From contig NZ_AP022603.1 of assembly GCF_010726955.1 (NCBI RefSeq), positions 62,001 through 126,000 on the forward strand: a stretch of 64,000 bases of DNA, written 5' to 3'. Below the pieces are notes generated by a model. That model was given only the letters and a program-made list of their open reading frames with translations, had not been told where the DNA came from and made no database searches. A program made the position numbers and the translations under genes. The DNA is from Mycolicibacterium fallax. GTDB taxonomy: Bacteria > Actinomycetota > Actinomycetes > Mycobacteriales > Mycobacteriaceae. Below are positions 1 to 64,000 of this stretch, one piece after another. Numbering within the stretch: the first letter of the stretch is position 1; every line of letters starts with the position of its first letter.

Positions 1-18
1 CACCGCTCCCGCGCGGGC

Positions 19-858
19 CTACCCGACGTCGCGGATGGCCTGTGCCAGCTGCTCCACCACCGCCGGGTTGTGCGGTGTCGGCAGGTAGACGATCGCCAGG
101 TCCAGGCCCTCGGCGCCGAGCGCCAACGCGTCCTCGACGGCCTTCGCGCAGTCCAGATCCGCCTCCATGCGCACGTGCGCGCTGAGGGTGATCTCGGCGG
201 GGTCCCGGCCGATGTCGGCGCAGCGGGCCGCCAGCACGTCGCGCTTGTGCGCGAACTCCGCCGGGGTGCCGCCGACGAAGTTCCAGTGGTCGGCGTAGCG
301 CGCGGTCAGCGGCAGGGTGCGCTTCTCGCCGCTGCCGCCGATACAGATCGGGGGGTGCGGCTGCTGCGGGCCCTTCGGCTCATTGCGGGCGTCGGTGAGT
401 TGGTAGTACCGGCCGTGGAAGGTAGTGGACTCCTGGCTGAGCAGCCCGGTGAGCACCTGGCAGGCCTCCTCGAAGCGGTCGAATCGCTCCCGGATGCTGC
501 CGAGCTCGATGCCGTAGGCGCCGGACTCCTCCTCGTTCCAGCCCGCGCCGATGCCCAGCTCCAGTCGACCGCCGGAGATGATGTCCAGCGCCGAGGCCAT
601 GTTCGCCAGCACCGCGGGATGGCGGTAGTGGACGCCGGTGACCATCACCCCGACGCGCAGCCGCCGGGTGGCCTGGGCGAGCGCGGTCAGCGTCACCCAG
701 CCCTCCAGACACGGACCGGTCGGATCGGAGAAGATCGGATAGAAGTGGTCGAAGGTCCAGCCGGATTCGAAGACGTCGATCTCGTCGGCGGCCTGCCAGA
801 CCGCCAGCATGTCGGCCCAGGTGGTGTTCTGCGGGGAGGTTTTGAAGGCGAATCGCAC
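19..858 (-). CDS. LLM-class F420-dependent oxidoreductase
   Basis: A luciferase-like monooxygenase fold protein of 279 aa. Family features visible are the early segment with ESGWTFDHFYPIF, the RLRVGVMVTGVHYRHPAVLA strand-helix, GRLELGIGAGWNEEE and PICIGGSGEKRTLPL. In actinobacteria such proteins usually use cofactor F420 for hydride transfer; the substrate cannot be read from sequence. I chose GTG at 858 because homology-like sequence starts at VRFAFKTS; the frame is open up to an ATG at 960, but that extension is proline-rich and would overlap the divergent gene's start. Divergently transcribed from the DadA-like gene at 960. Confidence 0.85.
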   Translation of the reverse strand: MRFAFKTSPQNTTWADMLAVWQAADEIDVFESGWTFDHFYPIFSDPTGPCLEGWVTLTALAQATRRLRVGVMVTGVHYRHPAVLANMASALDIISGGRLELGIGAGWNEEESGAYGIELGSIRERFDRFEEACQVLTGLLSQESTTFHGRYYQLTDARNEPKGPQQPHPPICIGGSGEKRTLPLTARYADHWNFVGGTPAEFAHKRDVLAARCADIGRDPAEITLSAHVRMEADLDCAKAVEDALALGAEGLDLAIVYLPTPHNPAVVEQLAQAIRDVG

Positions 859-959
859 GTTCGCCGAGGGTAGTCCGCGCGGCCGTGGCGATGTGCGCCC
901 TTCGCCGCATGCCGGGGCATGATCGAGGGGAGGCGTCGGCGAGGGCGGGAGGTTGCGCA

Positions 960-2183
960 ATGGTGCAGGCGATCGTGGTGGGCGCGGGGATGGTCGGGTT
1001 GGCCACCGCCTGGCATCTGCAGGAATACGGGGTGGATGTCACGGTCATCGACCGCGGCGGGGTTGCCGCCGGATCGTCGTGGGGCAATGCCGGTTGGCTG
1101 ACCCCCGGCAAGGCGATCCCGCTGGCCGATCCGAGCCTGTGGGCCTACGGACCTCGGGCGCTGCTGGATCCCGACGCCGCGTTGCACGTGCCGGTGCGGG
1201 TGGATTTCGGCTTGTGGGCATTTTTGGCCCGGTTCGCCGCGCACGGCACCCGTCGTTCCTGGGACACCGCGATGGCCGCGCTGACCCCGATCGACCGGAT
1301 CGCCCTGGCCTGTTTTGACGAGTTCGATGCCGGCGGTGTCCAATCCTGGACGCAACCGGGCCCATTCATCATCGCCTTCGAAAAACCCTCGGAGGCAACC
1401 GGTTTCTTGCGCGAGATCGACGGCGCCAATCGGCACGGCCAACAGGTGCCGCTGTCCCGACTGGCCGATCCCCAGGCGCACTGCCCGGTGCTGTCGAACC
1501 GGGTCGGTGCGGCCTATCGGCTGGACGGGCAACGGTTTCTGGAGCCCGGGCCGTACCTGGCGGCCCTCGGTGAGGCCGTGCTGGCCCGCGGCGCGCGACT
1601 GCTGACCGGCGGTGCCGTCGTCGCGGTGGACGCGGCCGCGCGCCCGGGCGTGCGGCTGGCCGACGGGCAGCAGTTGGCCGCCGACGCGGTGGTGATCGCC
1701 ACCGGTGCGTGGCTGCCGGAGCTGGCCCGCGGACTTGGGGTGCGCACCCGGGTGCAGGCCGGGCGCGGCTATTCCTTCACCGTCAAGACCGACCGGCCGG
1801 TCGAGCATCCGCTGTACCTGCCCAGGCAGCGCATCGCCTGCACGCCCTACCAGGGCCGCTTCCGGATCGCCGGCACGATGGAGTTTCGCCGGCCCGAGGA
1901 GCCGCTGCAGCCGCGGCGCATCCAGGCCATCGTCAATCAGGTCCGCCCGCTGCTGACGGGGGTGGACCTCGATGACCGGCACGACGAGTGGGTGGGTTCG
2001 CGCCCGGTCACTCCCGACGGCTTGCCGCTGGTCGGTGCGACCCGCGCTCCCGGGGTGTACGTCGGTGGCGGCCACGGCATGTGGGGCATGGTGCTGGGCC
2101 CGGCCACCGGCAAGATGCTGGCCAAACGGATCGTCACCGGGCAGACCGATCCGACGATCGCGCCGTTTGACCCGCTGCGCTGA
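960..2183 (+). CDS. FAD-dependent oxidoreductase, DadA-like
   Basis: A 407-aa flavoprotein of the D-amino-acid dehydrogenase/glycine oxidase (DAO) family, expected to oxidise an amine or amino acid using FAD. The N-terminus carries the Rossmann motif VVGAGMVGLATAW, followed by the second-strand acid in VIDRGG and the DadA-type SSWGNAGWLTPGKA. The C-terminus has WVGSRPVTPDGLPLVGAT and a glycine-rich GGGHGMWGM segment, both typical of DadA. The start at ATG 960 places the Rossmann motif at the extreme N-terminus as expected. It sits 35 bases upstream of tRNA-Leu and is not obviously part of the catabolic island. Confidence 0.87.
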   Translation: MVQAIVVGAGMVGLATAWHLQEYGVDVTVIDRGGVAAGSSWGNAGWLTPGKAIPLADPSLWAYGPRALLDPDAALHVPVRVDFGLWAFLARFAAHGTRRSWDTAMAALTPIDRIALACFDEFDAGGVQSWTQPGPFIIAFEKPSEATGFLREIDGANRHGQQVPLSRLADPQAHCPVLSNRVGAAYRLDGQRFLEPGPYLAALGEAVLARGARLLTGGAVVAVDAAARPGVRLADGQQLAADAVVIATGAWLPELARGLGVRTRVQAGRGYSFTVKTDRPVEHPLYLPRQRIACTPYQGRFRIAGTMEFRRPEEPLQPRRIQAIVNQVRPLLTGVDLDDRHDEWVGSRPVTPDGLPLVGATRAPGVYVGGGHGMWGMVLGPATGKMLAKRIVTGQTDPTIAPFDPLR

Positions 2184-2218
2184 GCTCCGGGCGGCGCGCC
2201 CCGTAAAATCTGCCGCAC

Positions 2219-2301
2219 GCGGGCGTGATGGAACGGCAGACATGATGGCTTTAGGTGCCATTGCTCGAAAGAGCGTGTGGGTTCGAATCCCACCGCCCGC
2301 A
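2219..2301 (+). tRNA. tRNA-Leu (anticodon UAG)
   Basis: A class II tRNA of 83 nt. The acceptor stem pairs GCGGGCG (2219-2225) with CGCCCGC (2294-2300), with discriminator A at 2301. The anticodon stem is ATGGC/GCCAT (2245-2249 and 2257-2261) around the loop TTTAGGT, giving anticodon TAG at 2252-2254. A long variable arm GCTCGAAAGAGC follows, and the T loop is GTTCGAATC. No CCA is encoded. It reads leucine CUN codons (CUA). No duplicated 3' end or integrase is visible nearby. Confidence 0.95.
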
Positions 2302-2314
2302 CTCAGCTGAGTCG

Positions 2315-3802
2315 TCAGAACGGTGGCGGGTCGAAGCGGCCGGGGTCCTCGGCGAGGATGGCGGCGTGGTTGCGGGCCCGCTCGGCGGCGATGCGTCGGG
2401 CGCGGCTGTTGGCCCGGGGTTGTTTTCGGGCGGGCATCATCAGGGTGCGTCCGGATCGGCGCTTGCGTCGGGGTTTGCCCGGTGGTGGGGCCGGGCCGGT
2501 GTTGGTGTCCCAGCCGGGAAACAGGACTCGGCTGAACGGGGCGCTGGTGTAGCTGTGCCCGGTGGGGCTGGTGATGGTGATGCGGCCGTCGGGGTGCTGG
2601 ACTTCGGTCCAGTCATCCCAGAAGGTCCGCAGCAGGTGATGGAGCCGGCACTTGTCGTTCAGGGCCGAGGGGTGGGTGTGGCCCCCGTCGTCCCAGGGGT
2701 TGGAGTGGTCGATGTCGGATTTGGTCGCGGGCCGCTCACAGCCGGGCCAGCGACAGGTCAGGTCGCGGGTGCGGACGAATTCGTCGAGTCGGGCCGACGG
2801 CCGGTAGCGGCGTTCGGGATCGGCTGCTGTCGGTGTCGCTACGCGGCGGATGGTCGCGCCGTGGGTGATCAGGTCGGCCACGGTTTCGGCGGAGACGAAC
2901 CCGCGGCCGGGAATCACCGCGGTGGGCCGGGCCCCGGGTGCGGCCGGGGCGGGGCCGGGCACGGTGTTGACGGGGGCGTTGGTGACGATGTGGTTGGTGA
3001 CGATGTGGATGGTGACGTGCGCGGCGGGGTGGGTGCCGGTCTTGGCCGGGCAGGTCGGGTTGTCGCAGGCGCAGACCAGCCGATCGGCGTGGGCGGCCAG
3101 CGCGCCGAGGGCGTCGGCGCGGCGTTGGGCCAGGGTGCGGGGGTCGTCGTCGCAGACGTTCTTGGCCATCGCGGTCAGCGTTTCGTCCAGCAGTGCGGCA
3201 TCGACGGCGCTGATCCGGCCCCAGATGGTGCTCAGGTCGTTGTCGTCGTTGCGGGGGTCGCCGATGGTGATCTGTCGGTCGATGCGGGTTCGTTGGGTCC
3301 GGCGCACCGCGTCGGGATCCACCGTGTCGATGATCGCGTCGATGGTGGTCTCCAGTTTCAGCTGGGACAGCGGTCCCCAGCGGGTCACCTTCGCGGCGAT
3401 CTCGGCGTCCACCTCGGCTCGGGCGTCCGGGTCGGTGATCAGGGTGGTGCGCGCGACGATGGTCATCGCCGTCGGCGCGCTGATCCGCCCGGCCAGAAAC
3501 AGTGCGCCGACCTTGGGCAGCTCGTCGGCCAGGGTGCGGGCGCGTTCCATCAGGCTCAGCGCGCGGCCGTGCTTGATGGTCAGGGCGCAGCCGATTTCGG
3601 CGGCGGCGCTGTCCCAGTCGTCGCAGGCCCAGCGCGGGTGTTGTGCGCCGGCGAGTCGGCGGCGGGCCAGCTCGGCGATCGCGGCCAGGTGGTGGGCCTG
3701 CACCGCGGCCGCGGTGCGCGCCGAGGCGGTGATGGCGTCGACCAGGGCGGCATCGCCGAGGGTGCGCAGTTCCTCGGGCGCATGCACCGTCGATTCGAAC
3801 AT
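2315..3802 (-). CDS. DUF222/HNH endonuclease-domain protein (13E12 family)
   Basis: A 495-aa protein with an N-terminal DUF222 helical region and a C-terminal HNH nuclease motif. The HNH core runs from CRWPGCERPATKSDIDHSNP, with the Cys pair and DH pair, to LNDKCRLHHLLRTFWDDW. This is the multicopy 13E12 repeat family of mycobacteria; the biological role is uncertain and nuclease activity is inferred from the intact HNH residues. I chose ATG 3802 (MFESTVHAPEEL), the usual start form in the family, although an upstream start at 3832 is in frame. The start codon lies inside a LexA-like box (3795-3810), so DNA-damage induction is likely. Convergent with tRNA-Leu. Confidence 0.85.
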   Translation of the reverse strand: MFESTVHAPEELRTLGDAALVDAITASARTAAAVQAHHLAAIAELARRRLAGAQHPRWACDDWDSAAAEIGCALTIKHGRALSLMERARTLADELPKVGALFLAGRISAPTAMTIVARTTLITDPDARAEVDAEIAAKVTRWGPLSQLKLETTIDAIIDTVDPDAVRRTQRTRIDRQITIGDPRNDDNDLSTIWGRISAVDAALLDETLTAMAKNVCDDDPRTLAQRRADALGALAAHADRLVCACDNPTCPAKTGTHPAAHVTIHIVTNHIVTNAPVNTVPGPAPAAPGARPTAVIPGRGFVSAETVADLITHGATIRRVATPTAADPERRYRPSARLDEFVRTRDLTCRWPGCERPATKSDIDHSNPWDDGGHTHPSALNDKCRLHHLLRTFWDDWTEVQHPDGRITITSPTGHSYTSAPFSRVLFPGWDTNTGPAPPPGKPRRKRRSGRTLMMPARKQPRANSRARRIAAERARNHAAILAEDPGRFDPPPF

Positions 3803-3810
3803 ACCTTCGA
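3795..3810 (-). promoter_or_regulatory. LexA (SOS) box overlapping a start codon
   Basis: On the minus strand the bases read TCGAAG-GTAT-GTTCGA, matching 11 of the 12 fixed positions of the mycobacterial/Gram-positive LexA consensus TCGAAC-N4-GTTCGA. The ATG of the 13E12 protein (3802-3800) lies in the spacer and right half. SOS control of 13E12 genes is known in M. tuberculosis; operation here is inferred from the match. Confidence 0.65.
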
Positions 3811-3856
3811 ATGTACGCCGATGCTGTGACAAGTGCCACGTTCGGCGGGACGGGCG

Positions 3857-6310
3857 TCAGATCATGTCGTTGCGGGTCAGCCAGCGCATCACCGGCCAGC
3901 CGATGAAGACCGGCAGCCAGCAGGTCAGGATCCGGTAGAGCAGCACGGCCGGCACGGCGATTCCCATCGCAACCCCGAAGGCGGCCAGACCACCGATGAG
4001 GGCGGCCTCCACCGCGCCGACGCCGCCGGGGGTCGGCGCCGCCGAGGCGAGCGTGCCGCCGACCATTGTCACCACCGTGACCGTCACGAACGAGGTGTCG
4101 CCACCGAAGGCCTCCACGCTGGCCCACAGCGCCAGCGCGGCCCCCAACGTCGTTGCCGCACAACCCAGCACGATCAGGCCGAGACGTTTCGGCTCGCGGG
4201 CCAGCTCGCCGAGGTCGACCAGCACTTCCTTGAGCTTGGGCCGCAGCTCGGTGCCCAGCCAGCGGCGCAGCTTGGGCACAAACATGAAGGTGCCGACCGC
4301 GCCGAGCGCGGCGCCGCCGATCAGGTACAGCACGGTGGCCGACGGGACGAAGTGCGACAGGTCGGCTCGGGTGCCGGCCGCCACGCTGAACACCAGCAGC
4401 AGGCTCAGGTGGGTGATGATCTGGACGCTCTGCTGCAGTGCGACGGTGGTGGTCGCCCGCACCGCACCCAGGCCGCCCTTCTGCAGGAACCGGGTGCTCA
4501 GGGCCAGGCCGCCGACGCCGGCCGGGGTGGTGGTCGCGGCGAAGGTGTTGGCGACCTGCATGATCGTCAGGTTGCGGAAGCTGACCAGCCGGTCGGCGCA
4601 GGCCCACAGTGACAGCGCCGCGCCGACATAGGTCAGCGCCGAGACGCCCAGGCCCAGCAGCGCCCACCACCAGTTGGCGGTGCGCAACTCGGAGAAGAAC
4701 GTCGGCATGGTGCTGATGAACGGGTACGCCACGTAAACCAGCGCCACCAGCAGCACCAGTTGAATGACCTGGGAGCGGGTGAACCGGGTGATGGTCTCGG
4801 TCTGGATCTGGACGGCGCCGGTCTGCTTTTTGACCTCATCGCGCGCCGCGCTGAGCAGGGCGCCCGCGTCGGGCACCGAGGCCCGGATCCGGGTCGGCAT
4901 GGCGGCCTTGGTCAGCCTCCGGGAGGCCTGCAGAACCTTATCGCGGCCGAAGACCTCGATCGCGGCGGCGACCGTCGGTTCCGCGCCGTAGACGGCGGTC
5001 GTGGTGACCAGCAGCTGCGCGATGTCGGCCTGCAGGCCGACATCGGTGGCCCCGAACTCGGCCTTGCCGAAACCGCCGAACAGCACGGTGCTGGCCTCGT
5101 CGGTGCTGGCGCCGAACTCGACGGTGAGTTCGCCGATCCGCAGGTCGCCGTGCGAGATCTGGCCGTCGTGCAGTTCGGCCAGGGCCCGCCAGATCCGCTC
5201 CACCGGAAGGTCCGCGGTGACCGGTCGGCCCCGGGCGGCGGTGCGGGCGTGCAGCATCCAGCCGCGGTCCAGGACCGCCAGCGCCACGGTCGAGGTGTTG
5301 GCCAGGCCGAGGTCCCCGATCGCCACCGACATCAGCGCGCGGTGCTCGACGGCGCGCTGCATGGACGCGTGCAGCGGCGCGGTCTCGGCGCTGCGCAGCC
5401 GGACCTTGCGCCAGAACTGGCGGATCAGGCCGCCGGCGCGCTGATTGGGTCCGTAGAGCTCCAGCAGGGCGGCGCCGGGCGTCGGGCAGCAGGGCCGCCA
5501 GGTCGGGCCGGGGGTGCGCGGGGCCTGTTCGGTGGCCGGTGCCTGCTGACAGGTGGCCTGCAGGATCAGCGCTCCGGGCCCGGCCGGGCGCACCACCGAC
5601 AGCGCGGTGACGACGTGTCCGCGGCGGTGCAGCGCACGGATCGCGGCTTCCAGCGGCACCTCGAGCGCCGGGGTGCCGACGACCAGGACGACCAGTGCGC
5701 CGATGAACCAGCCGACCGACAGGCCGAGCAGGGAGCGGGCCGGCACGATCGCCGAGACGACCAGGTGGATCGGGACGAATGCCAGCAGCAGGGTCCACCA
5801 CCAGCGCCGCCAGCGGGCCGGCAGCCAGGGGCCGGACACCGTCAGCATCGCCGCCAGCATGGCGATCCAGCGTGGATCGTCGAGGAACTGGGCGAGCACG
5901 GTGTGCAGCCGGTCGGACATGTCGAAGTGCCACTGCGGCGCGGCGAAGCCGTTGCCGCTGACCGACAGTGACAGCACCGCGATGGCGCCGGCCGCCGCGT
6001 ACGCGCCGAGCAGCTTCCACTGCCGGCCGGCGATCAGCCCGATCAGGATGCCGAACGGCAACACCAGGATCGCGATGCCGTAGGCCAGGTACACCAGGTT
6101 GGACTGGGTGGGGGTGAGCACCCCGACGATGTCGGAGATGGAGCGCTCCAGCGCTTCCCAGTCATTGCGGGTGATCATCGAACTGGTGATGATGGTGGCC
6201 AGGAAGATGGTCGACAGCGCCAGCCGGATCAGATCGTTGGTTCGGCGGTTCCACGGCAGCAGGAGCTTCCCGGAAACGGCGATCTCGCGCCCGTCCACTC
6301 GCATGCCCAC
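3857..6310 (-). CDS. Kinase-like / flippase-like (LPG_synthase_TM) membrane protein
   Basis: A large 817-aa integral membrane protein. The N-terminal third has several hydrophobic segments (about residues 30-50, 72-95, 100-120, 145-205). The middle resembles a degenerate aminoglycoside-kinase fold, with AIGDLGLANTSTVAL and HDGQISHGDLRIGEL, the second like a Brenner HGDLxxxN motif. The last 300 residues carry the UPF0104/LPG_synthase_TM pattern with TTTPAGVGGLALSTRFL and APTPGGVGAVEAALIGGL. Family members move lipids or lipid-linked groups; the substrate here is unknown. GTG 6310 is used, with ATG 6304 as an alternative. A Cys/Pro-rich loop encoded near 5480-5540 looks unlike its surroundings. 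Confidence 0.8.
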   Translation of the reverse strand: MGMRVDGREIAVSGKLLLPWNRRTNDLIRLALSTIFLATIITSSMITRNDWEALERSISDIVGVLTPTQSNLVYLAYGIAILVLPFGILIGLIAGRQWKLLGAYAAAGAIAVLSLSVSGNGFAAPQWHFDMSDRLHTVLAQFLDDPRWIAMLAAMLTVSGPWLPARWRRWWWTLLLAFVPIHLVVSAIVPARSLLGLSVGWFIGALVVLVVGTPALEVPLEAAIRALHRRGHVVTALSVVRPAGPGALILQATCQQAPATEQAPRTPGPTWRPCCPTPGAALLELYGPNQRAGGLIRQFWRKVRLRSAETAPLHASMQRAVEHRALMSVAIGDLGLANTSTVALAVLDRGWMLHARTAARGRPVTADLPVERIWRALAELHDGQISHGDLRIGELTVEFGASTDEASTVLFGGFGKAEFGATDVGLQADIAQLLVTTTAVYGAEPTVAAAIEVFGRDKVLQASRRLTKAAMPTRIRASVPDAGALLSAARDEVKKQTGAVQIQTETITRFTRSQVIQLVLLVALVYVAYPFISTMPTFFSELRTANWWWALLGLGVSALTYVGAALSLWACADRLVSFRNLTIMQVANTFAATTTPAGVGGLALSTRFLQKGGLGAVRATTTVALQQSVQIITHLSLLLVFSVAAGTRADLSHFVPSATVLYLIGGAALGAVGTFMFVPKLRRWLGTELRPKLKEVLVDLGELAREPKRLGLIVLGCAATTLGAALALWASVEAFGGDTSFVTVTVVTMVGGTLASAAPTPGGVGAVEAALIGGLAAFGVAMGIAVPAVLLYRILTCWLPVFIGWPVMRWLTRNDMI

Positions 6311-6355
6311 GGAACTCCCGGTTGGTCAACAGCCGGTCGACGGCCTGCGGACAAT

Positions 6356-6967
6356 CTACTGGGCGGTGACGCCGATCCCGCCGAGGCAGAACCGCACCAG
6401 ATGCTCGACGTCGGCGGCCGGCGGTCGTCGGCGTGATCCGATGTACCGGCGCAGGGTGCCCATGGTGGCGTCGTAGACGGTGTCGGCGTCGCGGATCGGG
6501 TCCGGCCGGCCCATCCGGTTCAGCGGCTCGGTGAGCAGGTCGCGCAGTGGGGCCATGGTGTCTTCGTCATTGACCCGGTCGTGCGCGGTCGCCGACATCT
6601 GGGCCAGCGTGGCATTGCACAGGGTGAACAGCCGGGGGTCGGCGACCTGGGCCAACAGGCCGCGCACCCAGTGGGCGACCTGGACCTCGGGGGCGGGGTC
6701 GCCGGCCATCTCGGCGGCCAGCTGCGCGGCCACCACCGCGGTGCCACGGCGCAGCACCGCCAGCAGCAGGTCGTCCTTGCCACTGAAATGCCGATAGAAC
6801 GTCTTGTTGCAGGTGCCGGCCTCCAGCACGATGTCGGTGACCTTGGGCGGGCCGGGGGAGCAGCGTTCCATCACCCGCACCGCGGCGGTCAGGATCCGTT
6901 CGATCTCCGCGTCACGGTCGGTGCCCGGCGCCACCTCGGTGCCCGACGGGCGGGCGTCTACCGTCAT
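6356..6967 (-). CDS. TetR-family transcriptional regulator
   Basis: A 203-aa TetR-type repressor. The helix-turn-helix is at about residues 40-75 (VTDIVLEAGTCNKTFYRHF, then SGKDDLLLAVL); the rest is an all-helical ligand domain. ATG 6967 follows a GGAGGG ribosome site. A half-site of the island operator (GAGAAT, 6999-7004) lies 32 bases upstream, so it may belong to or control that regulon. Its neighbour upstream is the SDR gene ending at 7040, in the same direction with a 72-base gap, so co-transcription is possible. Confidence 0.88.
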   Translation of the reverse strand: MTVDARPSGTEVAPGTDRDAEIERILTAAVRVMERCSPGPPKVTDIVLEAGTCNKTFYRHFSGKDDLLLAVLRRGTAVVAAQLAAEMAGDPAPEVQVAHWVRGLLAQVADPRLFTLCNATLAQMSATAHDRVNDEDTMAPLRDLLTEPLNRMGRPDPIRDADTVYDATMGTLRRYIGSRRRPPAADVEHLVRFCLGGIGVTAQ

Positions 6968-6998
6968 CGCGCCCTCCGCCCGCTGGTTGACCGTCGTT

Positions 6999-7004
6999 GA
7001 GAAT
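6999..7004 (+). promoter_or_regulatory. Half-site of island operator
   Basis: GAGAAT preceded by TT and followed by AGT, as in the perfect site at 10420, but the right half (CCGCCC) does not match. It sits just upstream of the TetR gene starting at 6967. Weak on its own; reported because of the pattern elsewhere. Confidence 0.25.
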
Positions 7005-7039
7005 AGTCCGCCCCGCGGTGCTGCCGGCGGATTTCCCGC

Positions 7040-7873
7040 TCAGTACTGCCCGGCGTCGAGGAACAGGTCCAGGATCGGGTCGTCGCCGCCGCCGTAGGGC
7101 GACAGGTCGGTGCGGCCGGCCTGGGCCAGCACCGCCGAGTCGATGTAGCAGTTGCCGCTGGCCTGTGCCGCCGGCCGGGACAGGATCTCCGCGGCGGCCT
7201 CACCCATGATCTGCGGGCTGCGCGACCGGGCGACCATGTCGTCGTCGCCGGAGGCCAGGTTCGTCACCGCGGCCGTGGCGATGTAGGTCTCCGGCCACAG
7301 GCAGTTCGACGCGATCGGCACGTCGGCGTACTCGCTGGCCCAGCCCAGCGCCAGCAGCGTCATGCCGTACTTGCTCAGCGTGTAGCTCGGGTGCAGTCCC
7401 AGCCAGTACGGGTTCATGTTCAGCGGCGGGGCCAGCGTCAGCACGTGCGCGTTCTGGGACTTGCGCAGGTGCGGGATCGCGGCCCGGGTCAGCAGGAAGG
7501 TGCCGCGGACGTTGATGTCCATCATCAGGTCGAACTGCTTGGCCGAGAGCTGGTCGGTGGGCGCGGTGAAGATCGCGCTGGCGTTGTTGATGCAGGCATC
7601 GACCCCGCCGAAGGTGTCGACGGCGACCGCGACGGCACGCTCGACGTCCGCCTCGTTGCGGACGTCGCCGACGACGGCGGCCGCGCGGCCGCCGGCCGCC
7701 TCGATCTCGGCGGCCGCGGTGTAGACGGTGCCGGGCAGCTTCGGGTGCGGTTCGGCGGTCTTGGCCAGCAGCACCACGTTGGCGCCCTGGCGGGCGGCGG
7801 ACAGGCCGATCGCCAGGCCGATGCCGCGGCTGGCGCCGGAGATGATCAGGGTGCGGTCCTGCAGTGCCGTCAT
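7040..7873 (-). CDS. SDR-family oxidoreductase (HSDL2-like)
   Basis: A 277-aa short-chain dehydrogenase. The cofactor motif is SGASRGIGLAIG near residues 11-22, followed by NNAS near 95. The catalytic Tyr-x3-Lys is in HPSYTLSKYGMT, and the WPETYIATAAVTNL segment is typical of HSDL2-like SDRs of mycobacteria. It presumably interconverts a hydroxyl and keto group using NAD(P)H on an acyl or alicyclic substrate. The expected catalytic serine position reads LAPPLNM rather than the usual ISSxx, which may alter the active site. Divergent from the LLM gene at 8005. Confidence 0.85.
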   Translation of the reverse strand: MTALQDRTLIISGASRGIGLAIGLSAARQGANVVLLAKTAEPHPKLPGTVYTAAAEIEAAGGRAAAVVGDVRNEADVERAVAVAVDTFGGVDACINNASAIFTAPTDQLSAKQFDLMMDINVRGTFLLTRAAIPHLRKSQNAHVLTLAPPLNMNPYWLGLHPSYTLSKYGMTLLALGWASEYADVPIASNCLWPETYIATAAVTNLASGDDDMVARSRSPQIMGEAAAEILSRPAAQASGNCYIDSAVLAQAGRTDLSPYGGGDDPILDLFLDAGQY

Positions 7874-7924
7874 GGGAGCTCCCGGGAGTCGAAACGCGGC
7901 TGCGGAAGGCGACTCCCGCTAGGC

Positions 7925-7939
7925 GATATTGGCATTCTC
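7925..7939 (+). promoter_or_regulatory. Degenerate island operator
   Basis: A 15-base window reading GATATT-GGC-ATTCTC: the right half is perfect and the left half partial compared with GAGAAT-N3-ATTCTC. It lies in the 131-base divergent region between the SDR (start 7873) and the LLM gene (start 8005), where an operator is expected. Confidence 0.35.
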
Positions 7940-8004
7940 TTTTTCTGCAAGTACGTTATCACCGAGGGTTGTCCGGATCGTCGGGATGAAGGAGTGGGCC
8001 GCCA

Positions 8005-8961
8005 ATGCGCTTGGGTGTGATGATCGGTGCCGAACGCGGGGACATGAACCGCAAGGTCACCAAGTTGCTCGCCGACATCGAGTGGGCCGAGTCCGCGGGG
8101 CTGGACACCGCCTGGATGCCGCAGGTGCCCGACGACTTCGACTGCCTGACCATGGTGTCGCTGATGGGCGGCCGGACCAGCCGCATCGAGCTCGGCACCG
8201 CCGTGGTGCCGCTGCAGGCCCAGCACCCGATCGCCCTTGCCCGGCAAGCACTTTCGGTTCATGCCGGGTCCGGCGGTCGGCTCGCGCTTGGGGTCGGGCC
8301 GTCGCACCACTGGATCATCGAGGACATGCTCGGGCTGCCGTATAAGCGGCCGGCCGGCTACACCCGCGACTACCTGGAGGTGCTCAACGCGGCCATCGCC
8401 GGGCCCGGGCCGGTCGACGTGGAGAACGACACCTTCACCGTGCACAACCCGACCGCGCTGGGCGCCGAGACCAAAATGCCGGTGCTGGTGGCCGCGCTGG
8501 GCCCGGTGATGCTGCAGTTGGCCGGCGAGTTCGCCGACGGCACCGTGCTGTGGATGGCCGACGAGCGCGCGATCGGCGACCACATCGCCCCGAAGATCAA
8601 CAAGGCCGCCGCCGACGCCGGCCGGCCGGCGCCGCGCATCGTGGCCGGCATCCCGGTGTGCCTGTGTGCCAACTCCGAGATCGACGCCGCCAAGCAGCGC
8701 GCCAACCGGATCCTGGCCGAGGCCGAGACCTCGCCGAACTACCAGCGGCTGCTCGACCGCGGCGACGCCCGCGACGTCGGGGACCTGTGCGCGGCCGGCG
8801 ACGAGGAGGCGATCCTGCGCCGGTTCCGGCAGTTCGCCGACGCCGGGGTGACCGACCTGTCGGTGCGGCTGCTGCCGATCGGCGACAACCGCGATGAGCT
8901 GATCGCGTCCAAGTACCGCACCCGCGAGGTGATTGGGGCGCTGGCCGCCGAACTACGCTAG
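8005..8961 (+). CDS. LLM-class F420-dependent oxidoreductase
   Basis: A 318-aa luciferase-like protein, probably F420-dependent. Visible motifs are MRLGVMIGAERGD at the start, SRIELGTAVVPLQAQHPIAL, GGRLALGVGPSHHWI and PVLVAALGPVMLQLAGEFAD. The pattern matches the group of mycobacterial LLM proteins found in catabolic clusters; the reaction is unknown. ATG 8005 has AAGGAG (7989-7994) at good spacing. The next gene, a CoA transferase, starts at the base after this stop codon, so the two are translationally coupled and probably act on the same intermediate. Confidence 0.87.
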   Translation: MRLGVMIGAERGDMNRKVTKLLADIEWAESAGLDTAWMPQVPDDFDCLTMVSLMGGRTSRIELGTAVVPLQAQHPIALARQALSVHAGSGGRLALGVGPSHHWIIEDMLGLPYKRPAGYTRDYLEVLNAAIAGPGPVDVENDTFTVHNPTALGAETKMPVLVAALGPVMLQLAGEFADGTVLWMADERAIGDHIAPKINKAAADAGRPAPRIVAGIPVCLCANSEIDAAKQRANRILAEAETSPNYQRLLDRGDARDVGDLCAAGDEEAILRRFRQFADAGVTDLSVRLLPIGDNRDELIASKYRTREVIGALAAELR

Positions 8962-10023
8962 GTGGCCGTGACGAACGGTTCCCCGCAGGCCGGTCCGCTG
9001 GCCGGCATCAAGGTGATCGAGGTCGGCTCGGTGCTGGCCGGGCCGTACGCCACGCTCATGCTGGCCGATCTGGGCGCCGAGGTCACCAAGATCGAGCCGC
9101 CGGCCGGCGACATCTCCCGTCAGGTCTCCGACAGCTACTTCGCCAGCATCAACCGCGGCAAACGATCGGTGGTGTTGGAGCTCGACACCGCGGCGGGGCA
9201 GCGCCGGCTCGGCGAGCTGGTCGCCGAATCGGATGCCCTGCTGGTCAATATGAAGCCCTCGGCGATCCACCGGTTCGGGTTGACCTACCAGGCGCTGCGG
9301 CGGCACAACGAGAAGATCGTCTGCGTGGCGCTGACCGGTTTCGGGTTGCACGGCGGTGACCATCCGGCGTTCGACCACATCGTGCAGGCCGCCACCGGGG
9401 TCGCCGCGATGACCGGCGATCCCGGCGGCCCGCCGACGCTGCCCGGCTACACCTCGGTCGACAACTCCACCGGGCTCACCGCCGCGCTGGGCCTGCTGGC
9501 GCAGATCATCGCCGGGCGCGGCGGGCAGCTCGACGTCAGCATGCGCGACGTGATGCTCTCCCAGCTCAACTACCACGCCGCGGCCTACCTCAACGACGGC
9601 GTGCACCCGCAGCGGCTGCCCAACGGGGCGCACAAGTTCTACGTGCCGGCCCAGCTCTTCGACACCGCGGCGGGGTACCTCGCGCTGTTCATCACCTACG
9701 ACGGGTTCTGGCGGGCGTTTGCCGCGGAGGCCGGGCTGTCGGGTTTTGCCACCATGGCCGAACGGGTCGCCAACCGGGAGGCGGTGCTGGCGGCGGTGTC
9801 CGCGGCGCTGGCGACCGACACCGCGAGCAATTGGGAGACTCGGCTCACCGCGCGCGGGATTCCGGCGGCCGCGGTGCGCACGCTGCCCGAGGCCCTGGAC
9901 CGCAACCCGGACAGCGTGATCACCGCCGGGCCGTACCGGCTGGTCGGTTGCCCGATCCGGATCGACGGTCACACCCCGGATTACCGGCCCGCGCCGGCGC
10001 TGGGCGCCAATCAGCAGTCGTAG
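8962..10023 (+). CDS. CaiB/BaiF-family CoA transferase
   Basis: A 353-aa class III CoA transferase, moving CoA between carboxylic acids. It has the N-terminal GIKVIEVGSVLAGPYATLML, the family hallmark ADLGAEVTKIEPP, and INRGKRSVVLEL. The segment FDHIVQAATGVAAMTGDPGG and then GYTSVDNSTGL contains the likely catalytic Asp (VDN). Slightly shorter than the usual 380-400 aa. Starts at GTG 8962 immediately after the LLM stop. Its 3' end overlaps the convergent ferredoxin gene by 13 bases. Confidence 0.88.
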   Translation: MAVTNGSPQAGPLAGIKVIEVGSVLAGPYATLMLADLGAEVTKIEPPAGDISRQVSDSYFASINRGKRSVVLELDTAAGQRRLGELVAESDALLVNMKPSAIHRFGLTYQALRRHNEKIVCVALTGFGLHGGDHPAFDHIVQAATGVAAMTGDPGGPPTLPGYTSVDNSTGLTAALGLLAQIIAGRGGQLDVSMRDVMLSQLNYHAAAYLNDGVHPQRLPNGAHKFYVPAQLFDTAAGYLALFITYDGFWRAFAAEAGLSGFATMAERVANREAVLAAVSAALATDTASNWETRLTARGIPAAAVRTLPEALDRNPDSVITAGPYRLVGCPIRIDGHTPDYRPAPALGANQQS

Positions 10024-10334
10024 TCGACCTCGACCGAGCAGTCCGGAACGCCCTGGCAGGTCAGCACGTAGCCCTCCTCGACCTCGTCGTCATCGAGGGC
10101 GTCGTTCACCCGCATGGTCGCCGTCCCGCTGGACAGCTTGGCCATGCAGGTGCCGCAGTTGCCTGCCTCGCAGGAGAACGGCGGGGTCAGCCCGGCGCGG
10201 CGGGCCGACTCCAGGATGGTCTCGCCCGGTTGCGCGGTGATGGTGGCGTGCCGACCATCGAGGTGGACGGTCACCTCCGGCCGCTCCGCGGTGCTGCCGG
10301 CCGTTGCGGTGTCGGCGGACGCCGGTGAAGTCAT
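10011..10334 (-). CDS. [2Fe-2S] ferredoxin, plant type
   Basis: A 107-aa soluble ferredoxin carrying electrons to an oxygenase. Cluster ligands fit Cys55, Cys60, Cys63 (CEAGNCGTC) and Cys93 (LTCQG). The fold resembles the C-terminal ferredoxin domain of phthalate-dioxygenase-type reductases such as KshB, here as a stand-alone protein without FAD or NADH domains. ATG 10334 has GGAGAGG upstream; further in-frame starts exist upstream but lack support. Divergent from the acyl-CoA synthetase with a perfect island operator (10420-10434) between them. A reductase partner is not adjacent; the Rieske oxygenases of the window are candidate acceptors. Confidence 0.88.
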   Translation of the reverse strand: MTSPASADTATAGSTAERPEVTVHLDGRHATITAQPGETILESARRAGLTPPFSCEAGNCGTCMAKLSSGTATMRVNDALDDDEVEEGYVLTCQGVPDCSVEVDYDC

Positions 10335-10419
10335 GGGACTCTTACCTCTCCAAACGGTGTCGGCAATGGCCACCTCACGCAGCGTGGCAATCACTATGGT
10401 AGGTGTATTCTACCGCAAC

Positions 10420-10434
10420 GAGAATAGTATTCTC
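10420..10434 (+). promoter_or_regulatory. Island operator, perfect copy
   Basis: GAGAAT-AGT-ATTCTC, a perfect 15-base palindrome with a 3-base spacer. It lies in the 137-base divergent region between the ferredoxin (start 10334) and the acyl-CoA synthetase (start 10472). The same palindrome recurs in front of several other operons in the window. Confidence 0.7.
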
Positions 10435-10471
10435 ATCCGGGATTTGCCCGCCGCACCCTCGAGGAGGACCG

Positions 10472-11878
10472 ATGCCCGATCCGGTCGTGCTCGTCGGCCC
10501 GCAGCGGTCCTACCGGCGCACCGAACTCGACGCCGACATCGCCGGACTGGCCGCTGAATTGGCCGAACGCGGCGCCGGACCCGGTCGGCGGGTTGCCCTG
10601 ATGTCGTCGAACCGGCCCGAGTTCGTCGTCGCGCTCTACGCGGTGTGGCGCCTCGGCGCGGCCGTCGTGCTGCTCAGCCCGGCGTGGAAGTCCGGCGAGG
10701 TGCGGCACGCACTCGACCTGACCGGCGCCGACATCGCCGTCGGCGATCATCCGGTGCTGGCCGAGCAGCTGCCGATGCGTCACCTCGACGAACCGATCGC
10801 GGCCGCTCCGCACGCGCCGCCGCCGCCCGCGCCGGACCCCGGCGACGAGGCGGTGCTGGTGTTCAGCTCGGGCACCACCGGCCTGCCCAAGGCGGTCCGG
10901 CACACTCACGGATCGTTCGCCGCCGCGGTCGCGCACTGGCGCACGGTGCTGGCGCTGACCGACCGCGACCGGATGCAGATCGCCACCCCGCCGTCGCACA
11001 TCCTCGGCCTGCTCAACATCGCCACCATGCTCGACGTTGGGGGTTGGCTGCGACTGCACCGCCGCTTCGACATCGACGCGCTGCTGGCCGGTATTGAGAC
11101 CGACCGGATCACCGTCGAGATGGCCGTCGCGCCGATCGCGCTGGCGATCGCCGCGCACCCCGAGCTGGAGCGCTTCGACCTGTCCTCGCTGCGCTACCTG
11201 ATGTGGTGCGCCACCCCGGTCACCGCCGCCGTCGCCGAGACGGTCACCCGCCGCACCGGGGTGTGCTGGCTGACCGCGTACGGCAGCACCGAGCTTCCGG
11301 TGTTGGCCTGCAACGAGATCGGATCGGGCCGGCTGGACACCGTCGGGCGGGCGGCTCCCGGGGTGCGGCTGCGGGCGGTCCGTCCCGACGGGACCGCCGC
11401 CCCGGTCGGCGAGCCGGGCGAGATCTGGGCGGCCGCGGACTCGCTGATGGCCGGCTATCTGCCCGACTCGGCGACCGCCGAGGCGGTCACCGACGGCTGG
11501 TACCACACCGGTGACATCGGTGTGTTCGACGACGGCGGCTGGTTGCAGATCACCGACCGCAGTAAGGAGATGATCAAGGTCCGGGGCTTCCAGGTCGCCC
11601 CGGCCGAGGTGGAGGCCGTGCTGCACGGTCACCCGGCGGTCGCCGACTGCGCGGTCTTCGGAGTGCCCGCGGGTGCCGACGGCGAGCGGGTCATCGCCGC
11701 GGTGTCCCGCGGCGCCGAGGTGTCGGCCGCCGAACTGATCGACCTGGTGGATTCCCGACTGGCCGGCTACAAACGGCCCGCCGAGATCGTGTTCGTCCCC
11801 GAAATACCGCGCCTGCCTTCGGGCAAGGTGCTGCGCCGTGTGCTGAAGGAGCGCCATGGATGTCCGATTGACAAGTGA
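10472..11878 (+). CDS. Acyl-CoA synthetase (AMP-binding, ANL superfamily)
   Basis: A 468-aa ligase that activates a carboxylic acid with ATP and CoA. The adenylate P-loop is VLVFSSGTTGLPKAVRHTH, followed by TAYGSTELPVL (A5-like), GWYHTGDIG with the ribose-binding Asp, and the C-terminal PSGKVLRRVLKE carrying the catalytic lysine. Slightly short for the family, but all core motifs are present. ATG 10472 has a strong GAGGAGGA site (10461-10468). First gene of a tight operon with two acyl-CoA dehydrogenase subunits and a crotonase, which points to activation and beta-oxidation of one substrate. Confidence 0.9.
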   Translation: MPDPVVLVGPQRSYRRTELDADIAGLAAELAERGAGPGRRVALMSSNRPEFVVALYAVWRLGAAVVLLSPAWKSGEVRHALDLTGADIAVGDHPVLAEQLPMRHLDEPIAAAPHAPPPPAPDPGDEAVLVFSSGTTGLPKAVRHTHGSFAAAVAHWRTVLALTDRDRMQIATPPSHILGLLNIATMLDVGGWLRLHRRFDIDALLAGIETDRITVEMAVAPIALAIAAHPELERFDLSSLRYLMWCATPVTAAVAETVTRRTGVCWLTAYGSTELPVLACNEIGSGRLDTVGRAAPGVRLRAVRPDGTAAPVGEPGEIWAAADSLMAGYLPDSATAEAVTDGWYHTGDIGVFDDGGWLQITDRSKEMIKVRGFQVAPAEVEAVLHGHPAVADCAVFGVPAGADGERVIAAVSRGAEVSAAELIDLVDSRLAGYKRPAEIVFVPEIPRLPSGKVLRRVLKERHGCPIDK

Positions 11879-12761
11879 ACAACAGCAGTTGCGTGACGCG
11901 GCCGCCAAGCTGGCCGACGATCTGGGCCCCGGCTCGGTCGCCGAGCTTGACGACGCCGCCCGGATCGACCGGCTGGAGCGTGCGCTGGCCGGTACCGGCT
12001 GGCGATCGCTGCGCTCGGACGGGGCCTCCGGGGTGGAGGTCGCGATCGTCGCCGAGGAGTTCGGCCGCGCACTGGTCGACGCCGCCTTCCTGGGCCCGGT
12101 GCTCGCCGATGAGGCGCTGCGCTGCTCCGGTGGGCAGCCCGCCGACGGGCTGACCGTCGCGGTGGCCGGCGCGGCCTTCGACGCCCGCGGCGCGCGCACC
12201 GCGGTCCGGGTGGACGGGCCGGCCGTTGCCACCGCGCCGGTGGGCGAGCCGAACGGCGGCGCCGATCTGACCCGAACCCGCGCCGCGGTAGGCGAATTCG
12301 ACGCCGTGGGCACTCTTGACGACGACGCCGCGGTGCGCTGGCAGGCGCTGGCGCTGGTGATCACCGCCGCCGATCTGGTCGGGGTGTCCCGGGGCGCCCT
12401 GGATCTCGGGGTCGAGTACGCGAAGATCCGCGAGCAGTACGGCAAGTCGATCGGCTCGTATCAGGCCGTGGCGCACCTGCTCGCCGAGAGCCTGACCCTG
12501 GTCGAGGGTTCGATCAGCATCCTGCGGCACGCCGCCTGGGCGGTTGACGAACTGGATCCGGCCGAGGCGCTGCGCGCGGCCCGGGTCGCCAAGCTGTACT
12601 GCGCGCGCGCCGCCCGCACGGTGTGCGAGACGTCCATCCAGGTGCACGGCGGCATTGGCAACACCTGGGAGTGCCTGGCGCACGTCTACCTGCGCCGTGC
12701 GCTCACCTCGACCGAACTGTGGCCCGTCAAGTTGGAGGAGATCGATCTTGGACTTTCGTGA
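11856..12761 (+). CDS. Acyl-CoA dehydrogenase subunit (small, FadE-like)
   Basis: A 301-aa acyl-CoA dehydrogenase, shorter than the usual 380 aa because the N-terminal and middle beta domains are reduced. The C-terminal domain is well kept: REQYGKSIGSYQAVAHLLAE and QVHGGIGNTWECLAHVYLRR, which supply FAD and dimer contacts. This size and the adjacent full-length partner fit the alpha2beta2 acyl-CoA dehydrogenases known from steroid side-chain degradation. It overlaps the synthetase by 23 bases and the next dehydrogenase by 14 bases, so the products are likely made in equal amounts. Confidence 0.88.
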   Translation: MDVRLTSEQQQLRDAAAKLADDLGPGSVAELDDAARIDRLERALAGTGWRSLRSDGASGVEVAIVAEEFGRALVDAAFLGPVLADEALRCSGGQPADGLTVAVAGAAFDARGARTAVRVDGPAVATAPVGEPNGGADLTRTRAAVGEFDAVGTLDDDAAVRWQALALVITAADLVGVSRGALDLGVEYAKIREQYGKSIGSYQAVAHLLAESLTLVEGSISILRHAAWAVDELDPAEALRAARVAKLYCARAARTVCETSIQVHGGIGNTWECLAHVYLRRALTSTELWPVKLEEIDLGLS

Positions 12762-13836
12762 TTCGGCCGACGAGGCCGCCTTCCGTGCCCGGCTGCGTGA
12801 CTGGCTTTCGGTGCACGCCAAGGAGTTTCCCACCTCCGGCGACGAGTACTGGGCAAAACAGGGGGAGTGGCACCGCGCGCTGTATGCCGGCGGCTTCTTC
12901 GGGGTGACCTGGCCCAAGGAATACGGCGGCCAGGAACTGCCGCCGGTCTACGACGTCATCCTCGATGAGGAACTGGCCCGCTACGGCGCCCCGCCGCGGC
13001 CCAGCCTGGGCTACCTGGTGGTCGGCCTCGGTCACCACGGCAGCGCGGAGATCCAGTCCCGATTCCTGCCGGGCATGATCGACGGCACCCAGCGCTGGTG
13101 CCAGGGCTTCTCCGAGCCCGGCGCGGGCTCGGACCTGGCGTCGCTGACCACCACCGCCACCCGGGACGGTGACAACTGGGTGATCAACGGGCACAAGATC
13201 TGGACCAGCTACTCCGATGTCGCCGACTGGTGTCTGGTGTTGGCCCGCACCGATCCGGAGGCCAAGCGGCACAAGGGAATCTCGGCGTTCATCGTCGCGA
13301 TGGACCAGCCCGGTGTGCAGCAGCGGCCGCTGGAGATGATCAATGGCACCACCACCGAGTTCGGCCAGGTCAGCTTCGACGACGCGGTGGTGCCGGCGGA
13401 GAACATGGTCGGCGAACCCGGCGCGGGCTGGGCGCTGGCGATGACCGTCGTCGGCCACGAGCGCGAGCCCTCGACGCTGGGGTATGCCGCCCGGTACGGA
13501 AAGCTGGTGCGCCAGATGGCCGCTCGCTGTCCGGGGGCGGTGCCCGAGGACCTGGCCTGGGCGGCCGTGCAGACCGAGATGCTCACCCACCACGTGCGGC
13601 GGCGGCTGTCCGAGCAGCTCGACGGCATCTCGCACGGCTCGGACGGCTCGATCGACAAGCTGCTGATGACCTGGGTGGACCAGTCCGTTGGGCACGCCGG
13701 CCTGGCGGTCGGCGGCACCGCCGACCCGGACCTGTTCAGCGCCTACCTGTACAGCCGCGCGCAGAGTGTGATGGGCGGCACCTCGCAGATTCAGAAGAAC
13801 ATCATCGCCTCACGAATCCTGGGATTAGGAGTCTGA
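12748..13836 (+). CDS. Acyl-CoA dehydrogenase subunit (large, FadE-like)
   Basis: A 362-aa acyl-CoA dehydrogenase. Middle-domain motif WCQGFSEPGAGSDLASL and VINGHKIWTSYSDVADW bind FAD and substrate; the C-terminus ends GGTSQIQKNIIASRILGL, the usual family ending. The start is TTG 12748, with GGAGGAG (12734-12740) upstream and the product beginning LDFRDSADEAAF; no ATG lies close by. Overlaps the smaller subunit gene and probably forms a heteromer with it. Confidence 0.9.
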   Translation: MDFRDSADEAAFRARLRDWLSVHAKEFPTSGDEYWAKQGEWHRALYAGGFFGVTWPKEYGGQELPPVYDVILDEELARYGAPPRPSLGYLVVGLGHHGSAEIQSRFLPGMIDGTQRWCQGFSEPGAGSDLASLTTTATRDGDNWVINGHKIWTSYSDVADWCLVLARTDPEAKRHKGISAFIVAMDQPGVQQRPLEMINGTTTEFGQVSFDDAVVPAENMVGEPGAGWALAMTVVGHEREPSTLGYAARYGKLVRQMAARCPGAVPEDLAWAAVQTEMLTHHVRRRLSEQLDGISHGSDGSIDKLLMTWVDQSVGHAGLAVGGTADPDLFSAYLYSRAQSVMGGTSQIQKNIIASRILGLGV

Positions 13837-13837
13837 C

Positions 13838-14605
13838 ATGTACGGCATGCCAACCGAAATCGACGTCACCGCCGACGGACCGCTGCGGATCATCACGCTG
13901 AACCGGCCGGACGCGCTCAACGCCGTCAACGACAACCTGCACGTCGGGCTGGCCAACCTGTGGAACGAGCTCAACGAGGACGCCGGGGCCCGCGCCGCGG
14001 TGCTCACCGGCGCCGGCCGGGCGTTCTCGGCCGGCGGCGACTTCAACTACCTCGACGAGTTGCGCCGCGATGAGGCCCTGCGCACCAAGACCATCAAGCA
14101 CGGCCGCGACATCGTGCTGGGCATGATCAAGTGCCGGATCCCGGTGATCGCGGCCGTCAACGGCCCGGCGGTGGGGCTGGGCTGCAGCCTGGCGGCGCTG
14201 TCGGACATCGTCTACATGGCCGAGACCGCGCATTTCGCCGACCCGCACGTGTCGATCGGCCTGGTCGCCGCCGACGGCGGTCCGCTGGTGTGGCCGATGC
14301 AGATCAGCTTCCTGCAGGCCAAGGAGTACGCGCTGACCGGCGCCCGGATCAGCGCGGCCAAGGCACTCGAGCTGGGGCTGGCCAACCACGTGGTGCCGGA
14401 TCCGCTGGCCGCGGCGATGGAATGTGCGCAGGGCATCCTGAAGCTGCCGCAGCAGGCCGTCGAGGCCACCAAGCGGCTGATGAACATGCAGCTGGAGCGC
14501 TCGGTGACCACCTCGCTGGACTACGCGAACCTCTCGGAATACGTGTCCTTCGGGACCGCGGACTTCAACCGGATCGTGGACCGGCTGACGGCCAAGAACA
14601 AGTAG
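13838..14605 (+). CDS. Crotonase-family protein (enoyl-CoA hydratase/isomerase-like)
   Basis: A 255-aa crotonase-fold enzyme. CoA/oxyanion-hole motifs are present: RAFSAGGDFNYL and NGPAVGLGCSLAALSDI. The two glutamates of classic enoyl-CoA hydratase are absent: the positions hold Ser117 (GCSLA) and His137 (FADPHVSIG), with Asp146 in the following loop. It may therefore catalyse isomerisation, hydrolysis or C-C cleavage rather than simple hydration, or use other residues. ATG 13838 begins one base after the dehydrogenase stop. Last gene of the operon begun at 10472, followed by a strong terminator. Confidence 0.87.
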   Translation: MYGMPTEIDVTADGPLRIITLNRPDALNAVNDNLHVGLANLWNELNEDAGARAAVLTGAGRAFSAGGDFNYLDELRRDEALRTKTIKHGRDIVLGMIKCRIPVIAAVNGPAVGLGCSLAALSDIVYMAETAHFADPHVSIGLVAADGGPLVWPMQISFLQAKEYALTGARISAAKALELGLANHVVPDPLAAAMECAQGILKLPQQAVEATKRLMNMQLERSVTTSLDYANLSEYVSFGTADFNRIVDRLTAKNK

Positions 14606-14657
14606 CCGGACAAACAAAATCGGGAGCCCCGCGGGGCTCCCGATTTTGTTTGTCCGG
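14606..14657. terminator. Bidirectional terminator, perfect 52-base palindrome
   Basis: A perfect inverted repeat of two 26-base arms with no spacer, beginning CCGGACAAACAAAATCGGGA and centred on GGGGCTCC-type pairing at CCCCGCGGGG. Each arm ends in an A- or T-rich run, as expected of a terminator that works both ways. It fills exactly the gap between the stop codon of the crotonase (+) and that of the aldehyde dehydrogenase (-). Confidence 0.85.
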
Positions 14658-16100
<1,443 letters not shown>

Positions 16101-16131
16101 TCTTCTGTTCCTTTCGGCTGGCCGCTCCGGA

Positions 16132-16147
16132 GGTTACGCGCATAACC
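16132..16147. promoter_or_regulatory. Inverted repeat upstream of aldehyde dehydrogenase
   Basis: GGTTA-CGCGCA-TAACC, a nearly perfect palindrome 32 bases before the TTG start. It could be an operator for the aldehyde dehydrogenase; no regulator can be assigned. Confidence 0.3.
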
Positions 16148-16223
16148 AAGTGGAGTCCAGGGCCGGCCGGGAACCGGATGAGATCGGTGGGCGCCGACGG
16201 CGTCAGTTCAATTCTCGGACTGG

Positions 16224-16238
16224 TAGAACTACGTTCTC
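16224..16238 (+). promoter_or_regulatory. Degenerate island operator
   Basis: TAGAAC-TAC-GTTCTC matches GAGAAT-N3-ATTCTC at 9 of 12 fixed positions and is itself a good palindrome (AGAAC-TAC-GTTCT). It lies between the aldehyde dehydrogenase start (16100) and the TetR stop (16242). Confidence 0.4.
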
Positions 16239-16241
16239 CAG

Positions 16242-16901
16242 CTAGCTGGCGGCGGCGAATCCCCGGGCGCAGAAGTTCCAGACCTCCTCGGAGGTGATGG
16301 GCTTGATGCCCTCTTCCTCCTCGGTCGGGGCGCTGGACTGGGCGGTGAACATGACGGTCTGCATGGTCATCGCCGCCATCCGGCGGGGATTGACCCCGCC
16401 GCGCAGCCGGCCGGCCGCCTCGGCTTCCTCCATCAGCTCGGTGAACAGCATCAACAGCGGGGCGTGCGCCACCCGGACCTCGGTCGGATGCGAGATCAGC
16501 AGCTGCGGCGCGAAGTCGGTGAACAGTGGCCGCTTGGCGGACGGATCCGGCCGGGACAGCTCGAAAAGCAGCTCGATGGCGACCTTGAGGCGGTCCAGCG
16601 GATCCTCCTGGCCGCCGGTGGCCGCGCGAATCTGGTTGGCCGCCCGACTCAGGGCGTCCTCGAACAGCGCGAGCAGCAGCTCGTGCTTACCGTCGAACTG
16701 CAGGTAGAAGCTGCGCAGCGACTGCCGGGACCGGTCCACGACCTCCTGCACGGTGAAGTCGGTGCTGCCCTTTTCGGTGATGATCGCCTGGGCCGCGTCG
16801 AGGAAACGCTGCACCCGCTGGGCGGCGCGCAGCTTGGCCGTCTTGATCGACCGTTCGACGGCGCGCTGCTTCCAGGCGGGTTCTTCGCTGGGGCTGCTCA
16901 C
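16242..16901 (-). CDS. TetR-family regulator, candidate controller of the island
   Basis: A 219-aa TetR protein. The helix-turn-helix is near residues 48-80 (DFTVQEVVDRSRQSLRSFYL, then QFDGKHELLLALF), preceded by a basic N-terminal stretch with KTAKLRAAQRVQRFLDAAQ. The ligand domain is large and Met-rich. GTG start at 16901. Its promoter region (16902-17076) is shared with a divergent acyl-CoA dehydrogenase operon and contains a perfect island palindrome (17024-17038). That arrangement is the classic one for an autoregulated TetR repressor, so it is the best candidate for binding the repeated operator. This assignment is inference. Confidence 0.88.
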   Translation of the reverse strand: MSSPSEEPAWKQRAVERSIKTAKLRAAQRVQRFLDAAQAIITEKGSTDFTVQEVVDRSRQSLRSFYLQFDGKHELLLALFEDALSRAANQIRAATGGQEDPLDRLKVAIELLFELSRPDPSAKRPLFTDFAPQLLISHPTEVRVAHAPLLMLFTELMEEAEAAGRLRGGVNPRRMAAMTMQTVMFTAQSSAPTEEEEGIKPITSEEVWNFCARGFAAAS

Positions 16902-17023
16902 CGGAGGGCCCGATCGCCGCGAACTGAGTGGGACATAGCAGAACTGTAACGGACAATATGTCGAGTTCGGGCACGCTACGGCGGTTTGTGACGCAGATTT
17001 CGAGATTATTCCTACCGCATTGT

Positions 17024-17038
17024 GAGAATGCTATTCTC
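17024..17038 (+). promoter_or_regulatory. Island operator, perfect copy
   Basis: GAGAAT-GCT-ATTCTC, identical base for base to the copy at 42896-42910. Lies between the TetR gene (start 16901) and the acyl-CoA dehydrogenase operon (start 17077). Confidence 0.7.
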
Positions 17039-17076
17039 CCGGGGTAAATCTGCAGGCGATTCGATGAGGTGACCGG

Positions 17077-18087
17077 ATGCTCTTGGAGCTCGATTCCGAC
17101 CAGCGGTTCTGGCGCGACACACTGCGCGACGCGTTGGCCAAGGAATGCCCAGCGACGCTGGTGCGTTCGGTGGCCGAGGACGGCGCCGACACCGGTGCGC
17201 TGTGGCAGACCTACCTGGATATGGGCTGGACCGAACTGACCGACCCGGCCGAGGCCGTCGAGCTGGGTCTGCTGGTCGAGGGACTGGGCGCGGCCACCGA
17301 CCCCACCCCGTTCCTGGCGACGATGACCCAGTTCAACCCGCTGGTCGGCGCGCTGGCCGACCCGAAGCGCAGCGGCGCCGCCGTTTACGACGGGGTGACC
17401 GCCGCCCGCACCGCCACCGGCTGGGTGCTCGACGGCACCTGCCGGCACGTCCTGGACGGTGACCGGGCCGACCGGCTGGCCGTGGTGACCCCCGCCGGGG
17501 TGTTCGTGGTGACCCCCGAGCAGGTGCGCGCCCGCCGGGTGCAGGTCTTCGATCCGGTGCTGCACGTCGCCGAGGTGACGTTGCCCGGCGTCGAGGTGGA
17601 CGACGCCGCGCGGGTGTCCGGCGCCGACGTCGAGCGGGCCCGGCAGGTCGCCCAGACCGGGATGGCGCTGACCATGGTCGGGGCCTGCCAGCGGGTGCTG
17701 GACCTGGTGCTCGAGCACGTCGGCAGCCGTAAGCAGTTCGACGTGTTGATCGGCTCCTTCCAGGCCGTGCAGCACAAGGCCGCCGACATGCACGTGGCGA
17801 TCGAACGGGCCCGCGCGCTGGCCTATTTCGCCGCGCTGACCCTGGCCGAGGGGGACCCGCGCAGCCGGATGGCGGCGATGATGGCCAAGGCCGGCGCCGG
17901 CGAATGCCAGTCGCTGGTCTTCAAGCACGGCGTGCAGCTGTTCGGCGCGATGGGCTTCACCTGGGAGAACGACGTGCAGTTCCCGCTCAAGCGGGCCAAG
18001 GCCGGCGAGTTGATGCTGGGCGGTGCGGCCGAGCACCGGGCCCGCATCACCGAGGAGTCCCTGGCCGCCGCCCGGCTGGGGGTCTGA
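17077..18087 (+). CDS. Acyl-CoA dehydrogenase subunit (FadE-like)
   Basis: A 336-aa acyl-CoA dehydrogenase of the reduced type. The C-terminal helical domain is clear, with SRKQFDVLIGSFQAVQHKAA and FKHGVQLFGAMGFTWENDVQ; the N-terminal and middle domains are abbreviated. ATG 17077 follows GAGGTG. The downstream gene at 18091 encodes a full-length dehydrogenase only 3 bases away, so the two probably form a heteromeric enzyme as in the FadE26-FadE27 type. The promoter carries a perfect island operator. Confidence 0.88.
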   Translation: MLLELDSDQRFWRDTLRDALAKECPATLVRSVAEDGADTGALWQTYLDMGWTELTDPAEAVELGLLVEGLGAATDPTPFLATMTQFNPLVGALADPKRSGAAVYDGVTAARTATGWVLDGTCRHVLDGDRADRLAVVTPAGVFVVTPEQVRARRVQVFDPVLHVAEVTLPGVEVDDAARVSGADVERARQVAQTGMALTMVGACQRVLDLVLEHVGSRKQFDVLIGSFQAVQHKAADMHVAIERARALAYFAALTLAEGDPRSRMAAMMAKAGAGECQSLVFKHGVQLFGAMGFTWENDVQFPLKRAKAGELMLGGAAEHRARITEESLAAARLGV

Positions 18088-18090
18088 TCC

Positions 18091-19269
18091 GTGCAACTGA
18101 CATTTGACGCCGAGGTTGAGGCGTTCCGCGACGAGTTCGTCGCCTTCCTCGACGAGCACCTGCCCGACGCGGCGGTGGCCGTGCAGCGGTCCGGGTCGAC
18201 CGCCGACGTGCCGCCGTGGGCCCGGGACTGGCAGCGGGTGATGTTCGATGCCGGCTGGCTGGTGCCCGGGTACCCACCGGAGTTCGGCGGCCGCAACGCC
18301 ACCATCTTGCAGCAGTACGTCTGGAATCAGGAGCTGTGCAAGCGGCGGATCTACCAGAGCTACAACCCGCAGGGCGTCGGCATCATCGCCGCCTCGCTGC
18401 TGACCTTCGGCACCGACGAGCAGAAGCAGCGCTGGGCGGTGCCGATCCTGCGCGCGGAACTGACCGCGGCGCTGGGCATGAGTGAGCCCAACGCCGGATC
18501 GGACCTGGCCGGGCTGCGCACCTCGGCCACCCTGACCGCCGAGGGCGACGCGTTCATCGTCAACGGCCAGAAGGTGTGGACCTCCGGCGCGCACGACGCC
18601 GACGTCATCCTCACCTTCGTGCGGACCGACCCGGACGCCCCCAAGCACAAGGGCATCAGCGTGCTGGTGATTCCCACCGACACCGAGGGCGTGGTGCGCC
18701 GGCCGTTCCCGTCCTGGTGCGACCGCGACGACGTCGACTTCAACGAGGTGTTCTTCACCGACGTGCGAGTCCCGGCGGAGAACCTGGTCGGCCCGCTGGG
18801 CGGCGGCTGGGGGGTGGCCAACGGCTCACTGGGACACGAGCGCACCCTGCTGTGGATGCTGTTCGCCGACCGGCTCGATCAGCTGATCGCCGACTACCAG
18901 CCGGCCACCGCGCTGGAGCGCGACCAGTACGCCACCCTGCTGATGGATGCCGCCGCGCTGCGGCTGATGGGGTCGGCGGCGATCGCCCGGGAGGCCCGCG
19001 GTGAACAGGACACCCAGAGCCTGTCGGTGCTGAAACTGCTTGGCTCCGAGGCGGTTCAGGTCCACTCCGAGCACGCCCTGGACGCCGCGGGCATCGACGG
19101 CCTTCGGCATCCGAACGTCTCGGCGAGCTACGCGCCGTTCGGGGAGGACGACGCGTCGACGAGCCTGTTCGAACGGCTGCAGCGGACCTTCGGCGGCACC
19201 ATCGCCGGGGGCACCTCGGAGATCCAGCGCACCATCATCGCACAGCGGATTCTCGGCCTGCCGCGCTGA
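18091..19269 (+). CDS. Acyl-CoA dehydrogenase subunit (full length, FadE-like)
   Basis: A 392-aa acyl-CoA dehydrogenase. It has the substrate/FAD-binding GMSEPNAGSDLAGLRTS and VNGQKVWTSGAHDADV, the NEVFFTDVRVPAENLVG strand, and the ending GGTSEIQRTIIAQRILGL. GTG start at 18091, four bases after the previous stop. Closely similar throughout to the dehydrogenase at 42974 (shared YNPQGVG, TFGTDEQKQRWAVPILRAEL-like and SGAHDADV segments), so the two are paralogues with the same type of upstream operator. Confidence 0.9.
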   Translation: MQLTFDAEVEAFRDEFVAFLDEHLPDAAVAVQRSGSTADVPPWARDWQRVMFDAGWLVPGYPPEFGGRNATILQQYVWNQELCKRRIYQSYNPQGVGIIAASLLTFGTDEQKQRWAVPILRAELTAALGMSEPNAGSDLAGLRTSATLTAEGDAFIVNGQKVWTSGAHDADVILTFVRTDPDAPKHKGISVLVIPTDTEGVVRRPFPSWCDRDDVDFNEVFFTDVRVPAENLVGPLGGGWGVANGSLGHERTLLWMLFADRLDQLIADYQPATALERDQYATLLMDAAALRLMGSAAIAREARGEQDTQSLSVLKLLGSEAVQVHSEHALDAAGIDGLRHPNVSASYAPFGEDDASTSLFERLQRTFGGTIAGGTSEIQRTIIAQRILGLPR

Positions 19270-19273
19270 TCGG

Positions 19274-19315
19274 GTTCGCCGCGGGCGGGTCAAAGCCGCA
19301 CCGCCCGCGGCGAAC
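19274..19315. terminator. Hairpin terminator between convergent genes
   Basis: A 15-base-pair GC-rich stem (19274-19288 with 19301-19315; GTTCGCCGCGGGCGG and its complement) around a 12-base loop, followed by GTCTTTTC. It sits between the dehydrogenase stop (19269) and the convergent gene ending at 19337. Confidence 0.7.
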
Positions 19316-19336
19316 ACCGGGTCTTTTCAGGCGCGC

Positions 19337-20146
19337 CTAGAGTTCGACGAGCCGCGGCGCCGAACCGCGGGCGCGCAGTCCGCCGCCGGCCCGCCGGGTC
19401 AGCTCGCGGGAGCTGCCCAGCAGCCCGTCGAGCACCAGCGCCCGCTTGACGTGCACGTGCAGATCGTGCTCGTCGGTGAAGCCGATCCCGCCGAGCACCT
19501 GCTGGCAGTGCCGGGCCGCCGTCAGCGCCGCCTTGCCCGCGGCCGCCTTGGCCAGCAGCGCGGTCAGGTCGGGACTTTCGACGGCCGGTACACCGAGGGT
19601 GGCCTCGGCGCCCTCGATGGCCACCAGGGCCTCGGCGAGCTTGTGCCGCACCGCCTGAAACGATGCGATCGGCTTGCCGAACTGCACCCGGTCCAGCGCG
19701 TGCCGCTGCGCCAACTCGAGCATGGCGCGCGCCGTGCCGACCAGCCACCAGCCCACCGCGCGGCGCGCCTCGCCCAGGCGCATCGTCTCGCCGTCGGGCA
19801 CCTCGCGCAGCGGCAGCCCGCCGAGCGTCGGATTGTCATCGCGCGCGGTGCGGGTCCAGATCACCCAGCGGCCGCCGGCGTAGGGCAGCGGGGGAGTGCC
19901 GCCGGGCAGCCCACCGATGGTCTCCAGCACCACGTCGTTGAGGATCGAGGCGTGCGCGCCGGTCTCCCCGAGCAGCCGGAAGACCAGCGGTATCGCCATA
20001 TCCGGTGCGTCGGAGAGCATTTCGGCCCAGCCCAGCTCGGCCAGTGCCTCATCGAGTTCGGCCCCCGACGTCGTAGACATGGTCTTGCGCAGGGTGTCTT
20101 CCAGCATTGCCAGCGATGCGGCGTCCAGTTCGGCGGACATGGTCAT
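19337..20146 (-). CDS. Acyl-CoA dehydrogenase subunit (short, FadE-like)
   Basis: A 269-aa reduced acyl-CoA dehydrogenase. The C-terminal part shows LDRVQFGKPIASFQAVRHKL and CQQVLGGIGFTDEHDLHVHV; the N-terminal domain is truncated. ATG 20146 overlaps the stop of the upstream dehydrogenase gene (ATGA), with ATG 20140 as an alternative. This coupling suggests a heteromer with the product of 20143-21264. It is the distal gene of a minus-strand operon that may begin at 24603 or 25222. Confidence 0.87.
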   Translation of the reverse strand: MTMSAELDAASLAMLEDTLRKTMSTTSGAELDEALAELGWAEMLSDAPDMAIPLVFRLLGETGAHASILNDVVLETIGGLPGGTPPLPYAGGRWVIWTRTARDDNPTLGGLPLREVPDGETMRLGEARRAVGWWLVGTARAMLELAQRHALDRVQFGKPIASFQAVRHKLAEALVAIEGAEATLGVPAVESPDLTALLAKAAAGKAALTAARHCQQVLGGIGFTDEHDLHVHVKRALVLDGLLGSSRELTRRAGGGLRARGSAPRLVEL

Positions 20147-21264
20147 TCCTTCCCGAGGTCGAGCAGCCGACGGGCGATGATGTTGCGCTGCACCTCGGCG
20201 GTGCCGCCGTAGATGGTCGCCGCGCGGGAGTACAGGTACTCGGTCCGCCAGGGGTCGTCCTCGAGTTCGACGACACCGGGCAGCAGATCGCGCGCGGTGT
20301 CGTAGAGCAGTTGTTCGGCGCCGGCCAGCAGCACCTTGTCGATCGAGGTGTCCGGGCCGAGCCGATGGCCCGCGGCCAGCCGGTGCTGGGTGGCCCGGGA
20401 CCGGCAGCGCAGCGTGTGCAGCGCCAGATACACCGCGCCCAGGTCCTGATCGACGGCCGCACCCTGGCGCTTGGCGGCGGCGACCAGCGCGTCGAACCGG
20501 GCATACAGGTAGGCGATGCGCTGCCAGAAGCAGGTGGAGCGCTCATAGGGCAGCAGGTCCATCGCCAACTGCCAGCCGTCGCCGGGCTTGCCGAGCATCC
20601 GGGAGCCGTCGACGACGACGTCGTCGAAGTACACCTCGCAGAACTCGTCGACGCCGTGCATGGTGTGCAGCGGCCGGACCGAGATCCCGGGGGTGTCCAC
20701 ATCGACGAAGAACGCCGTGATGGCCTGGTGGTTCGGGGTGCCGGGATCCCCGGTGCGGGTCAGCAGGATGGCGCGATGCGAGTACTGCGCGAAGCTGGTC
20801 CACACCTTCTGCCCGTTGATCACCCACTGGTCACCGCGCGGGGTGGCCCGGGTGCTCAGCGACGCCAGGTCGCTGCCGGAGCCGGGCTCGGAAAAGCCCT
20901 GGCACCACTGCTCTTCGCCGCTGAGCAGCTTGGGCACCATCTCGGCGGCCAATTCGGGGCTGGCGTAGTCGATCATCGTCGGTGCCAGCACCTCGAGCAT
21001 CGAATACGGCCCGGGCTCGGCCAGCCGCCGGCCGACCACCTCCTCCCCGACGATGGCGCGCAGCATGTCCGGACCGCCGAGCCCGCCGGCGTGCTCGGGC
21101 CAGCCGTAGCGGCTCCAGTCGGCGTCGTAGAGGGCGCGCTGCACTCGGGCGAACTGCCGCATCTGCGCCGCCAGGCTGTGATCGTCGGGCGGGGTCAGAT
21201 CGTTGGCGTCGAGCCAGCCGCGCAGCCGGGTGCGAAACTCGGCGGGGTCGTGCAGTTCGTTCAT
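20143..21264 (-). CDS. Acyl-CoA dehydrogenase subunit (full length, FadE-like)
   Basis: A 373-aa acyl-CoA dehydrogenase with WCQGFSEPGSGSDLASLSTR, VINGQKVWTSFAQYSHRAIL, CEVYFDDVVVDGSRMLG and the C-terminal YSRAATIYGGTAEVQRNIIA. ATG 21264 overlaps the upstream SnoaL-like gene's stop by 4 bases (ATGA). Paired with the short subunit downstream. Confidence 0.9.
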   Translation of the reverse strand: MNELHDPAEFRTRLRGWLDANDLTPPDDHSLAAQMRQFARVQRALYDADWSRYGWPEHAGGLGGPDMLRAIVGEEVVGRRLAEPGPYSMLEVLAPTMIDYASPELAAEMVPKLLSGEEQWCQGFSEPGSGSDLASLSTRATPRGDQWVINGQKVWTSFAQYSHRAILLTRTGDPGTPNHQAITAFFVDVDTPGISVRPLHTMHGVDEFCEVYFDDVVVDGSRMLGKPGDGWQLAMDLLPYERSTCFWQRIAYLYARFDALVAAAKRQGAAVDQDLGAVYLALHTLRCRSRATQHRLAAGHRLGPDTSIDKVLLAGAEQLLYDTARDLLPGVVELEDDPWRTEYLYSRAATIYGGTAEVQRNIIARRLLDLGKE

Positions 21265-21707
21265 CCGGCTTCGGGCCTGCCGATCGCGTGCGGCCGGCCG
21301 TGGTCATGATCGCCGCTGCGCCGAATGAACGTCATGGCACGGGTTTTCAGCCGCCAGCCGTCCGCGGTGCGCAGGTAGGTGTCGCGGTAGTAACCGATCC
21401 GCATGTCGTGCTTGGAGTGCTCGATGAAGCACAGCGGCTGGGTGCCCGAGGCGCTGTCGGCGCCCTCGTCGAGGTCGACCAGCGCGGTGCCGGTCATGAA
21501 CAGCCCCTTGGGAGCGGCGTCGACGAGCACCGGGAACCGGTTGAGCGTGTAGGTCTCGCCGAACGCGCTGTATGTGCCGTCCGGGGTGAACACGCTGATC
21601 AGGCCGTCGGTGTCGCCCTGGGTGATGGTGACCGCGTACTTGGCCAGCAGTTGCTGGATCTCGACCAGGTCTTCGATGCGGGTGGGTTTGTCAGTCGGCG
21701 TTGTCAT
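21261..21707 (-). CDS. SnoaL/NTF2-like protein
   Basis: A 148-aa protein with the cone-shaped NTF2-like fold: EDLVEIQQLLAKYAVTITQG, then GLISVFTPDGTYSAFGE, and a C-terminal GYYRDTYLRTADGWRLKTRA. Members include polyketide cyclases, isomerases and dehydratases as well as oxygenase small subunits; the role here is not evident. It overlaps the upstream amidohydrolase gene by 17 bases and the downstream dehydrogenase by 4, so it is firmly part of this catabolic operon. Confidence 0.82.
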   Translation of the reverse strand: MTTPTDKPTRIEDLVEIQQLLAKYAVTITQGDTDGLISVFTPDGTYSAFGETYTLNRFPVLVDAAPKGLFMTGTALVDLDEGADSASGTQPLCFIEHSKHDMRIGYYRDTYLRTADGWRLKTRAMTFIRRSGDHDHGRPHAIGRPEAG

Positions 21708-22941
21708 TGCGGAAAACCTTACCGCCTTTCATTACAAAATTAACATTGCGTGTAATGCTGATATCTTCCAGCGGATTGCCCGGCACGGCAATGATGTCGG
21801 CCAGCTGACCCGGCGCCAGGCGGCCCAGATCCGGGGCGTTGATCAGGTCGGCAGCGACCACGGTGGCCGCCCGCAGCACCGCCTCGGCCGGCATGCCCCA
21901 CTCGACCAGGGTGACCAGTTCGTCGGCGTTGCGGCCGTGCGGGATGGCCGGCGCGTCGGTGCCGACGGCGATCTTGACGCCGGCCTCATAGGCCGCCTTG
22001 ATCGAGGTGCGGGCCATCGGGAACATCCGGGCGGCCTTGTCCTGCAGCACCTTCGGTGCTTTGGAGACATCCATCGCCTCGGCCAGCCGGCGGGTGGAGA
22101 CCAGGAACCGGTCGTGCTCGACCATCATCGCGATGGCCTCGTCGTCCATCAGGAAGCCGTGCTCGATGCAGTCGATGCCGCACTCGATGGCGTGCTTGAC
22201 CGCCTCAGCGCCGTGGGTGTGCGCCGCCACCCGCAGCCCGCGCCGGTGCGCCTCGTCGACGATGACGCGCAGTTCCTCGTCCGAATAGTGTTGGGCGCCG
22301 GGCTCACCGGTCAGTGACATCACCCCGCCCGAGCAGCACACCTTGATCAGCTGGGCGCCGTGCTTGATCTGGTAGCGGACCGCCTTGCGGATCTCGTCGA
22401 CCCCGTTGGCGATGCCCTCCTCGATGGTCAGCTCCAGCACGCCGGGCATGAACGCGGCGAACATGGTGGGGTCCAGGTGACCGCCGGTGGGGGTGATGGC
22501 GTGACCGGCCGGGATGATCCGCGGGCCCTCGATCCAGCCGGCGTCGATGGCCTTGGCCAGCGCCACGTCGAGCAGGTAGCCGCCGGTCTTGACGAACAAC
22601 CCCAGGTTGCGCACGGTGGTGAAGCCGGCCCGCAGGGTGCGCCGGGCGTTGCCGACCGCGCGCAGCATCCGGGTCGGCGGATCGTCCTGCACCTGGGACA
22701 GCCCGGGGTTCTCCCCGCGGCCGCCCATCAGCAGGTTGACCTCCATGTCCATCAGGCCGGGCAGCAGGATCGCCTCGCCGAGGTCGATGACCGGGGCGTC
22801 CGGATCCACCTCGGCGACGATCCGGTCGTCCTCGACGGCGACGATGCCGGGGCGAATGATCGCCCCGGCATCGACGTCGAGCAGTCCGGCCGCCTTGAGG
22901 GTCAGTCGGGTTGGGCCGCTGGCTCGCTTGGCGTCGGACAC
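21691..22941 (-). CDS. Amidohydrolase-family protein with altered metal site
   Basis: A 416-aa protein of the imidazolonepropionase/prolidase-like amidohydrolase group. Recognisable parts are the N-terminal beta-sandwich, LLPGLMDMEVNL at strand 1, QLIKVCCSGGV, RVAAHTHGAEAVKHAI, CIEHGFLMDD, AVGTDAPAIPHG and the C-terminal LGRLAPGQLADIIAV. The strand-1 HxH metal ligands are replaced by Glu67-Val-Asn69, while the later His and Asp ligands remain. It may bind a single metal or act in another way. GTG 22941. Lies between a Rieske oxygenase unit and the acyl-CoA dehydrogenase pair in one minus-strand operon. Confidence 0.83.
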   Translation of the reverse strand: MSDAKRASGPTRLTLKAAGLLDVDAGAIIRPGIVAVEDDRIVAEVDPDAPVIDLGEAILLPGLMDMEVNLLMGGRGENPGLSQVQDDPPTRMLRAVGNARRTLRAGFTTVRNLGLFVKTGGYLLDVALAKAIDAGWIEGPRIIPAGHAITPTGGHLDPTMFAAFMPGVLELTIEEGIANGVDEIRKAVRYQIKHGAQLIKVCCSGGVMSLTGEPGAQHYSDEELRVIVDEAHRRGLRVAAHTHGAEAVKHAIECGIDCIEHGFLMDDEAIAMMVEHDRFLVSTRRLAEAMDVSKAPKVLQDKAARMFPMARTSIKAAYEAGVKIAVGTDAPAIPHGRNADELVTLVEWGMPAEAVLRAATVVAADLINAPDLGRLAPGQLADIIAVPGNPLEDISITRNVNFVMKGGKVFRNDNAD

Positions 22942-22943
22942 CG

Positions 22944-23282
22944 TTAAACCACCGGCTCCCGGGTGATCTCAACCCAGGCCGCGCCGCTGTCGAGCACGCG
23001 CGGCTGCTTCCACACCTCTACCGGGAAACTGACCATCACCACAGACTGCATCAGGTGCATCAGATTCTTGGCGTCTTCGGGCATGTCGTGCAGCGGGAAC
23101 CGGGCGTCCAGGTAGACCATGACGTCCTCGAGGCGGGCGGTGCCCGCGTCGTAGAGCTCCTGCATCTGCGCCATGGTGGAGTCCAGCCGCTTGGCGTAGC
23201 GCTCCGGCTCGGTGGCCAGGCACCAGTCGGTGAACCGCTCCAGGTCGGCGAACTCGGTGGGCAGCATCGTGGTCTCAGACAT
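22944..23282 (-). CDS. Small conserved-looking protein coupled to a Rieske oxygenase
   Basis: A 112-aa protein that I do not recognise. It is predicted to be soluble and mainly helical, with PTEFADLERFTDWCLATEPE at the start and VEVWKQPRVLDSGAAWVEIT at the end, and has no cofactor motif. ATG 23282 lies within the last codons of the Rieske alpha-subunit gene (8-base overlap), so translation is coupled to it. The gene order suggests an accessory or small subunit of that oxygenase, but this rests on context only. Confidence 0.7.
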   Translation of the reverse strand: MSETTMLPTEFADLERFTDWCLATEPERYAKRLDSTMAQMQELYDAGTARLEDVMVYLDARFPLHDMPEDAKNLMHLMQSVVMVSFPVEVWKQPRVLDSGAAWVEITREPVV

Positions 23283-24603
23283 GAGTGGTGTCCTTTTCAC
23301 ACTGGGTGGGCGCGGCGACGCCATTTTCGGCCAGCTCCGCCTTGTAGTTGTCGACGTACTTGTGCGCGGTGTGGTGCAGGTGGCGCAGCAGCACCTCCTG
23401 ATCGCAGAGCAGGAAGTCGGTGACCGCCCGGGTGCCGATCTGGGTCTGGGTGGCCTCCAGGGTGTTGGCGTCCTGCAGGGCGTACTCCTTGAACGTCACC
23501 GCGGCCAGTTCCTGGGACAGTCGCTGCCGGGTGTTCTTCGGCGGCACGAAGTACAGGTTGGCCTCGAAGATGTGGCTGTCCACCCCGGTCGGCCAGTAGT
23601 TGTAGGTCAGGTACCAGCCCGGAACCCACAGCAGCAGGGTGAAGTTCGGGAAGAACTCGAAGCTGTCCTGGCCCCAGGTGGGCTGGCGAGCCGGGTTGAC
23701 CGCCGGCGGCAGCTCGTCGGGCAGGATGCCCTCGATGTCGGGTCGGTCCCACGGACCGAACAGGCCGCTGTGCAGGATCCGCTCGATCGGCTTGACCATG
23801 CTCAGGTCCTTGGGCGGGGACATCCCGCCCCAAGACGAGATCATCGAGTGATCGCCCTTGATGTCGTAGTGCAGCGCCTCGAAGCCGACCTTGGCCAGCT
23901 TGGCGGCCTCCTCCGGGGTCGCCTGCTTCATGTGCAGGATCGGTGCGTGGTAGAACTCGACGAACGCGTCGATGAACAGCTTCCAGTTCGCCTTGATCTC
24001 GGCCTTGTAGCTGTAGACCTCGGTCATCTCGTGGAACGGGTAGCCTTCCAGGCCCTTGCCGAACTCGCCCATGGACTCGATCAGCGGCTTGGCGTCGTCG
24101 TCGAAGTTGACGAAGATGAAGCCCTCCCAGACCTCGCAGCGGACCGACACCAGCGGGTATTCGGTCTTGTCGACGTCGAAGAACTCGTCCTCCTGCTGGA
24201 TGAAGGTCAGGTCACCGTTGAGCGCGTAGCGCCAGGCGTGGTACTTGCAGGTGAACTGGCGGCAGCTGCCCGAGACCTCCTCGCCGGGGTAGTCGTTCCA
24301 GACCAGCTTGTTGCCGCGGTGCCGGCACAGGTTGTAGAACGCCCGGATGACACCGTCCTTGTCCTTGTTGACGATGATCGAGGTGCCCTTGCCGACCGAC
24401 GGCATCTCGCGGGTGAAGTAGCTGCCGGCCTTGGGCAGCCGCTCCACCCGGCCGACGTGCAGCCAGGTGCGACGGAAGATGGCCTGCTGCTCCAGTTTCC
24501 AGTGCTCCGGGTCAATGGAGTCGGTGTAGTCGACCGGTCCTGTGCCCAGCTCGGGCCAGTTCTCGGTCCAGCTACCCGCGGCCGGTTTCGGGAAATGCGC
24601 CAT
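23275..24603 (-). CDS. Rieske non-haem iron oxygenase, alpha subunit
   Basis: A 442-aa aromatic-ring-hydroxylating-type oxygenase. The Rieske cluster ligands are Cys93-x-His95 (LCRHRGN) and Cys119-x2-His122 (TCKYHAW). The mononuclear iron site follows with Asp212, His219 and His224 in DAFVEFYHAPILH. It would use O2 and electrons from a ferredoxin to hydroxylate a ring or alkyl position. ATG 24603 is chosen because the upstream part of the frame is low-complexity and overlaps the previous gene. No classical beta-subunit gene follows; the coupled 112-aa protein takes that place. Confidence 0.9.
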   Translation of the reverse strand: MAHFPKPAAGSWTENWPELGTGPVDYTDSIDPEHWKLEQQAIFRRTWLHVGRVERLPKAGSYFTREMPSVGKGTSIIVNKDKDGVIRAFYNLCRHRGNKLVWNDYPGEEVSGSCRQFTCKYHAWRYALNGDLTFIQQEDEFFDVDKTEYPLVSVRCEVWEGFIFVNFDDDAKPLIESMGEFGKGLEGYPFHEMTEVYSYKAEIKANWKLFIDAFVEFYHAPILHMKQATPEEAAKLAKVGFEALHYDIKGDHSMISSWGGMSPPKDLSMVKPIERILHSGLFGPWDRPDIEGILPDELPPAVNPARQPTWGQDSFEFFPNFTLLLWVPGWYLTYNYWPTGVDSHIFEANLYFVPPKNTRQRLSQELAAVTFKEYALQDANTLEATQTQIGTRAVTDFLLCDQEVLLRHLHHTAHKYVDNYKAELAENGVAAPTQCEKDTTHV

Positions 24604-24607
24604 GGGG

Positions 24608-25222
24608 TTACCTGTCCTCTCGGTGTTCGGGTGTTGGCTGTTGGGGTGTTGACTGTTGGGGATCTGCGGGGGAGTCGAGTTGCACGCCAAAGGTGTTGAA
24701 GGCCGTCGCCAGGGTGCGGTAGGTGCCCGTGGTGAAGATCAGGTCCATCCGCTGCCGGTCGTCGAGGTGCTCACCCAGGGCGGTCCAGGTGCTCTCGGAC
24801 AGCCGGGCGGTGTCCTCCAGCTCGTCGACCGCGTCGACGATGAGCTGGTCGACCGGATCGGGGGCCGAGCCGGCTTGGATGCCGGCGATGTCGGCATCGG
24901 TGAGGCCGACCATCTTGCCCATGGTGACGTGGTGGTGCCATTCGTAGGGCGCCCGGCAGTGCTGGGCGACGCGCAGGATGGCCACCTCGCGCAGCCGCGC
25001 GGGCAGCGGGGAGTTGAACAGCAGGTGCACGTTGAGCGCCAGGAAGGCCTTGGTCAGATCCGGGTGGTGGACCATGGTCGCCAGGCCGTTGCCGGCGGCC
25101 TCGGGGTTGCGGCGGGCCCGCGGCAGCATTCCGCGCAGGGCGCTGTCCACCTCCTCGCCCCACTGCGCGGCGGGCAGCGGGGGCAGCAGGATCGCCGGGG
25201 CCGGCGACGACGTCGTTTCCAC
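24608..25222 (-). CDS. Carboxymuconolactone decarboxylase (AhpD-like) family protein
   Basis: A 204-aa all-helical protein of the CMD/AhpD family. The diagnostic helix is REVAILRVAQHCRAPYEWHH with the single Cys and His of the CMD type rather than the CxxC of AhpD peroxidases. A decarboxylase or hydrolase-like role on a ring-cleavage product is plausible. The C-terminus is Gln/Pro-rich with a 15-base tandem repeat. GTG 25222 is preferred over a TTG at 25237 because GAGGAGA lies just before it. First gene of a minus-strand operon, 16 bases after a perfect extended operator. Confidence 0.83.
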   Translation of the reverse strand: METTSSPAPAILLPPLPAAQWGEEVDSALRGMLPRARRNPEAAGNGLATMVHHPDLTKAFLALNVHLLFNSPLPARLREVAILRVAQHCRAPYEWHHHVTMGKMVGLTDADIAGIQAGSAPDPVDQLIVDAVDELEDTARLSESTWTALGEHLDDRQRMDLIFTTGTYRTLATAFNTFGVQLDSPADPQQSTPQQPTPEHREDR

Positions 25223-25237
25223 GACTTCTCCTCTCAA

Positions 25238-25260
25238 CTATGAGAATCATATTCTCATAG
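25238..25260. promoter_or_regulatory. Island operator, extended perfect copy
   Basis: CTATGAGAAT-CAT-ATTCTCATAG: 10-base arms with a 3-base spacer, the longest and most perfect copy of the island palindrome. It lies directly before the operon led by the carboxymuconolactone-decarboxylase-like gene and at the shared divergent region with the dehydrogenase at 25486. Confidence 0.75.
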
Positions 25261-25412
25261 ACGGATAACAGATTTTCATGAATGCGCCGTTTGGTCAACG
25301 CGCGGCGGGTTTCCGGCGGTGTCGGGTGTCGTCCGGGCGCGCCGGCGCCGGGCCGCCGAACCCGGGCTGACGTGCATGATCACGCCTGGCTGGGGTTTGA
25401 TTCTCGCTGTAT

Positions 25413-25427
25413 GAGAAGCTAGTTTCC
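25413..25427 (+). promoter_or_regulatory. Degenerate island operator
   Basis: GAGAAG-CTA-GTTTCC, inside a wider imperfect palindrome from GTATGAG to CCTAC. Matches the island operator at 8 of 12 fixed positions, 59 bases before the acyl-CoA dehydrogenase start at 25486. Confidence 0.35.
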
Positions 25428-25485
25428 TACTTCAGAGAACCGAAGGCGTAGCCGCCGCGGTCCCGACAGCAGGGAGAAACATTCA

Positions 25486-26664
25486 GTGTCCGGTGGAATG
25501 AACTTCGAGCTCACCGAGGATCAGCAGCTCATCCGCACGTCGGTGGCCGAACTGTGCACCCGCTTCGACGACCACTACTGGATGGAGCGCGACCTCAACC
25601 ACGAGTTCCCGCGGGAGTTCTACGACGCCATCTCCAGCGGTGGCTGGCTGGGCATGACCATCCCGGAGGAGTACGGCGGTCACGGCCTGGGCATCACCGA
25701 GGCCACCCTGCTGCTGGAGGAGGTGGCCCGCTCCGGCGCGGCGATGAACGGCGCCAGCGCGATCCACCTCAACATCTTCGGCATGCAGCCGGTGGTCAAA
25801 CACGGCTCCGAGGCGCTCAAGGCCGACACCCTGCCGCGGATCGTCAACGGCGACCTGCACGTCTGCTTCGGCGTCACCGAACCCGGTGCGGGGCTGGACA
25901 CCTCGCGGATCACCACCTTCGCCAAGCGCGAGGGCGACCACTACCGGGTCAACGGCCGAAAGGTGTGGATCAGCAAGGCCGGGGAGAGCGAGAAGATCCT
26001 GCTGCTGACCCGCACCACACCGCGCGAGGACTGCGCCAAGAAGACCGACGGCATGACGCTGTTCCTCACCGATCTGGACCCCGAGCACGTCGACATCCGG
26101 CCGATCAAGAAGATGGGCCGAAATGCGGTGGCCTCCAACGAGGTCTTCATCGACGACCTGATGGTGCCCGTCGAGCACCGGGTCGGCGAGGAGGGCCAGG
26201 GCTTCCGCTACATCCTCGACGGGCTGAACCCCGAGCGGATGCTGATCGCCGCCGAGGCGCTCGGCATCGGCCGGGTCGCGCTGGAAAAGGCCGTCAAATA
26301 CGGCAACGAACGGCACGTCTTCAACCGGCCGATCGGGATGAACCAGGGGCTGCAGTTCCCGCTGGCCGACTCGCTGGCCCGGCTGGACGCCGCGGAACTC
26401 GTGCTGCGCAAGGCGACCTGGCTCTACGACAACGGCAAACCCTGTGGGCGGGAAGCCAATACCGCCAAGTACCTGTGCGCCGACGCCGGCTTCGGCGCCG
26501 CCGACCGGGCCCTGCAGCTGCACGGCGGGATGGGTTACTCCGAGGAGTACCACGTGTCCCGGTACTTCCGGGAATCCCGGCTGATGAAGATCGCCCCGGT
26601 CAGCCAGGAGATGATCCTGAACTTCCTCGGCGAGCACGTGCTCGGCATGCCGCGCAGCTACTGA
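25486..26664 (+). CDS. Acyl-CoA dehydrogenase
   Basis: A 392-aa full-length acyl-CoA dehydrogenase. Visible: PEEYGGHGLGITEATLLLEE, CFGVTEPGAGLDTSRITTFA, VNGRKVWISKAGESEKILLL, and the C-terminal LQLHGGMGYSEEYHVSRYFR, with an ending like homotetrameric short-chain enzymes. GTG 25486 follows GGGAGAAA; ATG 25498 is an alternative. It heads a four-gene operon with a CoA transferase, thiolase and a second dehydrogenase, which together make most of a beta-oxidation cycle. Confidence 0.9.
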   Translation: MSGGMNFELTEDQQLIRTSVAELCTRFDDHYWMERDLNHEFPREFYDAISSGGWLGMTIPEEYGGHGLGITEATLLLEEVARSGAAMNGASAIHLNIFGMQPVVKHGSEALKADTLPRIVNGDLHVCFGVTEPGAGLDTSRITTFAKREGDHYRVNGRKVWISKAGESEKILLLTRTTPREDCAKKTDGMTLFLTDLDPEHVDIRPIKKMGRNAVASNEVFIDDLMVPVEHRVGEEGQGFRYILDGLNPERMLIAAEALGIGRVALEKAVKYGNERHVFNRPIGMNQGLQFPLADSLARLDAAELVLRKATWLYDNGKPCGREANTAKYLCADAGFGAADRALQLHGGMGYSEEYHVSRYFRESRLMKIAPVSQEMILNFLGEHVLGMPRSY

Positions 26665-26683
26665 CGGCCGGCACCGGGAGAAT

Positions 26684-27922
26684 GTGAGCGTGACCAAACC
26701 GCACGGGCCGCTGGCCGGCATCACCGTGATCGCCCTGGAACAGGCCGTGTCGGCACCGATGTGCAGCCGGGTGCTGGCCGACTTCGGCGCCCGGGTGATC
26801 AAGGTGGAGAACCCCAACGGCGGCGACTTCGCCCGCGACTACGACACCGTCGTCAACGGGCTGGCCGCGCACTTCGTCTGGGCCAACCGCGGCAAGGAGT
26901 CCATCACCCTTGACCTGAAATCTGCTGCCGGACTGGACATCCTGCACCGGCTGCTGGAACGCGCCGACGCGCTGGTGTCCAACCTGGCCCCCGGGGCCAC
27001 CGCCCGGATGGGGCTGGCGCCGGAGGCCCTGCGGGCCCGGTACCCGGAGCTGATCGCCGTCGAGATCGACGGCTACGGGCCCGGCGGCCCGATCTCGCAC
27101 AAGCGCGCCTACGACCTGCTGGTGCAGGCCGAATCCGGGGCGTGCGCGGTCACCGGCGGCCCCGGCGCACCGGCCAAACCCGGCCCGCCGGTCGCCGACA
27201 TCTCCACCGGCCTGTACTCGGCACTGTCCATCATGGCGCTGCTGCTGGGCCGCGCCCGCGGCGCGCTGCCGGCCGGCGAGCCGATGCCCTCGGTCGCGGT
27301 CAGCCTGTTCGACACCATGACCGACATCATGGGCTACCCGCTGACCTACACCCAGCACAGCGGCATCGACCAGGTGCCGCTCGGAATGAGTTCCCCGGCG
27401 GTGTCGCCCTACGGTGCGTTCGCCACCCGGGACGGGCAGACCGTCGTGCTCGGCACCACCAACGACCGGGAATGGCAGCGGCTGGCCCGCGACATCATCG
27501 AGCGCCCCGACCTGGCCGATGACCCCCGGTTCGCCACCAACTCCGACCGCTGCGCGGCCCGCGCCGAACTCGACGCGGCGATCGGAAGCTGGTGCGCCGG
27601 GCGCGATCTGGCCGAGATTCAGGCGATCGCCGATGCCGCCGGGATCGGCAACTCCCGCTACAACCTGCCCAGCGAGGTCGTTGAGCACCCGCAGCTGCGT
27701 GCCCGGGACCGCTGGCGCAGCGTCGAGACCCCCAACGGGCCGATCCCGGCGCTGCTGCCGCCGCCGGTGATCGCCGGGCACACCGCGGCGATGGGGCCGG
27801 TGCCGGCGCTGGGCGAACACACCGATGCCATCCTGGCCGACCTGGGCCTGGACGCCGCCGCCATTGCCGAGCTGCGCGCCGCCGGCGCCATCGGCCCGAA
27901 CCCCAAGGACGTGACCCCGTGA
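26684..27922 (+). CDS. CaiB/BaiF-family CoA transferase
   Basis: A 412-aa class III CoA transferase. It has GITVIALEQAVSAPMCSRVL, ADFGARVIKVENPNGGDFAR, WANRGKESITLDLKS, and the catalytic Asp expected in PPVADISTGLYSAL. It would load CoA on a pathway acid from a CoA-thioester donor such as succinyl-CoA. GTG 26684 lies 19 bases after the dehydrogenase stop; the gene overlaps the thiolase start by 4 bases. Confidence 0.9.
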   Translation: MSVTKPHGPLAGITVIALEQAVSAPMCSRVLADFGARVIKVENPNGGDFARDYDTVVNGLAAHFVWANRGKESITLDLKSAAGLDILHRLLERADALVSNLAPGATARMGLAPEALRARYPELIAVEIDGYGPGGPISHKRAYDLLVQAESGACAVTGGPGAPAKPGPPVADISTGLYSALSIMALLLGRARGALPAGEPMPSVAVSLFDTMTDIMGYPLTYTQHSGIDQVPLGMSSPAVSPYGAFATRDGQTVVLGTTNDREWQRLARDIIERPDLADDPRFATNSDRCAARAELDAAIGSWCAGRDLAEIQAIADAAGIGNSRYNLPSEVVEHPQLRARDRWRSVETPNGPIPALLPPPVIAGHTAAMGPVPALGEHTDAILADLGLDAAAIAELRAAGAIGPNPKDVTP

Positions 27923-29049
27923 CCGAAGCCGTGATTGCCGCCGCGGTGCGGACCCCGATCGGCAAGCGCAACGGATCGCTGGCGACGGCGCACGCCGCCG
28001 ACCTGTCGGCGCTGGTGCTCAACGAGCTGATGGCCCGCACCGGACTGGACCCGGCCGTCGTCGACGATGTGGTGTGGGGCTGCGTCGGCCAGGTCGGCGA
28101 CCAGTCCAGCAACATCGCCCGGTATTCGGTGCTGGCGGCCGGCTGGCCCGAGTCCATTCCCGGCGTGACGGTCAACCGGGCCTGTGGATCGAGCCAGCAG
28201 GCGCTGGACTTCGCCGCCGCGGCGGTGCTGTCCGGGCTGCAGGACGTGGTGGTGGCCGGCGGTGTCGAGGTGATGAGCCGGGTACCGCTGGGCGCCACCC
28301 GCTCCACCGGCATGCCGTTCGGCCCCAAGGCGCTGGCCCGTTACGACGGCTTCCAGTTCAACCAGGGCCTCGGCGCGGAATTGATCTGCCGGCGCTGGGG
28401 ATTCGACCGCAGGGCCGTCGACGAGTACGCCGTGCGCTCCCATGAGCTGGCCGCCGCCGCAGCGGACCGCGGCGCCTTCACCGAGCAGATCGTCGCGGTC
28501 GACGGATTGGCCGCCGACGAGGGCATCCGCCGCGGCAGCACCGTCGAGAAGCTGTCCGGGCTCAAACCGGCGTTCTCCGACGACGGCGTCATCCATGCCG
28601 GCAACTCCTCGCAGATCTCCGACGGGGCGGCCGCGCTGCTGGTGACCACCGCGGCAAAGGCCGCCGAACTCGGGCTGACCCCGCTGGCCCGCTACGTCGC
28701 GGGCGCGGTCACCGGCGATGACCCGGTGCTGATGCTGACCGGACCCATCCCGGCCACCGAGAAGGTGCTGGCGCGGGCCGGACTCGGCGTCGGCGACATC
28801 GGCGTCTTCGAGGTGAACGAGGCGTTCGCCCCGGTGCCGATGGCCTGGCTGGCCGAGACCGGCGCCGACCCGGACCGGCTCAACCCGCTCGGCGGCGCGA
28901 TCGCGCTGGGGCACCCGCTCGGGGCCTCCGGCGCGGTGCTGATGACCCGGATGCTGCACCACATGCGCGACAACGGCATCCGTTACGGGCTGCAGACCAT
29001 GTGCGAGGGTGGCGGCACCGCCAACGCCACCGTCGTCGAACTCATCTGA
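27919..29049 (+). CDS. Thiolase (acetyl-CoA acyltransferase)
   Basis: A 376-aa thiolase cleaving a 3-oxoacyl-CoA with CoA. The nucleophile is Cys89 in VNRACGSSQQALDF; the NEAF motif is in FEVNEAFAPVPMAW; His332 is in IALGHPLGASG; the second active-site Cys362 is in TMCEGGGTANA. All catalytic residues are present, so it should be active, unlike the Ltp-type protein at 35439. GTG 27919 overlaps the CoA transferase stop (GTGA). Confidence 0.92.
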   Translation: MTEAVIAAAVRTPIGKRNGSLATAHAADLSALVLNELMARTGLDPAVVDDVVWGCVGQVGDQSSNIARYSVLAAGWPESIPGVTVNRACGSSQQALDFAAAAVLSGLQDVVVAGGVEVMSRVPLGATRSTGMPFGPKALARYDGFQFNQGLGAELICRRWGFDRRAVDEYAVRSHELAAAAADRGAFTEQIVAVDGLAADEGIRRGSTVEKLSGLKPAFSDDGVIHAGNSSQISDGAAALLVTTAAKAAELGLTPLARYVAGAVTGDDPVLMLTGPIPATEKVLARAGLGVGDIGVFEVNEAFAPVPMAWLAETGADPDRLNPLGGAIALGHPLGASGAVLMTRMLHHMRDNGIRYGLQTMCEGGGTANATVVELI

Positions 29050-29070
29050 ACCAGCGTCCGAGGAGACCCC

Positions 29071-30219
29071 ATGCGCCGCACCCTGTTCACCGAGGACCAC
29101 GAGGCCTTCCGCGGGCTGGCCCGCGACTTCATCGAGAAGGAGGTCGTGCCGGCCTACCCGCAGTGGGAGAAGGCCGGCCGGATGCCCCGCGCGGCGTTCG
29201 GCAAGCTCGGCGAGACCGGAATCCTGGGGATGGCCATCCCGGAGGCGTACGGCGGCGGCGGGCAGGACGACTACCGCTACAACGTGGTGCTGCAGGAGGA
29301 GGCGGCGCGTGCCCTGGTCACGCTGTCGACGGTGCGCACCCAGCTGGAGGTGATCCTGCCGTACTTCCTGCACTACGCGAACGAAGAGCAGCGCGGGCGC
29401 TGGTTCCCCGGCCTGGCCGACGGCAGCCTGCTGACCGCCATTGCGATGACCGAACCGGGCACCGGCTCGGATCTGGCCGGCATGCGCACCACCGCGGTCC
29501 GCGACGGCGAGGACTTCATCCTCAACGGTGCCAAGACCTTCATCACCGGCGGCATGCAGGCCGACCTGGTGATCGTGGTGGCCCGCACCGCCACCGATCC
29601 GGACAACCGCCGCCGCGGGCTGACCCTGCTGGTCGTCGAGGACGGGATGGCCGGGTTCGAGCGCGGCCGCGAGCTCGACAAGATGGGCTGCAAGGTCCAG
29701 GACACCGCCGAGCTGTCCTTCACCGACGTGCGGGTGCCGGCGGCCAACGTGCTCGGTGAGGTCGACGAGGCGTTCGGCTACCTGGGCCACAACCTGGCGC
29801 AGGAGCGGCTGACCGTCGCGGTCGGGTCGGTGGCGCAGGCCCGCTCGGCGATCGCCGCGGCCATCGAATACACCAAGAGCCGCACCGCGTTCGGCACCCC
29901 GGTGGCCTCGTTCCAGAACACCAAGTTCGAGCTGGCCGCGTGCTCGACCGAGGTCGAGGCCGGCCAGGCGATGCTGGACGCGGCGGTCGCCGAACACGTC
30001 GAGGGCCGGCTGTCGGGCGCCGACGCCGCGCGGACCAAGCTGTTCTGCACCGAGATGCAGGCCCGGGTGGTCGATCGTTGCCTGCAGCTGTTCGGCGGCT
30101 ACGGCTACATGATGGAGTACCCGATCGCCCGGCTCTACACCGATGCCCGGGTGACCCGGATCTACGCCGGCACCAGCGAGGTGATGAAGGTGATGATCGC
30201 CAAGGACCTGGGCCTGTAG
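29071..30219 (+). CDS. Acyl-CoA dehydrogenase
   Basis: A 382-aa full-length acyl-CoA dehydrogenase. Motifs include PEAYGGGGQDDYRYNVVLQE, IAMTEPGTGSDLAGMRTTA, NGAKTFITGGMQADLVIVVA, the RTAFGTPVASFQNTKFELA helix and CLQLFGGYGYMMEYPIARLY. ATG 29071 has GAGGAGA upstream. Ends the operon begun at 25486. Confidence 0.91.
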   Translation: MRRTLFTEDHEAFRGLARDFIEKEVVPAYPQWEKAGRMPRAAFGKLGETGILGMAIPEAYGGGGQDDYRYNVVLQEEAARALVTLSTVRTQLEVILPYFLHYANEEQRGRWFPGLADGSLLTAIAMTEPGTGSDLAGMRTTAVRDGEDFILNGAKTFITGGMQADLVIVVARTATDPDNRRRGLTLLVVEDGMAGFERGRELDKMGCKVQDTAELSFTDVRVPAANVLGEVDEAFGYLGHNLAQERLTVAVGSVAQARSAIAAAIEYTKSRTAFGTPVASFQNTKFELAACSTEVEAGQAMLDAAVAEHVEGRLSGADAARTKLFCTEMQARVVDRCLQLFGGYGYMMEYPIARLYTDARVTRIYAGTSEVMKVMIAKDLGL

Positions 30220-30266
30220 CGGTTCTGCGCGCCGGCGAAAGTGACGCTTGCCACAACGCGCCGAGT

Positions 30267-30294
30267 AACCTACTGTACGTTCATTAAGTAGGTT
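30267..30294. promoter_or_regulatory. Candidate TetR operator
   Basis: AACCTACT and AGTAGGTT form a perfect 8-base inverted repeat separated by 12 bases (30275-30286). It lies 28 bases before the GTG start of the TetR gene at 30323, so autoregulation is likely. Its sequence differs from the island operator. Confidence 0.5.
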
Positions 30295-30322
30295 TCCGCC
30301 GGACCGAAGGACGCCCAACCCC

Positions 30323-30925
30323 GTGTCATCTGCCAGGCCCTATGCCACCCTGCTCGCCAAGGGTGAGGACCGCAAACAGCGGATCTTGGCGGTCGCGCAG
30401 CGGCTGGTGACCCGCAACGGCTGGCGCAACACCACGCTGGCGCAGATCGCCCGGGAGGCCGGGGTGAGCGCGGCCGGGCTGCTGCACCACTTCGAGTCCA
30501 AGGAACAGCTGCTGCACGCCGTCGTCGATGCCCGCGACGCCGATGACGACGCGCACTCCGACCGCGCCGGGGATCTGCTCGAGCAGATCGCCCGGGTCGG
30601 CGAGCGGGTGGACCGGGCCCCCGAGCTGGTCGGCACCTACTCGGTGCTGCTGGTGGAGAACCTGATGCCGGAGGCCCCGCTGCACGATCGGTTGCTGATC
30701 CGTCAGCGCGCGGCCGTCCAGATCGTCACCGACCTGATCGCCCGCGGCCAGGCCGACGGGCGGTACCGCACCGACTTCGATCCGGCCCTGAAGGCCGTGC
30801 AAATTGTGTCCCTCGTCAACGGAATGGAAATTTCATGGCTGCTCGATCCTTCAATCCCGCTGCAGGAAGCGCTGCGGGAGTACGCGAGAACGCTGGCGAG
30901 GGAGTTCGCACCGGACGCATCGTGA
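30323..30925 (+). CDS. TetR-family transcriptional regulator
   Basis: A 200-aa TetR regulator. The helix-turn-helix is near residues 30-62 (NTTLAQIAREAGVSAAGLLH, then HFESKEQLLHAV), and the rest resembles the TetR_C ligand domain. Starts at GTG 30323. An inverted repeat upstream (30267-30294) is the likely own operator. It overlaps the next small gene by 4 bases (GTGA), so both are one transcript; that gene's product may therefore be linked to the signal sensed. Confidence 0.88.
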   Translation: MSSARPYATLLAKGEDRKQRILAVAQRLVTRNGWRNTTLAQIAREAGVSAAGLLHHFESKEQLLHAVVDARDADDDAHSDRAGDLLEQIARVGERVDRAPELVGTYSVLLVENLMPEAPLHDRLLIRQRAAVQIVTDLIARGQADGRYRTDFDPALKAVQIVSLVNGMEISWLLDPSIPLQEALREYARTLAREFAPDAS

Positions 30926-31419
30926 GGTACCGCCTCGACGTGGTGGCGCCCAACGTGGACGACGCGGTGCGCGCGGCCGGCGGCTGGATGTTCGATCGGG
31001 TGATGGCCGGCTGGGACGTCCGGGTGATGGTGGCCGAGGGCGGCGACTTCCGTCCGCTGCGGATCATCGGCGCCGAAATCGCCGACCTGGAAACCGAACT
31101 CGTGCGGGGCCCGGCCGGCACCCACCCCAACGCGCTGGCGGTGGCCGCCGAACTGTACGGCCGGGACGGGCGCATTCGCGAGGGTGTGCGCCAGGCCCTG
31201 GAACACGGCGGCACCGAGGTCACGCTGTGGGGCGACTTCTGGCCCAGCGAGCTCGATCGCAGCGTCGGGTCGGTGCAGCACCGGCTGACCGTCGCCGCCC
31301 GGGCGTTCAAGGCCCAGGCGCTGACCGCCGCGGGAATCGCCGACGAGCCGGGCTGGGCGGAAACCTTCCGCAGTGCGGCGCTGTGCTGCCCGATCGTCGC
31401 CGACCTGGTGCCCGCCTAG
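30922..31419 (+). CDS. Hypothetical protein coupled to TetR
   Basis: A 165-aa protein that I do not recognise. It begins VRYRLDVVAPNVDDAVRAAG and contains GGWMFDRVMAGWDVRVMVAE and HRLTVAARAFKAQALTAAGI; there are no membrane segments or cofactor motifs. The GTG start at 30922 overlaps the TetR stop codon, which explains the start choice over an in-frame ATG at 30835 lying inside the regulator gene. Function unknown. Confidence 0.65.
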   Translation: MRYRLDVVAPNVDDAVRAAGGWMFDRVMAGWDVRVMVAEGGDFRPLRIIGAEIADLETELVRGPAGTHPNALAVAAELYGRDGRIREGVRQALEHGGTEVTLWGDFWPSELDRSVGSVQHRLTVAARAFKAQALTAAGIADEPGWAETFRSAALCCPIVADLVPA

Positions 31420-31431
31420 GGCGCCGGCGGG
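31411..31431. terminator. Possible short hairpin between convergent genes
   Basis: CCCGCC (31411-31416) and GGCGGG (31426-31431) can pair over a 9-base loop covering the stop codon of the upstream gene. There is no T-run, so terminator activity is uncertain. Confidence 0.25.
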
Positions 31432-31432
31432 G

Positions 31433-31633
31433 CTACTCCTCGACGATGGAGATGGCCTGGCGCGGGCACTGCCGCACGGCCTCGCGGATCAGCTGCTCGC
31501 GCTCCGGGGTCACCTCGTCGTCGAGCACGTTCAGATTGTCCTGGTCATCGAGGTCGAACACCTCGGGAATGATGCCCATGCAGACCGCGTTGGCCTCGCA
31601 CAGGTCGTAGTCGACGACCACCTTCTTCGTCAT
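31433..31633 (-). CDS. Small [3Fe-4S]-type ferredoxin, P450 partner
   Basis: A 66-aa ferredoxin. The cluster ligands are Cys12, Cys18 (LCEANAVC) and Cys56 (RQCPRQAISI), the three-Cys pattern of actinobacterial P450 ferredoxins with the second Cys position replaced. ATG 31633 overlaps the last base of the P450 stop (TGATG). It would pass electrons from a reductase to the P450 encoded just upstream. Confidence 0.9.
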   Translation of the reverse strand: MTKKVVVDYDLCEANAVCMGIIPEVFDLDDQDNLNVLDDEVTPEREQLIREAVRQCPRQAISIVEE

Positions 31634-32832
31634 CACAGCACCTTCACCGGGACGTGGTGGTAGCCGGCCACATTCTGCATGTGCACCCGCTGGAGGCCGT
31701 CCCACTGGACCTCGTAGCGCGGCATGAAGTCGAGCAGCCGGTCCATCGCGATGATGGTCTCCAGCCGGGCCAGCGCGGCGCCCAGGCAGCTGTGGATGCC
31801 GTAGCCAAAGCCCATGTTCTGTGCCTCGGTGCGGTCGCGCTCGATGTCGAACACCCCGGCGTCGCTGAACGCGCGGGGATCGCGGTTGGCGGCGGCCTTC
31901 ATCAGGAACACCGGCTTGCCGGCCGGGATGGTGACGCCGTGCAGCGTCGCCTCGCGCAGGGTGAACCGCACGTTGTAATGCACCGGGCCGTCGAAGCGCA
32001 GCATTTCTTCGACCGCGCCGGGCAGCAGGCTGCGGTCGTTGCGCAGCTTCTCCCACTGCTCGGGGTGGCGGGCGAAGGTCACCACCGCCGAACCCACCAG
32101 CTTGGTGACGGTCTCGGCGCCCGCGCCGCCGAGCAGCGAGGTGAAGCCGGCGATCTCGATGTCGTCGAGGGTGCGGGTGCCGCCGGCGTCGTCGGGCACC
32201 TCCGCGGCGATCAGCCGGCTGATCATGTCGTCCTGCGGGTTGGCCCGGCGATCCTGGGCCAGCTTGTAGTAGTACATGCCGGATTCGATGGAGGCGGCCA
32301 TGCCCGCCTCGGTCAGCCCCATCTGGCCCGGCTCCCGCGACAGCGAGGTGTCGATCCACTCCCGCACCTTCTGCCGGTACTCCTCGGGTACCCCGGCCAT
32401 CCGGGTGATGACCTCGACCGGGAAGGGGCCGGAGAAGTCGGCGACCACGTCGAAGTGCTCCGGGTCGACCTTCGACAGGTACTGGTCGACGAGGTGCTCG
32501 ATGGTCTCGCGCTGGGACTGCACGGCCCGCGGGGTGAAGGCCTTGTTGACCAGGCTGCGCAGGTAGCGATGATCCGGCGGGTCCATGAAGATGATGGACT
32601 TCTGCACGCCCTCCTCGGACCGGATCATCGACAGGTCGCAGCCGCGGGAGGAGGAGTACGTCTCGTGGTCCTTGAGGGCGGCGGCGACGTCGGCGTGCCG
32701 GGTCAGCGCGTAGAAGTCGTGTTCGGCGCTGTAGTAGACCGGCGCCTCGTCCTGCATCCGCAGGTAGATGTCGTACGGATCGTTGTAGTACTCATCGGAG
32801 AAGGGGTCGAAAACCACCGACGGCTTGGTCAT
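31633..32832 (-). CDS. Cytochrome P450
   Basis: A 399-aa soluble bacterial P450. The haem-binding loop is FGYGIHSCLG with ligand Cys349; the I-helix has GGAGAETV near residues 235-242, with Glu-Thr as the acid-alcohol pair; the K-helix ExxR is EEMLRF near 275-280. Product specificity cannot be read. Coupled to the ferredoxin downstream. Upstream, GTTAC and GTAAC (32867-32871 and 32888-32892) make a loose inverted repeat. Confidence 0.93.
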   Translation of the reverse strand: MTKPSVVFDPFSDEYYNDPYDIYLRMQDEAPVYYSAEHDFYALTRHADVAAALKDHETYSSSRGCDLSMIRSEEGVQKSIIFMDPPDHRYLRSLVNKAFTPRAVQSQRETIEHLVDQYLSKVDPEHFDVVADFSGPFPVEVITRMAGVPEEYRQKVREWIDTSLSREPGQMGLTEAGMAASIESGMYYYKLAQDRRANPQDDMISRLIAAEVPDDAGGTRTLDDIEIAGFTSLLGGAGAETVTKLVGSAVVTFARHPEQWEKLRNDRSLLPGAVEEMLRFDGPVHYNVRFTLREATLHGVTIPAGKPVFLMKAAANRDPRAFSDAGVFDIERDRTEAQNMGFGYGIHSCLGAALARLETIIAMDRLLDFMPRYEVQWDGLQRVHMQNVAGYHHVPVKVL

Positions 32833-32946
32833 GAGGGCTCCTCCGCAGTTGGCTGACGGGCGGGAAGTTACGGAACAAGGCTGATGTGTAACGCTAGCAG
32901 CTTTGTGGTGCGCAGGGCAGGGGTTTGGCCGGAATTTTGACGCGCG

Positions 32947-33756
32947 TCAGCGGCCCAGGCCCGCGTCGACCAGCGGGTCGAGCCGGCCGAGATCGGTGCC
33001 CAATTCCGCGGCGGTGGCGCGCACCACGGCGACGTCCTTGCCGATGAACTCGGCGACGGCGGCGATGAAGGTTGCCGCCGACCCGGCCCGGGCGATATTG
33101 CCCATCGCCGCGCTGGCCCCGCTGCCGTGCGGCAGCGCGGCCAGCAGCGCCGGCTCGGTCAGCCCGAGCCGCGCGCCGAGCGTCACGGCCTCGGCCACCA
33201 GGCCGACCTGCGCGGCGAACAGCGCATTGTTGACCAGCTTGGTCTTCTGCCCGGCGCCGGTCGGGCCGGCGTGCACGATCGGATCGGCGTAGCACGCCAG
33301 CGCCGGGCGGGCCCGGTCCAGCGCGTCCCGGTCGCCGCCGACGAACACCGTCACGCTGCCCGCGGCGATGTCGTGCGGGCCGCCGCTGACCGGCGCGTCG
33401 AGCACCGCCACCGCGTTGCCGGCCGCCCGTTCGGCGACCGCCGCGGCCGTTGCCGGGCTGCCGGTGGTGTGCAGCACCAGCACCGAGCCCGCCGGCATCA
33501 GCGCCGGCAGCTCCCGCCCCGGTCCGGGCTCCAGGCACAGCGCCCCGACCTGCTCGTCGGTGAAGACGCAGACCACCACGACCTCGGCGCCGGCCGCCGC
33601 ATCGGCGACCTCGGCGACCGGGGTGGCGCCGAGCTCGGCCAGGGCGGCCCGGTTTTCCTCGGTGCGGCCCAGCGCGCGGACCTGATGGCCGGCCGCGGCC
33701 AGCCGCGCCACCATTGGGGCGCCCATCCGGCCCGCGCCGATGAAACCGATCCTCAA
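32947..33756 (-). CDS. 3-hydroxyisobutyrate dehydrogenase-like protein (1)
   Basis: A 269-aa beta-hydroxyacid dehydrogenase. The N-terminal NAD(P) motif is IGFIGAGRMGAPMVARLAAA; the substrate signature DAPVSGGPHDIAAG and the catalytic lysine in GAGQKTKLVNNALF are both present. The start is TTG 33756 in the junction TTGA, overlapping the upstream paralogue's stop codon. It presumably oxidises a 3-hydroxy acid. A tandem paralogue lies directly upstream. Confidence 0.87.
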   Translation of the reverse strand: MRIGFIGAGRMGAPMVARLAAAGHQVRALGRTEENRAALAELGATPVAEVADAAAGAEVVVVCVFTDEQVGALCLEPGPGRELPALMPAGSVLVLHTTGSPATAAAVAERAAGNAVAVLDAPVSGGPHDIAAGSVTVFVGGDRDALDRARPALACYADPIVHAGPTGAGQKTKLVNNALFAAQVGLVAEAVTLGARLGLTEPALLAALPHGSGASAAMGNIARAGSAATFIAAVAEFIGKDVAVVRATAAELGTDLGRLDPLVDAGLGR

Positions 33757-34574
33757 CGCGGATGCCCCATCGCCGCCAGCGCCGCGTCGGCGGCGTCGAA
33801 CACCTTGCCCTGGACGGCGCCCGCGGTGTCGGCCAGGCTGGCCGCCAGCCGGACGTCCTTCTGCAGCAGTCCGCCGGCGATCGGCGCGAGGTTGTCCAGG
33901 GTGCCGCCGAACATCGCGATGCTGCCCAGCGCCTTGCTGTTTGCCGAGCCGCGGGTGACCACCTCGCACATCTTGTCCCGCGGCACCCCCAGGGTTTCGC
34001 CGAGTTCCAGCAGGCTGATCGCGCTGCCGAGGTTCGCGCTGAACAGCAGGTTGTTCAGGATCTTGGTGACCTGGCCGGCGCCGAGCGGGCCCAGGTGCAC
34101 GATCGGGTTGGCGTAGCTCTCGAAGATCGGCCGCACCCGCGCCACGTCGGCGTCCTCGCCGCCGACCATCACCAGCAGGGATTTGGCCTCCACCGCCGGA
34201 GCCCCGCCGGAGACCGGCGCGTCGACGATCGAAATACCCTGCGGGGCGGCCTTTTCGGCAAGTTCCCGGCAGGTGTCGGGGTGGATGGTGCTGTGCACCA
34301 CGATGGTGCCGCCGGGCGCCATCCCGGCCAGCAGGCCGGTCTCGCCGTAGACCAGTTCGCGCACGTCGTCGTCGCCGACCACGCACAGGCACACCACGTC
34401 GCTGGCCGCCGCCAGCGCGGCGGGCGTCTCGGCGTAGCGGGCGGGGGTGTCGGCGTAGGGCTCCAGCGAGGAGGCTCGGCGGGCCCACAGCGTGGTCGGG
34501 ATGCCCGCCTCGGCGATGGCGCGGGCCATCGGGCCGCCCTGGCTGCCCAGTCCGATGAATCCGACTCGTGTCAC
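33753..34574 (-). CDS. 3-hydroxyisobutyrate dehydrogenase-like protein (2)
   Basis: A 273-aa paralogue of the downstream dehydrogenase. It has VGFIGLGSQGGPMARAIAEA, DAPVSGGAPAVEAKS and GAGQVTKILNNLLFSANLG, with the catalytic lysine in VTKILNN. GTG 34574. The pair may form a heteromer or act on different hydroxy acids. It follows an alpha/beta hydrolase gene by 22 bases in the same direction. Confidence 0.87.
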   Translation of the reverse strand: MTRVGFIGLGSQGGPMARAIAEAGIPTTLWARRASSLEPYADTPARYAETPAALAAASDVVCLCVVGDDDVRELVYGETGLLAGMAPGGTIVVHSTIHPDTCRELAEKAAPQGISIVDAPVSGGAPAVEAKSLLVMVGGEDADVARVRPIFESYANPIVHLGPLGAGQVTKILNNLLFSANLGSAISLLELGETLGVPRDKMCEVVTRGSANSKALGSIAMFGGTLDNLAPIAGGLLQKDVRLAASLADTAGAVQGKVFDAADAALAAMGHPR

Positions 34575-34596
34575 GTGGCCTCCCTAGCCGATGGCA

Positions 34597-35442
34597 TTAC
34601 TGAATGCATTTCTGTAGATACGACAGTACGCTGCGGTGATAGTCCTCGGCCCGGTGTCCCAGGCTCAGGTTGTGCCCGGCGCCGACCTGGCGGGACAGCT
34701 CGACGCTCGGCGCCGCGGTGAACAGCGCACCGACCTGCGCCATCGCGGAATCATCGTTGCGCCAGACCCGTTCGTGCTCGCCGAGGGTGAAGCGCACCGG
34801 CACCCGCACCCGGGCGGCCAACTCGGGGAAGGTCTGGGTCCAGGTGGACACCAGGTCCGCCTCATACCCGGGGGAGATCGGCCCACCGGGGATGCGCACC
34901 GCGCCGGCCACCCCGCTCGGGTAGAGCTGAGCGGGCTCCCACAGCAGCTCGCGCAGCCCGGTCGGGATCCGCTCGGCCGAGGCGCCGGCCAGGATCCGCC
35001 GGGCCTCGGGCTGCTGCTCGATGCCGGTGCCGGAGATCTCGATCCCGAGCAGGTCGGCGCCGGTGGGCGCGGTGGCCATCCGCAGCACCAACTCGCTGCC
35101 GTTGGAGTGCGCCAGCAGGAAGATCCCGGCGCCGCGGTCCCGGTCGCCGAGAATGGCCTCGACGGCCCGGTGTGCCATCTCGACGCGCCGCGCCGGATCG
35201 GCGAACTCCTCGGGATACAGCGCCGAGGCGCCGAAGCCCGGCCGGTCCAGGCTCAGCACGGTGAACCCGGCCTCGGCCGCCAACCGCGGCAGCGACTGCT
35301 CGGGATGCCCGGGCGGATCGAAGTAGGCGGCGTGGGTGGCGCCGCCGTGCACCGCGACGATGGTGGCGCGCGGTGACCCGACGGCCGACAGGATGCCCGA
35401 CATCGGGACCCCGTCGACGAGCACGACGCGCGGGGTGCTCAT
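34597..35442 (-). CDS. Alpha/beta hydrolase
   Basis: A 281-aa alpha/beta hydrolase. The nucleophile elbow is AHSNGS with Ser113, the oxyanion region VAVHGGATHAAYF, the likely acid in LGEHERVW and the catalytic His in GAGHNLSLGH. It may hydrolyse an ester, thioester or C-C bond. ATG 35442 overlaps the stop of the DUF35-Ltp gene (ATGA), linking it to aldol-type cleavage upstream. Confidence 0.87.
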   Translation of the reverse strand: MSTPRVVLVDGVPMSGILSAVGSPRATIVAVHGGATHAAYFDPPGHPEQSLPRLAAEAGFTVLSLDRPGFGASALYPEEFADPARRVEMAHRAVEAILGDRDRGAGIFLLAHSNGSELVLRMATAPTGADLLGIEISGTGIEQQPEARRILAGASAERIPTGLRELLWEPAQLYPSGVAGAVRIPGGPISPGYEADLVSTWTQTFPELAARVRVPVRFTLGEHERVWRNDDSAMAQVGALFTAAPSVELSRQVGAGHNLSLGHRAEDYHRSVLSYLQKCIQ

Positions 35443-37082
35443 TCGGTGCGCAGCAGCAGCACGCCGCTGGGGGTGAGACCGCCCGAACTGGCCACCGCCA
35501 CCTTGGCGTTGGCGACCTGTCGGTCGCCGGCCTCGCCGCGCAGCTGGCTGACCGCCTCGTGGATCAGCCCCATGCCGTGGGTGCGCCCGTGCGAGAGCTG
35601 GCCGCCGTGGGTGTTGAGCGGGAGCACCCCGTCGCGGGCAATATTGGTACCGCCGTCCAGGAAGTCTTTCGACTCGCCGATGCCGCAGAACCCCAGCGCC
35701 TCGATCCAGGACAGGCAGTTGAAGGTGAACCCGTCGTAGAGCTCGGCCACATCGACATCGGCCGGCCGCAGATCGGTGCGGGTCCACAGGTGCGCGGCCT
35801 GGCCGAGCACCTGCGGCTCGTGGGTCAAGGTGGTCTGGTCCCAGTCGGTGCGCTCGATGATCTGGGTGCCGACCGCCTCGATCCGCACCGGCGGCTTGGC
35901 CAGGTCGGCGGCGGCGTCGACGGCCGAGACCACCACCGCCACCGCACCGTCGCACGGCACGTCGCAGTCGTACAGCCCGAACGGCGTGGTGATCGGCCGC
36001 GCCGACAGGTAGTCCGCCATGGTCATCGGATCTCGGTAGATCGCCGTCGGATTCAGCGCGGCGTTGGCGCGCTGGTTCAGCGCGATCCAGCCCAGGGTCT
36101 CCCGGGTGGTGCCGTAGCGGTGAAAGTGCCGCTGCGCGTTGAGCGCCAGGGTGTGCGCGGCCGACATCGCCCCGAACGGCATCTGCCAGCTGTTGGTGCG
36201 GGTGCCGCCCGGCGGGGAGATCCGGCCCTCCTTCATCAGCGCCTGGAAGGTCGCCTCCCACAGGGTGCGGAAACACAGCACGTGCCGGGCCATCCCGGTG
36301 GCGACGGCCATCACCGCGGCGATCACCGAACCGCCGGGGCCGAAGGTGTCCATGCCGCCGTTGATCCAGGTCGGTTTGATGCCGAGGGCTCCCTCCAGCA
36401 CCGACACCCCGCCCTCGCCCATGCCGACGGCGTCCATCGACGGGTAGGTCGACAGGCCGTCGATGTCATCGAGGGTCAAACCGGCGTCGGCGACGGCGGC
36501 CTCACACGCCTCGATGGTCAGCGACAGCGGCGGCACCATCAGCCGCCGGCCCATCCGGGACGCACCGATCCCGGTGATCGCCGCGCGGTCCTCGAACTTC
36601 TCCCGGGTCAGCATCGGGCGCACGTGCCGGGCGAAGTCGGTCGGCGCGATCTCGTCGGCCGGCAGCGCGCCGTGCTCGACGGGCTGCACCGGCGCGAACA
36701 GCGGCAGCCACACGTCGTCGTGCTGCTCGAAGTACACCTCGACGATCTGGCCGATCTCCAGATCGGTGCCGTCGCCGGTGATGTTGGTGGTCAGCCGAAC
36801 CCGCGGATCCTCCTCGATGGCCACCTGCGCCACCACGTAGGGCGGCTTGAGGCCGGGCATGGCGAAGCGATGGTTGACGGTGAACGCCGAGAGCACCGCC
36901 CGGCCGGACACCGCACGCACCCCGAGGTCGTGGCTGCGGCAGTACCGGCAGATCGGCTGCGGCGGATGGATCAGCGCCGAGCAGGCCTGGCACTCCTGGA
37001 TCCGCAGCGTCCCGTCGGCGCCGGAGTGCCAGAAGAACTCGTTGTCAAAGGTCAGCTGCGGCAACGGAAGTCGATGACTCAC
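35439..37082 (-). CDS. DUF35 (OB-fold) and thiolase-like (Ltp2-type) fusion protein
   Basis: A 547-aa fusion. The N-terminal third is a DUF35 domain: a zinc ribbon (CQAC, then CRYC, about residues 31-49) and an OB fold. The remainder, from about residue 165 (AITGIGASRMGRRL), is a lipid-transfer/thiolase-like domain, with CDGAVAVVVSAVDAA and NTHGGQLSHGRTHGMGLIHE. In steroid catabolism, separate DUF35 and Ltp2 proteins together make a retro-aldolase that removes a side-chain fragment after hydration; here they form one chain. The usual thiolase nucleophile Cys is absent, as in Ltp2. GTG 37082 overlaps the ferredoxin stop. Confidence 0.88.
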   Translation of the reverse strand: MSHRLPLPQLTFDNEFFWHSGADGTLRIQECQACSALIHPPQPICRYCRSHDLGVRAVSGRAVLSAFTVNHRFAMPGLKPPYVVAQVAIEEDPRVRLTTNITGDGTDLEIGQIVEVYFEQHDDVWLPLFAPVQPVEHGALPADEIAPTDFARHVRPMLTREKFEDRAAITGIGASRMGRRLMVPPLSLTIEACEAAVADAGLTLDDIDGLSTYPSMDAVGMGEGGVSVLEGALGIKPTWINGGMDTFGPGGSVIAAVMAVATGMARHVLCFRTLWEATFQALMKEGRISPPGGTRTNSWQMPFGAMSAAHTLALNAQRHFHRYGTTRETLGWIALNQRANAALNPTAIYRDPMTMADYLSARPITTPFGLYDCDVPCDGAVAVVVSAVDAAADLAKPPVRIEAVGTQIIERTDWDQTTLTHEPQVLGQAAHLWTRTDLRPADVDVAELYDGFTFNCLSWIEALGFCGIGESKDFLDGGTNIARDGVLPLNTHGGQLSHGRTHGMGLIHEAVSQLRGEAGDRQVANAKVAVASSGGLTPSGVLLLRTE

Positions 37083-37393
37083 CGGGTGAACCCCCACTCT
37101 GCCTCGTTGGAATCAACCTTCAGATGCTCGGCCGGGTCCGGGTCGGCCAGATCGCCGCGCGGTGGCGGCGGATCGTCGGGGCGACGCTCGCTGTACTCCA
37201 TGATGGCGTGCACCGGGCAGTCCATCAGCGCACGCAGCACCGCGTCGCGGTCGGCCTCCGGGATGTCGCCGTCGCCGACCAGCACGGCATACCCCCAGTC
37301 GTCCAGGGAGAAGTACCTCGGCGCGTGTTTGGCGCAGACGCCGAACCCGTCGCACAGCGTGCGGTCCAGCTTGATGCGCATCCGATCGCTCAC
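37079..37393 (-). CDS. Small [3Fe-4S]-type ferredoxin with C-terminal extension
   Basis: A 104-aa ferredoxin. Ligands are Cys14, Cys20 (LCDGFGVC) and Cys59 (DCPVHAIMEY). Beyond the fold is a 35-residue acidic, proline-rich tail ending EAEWGFTR, longer than in most P450 ferredoxins. GTG 37393 overlaps the stop of the NuoF-like gene (GTGA), with ATG 37381 as an alternative. Coupling to a flavoprotein on one side and the aldolase-like fusion on the other suggests a dedicated electron chain. Confidence 0.88.
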   Translation of the reverse strand: MSDRMRIKLDRTLCDGFGVCAKHAPRYFSLDDWGYAVLVGDGDIPEADRDAVLRALMDCPVHAIMEYSERRPDDPPPPRGDLADPDPAEHLKVDSNEAEWGFTR

Positions 37394-38685
37394 TGTGCCT
37401 CCACCTCGAAGGGACGCTGGGGTGCGTACCCGCCCGGACGGCAGTCCGGGCAGGCGTGCTCGAGGTGCGCGGCGACCTCGGCGGGGAACTTCTCCAGCAG
37501 ACTGGCGGCGATATTCGTCGCGGCGTCCAGGGTGCCGCAGGCGCCGCGCCCGGGCAGCACCTGCGACCAGCGGCGCAGCGCATCGACGTCCTCGGCGGCG
37601 GCGGTCTGCTCGCGCAGCGCCACCGCCACCGCGGCCATCGCGGCGGTGCCGTTGAAACAGGACCCGCACTGTCCGGCGTTCTCCCGGCCGAAGTACTCCA
37701 GCACCGCGGCGGCCACCGCGACCGGGCATTCGGCGGTGATCAGCGACACCGCACCGCAGCCCAGGCCGCTGCCGATCGCGGTGAACCCGGCGTGGTCGAC
37801 GGTGGCCTCGAGCACCTCCCGGTTGACCAGCCCGGCGAAGTACCCGCCGAGCAGCGCGCCGCGCACCGATTCGGCCGGCACCCCGCGGTGGGCGAGCAAG
37901 TCCGCCACGCGCACCCCGTGCGGCAACTCGTAGAGCGCGGCGTCGCGGCCACCGCCGGTGACGGTGCACAGGAAGGTGCCCGGCGAGGCGTCGGTGCCGG
38001 ACTCCCGGTACCGCGCCGCGCCGTGCTGCGCGACGTAGGGCAGGTTGGCCAGTGTCTCGACGTTGCTGACCAGGGTCGGCAGCCCGCCGATGCCGGCCAG
38101 GAACGGTCGCGGCGGCTTGTCGGTGGGTTTGGCCGGCCCGCCGTTGACCGCGCGCACCGCCGCGGTCTCCTCACCGGCCACGTACGCCGGGTCGACGACG
38201 CGCAGGCTGACCGTCAGCCCGGCCAGCCCGTCGGGGCCGAGTTCGGCCAGCGCGTCGGTGATCGTCGCCGCGGCGCCCGGATCGGACAGGTAGACGTGGG
38301 CGTTCCGGGCGCCGACGATGTGGGCGGCCAGCCGCAGCCCGTCGAGCACCAGGTGTGGGCGGTGCCGAAGCAGCCAGCGGTCCTTGATCGAGGCCGGTTC
38401 GCCCTCCTCGCCGTTGGCCAGCACCACGGTGTCCCAGCCGGCCAGCGCCGAGGTGCGCACCGTGCGCAGCTTCACCCCGAGCGGGAACGCCGCGCCGCCG
38501 CGGCCCAGAATCCCGGCGGCGTGCACCTCGGTCAGCAGTCCCTCGGGGTCGCCGAGTGACCGGTAGCCCCCGGCGGCGGTGTAGGCGGCCAGCGACTCGG
38601 TGCCGGGCTCGGTGCGCAGCAACCGCGGGGTCAGGCCGGGCCAGCCGGCCACGGTCAGCGAAGCGGTGGTGGCGTGCGCGGTCAT
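37390..38685 (-). CDS. NuoF-like NADH-binding flavo-iron-sulfur protein
   Basis: A 431-aa protein resembling the 51-kDa subunit of complex I. It has the NADH/FMN motifs LGRGGAAFPLGVK (60-72), NGEEGEPASIKDRW (91-104) and GEETAAVRAVNGG (171-183), and the SLBB region with GIGGLPTLVSNVETLANLPY. The C-terminal cluster motif reads ENAGQCGSC, then GACG: Cys340, Cys343 and Cys383 are kept, but the first cysteine of the usual four is Ala337. An extra CPDC (412-415) lies near the end. No other complex I subunits are nearby. It is best explained as an NADH:ferredoxin reductase feeding the ferredoxin encoded next to it. Confidence 0.85.
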   Translation of the reverse strand: MTAHATTASLTVAGWPGLTPRLLRTEPGTESLAAYTAAGGYRSLGDPEGLLTEVHAAGILGRGGAAFPLGVKLRTVRTSALAGWDTVVLANGEEGEPASIKDRWLLRHRPHLVLDGLRLAAHIVGARNAHVYLSDPGAAATITDALAELGPDGLAGLTVSLRVVDPAYVAGEETAAVRAVNGGPAKPTDKPPRPFLAGIGGLPTLVSNVETLANLPYVAQHGAARYRESGTDASPGTFLCTVTGGGRDAALYELPHGVRVADLLAHRGVPAESVRGALLGGYFAGLVNREVLEATVDHAGFTAIGSGLGCGAVSLITAECPVAVAAAVLEYFGRENAGQCGSCFNGTAAMAAVAVALREQTAAAEDVDALRRWSQVLPGRGACGTLDAATNIAASLLEKFPAEVAAHLEHACPDCRPGGYAPQRPFEVEAQ

Positions 38686-38732
38686 GCGTACCTCCTGCGG
38701 ACCGGTGCCCGGCCGTGGCTAGGCTCGAAAAC

Positions 38733-39206
38733 GTGCGAACTGCGGTGGTGCGAGTGGGCGTCGACCTGGCCGGCGCGTTGACCCCCGACCAGCTGGCTGC
38801 CGGGGCGGCCGAGCTGGGCCGGGCGGCCGGCGCGGCGGGACTGGAACTTCTGGAGAACAACCTGGCGGCGATGCCGCCGAGCCGCCGGGAGATCGAGTTG
38901 CTGATGACCGGCGCCGACCCGGATCAGTTGCGCGACATAGCGATCGGCATGTGCGCCACGGCCTTTGGCACCGAGCCGGTGCCCGGCGTGGTGACCTTCG
39001 TCAGCCACGGCACCGACGAGGACGCCGCCGGGGTGCTGGCCGGCTTCGGGGTCACCGGCGACATCGACCGCAGGCCCGGCGATCAGGGCTGGGACATCAT
39101 CACCGTCACCCTGCGGCGCGAGGATCTCACCCGCATCCCGGAGAGCCGGATCCACACCGCGTTGGAGTCGGCGACCAACGCCGAGATCCACATCCGCACC
39201 GTCTGA
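38733..39206 (+). CDS. Hypothetical protein
   Basis: A 157-aa protein that I do not recognise. It begins VRTAVVRVGVDLAGALTPDQ and ends ALESATNAEIHIRTV, with ELGRAAGAAGLELLENNLAA in between, suggesting alternating strands and helices. No metal or cofactor motif. GTG 38733 gives a start near the conserved-looking region; earlier in-frame starts would overlap the divergent NuoF-like gene. Its divergent position shares the 47-base promoter region of the NuoF operon. Confidence 0.65.
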   Translation: MRTAVVRVGVDLAGALTPDQLAAGAAELGRAAGAAGLELLENNLAAMPPSRREIELLMTGADPDQLRDIAIGMCATAFGTEPVPGVVTFVSHGTDEDAAGVLAGFGVTGDIDRRPGDQGWDIITVTLRREDLTRIPESRIHTALESATNAEIHIRTV

Positions 39207-39223
39207 CGGCGCCCGGCCGGGCA

Positions 39224-40114
39224 TCAGCGTCCCAGGAATTCCAGGATCGCCGGTGCCGCCTGCACCCAGGTGTCGAACATGTTGAACCGCTTGACCTTTC
39301 CCGATGCCCGGTCCTCGGCCGCGCGTTCCCAGGCGTCCTCCGGCCAGGGCGGGTCGATCAGGGTGGAGCCCTTGATCAGGCAGCTGATCTCCAGCGAGGT
39401 GCGCTTGGGGTGGTCCATGTCGTTCTCGCCGCCGCGGATGATCAGCGTGGGCACGGTGATGTTGTCGAACAGCTCGTCCTCAACGCCGGGAATGGTCTGG
39501 CCCGGTTTCGGCACGAAGGCGTTGAGCCAGCGCAGCATCAGCTTGAGGAACGCATCGGGATCCTGGCCCAGGATGCGCGCCTGGTTGTCGGGGTTCTCGG
39601 CGATCCGCTCCTGCCACTCGTCGATCTTGGCGACCGCCTTCATGCCCGCCCCGCGCACCGCCAGGATGCTCGGCACGATGTAGTAGGAGCCCAGCACGAA
39701 GGATCCGTACACCCCGCCGACGATGTTCCACACCACCAGCTTGGTGGCGATCTCCGGGTAGAGCATGGTGGTCAGCATGGTGTCGCGTGCTCCGCCGGAG
39801 CCGCCGGCCAGGATGCACGGGCCGATCCCCAGGGCGCTGATCAGCGCGTGCAGCGTCTCGGCGCGCATGTGCGATTCGCTCTGGCCGTAGAACTGCACGT
39901 CGGAGCGGCCGCAGTTCGGCCGGTCCCACAGCAGCACCCGGTAGCCGCCCGCCACCAGTGCCTCGGCCAGCGGTCGCAGGCCCGGAATGTCCTTGCTGAA
40001 CCGGCCGCCGGGCGTCAGGACGATGAATTCGCCCTGGTTGCCGAGGATTTCGTAGACGACATTGCCGCCGTTGATCTGCACAACGTGCTCACCCGGGGTG
40101 AGGTCGGTGGCCAC
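39224..40114 (-). CDS. Alpha/beta hydrolase
   Basis: A 296-aa alpha/beta hydrolase. Nucleophile Ser106 lies in LAGGSGGARD; LLWDRPNCGRSD is the usual strand-4 loop; IIRGGENDMDHP holds the likely acid and perhaps the histidine, since no GxxH motif is seen near the C-terminus. Related proteins hydrolyse ring-cleavage products or esters. GTG 40114 with GAGAAGGG upstream. Last gene of a minus-strand operon with a Rieske ferredoxin and two amidohydrolases. Confidence 0.84.
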   Translation of the reverse strand: MATDLTPGEHVVQINGGNVVYEILGNQGEFIVLTPGGRFSKDIPGLRPLAEALVAGGYRVLLWDRPNCGRSDVQFYGQSESHMRAETLHALISALGIGPCILAGGSGGARDTMLTTMLYPEIATKLVVWNIVGGVYGSFVLGSYYIVPSILAVRGAGMKAVAKIDEWQERIAENPDNQARILGQDPDAFLKLMLRWLNAFVPKPGQTIPGVEDELFDNITVPTLIIRGGENDMDHPKRTSLEISCLIKGSTLIDPPWPEDAWERAAEDRASGKVKRFNMFDTWVQAAPAILEFLGR

Positions 40115-40128
40115 CGGTGTCCCTTCTC

Positions 40129-40521
40129 TCAGGCCTGGACCAGGACGTCGTTGCCGACGACCCGGACCGGGTAGGTGCGGATGCTCCATTCGGGCTTGAC
40201 CGCGGTGGTTCCGGTGGCCAGCTCGAATCCCCATTGATGCCAGGGGCAGTAGATGAATTCCATGTCCCGGACCATGACGGCATCGCCGGGCACGTTCTCG
40301 TCGACGATGTTGCGGCCGCGGGCCCGACCCGAGCACAGCGGTCCGCCCTCGTGCGGGCAGTAGTTCGCGATCGCGTAGAAGGTGCCGTTGACGTTGTACA
40401 CGCCAACACCGTGTCGGCCGATCGGCACCAGTTTGTGTGTCCCCGGCGGGATTTCGTCGACGGTGGCCACCACGTGTTCGCGGCCCTGGGCCAGCCGGGG
40501 TTCTTGGGGATCGTTGCTCAC
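40129..40521 (-). CDS. Rieske-type [2Fe-2S] ferredoxin
   Basis: A 130-aa Rieske ferredoxin. The ligands are Cys55-x-His57 (YCPHEGG) and Cys92-x2-His95 (YCPWHQW). It lacks the mononuclear-iron domain of oxygenase alpha subunits, so it is an electron carrier or a small Rieske domain partner. The loop between the two motifs is longer than usual. GTG 40521 starts two bases after the amidohydrolase stop. Confidence 0.89.
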   Translation of the reverse strand: MSNDPQEPRLAQGREHVVATVDEIPPGTHKLVPIGRHGVGVYNVNGTFYAIANYCPHEGGPLCSGRARGRNIVDENVPGDAVMVRDMEFIYCPWHQWGFELATGTTAVKPEWSIRTYPVRVVGNDVLVQA

Positions 40522-40523
40522 GG

Positions 40524-41678
40524 TCAGAACACTCTCACTTGTCCCTCGAGGGCGGGCACGGTATCGGGCAGGTGGTAGGTCTGGATGCCGTTGCGGAACA
40601 TCACCGCCTCGCGGGCGTGCTCGGGCAGGTGCTTGACCAGCCAGCGCGGGTCGTCGAACGTCCAGTGCGGGTAATCGCTGGAATAGAGCAGGATCTTCTC
40701 GCACTCCATCCACTCGAACGCCCGCATCAGCTCGGTCTTGTCCTCGGGATAGTCCAGCGGCTGGGTGGTGAACTTGATGTGCTCCTTGACGTACTCGCTG
40801 GGCTTGCGCTTGATGTCCAGCCAGGACTTGCGGGCCTCATACAGCGCGTCCATCCGCCACATCAGCGGCAGGATCCAGGTGAAGGCGTGCTCGATGAACA
40901 CGATCCGCAGGGTCGGGAACCGGTCGAAGACGCCGTCGAAGATCAGTGACATCACCTGATTGGCGGCCAGCAGCGAGTAGCTGCACATGAAATCGTGGTT
41001 GTAGCTGGGGAACCCGACCGGCGGGATCGGCAGCGTCTCGAACTGGCCGCGGGCCAGATGGCAGCTGATCACCAGGTCGTGTTTGGTGGCGGCGGCCCAG
41101 ACCGGGTCGTAGCACGGGTCGCCCCAGGACGGCCGGGGTTCGGCCTTGATCAGGATCTGGGCCATATACGGGTGGCCCGCCCAGGTTTCGATCTCGGCGA
41201 CCGCCGAGGCCGGATCCTCGATGGCCACGCAGATCGACCCGCGCCAGCGCTCGTGCCAGTTGTTGTGCGCGTCGAGCCAGTGGTTGGCCAGCCACAGGTT
41301 GGTCGCCGTGCAGAACGCGGCGGTGGCTTCCGGGATGCGCATCTCGCCGTGGATGGGCTCCAGGATGGCGATGTCGGAGCCGGCCTCCATGATGAGCTGC
41401 TTGAGCGCGAGATCGGGGTCGCTGCAGGCGAATTCCCCGTCGGCGGGAAAGGAGTCCACCCGCATGGCGTAGGAGTGCGCGTAGTCGGGTGCATCGTAGA
41501 AGATCTGCTCGCCGACCCGGTGGGAGCGGAAGTACTTGCTGCGCCAGGGCTCGGGGATGTAGTCCACCAGCTCGCCGCGGCGAGGCACCGGATGCACATC
41601 GGAGTCCACGCAGCGCACCGCGATGCGTTCGGCCGGGGTGACCCGGTCGGTGGCGGTGGTGTCGGCGGTGACGGTCAT
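40524..41678 (-). CDS. Amidohydrolase-2 family protein (decarboxylase/hydrolase type)
   Basis: A 384-aa TIM-barrel metal-dependent hydrolase of the amidohydrolase_2 group. It shows the N-terminal CVDSDVHPVPRRG metal motif, VISCHLARGQFETL, RIVFIEHAFTWILPLMWRMD and the C-terminal LLYSSDYPHWTFDDP with the metal-binding Asp. Relatives include nonoxidative decarboxylases and lactone hydrolases of aromatic pathways. ATG 41678 overlaps the upstream amidohydrolase stop (ATGA). A distant paralogue lies directly upstream. Confidence 0.87.
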   Translation of the reverse strand: MTVTADTTATDRVTPAERIAVRCVDSDVHPVPRRGELVDYIPEPWRSKYFRSHRVGEQIFYDAPDYAHSYAMRVDSFPADGEFACSDPDLALKQLIMEAGSDIAILEPIHGEMRIPEATAAFCTATNLWLANHWLDAHNNWHERWRGSICVAIEDPASAVAEIETWAGHPYMAQILIKAEPRPSWGDPCYDPVWAAATKHDLVISCHLARGQFETLPIPPVGFPSYNHDFMCSYSLLAANQVMSLIFDGVFDRFPTLRIVFIEHAFTWILPLMWRMDALYEARKSWLDIKRKPSEYVKEHIKFTTQPLDYPEDKTELMRAFEWMECEKILLYSSDYPHWTFDDPRWLVKHLPEHAREAVMFRNGIQTYHLPDTVPALEGQVRVF

Positions 41679-42766
41679 GACGTGGCCAGCCCGGCGCCGA
41701 TCTCGATGCCGTAGAGCTCGGCGGCGTTGCGCCAGCAGAACTTCTCCCGCTGCTCGGTGCTGTAGGCAGCGGGCACCTTCAGTTCGGCGAGGTGCCAGTG
41801 CGGGTAGCTGGAGCCGAACATGGTCATGTCGTCCTTGCCGGTGAATCCGGCCCATTCGCCGGCGAACTCGACGTCGCCGGGTCCGTCGAAGGCACCCTGG
41901 ACGAAGAACACGTGGCCGGGCAGGTAGTCGCTGGGCATCTTCGGTGCCCACGGGGTCTGCTCCAGATGCGGCCGGCCGAAGCAGTCCATCCGCCAGATGA
42001 ACGGGGTCAGCAGATCGCCGGCGCCGTCGGCCCAGACGAACTTCAGTGCGTCGTAGCGCTCGAAGACGCCCTCGGCGATCATGTTGAGCAGGTGATAGAT
42101 GTAGTTCAGGCCCATGAAGCCGGCGTACTGCTCGTGGGTGCGGGTGCGTCCGGACGGGGTCGGTGGGAAGGCGATGCCGGCACCGACCTCGATGTGCGCG
42201 GCGATCGGCAGCCCGGCGTCGATGGCGGCCTCATACAGCGGCCAGAACTGCGGTTTGCCGTACAGCTCGCGGGACTGCAGCGGGATGCCGATCTGCACCA
42301 CCTGAGGGTGGTCCTTGTACTTGTCGATCTCGCGCAGCGAGCCGGCCATGTCGTCGGGATCGACCCGGATGGTGCCGCGGAACCGCTGCCCGAATTCGGG
42401 GTGCTCCAGCCACCGGGTCACCATCATCTCGTTGTGCGCGGCCGCGATCGCGGTGCCCAGGTGGCGGTCCGGCATGATGCCGCGGGTCATCGGGTGCAGC
42501 ACCGCGATGTCCACGCCGCGGTCGACGAACAACTGCTCGGCGACGACGTCGACATCGGAGCCGGGGTACTGGCCGTCGGGCCCCTTGGTGCCCCTGGCGT
42601 ATTCGCCGCCCGGCGCGCCGTACCAGTCCATCTCATAGTCCGGGAAGCCGCGGCTGCGGAACGGCTCGCGCATGAAGTTCTGCCGCAGGTCCTTGTTGGA
42701 CCCGAAGAAGATGTGAACGCTCGCGTCGATCACCGGGGTGCTGGTGCCGTCGGCATGCTCGAACAT
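41675..42766 (-). CDS. Amidohydrolase-2 family protein (decarboxylase/hydrolase type)
   Basis: A 363-aa amidohydrolase_2 protein. It has the N-terminal VIDASVHIFFGSN, GLPIAAHIEVGAGIAFPPTP, LKFVWADGAGDLLTPFIWRM, and MTMFGSSYPHWHLAEL. The usual SSDYPH aspartate reads SSYPH here, so the metal site may be altered. ATG 42766 is the first gene of the operon, about 50 bases after a near-perfect island operator (42816-42830). Probably works with its downstream paralogue. Confidence 0.86.
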   Translation of the reverse strand: MFEHADGTSTPVIDASVHIFFGSNKDLRQNFMREPFRSRGFPDYEMDWYGAPGGEYARGTKGPDGQYPGSDVDVVAEQLFVDRGVDIAVLHPMTRGIMPDRHLGTAIAAAHNEMMVTRWLEHPEFGQRFRGTIRVDPDDMAGSLREIDKYKDHPQVVQIGIPLQSRELYGKPQFWPLYEAAIDAGLPIAAHIEVGAGIAFPPTPSGRTRTHEQYAGFMGLNYIYHLLNMIAEGVFERYDALKFVWADGAGDLLTPFIWRMDCFGRPHLEQTPWAPKMPSDYLPGHVFFVQGAFDGPGDVEFAGEWAGFTGKDDMTMFGSSYPHWHLAELKVPAAYSTEQREKFCWRNAAELYGIEIGAGLATS

Positions 42767-42815
42767 GGGGCGGCCTCCTTCCTTGGCTCATGGTACAACG
42801 AGGTTCTACCTCATG

Positions 42816-42830
42816 AAGAATCTTATTCTC
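42816..42830 (-). promoter_or_regulatory. Island operator, near-perfect copy
   Basis: AAGAAT-CTT-ATTCTC, 11 of 12 fixed bases. Nearest to the minus-strand amidohydrolase operon (start 42766). Another perfect copy lies 66 bases further at 42896, so each divergent operon has its own site. Confidence 0.65.
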
Positions 42831-42895
42831 GGAATGTCGACGCGGCGTCGCGCTGCCCGCCCGGGCCTCGGAGAAGACGTAGATTTCCGCAGAGC

Positions 42896-42910
42896 GAGAA
42901 TGCTATTCTC
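42896..42910 (+). promoter_or_regulatory. Island operator, perfect copy
   Basis: GAGAAT-GCT-ATTCTC, identical to the copy at 17024. It lies 63 bases before the start of the acyl-CoA dehydrogenase at 42974. Confidence 0.7.
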
Positions 42911-42973
42911 CATGTTCGCGCGGGCCGCCGGAGGTGGTCGGCCACCGATTGTCTGCCGCCGGAAGGGACGCGA

Positions 42974-44146
42974 ATGCAACTGAGTTTCGATGCCGACGTG
43001 GAGGCGTTCCGGGCCGAGTTTGTCGATTTTCTGGAGCGCAACCTGCCGCCGGAGGCCGAGACCGCCGAACGGTCCCGGACCTGCTCGCACATCCCGGAAT
43101 GGGCCCGGCGTTGGCAGCGACTGCAGTTCGACGCCGGCTGGCTGCTGCCCGGCAACCCGCCGGAGTTCGGCGGTCGCAACGCCTCGGTGGTGCAGCAGTA
43201 CGTGCACCGCGAGGAGCTGTCGCGGCGGCGGATTTACCACACCTACAACCCGCAGGGCGTGGGCATCGTGGCCGCCTCCATCCTGTCGTTCGGCACCGAC
43301 GAGCAGAAGCAGCGCTGGGCGGTGCCCATCCTGCGCGCGGAGCTGACCGCCTCGGTCGGCATGAGCGAGCCCGGCGCGGGCTCGGATCTGGCCTCGCTGC
43401 GCACCCGCGCCGACGACGCCGGGGACCACTTCGTGGTCAACGGGCAGAAGGTGTGGACCTCCGGCGCCCACGACGCCGACGTGCTGCTGACCTTCGTGCG
43501 CACCGATCAGGACGCCCCCAAGCACAAGGGCATCAGCGTGCTGCTGATCCCGACCGAGTCCGAGGGTCTGATGCGCCGGCCGTTCCCGACGGTCTGCCAC
43601 CAGGACGACGTCGACTTCAACGAGGTGTTCTTCACCGACGTGCGGGTGCCCAAGGAGAACCTGGTCGGCCCGCAGGGCGGCGGCTGGCGGGTGGCCAACG
43701 GTGCGCTGGGCCACGAGCGCACCATGATGTGGATGCAGTACGCCGACCGGCTGCACAACCTGATCACCGACTTCGATCCGCGCACCGAACTGGACCGCGA
43801 CAAGTACGCCACGCTGCTGATGGACCACCAGGCGCTGCGGCTGATCGGCTCCGGCGCCATCGCCAAGGCCGACCGCGGCGAGGTGGACCTGCCGGCCATC
43901 TCGGTGCTCAAGGTGCTTGGCTCGGAGGCCGAGCGCGACGCCACCGAGGCCGCCCTGGAGGCCGCCGGCATCGACGGGCTGCGGCACCCCGCCTCGACGG
44001 CGCCGTACGCGCCCTATGACCTGGACTACCTGTCGGCCAGCTGGATGGAACGGTACTTCCGCAGCTTCGCCGGCACCATCGCCGGCGGTACCTCGGAGAT
44101 TCAGCGCAACATCATCGCCCGCGGGCTCGGGCTGCCGCAGCGCTGA
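42974..44146 (+). CDS. Acyl-CoA dehydrogenase (paralogue of the gene at 18091)
   Basis: A 390-aa acyl-CoA dehydrogenase. It has GMSEPGAGSDLASLRTR, VNGQKVWTSGAHDADV, NEVFFTDVRVPKENLVG and the ending GGTSEIQRNIIARGLGLPQR. It is alike over its whole length to the product of 18091, but has no short partner gene beside it. ATG 42974 follows GGAAGGGA. Its 3' end overlaps the convergent E1 dehydrogenase gene by 35 bases. Controlled by the perfect operator at 42896. Confidence 0.9.
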   Translation: MQLSFDADVEAFRAEFVDFLERNLPPEAETAERSRTCSHIPEWARRWQRLQFDAGWLLPGNPPEFGGRNASVVQQYVHREELSRRRIYHTYNPQGVGIVAASILSFGTDEQKQRWAVPILRAELTASVGMSEPGAGSDLASLRTRADDAGDHFVVNGQKVWTSGAHDADVLLTFVRTDQDAPKHKGISVLLIPTESEGLMRRPFPTVCHQDDVDFNEVFFTDVRVPKENLVGPQGGGWRVANGALGHERTMMWMQYADRLHNLITDFDPRTELDRDKYATLLMDHQALRLIGSGAIAKADRGEVDLPAISVLKVLGSEAERDATEAALEAAGIDGLRHPASTAPYAPYDLDYLSASWMERYFRSFAGTIAGGTSEIQRNIIARGLGLPQR

Positions 44147-46319
44147 TCCCGGCCGCTTCGTCGCACAGTTGCAGCGCGGCGCGCTCGACGGTGTCCTCAT
44201 CGAGCAGCACCCGTAACGCGGCGTCGCCGAGCGGGATGAAGCTGTCGGCGCTGGCCACCCGGGCGATCCGGCCGCCGAAACCCCCCTCGACCAGGGCGCT
44301 GAGCACCTGCTGGCCCACCCCACCGGTGCGCCGGGTCTCGTCGACGATCAGTACCCGGCCGGTGGCGGCGGCCTCGCGCAGCAGATCGGCCACCGGCAGC
44401 GGCGCCAGCCAGCGCAGGTCGACAACGCGGCAGTCGATGCCCCGGGCCGCGCGCAGCCGGCGGGCCACCCGCAGGCTCATCGGGACGCCGTTGCCGAACG
44501 TCACCAGGGTCAGGTCGGTGCCGGCGCCGTGGATCCGGGCGGTGCCGACCCGGCCGCCGAGGGCGCCGACGGTGCCGCTGAGCCAGCCGCCGTCGCCGGG
44601 CTCGTGCAGATCGCGGGCGTGGTAGAGCGCAATGGGTTCCAGGAACACGCTGAAGGTTCCGGCGGCGGCCGCGGCCGCCGCGCAGCCGGCCAGCATGGCC
44701 GCGGCGTCGTCGGGATGGGCGGGGGAGGCCACCACGATGCCCGGGATGTCCAGCAGCGCGGCCACCGAGTTGTCGTTGTGGAAGTGGCCGCCGAAGCCCC
44801 GCTGATAGCCGTAGCCGGCCACCCGCAGCACCGCCGGATTGCGGTACTGGCCGGTGGAGAAGAACTCCAGGGTGGCGCCCTCGCCGCGGATCTGGTCGAG
44901 CGCGTTGTGCAGGTAGGCCAGGTACTGGATCTCCGGGATGGGCAGCAGACCGGCCAGTCCCGCGCCCAGTGCGATGCCCAAGATGGTCTGCTCATCGAGG
45001 ATGGTGTCGAACACCCGGGCCGCCCCGAAGTCCCTCTGCAGCCCGCGGGTCACCCCGTACACCCCGCCCTTGCGGGCCACGTCCTCGCCGAAAACGATTG
45101 CACCGGTGCGGTTCCGGAGAACGTCGTGCAGGGTGGTGTTGATCGCCTGGGCCAGGGTCAGCCCGGCGGGAACCGGCGCGGCGGCCGGCGCGGAGGCCTC
45201 GCGGGCGCGCCGGGCGGCCTCGGTCAGCGGCGCGACGACGGCCGCCGCGGAGTCCAACTGGTCGGCGCCGGCAACCTCGGCGGCCAGCGCGGCCACCGTC
45301 GCGCGGGTGTCCTGATAGCGCGCCAGCAGGTCCGCGGCGCTGCGGTGGCCGCGCTCGATCAGCAGCGCGGCGGTGGTCAGCACCGGGTCGCGGGGGTAGT
45401 CCGCGGTGATTTCTTGGGTTGTGCGGTAGGCGGTTTCGACGTCGGAGCCGGCGTGTCCCAGCAGCCGAACGGTACGCAGGTGCAGGAATGCCGGGCGGCG
45501 GTGCCTGCGGACATGGTCGGCGGCCGCGGTGGCCGCGGCGTACACCGCGGGCAGGTCGGCGCCGTCGGCGTCGAAGTAGTCCAGCCCGGGCCCGGTGGCG
45601 TAATTCGCCGCGATCCAGCCGTCCGGGGTCGGGGTGGAGATGCCGATCCCGTTGTCCTCGCAGACCAGCAGCAGCGGCACCGGCAGCCCGCGGTAAGCGG
45701 CGTTGCGGGCGGCGTTGATCGCGCCGAGCGCGGTGCTGTGGTTGGCCGAGGCGTCCCCGAAACTGCACACCACCACCGCGTCCGACGGCCACGGACAGTC
45801 GGCGAACCGGTGCGCCCGGCTCAGCATCAGCGCCAGGCCGAACGCCCGCGGCAGGTGCGAGGCGATGGTGGAGGTCTGCGGAATGATCGCCAGATCGTGG
45901 CGGCCGAACACCTTGTGCCTGCCGCCGGCGATCGGCTCCGCGGTGGCCGCGACGATCCCGAGCAGCACGTCGCGCAGCGCGCCGCGGCCGTCGCCCAGCT
46001 GGGCGGCGCGGTGCAGGAAGAACGCGCCGGAACGGTAGTGCAGCAGGGCCGGGTCGGTCGGGCGCAGCGCGGCGGCCACCGCGGCATTGGACTCGTGGCC
46101 CGAGGACCCGATGGTGTAGTAGCCGCGGCCGGCGGCGCGCAGCCGGCGGGCGGCCAGGTCCAGGTGGCGGCTGCCGATCTGGGCCTGAAAGATTGCGCAC
46201 GCCGCGCCGACGGTCAGCGCGGATCCGGGTGCGACCGGGTCGGCGTCGGAGCTGCCGCCGACGGTGTCGGGGTAGCCCCGCAGCGCGGCGAGCAGGCGGT
46301 CGTCGATGGGTTCGGTCAT
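44112..46319 (-). CDS. Fused alpha/beta E1 component of a 2-oxoacid dehydrogenase
   Basis: A 735-aa thiamine-diphosphate enzyme with the alpha-type half first, containing the TPP motif SFGDASANHSTALGAIN, followed by the beta-type half from about residue 390 (LTLAQAINTTLHDVL, then VFGEDVARKGGVYGVTRGL). Two-subunit forms decarboxylate branched-chain or other 2-oxoacids for transfer to E2 lipoyl domains. No E2 or E3 gene is in the window, so it must borrow them or act as a stand-alone oxidase. The neighbours suggest 2-oxoadipate as a possible substrate (inference). Confidence 0.88.
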   Translation of the reverse strand: MTEPIDDRLLAALRGYPDTVGGSSDADPVAPGSALTVGAACAIFQAQIGSRHLDLAARRLRAAGRGYYTIGSSGHESNAAVAAALRPTDPALLHYRSGAFFLHRAAQLGDGRGALRDVLLGIVAATAEPIAGGRHKVFGRHDLAIIPQTSTIASHLPRAFGLALMLSRAHRFADCPWPSDAVVVCSFGDASANHSTALGAINAARNAAYRGLPVPLLLVCEDNGIGISTPTPDGWIAANYATGPGLDYFDADGADLPAVYAAATAAADHVRRHRRPAFLHLRTVRLLGHAGSDVETAYRTTQEITADYPRDPVLTTAALLIERGHRSAADLLARYQDTRATVAALAAEVAGADQLDSAAAVVAPLTEAARRAREASAPAAAPVPAGLTLAQAINTTLHDVLRNRTGAIVFGEDVARKGGVYGVTRGLQRDFGAARVFDTILDEQTILGIALGAGLAGLLPIPEIQYLAYLHNALDQIRGEGATLEFFSTGQYRNPAVLRVAGYGYQRGFGGHFHNDNSVAALLDIPGIVVASPAHPDDAAAMLAGCAAAAAAAGTFSVFLEPIALYHARDLHEPGDGGWLSGTVGALGGRVGTARIHGAGTDLTLVTFGNGVPMSLRVARRLRAARGIDCRVVDLRWLAPLPVADLLREAAATGRVLIVDETRRTGGVGQQVLSALVEGGFGGRIARVASADSFIPLGDAALRVLLDEDTVERAALQLCDEAAGISAAAARARGR

Positions 46320-46328
46320 GGCGGCGGG

Positions 46329-47894
<1,566 letters not shown>

Positions 47895-47913
47895 GGGGTG
47901 ATCCTTCTCCCGG

Positions 47914-48999
47914 TCAGCGGCCGGCGTGGGCGAATCGGCGGCCGGCCTTGGTGTCGCACAGCGCGGCGAAGCCGATGTCCTCCTGGCGGATGAATCCGGT
48001 CCGCGGCAGCCGGCCGGCGGCGACGAGTTCGACGACGGCGACCGCGGAGGCGGCGGTGGTCCAGGAGATCGCGCGCCACCGGTGCCCGCCGATGTCACAG
48101 GGCAGATAGCCGCGAACGTAGTTCTCCCGGAACGGCTTTGAGTGCTTAACGCCCTCGACGGCGGCGTGCAGGTAGACGATGTCGTCGTTGACCGGGGGCT
48201 TGGCGTCGACGATCAGCTCGCCGACCAGGTCCCGGCGATCGCGCAGCCGCAACTCGTCGAACAGAAAGCGCATCTGCTGGAAGTGCCCGGGGTAGCGCAG
48301 GGTCTTGTAGTCCAGCCGCGCCACCTGCCCGGCATAGGTCCGGCACATGGTGCCCAGCCCGCCGGAGGTCAACGCGGCCTCCAGCTCGACGCCGCCGATC
48401 AGCACCCGTTCGGTGTCGGTCATCGCCGGCACCAGTTGCGCGAGGCCGCCGCGCAGCACCTCGGCGTCATTGAGGTATTCGTTGACCACGCCCTCGGCCG
48501 ACCAGTTGACCGCGTAGCCGAGCAGGCCGGTCGGGTTCTGCGGCAGCGCACCGACCTTGAGCTCGATGGAGCGCACGCTGTCGAACTCCTTGGCCATCGA
48601 GGCACCGATGATGCCGATCAGCCCGGGCGCCAGCCCGCACTGCGGCACGAATGCCGCGTCGCCGCCCTGGTCGGCGAGCTCGATCACCCGGTTGGTGGTG
48701 GGCACATCCTCGGTGAGGTCGAAGTAGTGCACGCCGAGTTCGCCCGCCGCCTCGGCGACGGCGATGTTGAGGTGAAACGGCAGGCAGGACACCACGGCGT
48801 CGACGTCGGCCAGCGCGGCGCGGGTGGCCGCGGGATCGGTGACGTCGGTGACGCGGGCGGTGAACCGGGCGTCCGGAGAGACGGTGGCGCGGGCGTCGTG
48901 GCCGACGACGGCGAAATCGGAGTCGGTCAGCATCTCGGCGACCAATTCGCCGACCTTGCCGAGGCCGAAGACCGCTACTCGCTCGATGCGCTGTGCCAT
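47914..48999 (-). CDS. Saccharopine-dehydrogenase-family protein (lysine 6-dehydrogenase-like)
   Basis: A 361-aa NAD(P)-dependent amino-acid dehydrogenase. The Rossmann motif is VAVFGLGKVGELVAEML; CLPFHLNIAVAEAAGELGVH and PQCGLAPGLIGIIGASMA are typical of this family. Its size fits lysine 6-dehydrogenase, which makes the semialdehyde used by the ALDH7-like enzyme encoded next to it; a true saccharopine dehydrogenase is the alternative. ATG 48999 opens the minus-strand operon and is divergent from the PucR-type regulator. Confidence 0.83.
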   Translation of the reverse strand: MAQRIERVAVFGLGKVGELVAEMLTDSDFAVVGHDARATVSPDARFTARVTDVTDPAATRAALADVDAVVSCLPFHLNIAVAEAAGELGVHYFDLTEDVPTTNRVIELADQGGDAAFVPQCGLAPGLIGIIGASMAKEFDSVRSIELKVGALPQNPTGLLGYAVNWSAEGVVNEYLNDAEVLRGGLAQLVPAMTDTERVLIGGVELEAALTSGGLGTMCRTYAGQVARLDYKTLRYPGHFQQMRFLFDELRLRDRRDLVGELIVDAKPPVNDDIVYLHAAVEGVKHSKPFRENYVRGYLPCDIGGHRWRAISWTTAASAVAVVELVAAGRLPRTGFIRQEDIGFAALCDTKAGRRFAHAGR

Positions 49000-49161
49000 G
49001 GCGGTGTCCTCCGGGGTGCGCGGGGGCGTCGCCGGTCGGCGGTGACCGAGGACGGGGGTACCTCCAGCCTGGCAGCCGTGCCCGCCCCGGGTCATTGTTG
49101 GGCGAGCTGCCGATGACGGGTTGATCTTGTTCACCGATCACAAACCGGCCTACGCTGAGTC

Positions 49162-50799
49162 ATGGTGCTCGACGACGGCGCGGTGCGACTGGGCGGTCGG
49201 TGCCGGGTCCGCGACCTGGTGAATGTCTCCGAATCGGTGGGCCTGGAGCTGGCCGGCGACCCGGCCGGAGGCGACACACCGGTGACCCGCACGGTGCTGT
49301 TCGACCCGCTGGCCGCGCTGCGCCCGGTGCCCGGAGCGGTGCTGCTCGGCGTCGGGCTGGCCGCGCAGCTGGTCGACGTGTCCGCGGTGCTGGCCGAGGC
49401 GGCGACCGCGGGGTACGCCGCGCTGGTGGTGCGCCGGGGCACCCTGGCCGCCGGCCCGGGCCTGGCCGCCGAGGCCGACGGTCACCGGCTGGTGCTGCTG
49501 ACCGTCGACGACGACGCGGACTGGCTGGGGGTGGAGGCGCGGCTGCGGGCGGCGATCCTGGCCGCCGCCCAGTTGGCCGGCGGGGTTCCGGCGATCGCCA
49601 CCGGTGACCTGTTCGCGGTGGCCGAGGCGATCTCCGATTCGGTCGGCGGGGCCGTGGTGATCGAGGACGCCGACCTGCGGGTGCTGGCCTACTCGTCGGG
49701 GCAGTACCCGATCGACGAACCGCGCCGCAACGCCATCCTGGGCCGGCGGGTGCCGTTCGCGCCGGAGAACCCCGGCCAGTACCGGCAGGTCTACCAATCG
49801 GCGTCGGTCTGCCGGATCAAGGCGGTCGGCACCGACCTGGATCGGCTGGGGGTGGCGATCCGCTCCGGGGATGAGGTGATCGGCTCGCTGTGGGTGACGG
49901 TGCCCCCGGCCGGACTGCGCGCCGGCTCGGAGCGGCACCTGACCGACGTCGCGCCGGTGGTGGCCGTGCACCTGCTGCGGGCTCGGCAGTCCGAGGACCT
50001 GGCCCGCCGGCAGCGCAGCGAGGCGGCCGCCGAATTGATCTCCGGCGGTGGGGATCTGCGCGACGCCGCCACCGTGCTGGGCTTCGTGCCGGGGGCGCCG
50101 GTGGCCGCGATGACGATCGCCGCCGTCACCCCGGCGCAGCGGCTGATCGCCCGTCGGCAACGGTTCGCGGCGCTGGTCGAACTCACCTGCCAGTCCCGGA
50201 AGCTGGTGGTCGGGGTGGCCGGTGCCGGGGATCTGGTGCAGGTGCTGTGCTCGGCCCCGACGCTGTCGGCGCCCGACGATCTGATCGCGGCGGCCGAGGC
50301 GATCGTCGGGTCGGCGCGCAGCGCGCTGGAGCTGACCGCGGTGGTCGGCATCGGGCCGGTGGTCACCGCGGTCCCGCAGATCCGGGCCTCGGCGCAGCGC
50401 TCGGCCAAGGTGGCCACCCTGTTGCGCCGGGAGCCGGGGCTGCCCGCGGTGGCGACGCACCGGCAGATGGCGGACCGGACCAGCTTCGCCGACCTGGCGG
50501 CGGCCGCCGCCGACGATCCGCGACTGGTCTCCGAGCGGGTCGGCGAGATCCGGGCGCACGATCTGCAGTTCGGCACCGATTTCGCCGAGCTGCTGCGGGT
50601 GTATCTGCGCAACTGGCGCGACGCCACCCGCACGGCGGCGGCCCTCGGCGTGCACCCCAACACGGTGCGCTATCGGCTCGGCCGGATTGCGGCGATCTTC
50701 GGCGTCGACCTCGCCGATCCCGACCAGGTGCTGCCGATCTGGCTGGGGCTGGAGGTGCACAAGCGCTCCGGCGAACCGGCCCCTCCGCCTCGAGAGTGA
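49162..50799 (+). CDS. PucR-family transcriptional regulator
   Basis: A 545-aa regulator. The N-terminal PucR domain starts RVRDLVNVSESVGLELAG, a GGDEF/CdaR-like middle contains IEDADLRVLAYSSGQ, and the C-terminal helix-turn-helix is RTAAALGVHPNTVRYRLGRI near residue 505. Such proteins activate catabolic genes in response to a nitrogen compound. The 162-base region shared with the dehydrogenase operon implies that this operon is the target. The stop codon lies inside the first of two repeated palindromes. Confidence 0.87.
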   Translation: MVLDDGAVRLGGRCRVRDLVNVSESVGLELAGDPAGGDTPVTRTVLFDPLAALRPVPGAVLLGVGLAAQLVDVSAVLAEAATAGYAALVVRRGTLAAGPGLAAEADGHRLVLLTVDDDADWLGVEARLRAAILAAAQLAGGVPAIATGDLFAVAEAISDSVGGAVVIEDADLRVLAYSSGQYPIDEPRRNAILGRRVPFAPENPGQYRQVYQSASVCRIKAVGTDLDRLGVAIRSGDEVIGSLWVTVPPAGLRAGSERHLTDVAPVVAVHLLRARQSEDLARRQRSEAAAELISGGGDLRDAATVLGFVPGAPVAAMTIAAVTPAQRLIARRQRFAALVELTCQSRKLVVGVAGAGDLVQVLCSAPTLSAPDDLIAAAEAIVGSARSALELTAVVGIGPVVTAVPQIRASAQRSAKVATLLRREPGLPAVATHRQMADRTSFADLAAAAADDPRLVSERVGEIRAHDLQFGTDFAELLRVYLRNWRDATRTAAALGVHPNTVRYRLGRIAAIFGVDLADPDQVLPIWLGLEVHKRSGEPAPPPRE

Positions 50800-50846
50800 A
50801 AATATTTTCACGCTCGCGCCCGAGAGTGAAAATATTTTCACACTCG
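50791..50846. repeat. Two tandem 26-base AT-rich palindromes
   Basis: Two copies, 50791-50816 and 50821-50846, of a palindrome with core GTGAAAATATTTTCAC flanked by CGAGA and CTCG; they differ at one base. The first covers the stop codon of the PucR-type gene. AT-rich cores are unusual in this GC-rich DNA. A double terminator is the simplest reading, for the PucR gene (+) or the convergent SDR gene (-). Confidence 0.75.
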
Positions 50847-50907
50847 AGGGGGCAGACGCGGGAACGGCTGGGCGGGGACGGCTGGGCGGGAACGGGCGCG
50901 GCTGCGG

Positions 50908-51684
50908 CTACAGGGCGAACGAGTACCCGCCGTTGACCGGGATGGTCTGACCGGTGATCCAGGAGCCCTGCTCGCCGGCCAGCACCACCGCCAGCGCGGC
51001 GAGGTCGTCGGCGACGCCGGGGCGCCGGATGGCGTAGCCGGACAGGATCGCCTTGGCCTGCGGTGCATCCGGCTCGGCCCACAGCGGCTCGGTCATCGGA
51101 GTGCGCATGGTGCCCAGCGCGATATTGTTGGCCGTCACGCCGTGGCGACCGGATTCCAGCGCCACCGATCGGGTGAGCGCGGCCGCGCCTGCCTTGGACG
51201 CCCCGTAGGCCGCACCGAAGGCATCGCCGGTGCGGGCCGCGTCGGAGACGATCGTGATGATCCGGCCCCAACCGCGCTGCTCCATCCCGGGCAGCGCGGC
51301 CCGGGTGCAGTGCAGCACGCCGTAGAGGTTCACCCGCAGGAACGGCTCCCACCCGGCGGGCTCGGAGTCCGCGAACCGGCCGCGCGTCCCAAACCCGTCC
51401 GGCCCGGCGTTGCCGGCGTTGTTGACCAGGATGTCCACCGGGCCGGCATCGGCCACCGCGGCGGACACCGCCGCGTAGTCGGTCACGTCGAACGGCACCG
51501 CGCGGGCGGCGCCGCCGGCGGCCCGGATCGCGGCGGCCACCTCCTCGGCGCGCTCCGCGCGCAGGTCGTTGACCAGGACCTCGGCGCCGGCCTCGGCGAA
51601 GGTGCGGGCCAGGCCGTGCCCGACGCCCTGGCCGGAGCCGGTGATCAGGGCGGTGCGGCCGGACAGGTCCAGATTCAGCGTCAT
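50908..51684 (-). CDS. SDR-family oxidoreductase
   Basis: A 258-aa short-chain dehydrogenase. It has ITGSGQGVGHGLARTFA, NDLRAERA, NNAGNAG, catalytic Ser in TIVSDAAR, Tyr-x3-Lys in AAYGASKAGAAA and the ending GQTIPVNGGYSF. ATG 51684 has GAGAGGAG upstream. Divergent from the aldehyde dehydrogenase at 51814, with which it may form an alcohol-to-acid oxidation step. Confidence 0.89.
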   Translation of the reverse strand: MTLNLDLSGRTALITGSGQGVGHGLARTFAEAGAEVLVNDLRAERAEEVAAAIRAAGGAARAVPFDVTDYAAVSAAVADAGPVDILVNNAGNAGPDGFGTRGRFADSEPAGWEPFLRVNLYGVLHCTRAALPGMEQRGWGRIITIVSDAARTGDAFGAAYGASKAGAAALTRSVALESGRHGVTANNIALGTMRTPMTEPLWAEPDAPQAKAILSGYAIRRPGVADDLAALAVVLAGEQGSWITGQTIPVNGGYSFAL

Positions 51685-51813
51685 CTCGCTCCTCTCGCGC
51701 GATATCCCCACCGCGCGCTCCCAATCTAGTTAGAGTGGCTTTCAACTGTACGGGTAATCGAAAACAATGGCGGCAGAAAGTATTTGACGTCGATGACAGT
51801 CAAGGGAGTGCTT

Positions 51814-53298
51814 GTGGCCAGTGAGGCGAACGAGACCGGCGTGTTGGCCGGCGACGACCGAATGCTGATCGACGGTGAGCTGCAGCATGCCGCCGGCGGC
51901 GCCGCCTTCGAGGTCATTCACCCGGCCAGCGAGCAGGTCGTCGGCCGGGCCGCCGACGGCACGGTCGAGGACATGGGCCGCGCGGTCGCCGCGGCGCGAC
52001 GGGCCTTCGACGACGGCAGCTGGTCGGCCGACCTGGAGTTCCGCAAGCACTGCCTGATGCAACTGCATGACGCGATGGAGCGGAGCAAGGAACGGCTGCG
52101 CCGCATTCTGATCACCGAGGTCGGCTGCCCGGTGACGGTCACCGGCTCCCAGATCGAGAGCCCGATCCACGAGGTCAAGCACTGGGCCGAGTTCGGCGCC
52201 GACTTCGAGTACCTGCGCGACACCGGCCTGCACGACACCCCGCTGGGGCCGGCGCGTCGGATGCTGCGCTACGAGCCGGTCGGCGTGGTCGGTGCGATCA
52301 CCCCGTGGAACGTGCCGCTGTATCTGAACATCGCCGAGACGGTGCCGGCGCTGATGGCCGGCAACACCGTGGTGCTCAAACCCGCGCAGCTGACCCCGTG
52401 GTCGGGCAGCGAGCTGGGCCGGATCGTGGCCGAGGAGACCGACATCCCGGCCGGGGTGTTCAACGTGGTGACCTCCAACGCCAACGAGGTCGGCGCCGCG
52501 CTGTCGGCCGATCCGCGGGTGGACATGATCACCTTCACCGGGTCGACGGCCACCGGCCGGGCGATCCTGGCCGCCGCCGCCCCGACGGTGAAGAAGACCC
52601 TGCTGGAGCTCGGCGGCAAGTCCGCGCACATCGTGCTCGAGGACGCCGACCTGAACGCCGCCATGCCGCTGGCCGCGATGATGGCGTGCGTGATGTCCGG
52701 GCAGAGCTGCGTGCTGCCGAGCCGGATCCTGTTGCCGCGCAGTCGCTACGAGGAGGGCATCGGGCTGCTTGCCACGATGATGCAGAACTTCCCGGTGGGG
52801 GACCCGTGGACCCCGGGTGTCATGCAGGGGCCGCAGATCTGTGCCGCGCAGCGCGAGAAGGTACTGGGCCTGATCGCCTCGGGCGTCGCCGACGGCGCCC
52901 GACTGGTGACCGGCGGCGGCATCCCGGCGAACCTGCCGGTCGGCTACTACACCGAGCCCACCCTGCTGGCCGACGTGGACCCGAACAGCCGGATCGCCCA
53001 GGAGGAGATCTTCGGTCCGGTGCTCACCGTGACGCCGTACGACACCGACGACGAGGCCGTCGCGATCGCCAACAACTCCATCTACGGGTTGTCCGGCGAG
53101 GTGTCCGGCGCCGACGTCGACCGGGCGTTCGCGATCGCCGCGCGGTTGCGCACCGGCAACGTCACCATCAACGGCAAGAGTCACTTCGGCATCGACAGTC
53201 CGTTCGGCGGCACCGGTCAGAGCGGCCTGGGTTATCGCAACGGCACCCACGGCTACCAGGAGTACCTGCACATCAAGACCATCGGCATGCCCGAATAA
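51814..53298 (+). CDS. Aldehyde dehydrogenase
   Basis: An aldehyde dehydrogenase of 494 aa from GTG 51814. It has TPWNVPLYLNIAETVPALMA, KPAQLTPWSG, FTGSTATGRAIL, catalytic Glu in LELGGKSAH, catalytic Cys in SGQSCVLPSR and EEIFGPVLTVTPY. GTG 51814 is preferred because AGGGAG lies 5 bases before it; ATG 51793 and TTG 51784 are in-frame alternatives. Followed by a hairpin terminator. Confidence 0.89.
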   Translation: MASEANETGVLAGDDRMLIDGELQHAAGGAAFEVIHPASEQVVGRAADGTVEDMGRAVAAARRAFDDGSWSADLEFRKHCLMQLHDAMERSKERLRRILITEVGCPVTVTGSQIESPIHEVKHWAEFGADFEYLRDTGLHDTPLGPARRMLRYEPVGVVGAITPWNVPLYLNIAETVPALMAGNTVVLKPAQLTPWSGSELGRIVAEETDIPAGVFNVVTSNANEVGAALSADPRVDMITFTGSTATGRAILAAAAPTVKKTLLELGGKSAHIVLEDADLNAAMPLAAMMACVMSGQSCVLPSRILLPRSRYEEGIGLLATMMQNFPVGDPWTPGVMQGPQICAAQREKVLGLIASGVADGARLVTGGGIPANLPVGYYTEPTLLADVDPNSRIAQEEIFGPVLTVTPYDTDDEAVAIANNSIYGLSGEVSGADVDRAFAIAARLRTGNVTINGKSHFGIDSPFGGTGQSGLGYRNGTHGYQEYLHIKTIGMPE

Positions 53299-53306
53299 GG
53301 CTGGGC

Positions 53307-53360
53307 AACAAGGGAATTCGGGGTGTGACGCGCAATCGTGCGACACACCCCGAACTTGTT
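53307..53360. terminator. Hairpin terminator
   Basis: An outer AACAAG/CTTGTT pair and an inner 11-base TTCGGGGTGTG/CACACCCCGAA pair form a long stem with a small bulge, ending in TTGTTTCC. It starts 8 bases after the aldehyde dehydrogenase stop. Confidence 0.7.
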
Positions 53361-53380
53361 TCCGGGTGGCTCGGGACTTC

Positions 53381-53415
53381 ATATACATCCGTGTATATCG
53401 AATACAGATATGTAT
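53381..53415. promoter_or_regulatory. Tandem ATACA-N4-TGTAT palindromes upstream of a Rieske oxygenase
   Basis: ATACATCCGTGTAT (53383-53396) and ATACAGATATGTAT (53402-53415) are two 14-base palindromes with centres 19 bases apart, about two helical turns. The first extends to ATATACA-TCCG-TGTATAT. They lie 66 bases before the oxygenase start, with no other gene in between, and look like a two-site operator for a dimeric regulator. The sequence differs from the island operator. Confidence 0.6.
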
Positions 53416-53481
53416 AGTAGTGATCGGCGTCATAGCTGGGGCATCGCCGATGCCCCCTTCCGCTGCCCGAGGAGTTCCCGC

Positions 53482-54843
53482 ATGACCACAACCCAACCCG
53501 GCTACTGGTTCGACAACGCCCTGGCGCTCGACGACATCGAGTCTGGGCGCTACCGGATGGACATCAGCACCGGCCGCTACGTCGATGCCGACGTGGTCCG
53601 GGCGGAACACGACAACATCTGGATGAAGGTCTGGCAGGCCGCCGGCCGCGAATCCGAGCTGCCCGAGGTCGGCGACTGGAAGGAATACCAACTGCTGGAC
53701 CAGTCCTTCCTGCTGATTCGCGGCCGGGACCACCGGGTTCGCGGGTTCGTCAACGCCTGCCGGCACCGCGGCAACGTGCTGTGCAAGGGCAGTGGCAATG
53801 CCAAGCGGGGCATCCTGTGCCAGTACCACCTGTGGTCTTACGACCTGGAGGGCAAGCTCAAGGGCGCACTGCGGGAGCGGGAGAACGTGCTGACCCAACT
53901 GGACAAGGAAAGCCTTGGCCTGCTGGAAGTTTCGGTCGACTGCTTCGCCGGGTTCATCTTCCTCAACCCCGACCCGAACGCCGCGCCGCTGCGAGAGTTC
54001 CTCGGCGCTGAGGTGGTCGACCTGCTGGAGCCCTACCGGCTGGACCAGATGGTCACCGTGCTGGATGTGCGGGAGGCGTTGAACTGCAACTGGAAGGTGG
54101 TGATGGACGCCTTCTCCGAGGGCTACCACATCTCCGGGATCCATCCGCAGCTGCTGCAGGTGGTGATGATCGACCCGAGCACCACCCGGTACCGGTTCTT
54201 CGACAAGCACAGCGTGTCCTGCGCGCCGTTCGAGGTGGCCGGCAAGAAGTACGGTCTGGAGGAACAGATCGAGGGCATCATGGGCCTGCCGGAAACCTTC
54301 CCGTCGGTCACCGCCGTGCTGCCGCGATTCGCCGAACTCGTCGGCGAATACCGCGACGAGGCGGGTGTGCTGAACCTGCCGGAGGGGGTGACCCCGCGGA
54401 CCCTGCTGCAGCGGGCAACCCGGGAAACTCTGACCGGAATGGGATTCGACGTCGGCGGCCTGACCGACGCCCAGATGAGCGACAACAACGGCTGGGTGCT
54501 GTTCCCGAACTTCTTCATGACGGTTCGGGCGGGGGAGGCCACCGTCATCCTCGCCCAGCCGCACGAGAGCGGAGACCCGAACCGCTGCTACTGGCACATC
54601 CTCAGCGTCATGTGGCTGCCCGAGGAGCACCGCGAGGCCTTCGCCGCCGCGCATCTGGAGGTCACCGAAGCCGGCAGCTTCCCGTATTTTCTCGCCCTGC
54701 AACAGGATTACGAGCAGATGCCGCGTCAGCAGCGCGGGTTGCGCAACACCCGGCTGGAACACATGTCGCTGGTCAAGGAGGAGGTGGTGATCGCCCACTT
54801 TCACTCCGTGGTGGATCGCTATCTGGCCGGAGCCGCGCAGTGA
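53482..54843 (+). CDS. Rieske non-haem iron oxygenase, alpha subunit
   Basis: A 453-aa oxygenase. The Rieske ligands are Cys93-x-His95 (ACRHRGN) and Cys113-x2-His116 (LCQYHLW). The mononuclear iron site includes Asp209, His216 and His221 in DAFSEGYHISGIHP. It would hydroxylate a substrate with O2, fed by a ferredoxin. ATG 53482 has GAGGAG upstream. Overlaps a SnoaL-like gene by 4 bases, and a P450 follows, so this operon encodes two different oxygenases. Confidence 0.91.
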   Translation: MTTTQPGYWFDNALALDDIESGRYRMDISTGRYVDADVVRAEHDNIWMKVWQAAGRESELPEVGDWKEYQLLDQSFLLIRGRDHRVRGFVNACRHRGNVLCKGSGNAKRGILCQYHLWSYDLEGKLKGALRERENVLTQLDKESLGLLEVSVDCFAGFIFLNPDPNAAPLREFLGAEVVDLLEPYRLDQMVTVLDVREALNCNWKVVMDAFSEGYHISGIHPQLLQVVMIDPSTTRYRFFDKHSVSCAPFEVAGKKYGLEEQIEGIMGLPETFPSVTAVLPRFAELVGEYRDEAGVLNLPEGVTPRTLLQRATRETLTGMGFDVGGLTDAQMSDNNGWVLFPNFFMTVRAGEATVILAQPHESGDPNRCYWHILSVMWLPEEHREAFAAAHLEVTEAGSFPYFLALQQDYEQMPRQQRGLRNTRLEHMSLVKEEVVIAHFHSVVDRYLAGAAQ

Positions 54844-55304
54844 CCGATCTTCGCGACGCGCTGCTCGGCCGCGACGGAAATGCCAGGCGGGCGATCGAGT
54901 ACGCCGTCGTCACCAAGGCGGTGGTGGACGGCGCCAAGGAACCCGGGTTCGGTGCGGCGAGCTGGAATCCGCTGCGGGACATGATCGAGGTCGACGAGTT
55001 CGTCCGGGTCGGCAACTTCAAGGAGACGATGGACTGGGCCGGCTACGTCGGCTTCCTGACCGGCTGGGCGCCGGCCGCACAGTGGGACGCCACCTTCAAA
55101 AGGGTCACCGAGGTCGACGGCCGGGTCTTCCTCGAACTCGAGGAACGCAGCACGATCGGTGACCTGCACAGCGTGGTCAACTCGCTGTCGGTGTACGAGT
55201 TCAACGCCGCCGGCAAGATCACCCACATCGACGTCTACCTGCAGATGCCGTTGCCGCCGCCCGAACTGTTGGCCGGCTACCAGGATGTGGAGATCACCCG
55301 ATGA
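54840..55304 (+). CDS. SnoaL/NTF2-like protein, possible oxygenase small subunit
   Basis: A 154-aa NTF2-like protein. The conical fold is suggested by PLRDMIEVDEFVRVGNFKET, FLELEERSTIGDLHSVVNSL and ITHIDVYLQMPLPPPELL. Ring-hydroxylating dioxygenase beta subunits have the same fold, and the gene is coupled (GTGA) to the alpha subunit, so a structural role is possible. Alternatives are a cyclase or dehydratase acting on the product. Confidence 0.8.
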   Translation: MTDLRDALLGRDGNARRAIEYAVVTKAVVDGAKEPGFGAASWNPLRDMIEVDEFVRVGNFKETMDWAGYVGFLTGWAPAAQWDATFKRVTEVDGRVFLELEERSTIGDLHSVVNSLSVYEFNAAGKITHIDVYLQMPLPPPELLAGYQDVEITR

Positions 55305-56572
55305 CCGACGAGCCGGATTTCTTCACCGACAACGGGTTGCTCGCCGACCCCTACGACTATCTGGCCGGGTTGCGCCGAGATCACCCGCTGCGCCGGGAAC
55401 CGCACCACGACGTCGTGATGGTCACCGGCTACGACGAGGCCGTCGCAATCTACAACGACACCGAGGGGTTCTCGTCGTGCATCTCGGTGACCGGGCCGTT
55501 CCCCGGCTTCCCGGTGCCGCTGGACGCCGAGTCCGACATCCCGGCGCTGATCGCCGCGCACCGCGACGAGTTGCCGATGAGCGATCAGCTGCCCACCTTC
55601 GACCCGCCGTCGCACACCGCGCACCGCGCGCTGCTGTCGACCATGATCACCCCCAAGCGGCTCAAGGAGAACGAGGAGTTCATGTGGCGGCTGGCCGACC
55701 GGCAGTACGACCTCGCGCTGGCCGGTGATCGCTGCGAGTACATCGCCGACTACGGCAGCCCGTTCGCCATGCTGGTGATCGCCGATCTGCTCGGCGTGCC
55801 CGAGTCCGACCACCCGGAGTTCCACCGGGCCCTGTTGGAGGATGCCGCGGGCACCATCGGCAGCAGCGACGGTGACACCATGCACGCCAGCCCGCTGGAA
55901 TATCTGTACGGCAAGTTCAGCGGCTACATCGGTGACCGTCGGGCCCACCCGCGCGAGGATGTGCTGACCGGGGTGGCGGCCGCGAAGTTCCCCGACGGCC
56001 GCACCCCGCGGGTGATCGACGCGGTCCGGGTTGCGGCGAATCTCTTTGCCGCGGGCCAGGAAACCACGGTGCGGCTGCTCAGTGCGTCGGTGATGATGTT
56101 GGCCGAGGACCGCGAGCTGCAGGCCCGGCTGCGCGCCGATCGCGGCCTGATCCCCAGGTTCATCGAGGAGTGCCTGCGGCTGGAGAGCCCGGTGCGCGGG
56201 GATTTTCGGCTGGCCACCCGCGACGTCGAGGTCGGCGGCGTCACCGTGCCCGCGGGCAGCACCGTCATGCTGGTCAACGCGGCCGCCAACCGGGACCCGC
56301 GCCGCTTCGCCGACCCGGACACCTTCGATCTGGACCGGCCGAACGCACGTAACCACATCGCTTTTGGGCGCGGCGTGCACAGCTGCCCGGGCGCACCGTT
56401 GGCCCGGGTCGAGGGCAAGGTGAGCCTCAACAGGCTGTTCGACCGCACCGAGGAGTTCTGGATCGACGAGGACCGGCACGGCCCGGCCGATCAGCGGCGC
56501 TACCGCTACATCCCGACGTTCATCCTGCGTGGGCTGACCCGGCTGCACATTCGGTTCAGCCCGGCCCGATGA
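55301..56572 (+). CDS. Cytochrome P450
   Basis: A 423-aa P450. Haem loop FGRGVHSCPG with Cys362; I-helix AAGQETT at about 250-256; K-helix ExxR in EECLRL. ATG 55301 overlaps the SnoaL-like gene stop. No ferredoxin gene is directly beside it, so it depends on ferredoxins encoded elsewhere, for example 60267 or 31433. Its stop abuts the convergent TetR gene. Confidence 0.92.
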   Translation: MTDEPDFFTDNGLLADPYDYLAGLRRDHPLRREPHHDVVMVTGYDEAVAIYNDTEGFSSCISVTGPFPGFPVPLDAESDIPALIAAHRDELPMSDQLPTFDPPSHTAHRALLSTMITPKRLKENEEFMWRLADRQYDLALAGDRCEYIADYGSPFAMLVIADLLGVPESDHPEFHRALLEDAAGTIGSSDGDTMHASPLEYLYGKFSGYIGDRRAHPREDVLTGVAAAKFPDGRTPRVIDAVRVAANLFAAGQETTVRLLSASVMMLAEDRELQARLRADRGLIPRFIEECLRLESPVRGDFRLATRDVEVGGVTVPAGSTVMLVNAAANRDPRRFADPDTFDLDRPNARNHIAFGRGVHSCPGAPLARVEGKVSLNRLFDRTEEFWIDEDRHGPADQRRYRYIPTFILRGLTRLHIRFSPAR

Positions 56573-57196
56573 TCAACTGGGCTGGGCGGCCTCGGGGTCG
56601 GCGGGCTCGACGTGCGACATCACCATCTCCAGGTAGGGGCGGTAGAGGTTCTCGGAGTCGATGTGACTGCCCAGGGTGATGCCCTCGTAGGTGGCGATCA
56701 GCACCTTGGCCAGCAACTGCGACGGCACCCGCAGCCGGGCGCCGATCTTGACCAGATGGGCGTCGATGTAATCGGCCAGCGACTGCGCGGTGGCCTGGCG
56801 CTGGGCGGCAACCCGCTCGCGGACCTCGGGATTGCGCAGCAGGAACAGGGTGAACTCGTACCCCAACGCCGCCCGGTGCGGCTCAGCGATGGTGAGCATC
56901 CGCCACCGGTCGGCCAGCTGGTCGGAGTCGAAATCCCCGACGGTCCGGAACGAATCGACGATGTCGTTGAAGCCGTCCAGGAAGCGTTGCAGCTGGCGCT
57001 CCATCACCGCCAGGAACAACTCCTCCTTGGTGCCGAAATGCGAGTAGATGGCGCCTCGGGTGTAGCCGGCGGACTCGGCGATGACCTCCAGGGCGGCCGC
57101 CCCGAAACCCTGCCGCGCCACCACTTCCTCGGCCGCGTCGAGCAACAGGTTGCGGGTGTGCTCGACGCGCCGCTGCCGTGTCCAACGTTCCACCAC
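56573..57196 (-). CDS. TetR-family transcriptional regulator
   Basis: A 207-aa TetR repressor. The helix-turn-helix is near residues 35-65 (ALEVIAESAGYTRGAIYSHF, then GTKEELFLAVMERQ). It ends immediately against the P450 gene, and is divergent from the SnoaL-like gene at 57278. It is a candidate regulator of the Rieske-P450 operon or of the divergent SnoaL-SDR pair. GTG 57196 or the next GTG at 57193 is the start. Confidence 0.88.
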   Translation of the reverse strand: MVERWTRQRRVEHTRNLLLDAAEEVVARQGFGAAALEVIAESAGYTRGAIYSHFGTKEELFLAVMERQLQRFLDGFNDIVDSFRTVGDFDSDQLADRWRMLTIAEPHRAALGYEFTLFLLRNPEVRERVAAQRQATAQSLADYIDAHLVKIGARLRVPSQLLAKVLIATYEGITLGSHIDSENLYRPYLEMVMSHVEPADPEAAQPS

Positions 57197-57277
57197 AACT
57201 ACATCTTTGCAGGCCGCCGGCCGTCGTCGGCCCGCATGTCACCGGTTGGTTCGCCAACCCCCACCGAAAGGAAACCG

Positions 57278-57799
57278 ATGGACCTCGTTGAGCGGATCGC
57301 CAAGCACCGCCGGATGGCGGAGAGCTACCGCGACAAATACGTGCTGCAGAAGGTCGCCGACGGCGAGCGTTACGACGAGTGGGAATTCGCCGACGACGCG
57401 GTCTACACCTCGCCCTACTTCGTCGCCGGCCAGGAACTGGTCCTCAAGGACGTGGCGACCTCGTTCGATGTGGCGGCGACCGTGGAGGCCAAGGCGTACT
57501 CGGTGGTGTTCCCGGACTGGAAGCCGGTGGACTACCGGGTCTGGCCGGCCGAGAACGGATTCGTCATGCGGTACCGGTGGGAGGGCACCACCACCGACGG
57601 GGAGACGATGGGGTTCTATTCCATCAGTTTCGTCGACACCAACGAGGACGCCCAGATCACCCACTGGTCGACCTACGTCAACGACGAGGAGTACGGGCCG
57701 TTCCTGGAGCGCGCGATCGGGGCGCGCGGACCGTTCCACGGCGACGAGTACATGCAGGCGCTGGCCCGGCACTTCGAGAAGCACGGGCTCAGTGTCTGA
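57278..57799 (+). CDS. SnoaL/NTF2-like protein
   Basis: A 173-aa NTF2-like protein. It starts MDLVERIAKHRRMAESYRDK and carries EFADDAVYTSPYFVAG, EGTTTDGETMGFYSISFVD and THWSTYVNDEEYGPFLERAI. Likely a small isomerase, cyclase or binding protein in the catabolic route. ATG 57278 has GAAAGGA upstream. It overlaps the SDR gene by 8 bases. Confidence 0.82.
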   Translation: MDLVERIAKHRRMAESYRDKYVLQKVADGERYDEWEFADDAVYTSPYFVAGQELVLKDVATSFDVAATVEAKAYSVVFPDWKPVDYRVWPAENGFVMRYRWEGTTTDGETMGFYSISFVDTNEDAQITHWSTYVNDEEYGPFLERAIGARGPFHGDEYMQALARHFEKHGLSV

Positions 57800-58559
57800 C
57801 CGGGTGGCCCTCGGGTCTGGCCGGGTGGCGGTCGTCACCGGCGGCGGGTCGGGGATGGGGGAGGCCAGTGCCCTGGAGTTGGCCCGCCGCGGCGACAGGG
57901 TCGCGGTGCTCGACGTCGATGAGGCCGCGGCGCGCCGGGTGGCCGAGGCGATCAACCTCGCCGGCGGGACGGCGATCGCGGTGCGCGCCGACGTGGCCGA
58001 CCGCTCGTCGGTCGACGCCGGCTACCGCCGGGTGCGTGCCGAACTGGGGCCGATCGAGATCCTGGTGACCAGCGCGGGCAAGGTGGGCTTCGGCAAGTTC
58101 ACCGACATCAGCGTCGAGGACTGGCACCGGATCGTCGACATCAACCTCAACGGCACCTTCCACTGCTGTCAGCTGGCACTGCCCGACATGCTGGCCGGGC
58201 GGTGGGGCCGGATCGTGATGATCTCCTCCTCGAGTGCCCAGCGCGGCGCGCCCTACATGGCGCACTACGCCGCGGCCAAGGGGGCGGTGATCACCCTGAC
58301 CCGATCGCTGGCCAACGAGTACGCCGCGAAGGGCATCACCGTCAACAACATTCCGCCGTCGAGCATCGACACCCCGATGACCCGCCAGTCGCAGGCCGAC
58401 GGGAAGCTCGGCTCGTCGGAGGAGTTGGCGAAACGGATCCCGATGGGACACCTGGGCACCGGCGAGGACATCGCCGCGGCGGTGGCCTACTTCTGTTCGG
58501 AAGAGGCCGGTTTCGTCACCGGCCAGGTCCTCGGCGTCAACGGCGGCGCGGTGATCTGA
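57792..58559 (+). CDS. SDR-family oxidoreductase
   Basis: A 255-aa short-chain dehydrogenase. It has VTGGGSGMGEASALELA, LDVDEAA, the catalytic Ser in MISSSSAQRG, Tyr-x3-Lys in AHYAAAKGAVI and the ending GFVTGQVLGVNGGAVI. The expected NNAG motif reads TSAGK. GTG 57792 gives the product VSDRVALGSG and overlaps the SnoaL-like gene. Followed after 8 bases by the tandem repeat array. Confidence 0.89.
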   Translation: MSDRVALGSGRVAVVTGGGSGMGEASALELARRGDRVAVLDVDEAAARRVAEAINLAGGTAIAVRADVADRSSVDAGYRRVRAELGPIEILVTSAGKVGFGKFTDISVEDWHRIVDINLNGTFHCCQLALPDMLAGRWGRIVMISSSSAQRGAPYMAHYAAAKGAVITLTRSLANEYAAKGITVNNIPPSSIDTPMTRQSQADGKLGSSEELAKRIPMGHLGTGEDIAAAVAYFCSEEAGFVTGQVLGVNGGAVI

Positions 58560-58567
58560 GCAAAAAC

Positions 58568-58871
58568 CCAGGGTGTGGGGCTGGCCCGGGTGCCCTACTT
58601 CCAGTCGATGACCGCGGTGTTTTTCCCGGGCCAGGGTGTGGGGCTGGCCCGGTGCCCTACTTCCAGTCGATGACCGCGGTGTTTTCACCGGGCCAGGGTG
58701 TGGGGCTGGCCCGGGTGCCCTACTTCCAGTCGATGACCGCGGTGTTTTCACCGGGCCAGGGTGTGGGGCTGGCCCGGGTGCCCTACTTCCAGTCGATGAC
58801 CGCGGTGTTTTCACCGGGCCAGGGTGTGGGGCTGGCCCGGGTGCCCTACTTCCAGTCGATGACCGCGGTGT
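58568..58871. repeat. Five-copy 62/63-base tandem repeat (VNTR-like)
   Basis: Copies start at 58568, 58631, 58693, 58756 and 58819, giving periods of 63, 62, 63 and 63 bases. Each begins CCAGGGTGTGGGGCTGGCCC. The unit contains the last codons and stop of the downstream P450 gene (minus strand, ending IDWK) plus its 3' flank; the fifth copy is the real gene end. Copy 1 ends with TTTTTCCCGGG, the others with TTTTCACCGGG; copies 3 and 4 look identical. This fills the gap between two convergent genes and may multiply a terminator. Confidence 0.9.
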
Positions 58872-60207
58872 CCTTCCGCTCGGTGATCGGCCGGGCCAGT
58901 TCCTGCTCGTCGCAGATGCGCTGCAGGTTGGCCAGTGTTTCCTCCAGACCGGGGCCCATTCGCTTGCCGGGGGTGAAGGTGGCCGGCAGGTTCCGCATGC
59001 CCTGGATGACGCCGATGGTGTCGTAGTGCACCGCGCCGGCGGGGTCGCACTGGTAGTCCGGCATCCGGTCGAGCACCGCCATCAGCATCGACTTGAACAC
59101 CGTGCGGGCCACGTTCGAGCCGGCGCAGCGATGCACGCCGAGCCCGAAGCTGAAGTGCCGGTTGCCCTTTCGATCCAACACGATGTCATTCGGGTTCTCG
59201 AACACCTGCGGGTCGCGGTTGGCCATCGCCCAGGACAGCCACAGCCGCTCACCCTCCTTGAACTGGGTGCCCTCGAACTCGGTGTCGGCGGCGAAGGTGC
59301 GGCCGTCCCCGGGGGCGGGGGTGAAGAACCGCAGGAACTCCTCGGTGGCCGGAGCCAGCAGCGTGTCGCGCTCCTCGGTCAGCCGCTTGCGCTCCTCGGG
59401 ATGCTCGCCCAGCCACTCCAGGGCGTGCGCGGTCAACGCGGTGGTGGTGTCGAAGCCGCCACCGATCACCAGGCCCAGGTTGCCCAGGATCTCGATCTCG
59501 GGGGCCGGCTTGCCGTCGATCTCGGCGTGCACCAGGGCACTGACCAGCCCGGGCCGGGGAGTCTCCTTGACCTCCACCATCGCCTTGATGATGTCCAGGC
59601 CCATCTCGCGGTGCATCTCGTTGATCCGCTCGCGGTCCGGGGAGTCCTCCGGGGTGTAGACCGAGGCGTGCGTCGGCTCGCTGTAGACCTTCCACTTGTT
59701 CAGCTCGACGCCCATCATCGCCAGCGTCAGCACCGCAGGCACGACATTGGCCAGGTCCTCGACGAAGTCGATCTGACCGGTCTCGATCTTCTCGTCGATG
59801 GCCGCCCGGGTGATCTCGTCGACGAACGGCACCCAGCGCTTGATCGCCGCCGGCGACAGGTACGGGTTCATCACCCCGCGGTAGTTGCTGTGCTCGGGCT
59901 CGTCCATCTCCAGGATCCCGCCGCGCACATAGGAGGCGCGGCTGGCAACCGGAATGCTGATGCCCTGATACCCGGTCCCGGTGCCGGAGACGTCGTGATC
60001 GTTGGACACCACCGGGCAGCGGGCCAGCTCGAAGACCTCCTTGCTGCCGGCGGCCACCCAGTGGCCGCCGTAGGTCTCCGTCCACGCCATCGGGCACTTG
60101 GCGTGCATCTCCTCGGTGATCGTCTCGAACTGCAACCGGTACTCCGGGCTGTGCCGATCGAAGTGATACGGGGTGGGCTTGTCGACGCTGACATCGTCGA
60201 TACTCAC
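58846..60207 (-). CDS. Cytochrome P450
   Basis: A 453-aa P450. Haem loop FGLGVHRCAG with Cys361; I-helix GGGFDTTT (about 249-256) with an Asp-Thr pair; K-helix EEFLRF near residue 290. The rest resembles linalool/terpene-type mycobacterial P450s with HSNYRGVMNPYLSP and NRDPQVFENPND. GTG 60207 has AGGAGA 8 bases upstream; an ATG at 60270 in the same frame would overlap the ferredoxin gene. Downstream partner in an SDR-ferredoxin-P450 operon; its 3' end seeds the tandem repeat. Confidence 0.91.
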   Translation of the reverse strand: MSIDDVSVDKPTPYHFDRHSPEYRLQFETITEEMHAKCPMAWTETYGGHWVAAGSKEVFELARCPVVSNDHDVSGTGTGYQGISIPVASRASYVRGGILEMDEPEHSNYRGVMNPYLSPAAIKRWVPFVDEITRAAIDEKIETGQIDFVEDLANVVPAVLTLAMMGVELNKWKVYSEPTHASVYTPEDSPDRERINEMHREMGLDIIKAMVEVKETPRPGLVSALVHAEIDGKPAPEIEILGNLGLVIGGGFDTTTALTAHALEWLGEHPEERKRLTEERDTLLAPATEEFLRFFTPAPGDGRTFAADTEFEGTQFKEGERLWLSWAMANRDPQVFENPNDIVLDRKGNRHFSFGLGVHRCAGSNVARTVFKSMLMAVLDRMPDYQCDPAGAVHYDTIGVIQGMRNLPATFTPGKRMGPGLEETLANLQRICDEQELARPITERKDTAVIDWK

Positions 60208-60266
60208 GGCGTTGTCTCCTTGTTGTGCTGAACGATCCGACGGCCCGATCTGCGGGCCGGTCGGCG

Positions 60267-60458
60267 TCATTCGATGTTGATCGCTTGCTCGGGGCAGGAC
60301 TGGGCGGCCTCGCGCACCGCGTCCTGCTGATCCTCGGGAACGATTTCGTTGACGGCCGTGGAATGACCGTCGACGTCATCGAGGACAAATGAGTCGGGGG
60401 CGATCATCGCGCACAGGGTGTGGCCCTGGCACTTGTCGCGGTCCACCCATACCTTCAT
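60267..60458 (-). CDS. Small [3Fe-4S]-type ferredoxin, P450 partner
   Basis: A 63-aa ferredoxin. Ligands Cys10 and Cys16 (KCQGHTLC) and Cys55 (SCPEQAINIE). It is 59 bases before the P450 gene and is its likely electron donor. ATG 60458. Confidence 0.9.
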   Translation of the reverse strand: MKVWVDRDKCQGHTLCAMIAPDSFVLDDVDGHSTAVNEIVPEDQQDAVREAAQSCPEQAINIE

Positions 60459-60473
60459 GTGTGCATCCTTATC

Positions 60474-60509
60474 GCCGAATCATGCTGTGGTGCCGAATTA
60501 TGCTGCGGT
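60474..60509. repeat. Two 18-base direct repeats
   Basis: GCCGAATCATGCTGTGGT (60474-60491) is followed directly by GCCGAATTATGCTGCGGT (60492-60509), differing at two bases. They lie in the 67-base gap between the SDR and ferredoxin genes. No function is evident; a duplicated protein-binding site is possible. Confidence 0.55.
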
Positions 60510-60525
60510 GCAGCGGGTTTGTGGA

Positions 60526-61386
60526 TCAGACGTGGTAGTCGTACCACTTCAGGTAGCCGCCTGCGTCGACGCGCAGCTGCATGCCGGTGACGAAGCGGGA
60601 CTCATCGGAGGCCAGCCACAGCACGGCGTTGCTGATGTCCTCGGGGTCGACGTAGGGCACCCGCATGGCCTGCTGGACGGCGAAGACCGGCTCGGCGTCG
60701 GCGCGGGTCGGGTTCTCCAGATCCGGGCGGAACGACTTGTACATCGGCGGGCTCTGCAGCATGTCGGTGTTGCAGTTGGTCGGGTGCACCACGTTGGCGC
60801 GGATCCCGCGCACGGCCAGCTCGGTGGCCAGGTAGTGCACGTACTCGGAGATCATCCGCTTGGACACCATGTAGCCCATGCCGCCCGGGTCGCCGCCGGG
60901 GTTCGGCTTGTTGTGCGCGTCCATCAGCGCGGCCGCGGACGCGGTGGCGATGATCGACGCGCCCTCGTTGAGATGGGGGAGCGCGACCTGGATGGCATTG
61001 ATGGTGCCGATCAGGTTGGTGTTGATCCCGTCGGTCCAGGCCTGCATCGCCGGTGCACCCTTCATGGCGGCGACGCCGGCCTGGGCCACCACGATGTCGA
61101 GCTTGCCGAACTGCGCCAGGCCTGCCTCCAGGGCGGCCTGGAGCTGGGCGGCCTCGCGGACGTCGGCCTTCACCGCGACGATGCCGCGACCGGTCTTCTC
61201 CACCAGCTTGGCGGTCTCATCGAGATCCTCCTGGCTGGCCATCGGGTAGCCGATGGTGTCGATGTTCTCGCAGATGTCGACGGCGATGATGTCGGCGCCC
61301 TCTTCGGCCAGCCGCAATGCGTGACTGCGGCCCTGGCCGCGGCCCGCGCCGGTGATGAATGCGACCTTGCCCTGAACGCGTCCCAC
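60526..61386 (-). CDS. Mycofactocin-type SDR oxidoreductase
   Basis: A 286-aa short-chain dehydrogenase. It begins GKVAFITGAGRGQGRSHALR, then LAEEGADIIAVDICENI with the extended insertion between the first strands and AAALMDAHNKPNPGGDPGGM with catalytic Tyr-x3-Lys in GYMVSKRM. This pattern matches the SDR subfamily whose NAD is held tightly and regenerated by the redox cofactor mycofactocin. It would oxidise an alcohol. First gene of an operon with ferredoxin and P450, 55 bases after a near-perfect island operator. Confidence 0.88.
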   Translation of the reverse strand: MGRVQGKVAFITGAGRGQGRSHALRLAEEGADIIAVDICENIDTIGYPMASQEDLDETAKLVEKTGRGIVAVKADVREAAQLQAALEAGLAQFGKLDIVVAQAGVAAMKGAPAMQAWTDGINTNLIGTINAIQVALPHLNEGASIIATASAAALMDAHNKPNPGGDPGGMGYMVSKRMISEYVHYLATELAVRGIRANVVHPTNCNTDMLQSPPMYKSFRPDLENPTRADAEPVFAVQQAMRVPYVDPEDISNAVLWLASDESRFVTGMQLRVDAGGYLKWYDYHV

Positions 61387-61441
61387 GGTCTTCCTTTCGC
61401 CCGGGCCCAGCGGCCCGGTCAGAATGTCGATTTTCGATTAT

Positions 61442-61456
61442 GAGAATCCTACTCTC
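61442..61456 (-). promoter_or_regulatory. Island operator, near-perfect copy
   Basis: GAGAAT-CCT-ACTCTC, 11 of 12 fixed bases, with TAT before it as in the 25238 copy. Lies before the SDR-ferredoxin-P450 operon (start 61386). Confidence 0.65.
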
Positions 61457-61609
61457 GCGGCGCAACGTGACACAAGGTTTGTGGACTGACAGTCTTGTAA
61501 TGCGCGTTTTCCCATCGCGGACGGCAGGGTGGGCTATCTTGGCAATCCCCGGGACGCCTCGCTCCCGGGCTGGCGTTCTCGACATCGGGCTGTAGGATTC
61601 GCGACGAAT

Positions 61610-61615
61610 GAGAAT
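61610..61615 (+). promoter_or_regulatory. Half-site of island operator
   Basis: GAGAAT preceded by AT and followed by GAC; the right half (GTGTCC) does not match. It is 31 bases before the aldehyde dehydrogenase start at 61646, so may be a weak site for that gene. Confidence 0.25.
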
Positions 61616-61645
61616 GACGTGTCCATAGCCAACCCAGGAGACTCG

Positions 61646-63148
61646 ATGGCATCCCCAGACGCAGTCGCAACGACCGGCGGCGCGACCGCAACCGATGACC
61701 GGCGGCCCGCGCGGCGCCTGCTGATCGACGGAAAGCTCGTCGAAGCGCAGGGCGGCGCGACCTACGCCAGCCTCAACCCGGCCACCGGCGAGGTGCTCGC
61801 GCACGCCCCGGACGCGACCGTCGCCGACGCCGAGGCGGCCATCGCGGCGGCCCGCACGGCCTTCGACACCACCGACTGGTCCACCAACACCGAGCTGCGG
61901 GTGCGCTGCCTGGAGCAGTTGCACGCCGCGCTGGTGGCCCATCGCGACGAGATGGGCCAGCTGACCACCGACGAGGTCGGCGCCACCCCGGCGCTGCTGG
62001 CCGGCGCCCAGTACGACCAGCCCGTCGCCATCGTCAAGTACTACGCGGACCTGCTGCGGGACTACCCGATGACCGAGGACCTCGGCAACATCGAGAGCCG
62101 CGGAATGCAGCACCACCGCTGGGTGGAGAAGGAGGCCGCCGGCGTGGTGGCGGCCATCATCGCCTACAACTACCCCAACCAGCTGGCGCTGGCCAAGCTC
62201 GCCCCGGCGCTGGCCGCCGGCTGCACGGTGGTGCTCAAGGCCGCCCCGGACACCCCGCTGATCACCCTGGCGCTCGGCGAGCTGATCGCCAACCACACCG
62301 ACATCCCGGCCGGGGTGGTCAACGTGATCTCCGGCGTCGAACCGGCCGTCGGTGCGGCGCTGACCGTCAGCCCGGACGTCGACATGGTGACCTTCACCGG
62401 CTCGACCCCGACCGGGCGGGCCATCATGGCCGCGGCCAGCGAGACGCTGAAGAAGGTGTTCCTGGAACTCGGCGGCAAGTCCGCGGCGATCATCCTCGAT
62501 GACGCCGAGCTCAACATGGCCACCATCTTCGCGGCGTTCTCGATGGTCACCCACGCCGGCCAGGGCTGCGCGCTGACCTCGCGGCTCCTGGTGCCGCGCT
62601 CGCGGCGCGACGAGATCGTCGAGATGATCAAGACGCACTTTAGCCACGTCCGCTACGGCGATCCCAACGAGCCGACCACCTACATGGGCCCGCTGATCAG
62701 CGAGAAGCAGCGCGACAAGGTCGATGCCATGGTGCAGCGCGCGGTCGCCGCCGGCGCCACCCTGGTCACCGGCGGGCAGAAGCAGGGACCCGGGTTCTTC
62801 TACACCCCGACCCTGCTGGCCGACGTCGACCCGGACTCCGAGATCGCCCAGGAGGAGGTGTTCGGCCCGGTGCTGGCGGTCATCGCCTACGACGACGATG
62901 ACGACGCGGTGCGCATCGCCAACAACTCCATCTACGGACTGTCCGGGGCGGTGTTCGGCGATCAGGACCGCGCGCTGGCGCTGGCCCGCCGGATCCGCAC
63001 CGGAACCTTCAGCATCAACGGCGGCAACTACTTCAGCCCGGACGCACCGTTCGGCGGGTTCAAGCAGTCCGGCATCGGCCGGGAGATGGGTTCGGCCGGG
63101 CTGGAAGAATTCCTGGAGTCCAAGACCTTCGCAACGGTGGTGGGGTAG
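61646..63148 (+). CDS. Aldehyde dehydrogenase
   Basis: A 500-aa aldehyde dehydrogenase. It has YNYPNQLALAKLAPALAAG, KAAPDTPLITLALGE, FTGSTPTGRAIM, catalytic Glu in LELGGKSAAI, catalytic Cys in HAGQGCALTSR, and EEVFGPVLAVIAYDDDDDA. ATG 61646 has CAGGAGA upstream; an earlier in-frame start (61529) gives an unlike, Arg-rich extension. Followed after 3 bases by a CoA transferase, so its acid product may be activated next. Confidence 0.9.
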   Translation: MASPDAVATTGGATATDDRRPARRLLIDGKLVEAQGGATYASLNPATGEVLAHAPDATVADAEAAIAAARTAFDTTDWSTNTELRVRCLEQLHAALVAHRDEMGQLTTDEVGATPALLAGAQYDQPVAIVKYYADLLRDYPMTEDLGNIESRGMQHHRWVEKEAAGVVAAIIAYNYPNQLALAKLAPALAAGCTVVLKAAPDTPLITLALGELIANHTDIPAGVVNVISGVEPAVGAALTVSPDVDMVTFTGSTPTGRAIMAAASETLKKVFLELGGKSAAIILDDAELNMATIFAAFSMVTHAGQGCALTSRLLVPRSRRDEIVEMIKTHFSHVRYGDPNEPTTYMGPLISEKQRDKVDAMVQRAVAAGATLVTGGQKQGPGFFYTPTLLADVDPDSEIAQEEVFGPVLAVIAYDDDDDAVRIANNSIYGLSGAVFGDQDRALALARRIRTGTFSINGGNYFSPDAPFGGFKQSGIGREMGSAGLEEFLESKTFATVVG

Positions 63149-63151
63149 CCG

Positions 63152-64000
63152 ATGAGCAAGCCACTGGAGGGCGTGCGGGTGCTGGAAGTCGCCATGTACG
63201 GCTTCGTCCCCTCGGCCGGTGCGGTGCTCGCCGAATGGGGCGCCGAAGTCATCAAGGTCGAGCACGCGGTCACCGGCGATCCGCAGCGCGGGCTGCGCCA
63301 GACCGGGTCGCTGCGCGTCGAGGGCGACCCGAACCCCAACATCGAGCACGCCAACCGCGGCAAGCGCAGCATCGGCCTGGAGATGGGCACCCCCGAGGGG
63401 TGCGAGGTGCTGCTGGAACTCGCCCGGCGCGCCGACGTGTTCCTGACCAGTTTCCTGCCCGGGCACCGCGCCAAGTTCGGCATCGACGTCGACGACATCC
63501 GCGCGGTCAACCCGACGGTGATCTACGCCCGCGGCAGCGCATTCGGCCCGCGCGGCGAGGAAGCGGCCAAGGGCGGCTACGACATGACGGCGTTCTGGTG
63601 CCGGGCCGGCACCGCCGCCTCGATCACCCCGCCGGGCCTGGACGGGATGATCGGCCCGCCCGGACCGGCCTACGGCGACACCATCTCCGGCACCAACCTG
63701 GCCGGCGGCATCGCCGCGGCGCTGTTCAAACGGGAGCGCACCGGCGAGCCGTCGGTGGTCGACGTGTCGCTGCTGGGCAGCGGGCTGTGGGCGATGGGGC
63801 ATCTGATCGCGCTGACCTCGCATCTGGACGAGCTGCTGGTCAATCCGCCGCCGAACAACGCGGGATCGCCGATCAACCCGCTGGTGCACCTGTACCCGAC
63901 CTCCGACGATCGCTACATCTCCTTCGTGATGATGCAGCCGACCAAGTTCTGGGGCGACGTGTGCCGGCACCTGGACCTGCCGGAACTGGCCGACGATCCC
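63152..64000 (+). CDS. CaiB/BaiF-family CoA transferase (runs off the window)
   Basis: A partial gene of at least 283 codons, open to the last base of the window. The product starts MSKPLEGVRVLEVAMYGFVP and has AEWGAEVIKVEHAVTGDP, HANRGKRSIGLEMGTPEG, GGYDMTAFWCRAGTAASITP and the likely catalytic Asp in PAYGDTISGTNLAGGI. The C-terminal third lies outside. ATG 63152 is 3 bases after the aldehyde dehydrogenase stop. Probably loads CoA on the acid formed by that enzyme. Confidence 0.88.
   Translation, partial: MSKPLEGVRVLEVAMYGFVPSAGAVLAEWGAEVIKVEHAVTGDPQRGLRQTGSLRVEGDPNPNIEHANRGKRSIGLEMGTPEGCEVLLELARRADVFLTSFLPGHRAKFGIDVDDIRAVNPTVIYARGSAFGPRGEEAAKGGYDMTAFWCRAGTAASITPPGLDGMIGPPGPAYGDTISGTNLAGGIAAALFKRERTGEPSVVDVSLLGSGLWAMGHLIALTSHLDELLVNPPPNNAGSPINPLVHLYPTSDDRYISFVMMQPTKFWGDVCRHLDLPELADDP

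Follow-up and report, generated by a model that had tools for sequence, protein, structure and literature searches.

A palindrome, GAGAATNNNATTCTC, recurs in the promoter gaps of catabolic operons in Mycolicibacterium fallax, and we consider it very probable that it is the operator of an autoregulated TetR-family repressor (16242-16901), which, as judged from sequence, would act on about ten catabolic promoters and respond to an inducer of the acyl-CoA type.

Copies of the palindrome in the window and the chromosome

The window, the whole stretch of 64,000 nucleotides analysed here, contains four perfect copies of the palindrome (10420, 17024, 25242, 42896), two with one mismatch (42816, 61442), and one with two mismatches (7925). 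These seven matches at no more than two mismatches compare with 0.54 expected on both strands of the window (100 shuffles, maximum 3). The scan bears out the copies that an initial annotation had listed as perfect at 10420, 17024, and 42896 and as matching in 11 of 12 positions at 42816 and 61442; the copies at 17024 and 42896 are, as it stated, identical 15-mers, and its copy at 25238 is the start of a version with 10-base arms (25238-25260) around the perfect core 25242-25256. Its placement of the six best copies in gaps between genes also holds, after revision of mechanical gene calls at two places: the 10420 copy falls in a called ORF with a GTG start at 10403, for which the likely ATG is 10472, and the 42816/42896 pair falls in a called plus-strand ORF (41792-44146), which was replaced by an Amidohydro_2 gene (41675-42766, minus strand) and an ORF at 42934-44019 (plus strand).

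Across the 4.16-Mb chromosome there are 18 places at no more than one mismatch, while a control with the reversed pattern gives none. One 100-kb island (C1:72420-171906), which continues past the window with sites up to C1:171906, carries ten of them. The other eight comprise one inside a called ORF (3054151), one promoter-like site ahead of a thiolase-like gene whose family score is under the cut-off (444391), and six that make up the core of an unrelated, dispersed palindrome (554209, 1134938, 2363840, 2609525, 3014643, 3693431).

A matrix built from 153 palindrome sites of other genomes likewise exceeds random expectation, with 13 matches of at least 8 bits in 164 kb of the island versus a mean of 1.02 (maximum 3) for 50 column-shuffled matrices on the same 164 kb. 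The weak copies proposed earlier fared unevenly: 16224 is recovered at 8.5 bits, but 7925 and 25413 are absent from the matches of at least 8 bits, as are the supposed half-sites at 6999 and 61610; all four were over-called. In a related genome (G012), no site at one mismatch or fewer was found near the neighbours of 7925, and the 170 bp preceding its LLM gene gave no alignment to the 7925 site.

The proposed regulator and its promoter

The regulator gene is flanked by the following sites and genes:
16242..16901, minus strand: TetR-family regulator of 219 aa, Pfam TetR_N, the proposed repressor
16224..16238: weak operator with three mismatches (8.5 bits, matrix) at the 3' end of the TetR gene
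17024..17038: perfect operator between the TetR gene (minus) and an acyl-CoA dehydrogenase pair (plus)
17077..19269, plus strand: acyl-CoA dehydrogenase pair (17077-18087, 18091-19269), with the site ahead of the first gene

The 16242 protein has the TetR_N helix-turn-helix (PF00440, 30.8 bits versus a cut-off of 24) and a predicted all-helical fold (pLDDT 84.6) with TetR-type structural matches, the nearest being EthR2, YvdT, and FadR-type TetR proteins, some of them solved with acyl-CoA. Its DNA-binding region is almost invariant in an alignment of 22 sequences. By its position, the 17024 site would be autoregulatory. This arrangement is conserved: all 80 of the 80 loci kept, mostly from Mycobacterium/Mycolicibacterium and three from Nocardia, have a site no more than 300 bp ahead of their TetR orthologue, in the divergent promoter of that gene, and their regulators are 79-90% identical to that of M. 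fallax. A site at no more than one mismatch also lies near the 3' end of the TetR gene in 41 of the 80.

Among 57 non-redundant TetR promoters, the site precedes a conserved -10-like hexamer, TACAAT, which lies 29-34 bp from the site start; the near-invariance of the site itself in these promoters is partly by construction, the sites having been taken at one mismatch or fewer. A broader proposal, that the operator overlaps a TANNNT -10 element at every promoter through its spacer letters, was set aside and the TetR promoter alone is relied on; among 193 unique sites, which are not independent and are given without a background rate, 108 have A at N7 or T at N9 of the spacer.

The initial annotation had named two TetR proteins as candidates, of which 16242 fits. 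The other, at 6356, does not: 13 of the 29 genus genomes that bear the motif lack it, and it matches at E<=1e-40 in just 16 of 61 genomes, the others being 46-54% identical.

Proposed target operons

A first divergent promoter serves a ferredoxin gene and an acyl-CoA ligase operon:
10420..10434: perfect operator in this divergent promoter
10011..10394, minus strand: [2Fe-2S] ferredoxin-like protein, divergent target of the 10420 site
10472..11878, plus strand: acyl-CoA ligase (ATG start inferred), heading a row to 14605
11856-12761 and 12544-13836, plus strand: small and large acyl-CoA dehydrogenase-like proteins of this row
13838-14605, plus strand: enoyl-CoA hydratase-like protein, last in the row

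A second divergent region holds the copy with extended arms:
25238..25260: operator with 10-base arms (perfect core 25242-25256)
Within 19337..25237, minus strand: row headed by CMD (24608), with a Rieske oxygenase (23275) and a small protein (22944)
Also within 19337..25237, minus strand: rest of the CMD row, an amidohydrolase (21691), a SnoaL-like protein (21261), and an acyl-CoA dehydrogenase pair (20143, 19337)
25486..30219, plus strand: acyl-CoA dehydrogenase, CaiB CoA-transferase, thiolase, and acyl-CoA dehydrogenase, divergent from the CMD row

G012 keeps the gene order of the CMD-Rieske row, and CMD there fell below the match filter. Control of the 25486..30219 row by the 25242 site is something that we only infer; a site stands close ahead of its first gene in one of 52 orthologues.

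Two further regions complete the set in the window:
42816..42830: operator with one mismatch, first of a pair
42896..42910: perfect operator, second of the pair
40524..42766, minus strand: two Amidohydro_2-family proteins (Pfam; 41675-42766, 40524-41951)
42934..44019, plus strand: 361-aa ORF, divergent from the amidohydrolases
61442..61456: operator with one mismatch in the divergent promoter of a mycofactocin-type SDR (minus) and an aldehyde dehydrogenase (plus)
60526-61386, minus strand: mycofactocin-coupled SDR, divergent from the aldehyde dehydrogenase
58846-60270, minus strand: cytochrome P450, in the span 58846..61386 with the SDR
61529..64000, plus strand: aldehyde dehydrogenase and CaiB CoA-transferase, extending beyond the window and followed by an Mce operon

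The 361-aa ORF has no Pfam match, and several relatives carry an acyl-CoA dehydrogenase pair at its position. In G012, two one-mismatch sites occupy the position of the 42816/42896 pair, and the 61442 site is degenerate, with two mismatches. The Mce operon was considered as a core regulon member from its position behind the 61442 promoter in this genome, yet its membership is unsupported; YrbE matches at E<=1e-100 occur in motif-free genus genomes too (G003, G009, G015, G019, G032, G035), and some of these are possibly paralogues. Ten proteins of the loci L018 and L019 gave no NCBIfam match at E<=1e-90. As a whole, the island contains an Mce importer, paired acyl-CoA dehydrogenases, P450s, a Rieske oxygenase, and putative PtmU3-like diiron hydroxylases.

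Conservation and co-occurrence

TetR 16242 has an orthologue at E<=1e-60 in 163 of 198 genus genomes, and its presence agrees with that of a perfect motif in 192 of them (160 with both, 32 with neither; Fisher p 4.9e-30, a statistic that ignores shared ancestry). Three of the discordant genomes have the TetR only: in G080 a site with a single mismatch lies 138 bp ahead of it, G113 has an eroded site, and G202 has the TetR (E 9e-80) and no perfect site. The TetR was not found in the other three, namely G172, a draft 93% complete with eight perfect sites, and G068 and G094, with one site each.

The 80 loci were fetched by TetR and were therefore not selected for the motif. In them, one operator stands conserved ahead of several catabolic operons: besides the TetR gene itself, a site lies upstream of CMD in 56 of 56 cases, of the acyl-CoA ligase in 15 of 15, of the acyl-CoA dehydrogenase pair in 8 of 8, and of the ferredoxin in 3 of 3, once matches below 50% identity, alignments starting past residue 30, and genes less than 320 bp from a locus end were dropped. 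For two amidohydrolases, that at 41675 among them, the count is 5 of 5 each, solely in loci fetched by the motif. The motif tracks identical target genes despite differing gene order among relatives. Nor is it equally common in coding DNA: none of 227 sites is coding in the TetR-fetched loci, where the test covered 0.77 of 1.52 Mb in genes sharing 50% identity or more with a protein of the island, and one of 48 is coding in the motif-fetched loci. Conservation and co-occurrence strongly support the original suggestion of a regulon that ties together scattered catabolic operons.

Alternative explanations

The palindrome could instead be bound by another TetR of the island, chiefly that at C1:171181-171864, or by two TetRs sharing one operator. 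The C1:171181 protein stands just ahead of the perfect site C1:171906 and is found in 28 of the 29 genus genomes with the motif and in none of the eight without it; because it co-occurs almost as well, co-occurrence alone cannot single out TetR 16242. In G080, moreover, a relative of it is divergent from TetR 16242, with the one-mismatch site between them. We nevertheless regard this assignment as improbable: the ~500 bp upstream of the C1:171181 gene has no site at two mismatches or fewer in this genome or in 20 of 20 fetched orthologues (fetched for 20 of the 28 further genomes that have a match), the protein was not found in G026, which carries the motif and TetR 16242, and its identity among relatives is mostly 55-62%. 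That the island sites are a dispersed palindromic repeat or terminator-like element, with no regulator involved, is hardly credible. The repeat core does account for six of the 18 genome matches at no more than one mismatch, and for those six copies the repeat reading stands; one of them, 2363840, is among the six perfect matches genome-wide and, being such a core, is probably not a regulon site. The flanks of the repeat, however, are missing at the island sites, which hold their position ahead of given genes and track gene identity between species.

It is also very unlikely that the sites belong to a known regulon, that of KstR, KstR2, BkaR, or Rv0767c/'motif X' (phytosterol). The KstR operator TAGAAC(N2)GTTCTA shares the AGAA half-site letters with the palindrome (PMC1995591), and 'motif X' is described as a palindrome at phytosterol-induced genes without KstR or KstR2 sites, including P450 and SDR genes (PMC6593523). 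Yet the KstR spacer is 2 and that of the palindrome 3, and the core reported for BkaR is GTTA(N)T(N4)A(N)TAAC (PMC3920632). All 37 genus genomes searched contain KstR (above its cut-off in 36; at C1:3378466 in this genome), eight of them without the motif, and TetR 16242 and the palindrome do not fit the KstR protein and its TnnAACnnGTTnnA operator, TetR 16242 scoring 20 bits versus the 280-bit KstR cut-off. The 164 kb of the island holds one loose match to the KstR consensus and none at zero mismatches to the KstR2 operator AnCAAGnnCTTGnT, in keeping with the initial annotation, which had recognised neither; it had not recognised LexA either, and the genes that follow the sites seem catabolic. 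The Rv0767c position, which we take to be that divergent from Rv0768, is held in this genome by a different TetR (C1:~3559000), adjoining the Rv0768 equivalog; its divergent promoter carries GGACACATGTCC twice, the surrounding 10 kb has no GAGAAT-type site at three mismatches or fewer, and it has no BLAST match to TetR 16242. Sites reported for Rv0767c are rich in GAC and GTC (PMC10312376). At the Rv0768 (aldA) locus, both the TetR and the palindrome in its promoter are distinct from those described here; the letters of motif X are given only in a figure. An identification of TetR 16242 as the Rv0767c orthologue is opposed by neighbouring gene order in five loci and by the Rv0768 locus. Literature searches for the motif letters in several spellings gave no match, and those for the motif with a TetR gave no such regulator by title among the matches listed.

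Proposed mechanism and significance

With TetR 16242 as the regulator, a dimer would bind the two inverted half-sites. One operator copy, in its own divergent promoter, would provide autoregulation, and the other copies would bring about ten catabolic operons, almost all of them within the ~100-kb island, under the same control through their promoters. Since the operator overlaps predicted promoter elements, TetR 16242 would block transcription without inducer, until an intermediate of the pathway, for which an acyl-CoA thioester is the likeliest candidate, frees it from the operator. From sequence considerations, it may also act by activation in place of repression. More tentatively, mycobacteria could possess, in addition to the KstR and KstR2 regulons, another major TetR regulon for lipid catabolism, one not seen in the papers searched, which would control a pathway for polycyclic isoprenoid- or steroid-like compounds, with a repressor that senses a CoA ester of the pathway and PtmU3-like diiron hydroxylases that act on CoA thioesters; we hold this whole reading to be possible, though rather less likely than its negation.

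What emerges is a gene list for one proposed regulon, together with its precise operator and the gene of its regulator. The regulator and the perfect motif co-occur in 160 of the 198 genus genomes sampled, and the promoters of this regulon outnumber those of KstR2. The inducer would reveal which compounds these widespread genes for acyl-CoA dehydrogenases, Rieske proteins, and amidohydrolases serve to degrade.

Comparison with known systems

The island target C1:171943 matches PtmU3 (E 9e-21), which, with AibH2, is described as a non-heme diiron hydroxylase of the amidohydrolase superfamily (PMC7782822). This likeness is one of sequence, and the target is nearer to 4dzi, the closest solved chain (E 2e-80), a 'putative TIM-barrel metal-dependent hydrolase'.

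Among regulators, Rv0767c/'motif X' is similar in that a TetR and a palindrome were proposed from phytosterol-induced promoters (PMC6593523; PMC4482099), but another TetR, with GGACACATGTCC in its promoter, occupies that position here. BkaR is also reported as an autoregulated TetR that represses catabolic genes next to it (PMC3920632), with a different core and other genes. KstR2, also a TetR, has AnCAAGnnCTTGnT as its 14-bp palindrome; this lies in divergent promoters close to the regulator gene and was found from the promoters of KstR2 orthologues (PMC3068626). The KstR2 system differs in letters and spacing and in having three promoters versus about ten here. The KstR regulon, as described, combines an autoregulated TetR, a short palindromic operator over the putative -10, and many lipid-catabolic operons conserved across mycobacteria (PMC1995591), and it differs in its operator, TAGAAC(N2)GTTCTA, and in the presence of KstR in motif-free genomes. 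TetR 16242 would very probably work in the manner of KstR and KstR2, with an operator of its own.

Distribution of the palindrome

The window, with a GC content of 70%, corresponds to C1:62001-126000 (C1 denoting contig coordinates) of a single-contig genome of 4,156,821 bp. The palindrome GAGAAT-N3-ATTCTC recurs where the initial annotation had placed it, with seven matches in the window versus 0.54 expected and at most three in any of 100 shuffles. Genome-wide, it occurs at 18 places with up to one mismatch and its reversed control at none; ten of these are clustered in C1:72420-171906. Outside the cluster, C1:444391 is promoter-type and precedes a thiolase-like gene, C1:3054151 lies within a called ORF, and the remaining six are centers of a separate dispersed palindrome. 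A matrix built from 153 site sequences of other genomes gave 13 matches of at least 8 bits across the 164-kb island, versus a mean of 1.02 and a maximum of three for 50 column-shuffled symmetric matrices.

The dispersed palindrome is intergenic, with six copies (C1:554174, 1134910, 2363805, 2609497, 3014611 and 3693408; L174-L179). It has outer arms GACGGTGAC...GTCACCGTC around a core GAGAA..TTCTC and looks like a REP/MITE-type element. Compared with the reference copy, the other five are 82-86% alike across 59-79 bp; fragments of 21-40 bp lie close by.

In a related genome (G012) that keeps the island order, sites with at most one mismatch recur at seven promoters:

ligase/ferredoxin
TetR/acyl-CoA dehydrogenase (ACAD)
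Rieske row
paired amidohydrolase sites
C1:139149, second ligase
C1:161657, APH-family gene
C1:171943, Amidohydro_2 gene

Pairwise alignment of ten promoters with this genome showed the site as a conserved block at five and weakly at three. Two copies proposed initially fared worse: that at 61442 is degenerate in G012, and the weak copy at 7925 has no counterpart there.

A candidate regulator

The island encodes several TetR proteins. One is singled out as the candidate binder of the motif by three sequence-based tests: its own promoter, co-occurrence and the alternatives.

16242-16901, minus strand, TetR-family regulator (TetR 16242)

This protein is one of two TetR candidates named by the initial annotation. 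In 80/80 loci (the best 80 of 404 confirmed stretches), the 300 bp preceding its orthologue contain a site with at most one mismatch, most frequently at -137; by title these are nearly all Mycobacterium/Mycolicibacterium, with three Nocardia and one Acidobacteria-labelled metagenome bin. In a first sample of 61 genomes, regulator and motif were found together in 29 of the 37 within the genus, taken here as Mycobacterium in its broad sense, and neither in eight; among the 24 outside it, the regulator was absent and one (G053) held a single motif. Across 198 genus genomes, the regulator (E<=1e-60) and a perfect motif coincide in 160 and both are missing from 32, with 15 negative rows inferred from absence among positives (Fisher p 4.9e-30, shared ancestry ignored). 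The regulator lacks a perfect motif in three (G080, with a one-mismatch operator at the expected place; G113, with an eroded one; and G202), and the motif lacks the regulator in three: G068 and the 73% complete G094, each with a single site, and the 93% complete G172, with eight. Ten of the 198 carry two regulator matches at the E<=1e-60 threshold (G016, G022, G093, G097, G110, G125, G154, G174, G198 and G205).

TetR 6356, named initially as a second candidate, is absent from 13 of the 29 motif-bearing genus genomes. The TetR at C1:171181 co-occurs with the motif in 28 of these 29 (the exception is G026); its upstream region (~500 bp) held no site at up to two mismatches in the source genome or in 20/20 fetched orthologues. 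KstR, whose motif the initial annotation did not recognise in the palindrome, is present in 37/37 genus genomes irrespective of the motif (36 above the cut-off; a partial match in G007). A 406-aa open frame at C1:207627-208370 carries two TetR_N domains, the arrangement of a tandem Mce3R-type regulator.

Putative target promoters and possible pathway

Conservation before orthologues extends to the targets: in the same best 80 of 404 loci, the motif is kept before CMD, the head gene of the Rieske row (56/56), the acyl-CoA ligase (15/15), the ACAD pair (8/8) and ferredoxin (3/3). It is not equally common in coding regions, with 0/227 sites well inside a coding match, a test covering 0.77 of 1.52 Mb. 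In 40 loci chosen for holding a motif, hence a biased sample, it precedes Amidohydro_2 genes 41675 (5/5) and C1:171943 (5/5) and hydrolase C1:144220 (2/2), with 1/48 sites inside a coding match; downstream of C1:171943 lies a ligase scoring 727.9 bits, above the cut-off of 657 for the FadD3 family. For the ACAD row at 25486, a site lies close upstream in 1/52 cases. Beyond the island, sites in relatives precede genes that, judged by eye, resemble 2-oxoglutarate:ferredoxin oxidoreductase (G034, G020, G013) and a 3-oxoacid CoA-transferase (G022), at position 2501 of L139, L147, L168 and L155.

The island encodes ligases, paired ACADs, a hydratase, a thiolase, CaiB, P450s, a mycofactocin-type SDR and PtmU3-like proteins of the amidohydrolase superfamily. 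Adjoining the window end, downstream of aldehyde dehydrogenase-CaiB genes, is an Mce importer operon (C1:126542-136083; L018:542-10083) with two MlaE-type permeases and six MlaD/Mce proteins. Together, these genes suggest as candidate substrate a large hydrophobic, possibly polycyclic, acid that would be broken down as CoA esters. Neighbouring genes at 44112-48098 encode a 735-aa fused pyruvate-dehydrogenase-E1-like protein and an L-piperidine-6-carboxylate dehydrogenase, the latter scoring 774 bits over a cut-off of 730.

Promoter layout and comparison with known regulators

Among 57 non-redundant TetR promoters (<85% identity over 215 bp, drawn from 81), in which near-invariance of the site is partly by construction because sites were taken at up to one mismatch, a conserved TACAAT lies downstream, 29-34 bp from the site start, which puts the operator at the expected position of the tetR -35 region. 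On the opposite strand, the commonest spacers create TATTCT toward the divergent gene. This layout resembles that described in PMC1995591 for KstR, where a putative -10 is overlapped by the palindrome, and points to repression by occlusion; operator occupancy by TetR 16242 would thus block transcription. Its DNA-binding half is almost invariant among orthologues and its ligand half more variable. The nearest relatives of its predicted fold are EthR2, YvdT and FadR-type proteins (among 50 matches listed, E 7e-7 to 6e-5), some of them solved with acyl-CoA; an acyl-CoA is a plausible putative inducer.

Among the matches listed in open-licence PMC text, no report of this palindrome was found. The nearest case among them is motif X, linked in PMC6593523 to the Rv0767c orthologue. 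At the Rv0767c-position locus (L208) of the M. fallax genome there is a TetR other than 16242, and two perfect GGACACATGTCC copies (C1:3559243 and 3559400) separate it from a divergent Rv0768-equivalog aldehyde dehydrogenase. The pair is likely the operator of an Rv0767c-type regulator, fitting the GAC- and GTC-rich sites described in PMC10312376. The palindrome described in PMC3388012, TAC..GTA, also differs from ours. On these grounds, we regard the TetR 16242 regulon as distinct, in a comparison that rests on published text both for motif X and for the 30 TetR motifs given as logos in Table 2 of PMC4482099.
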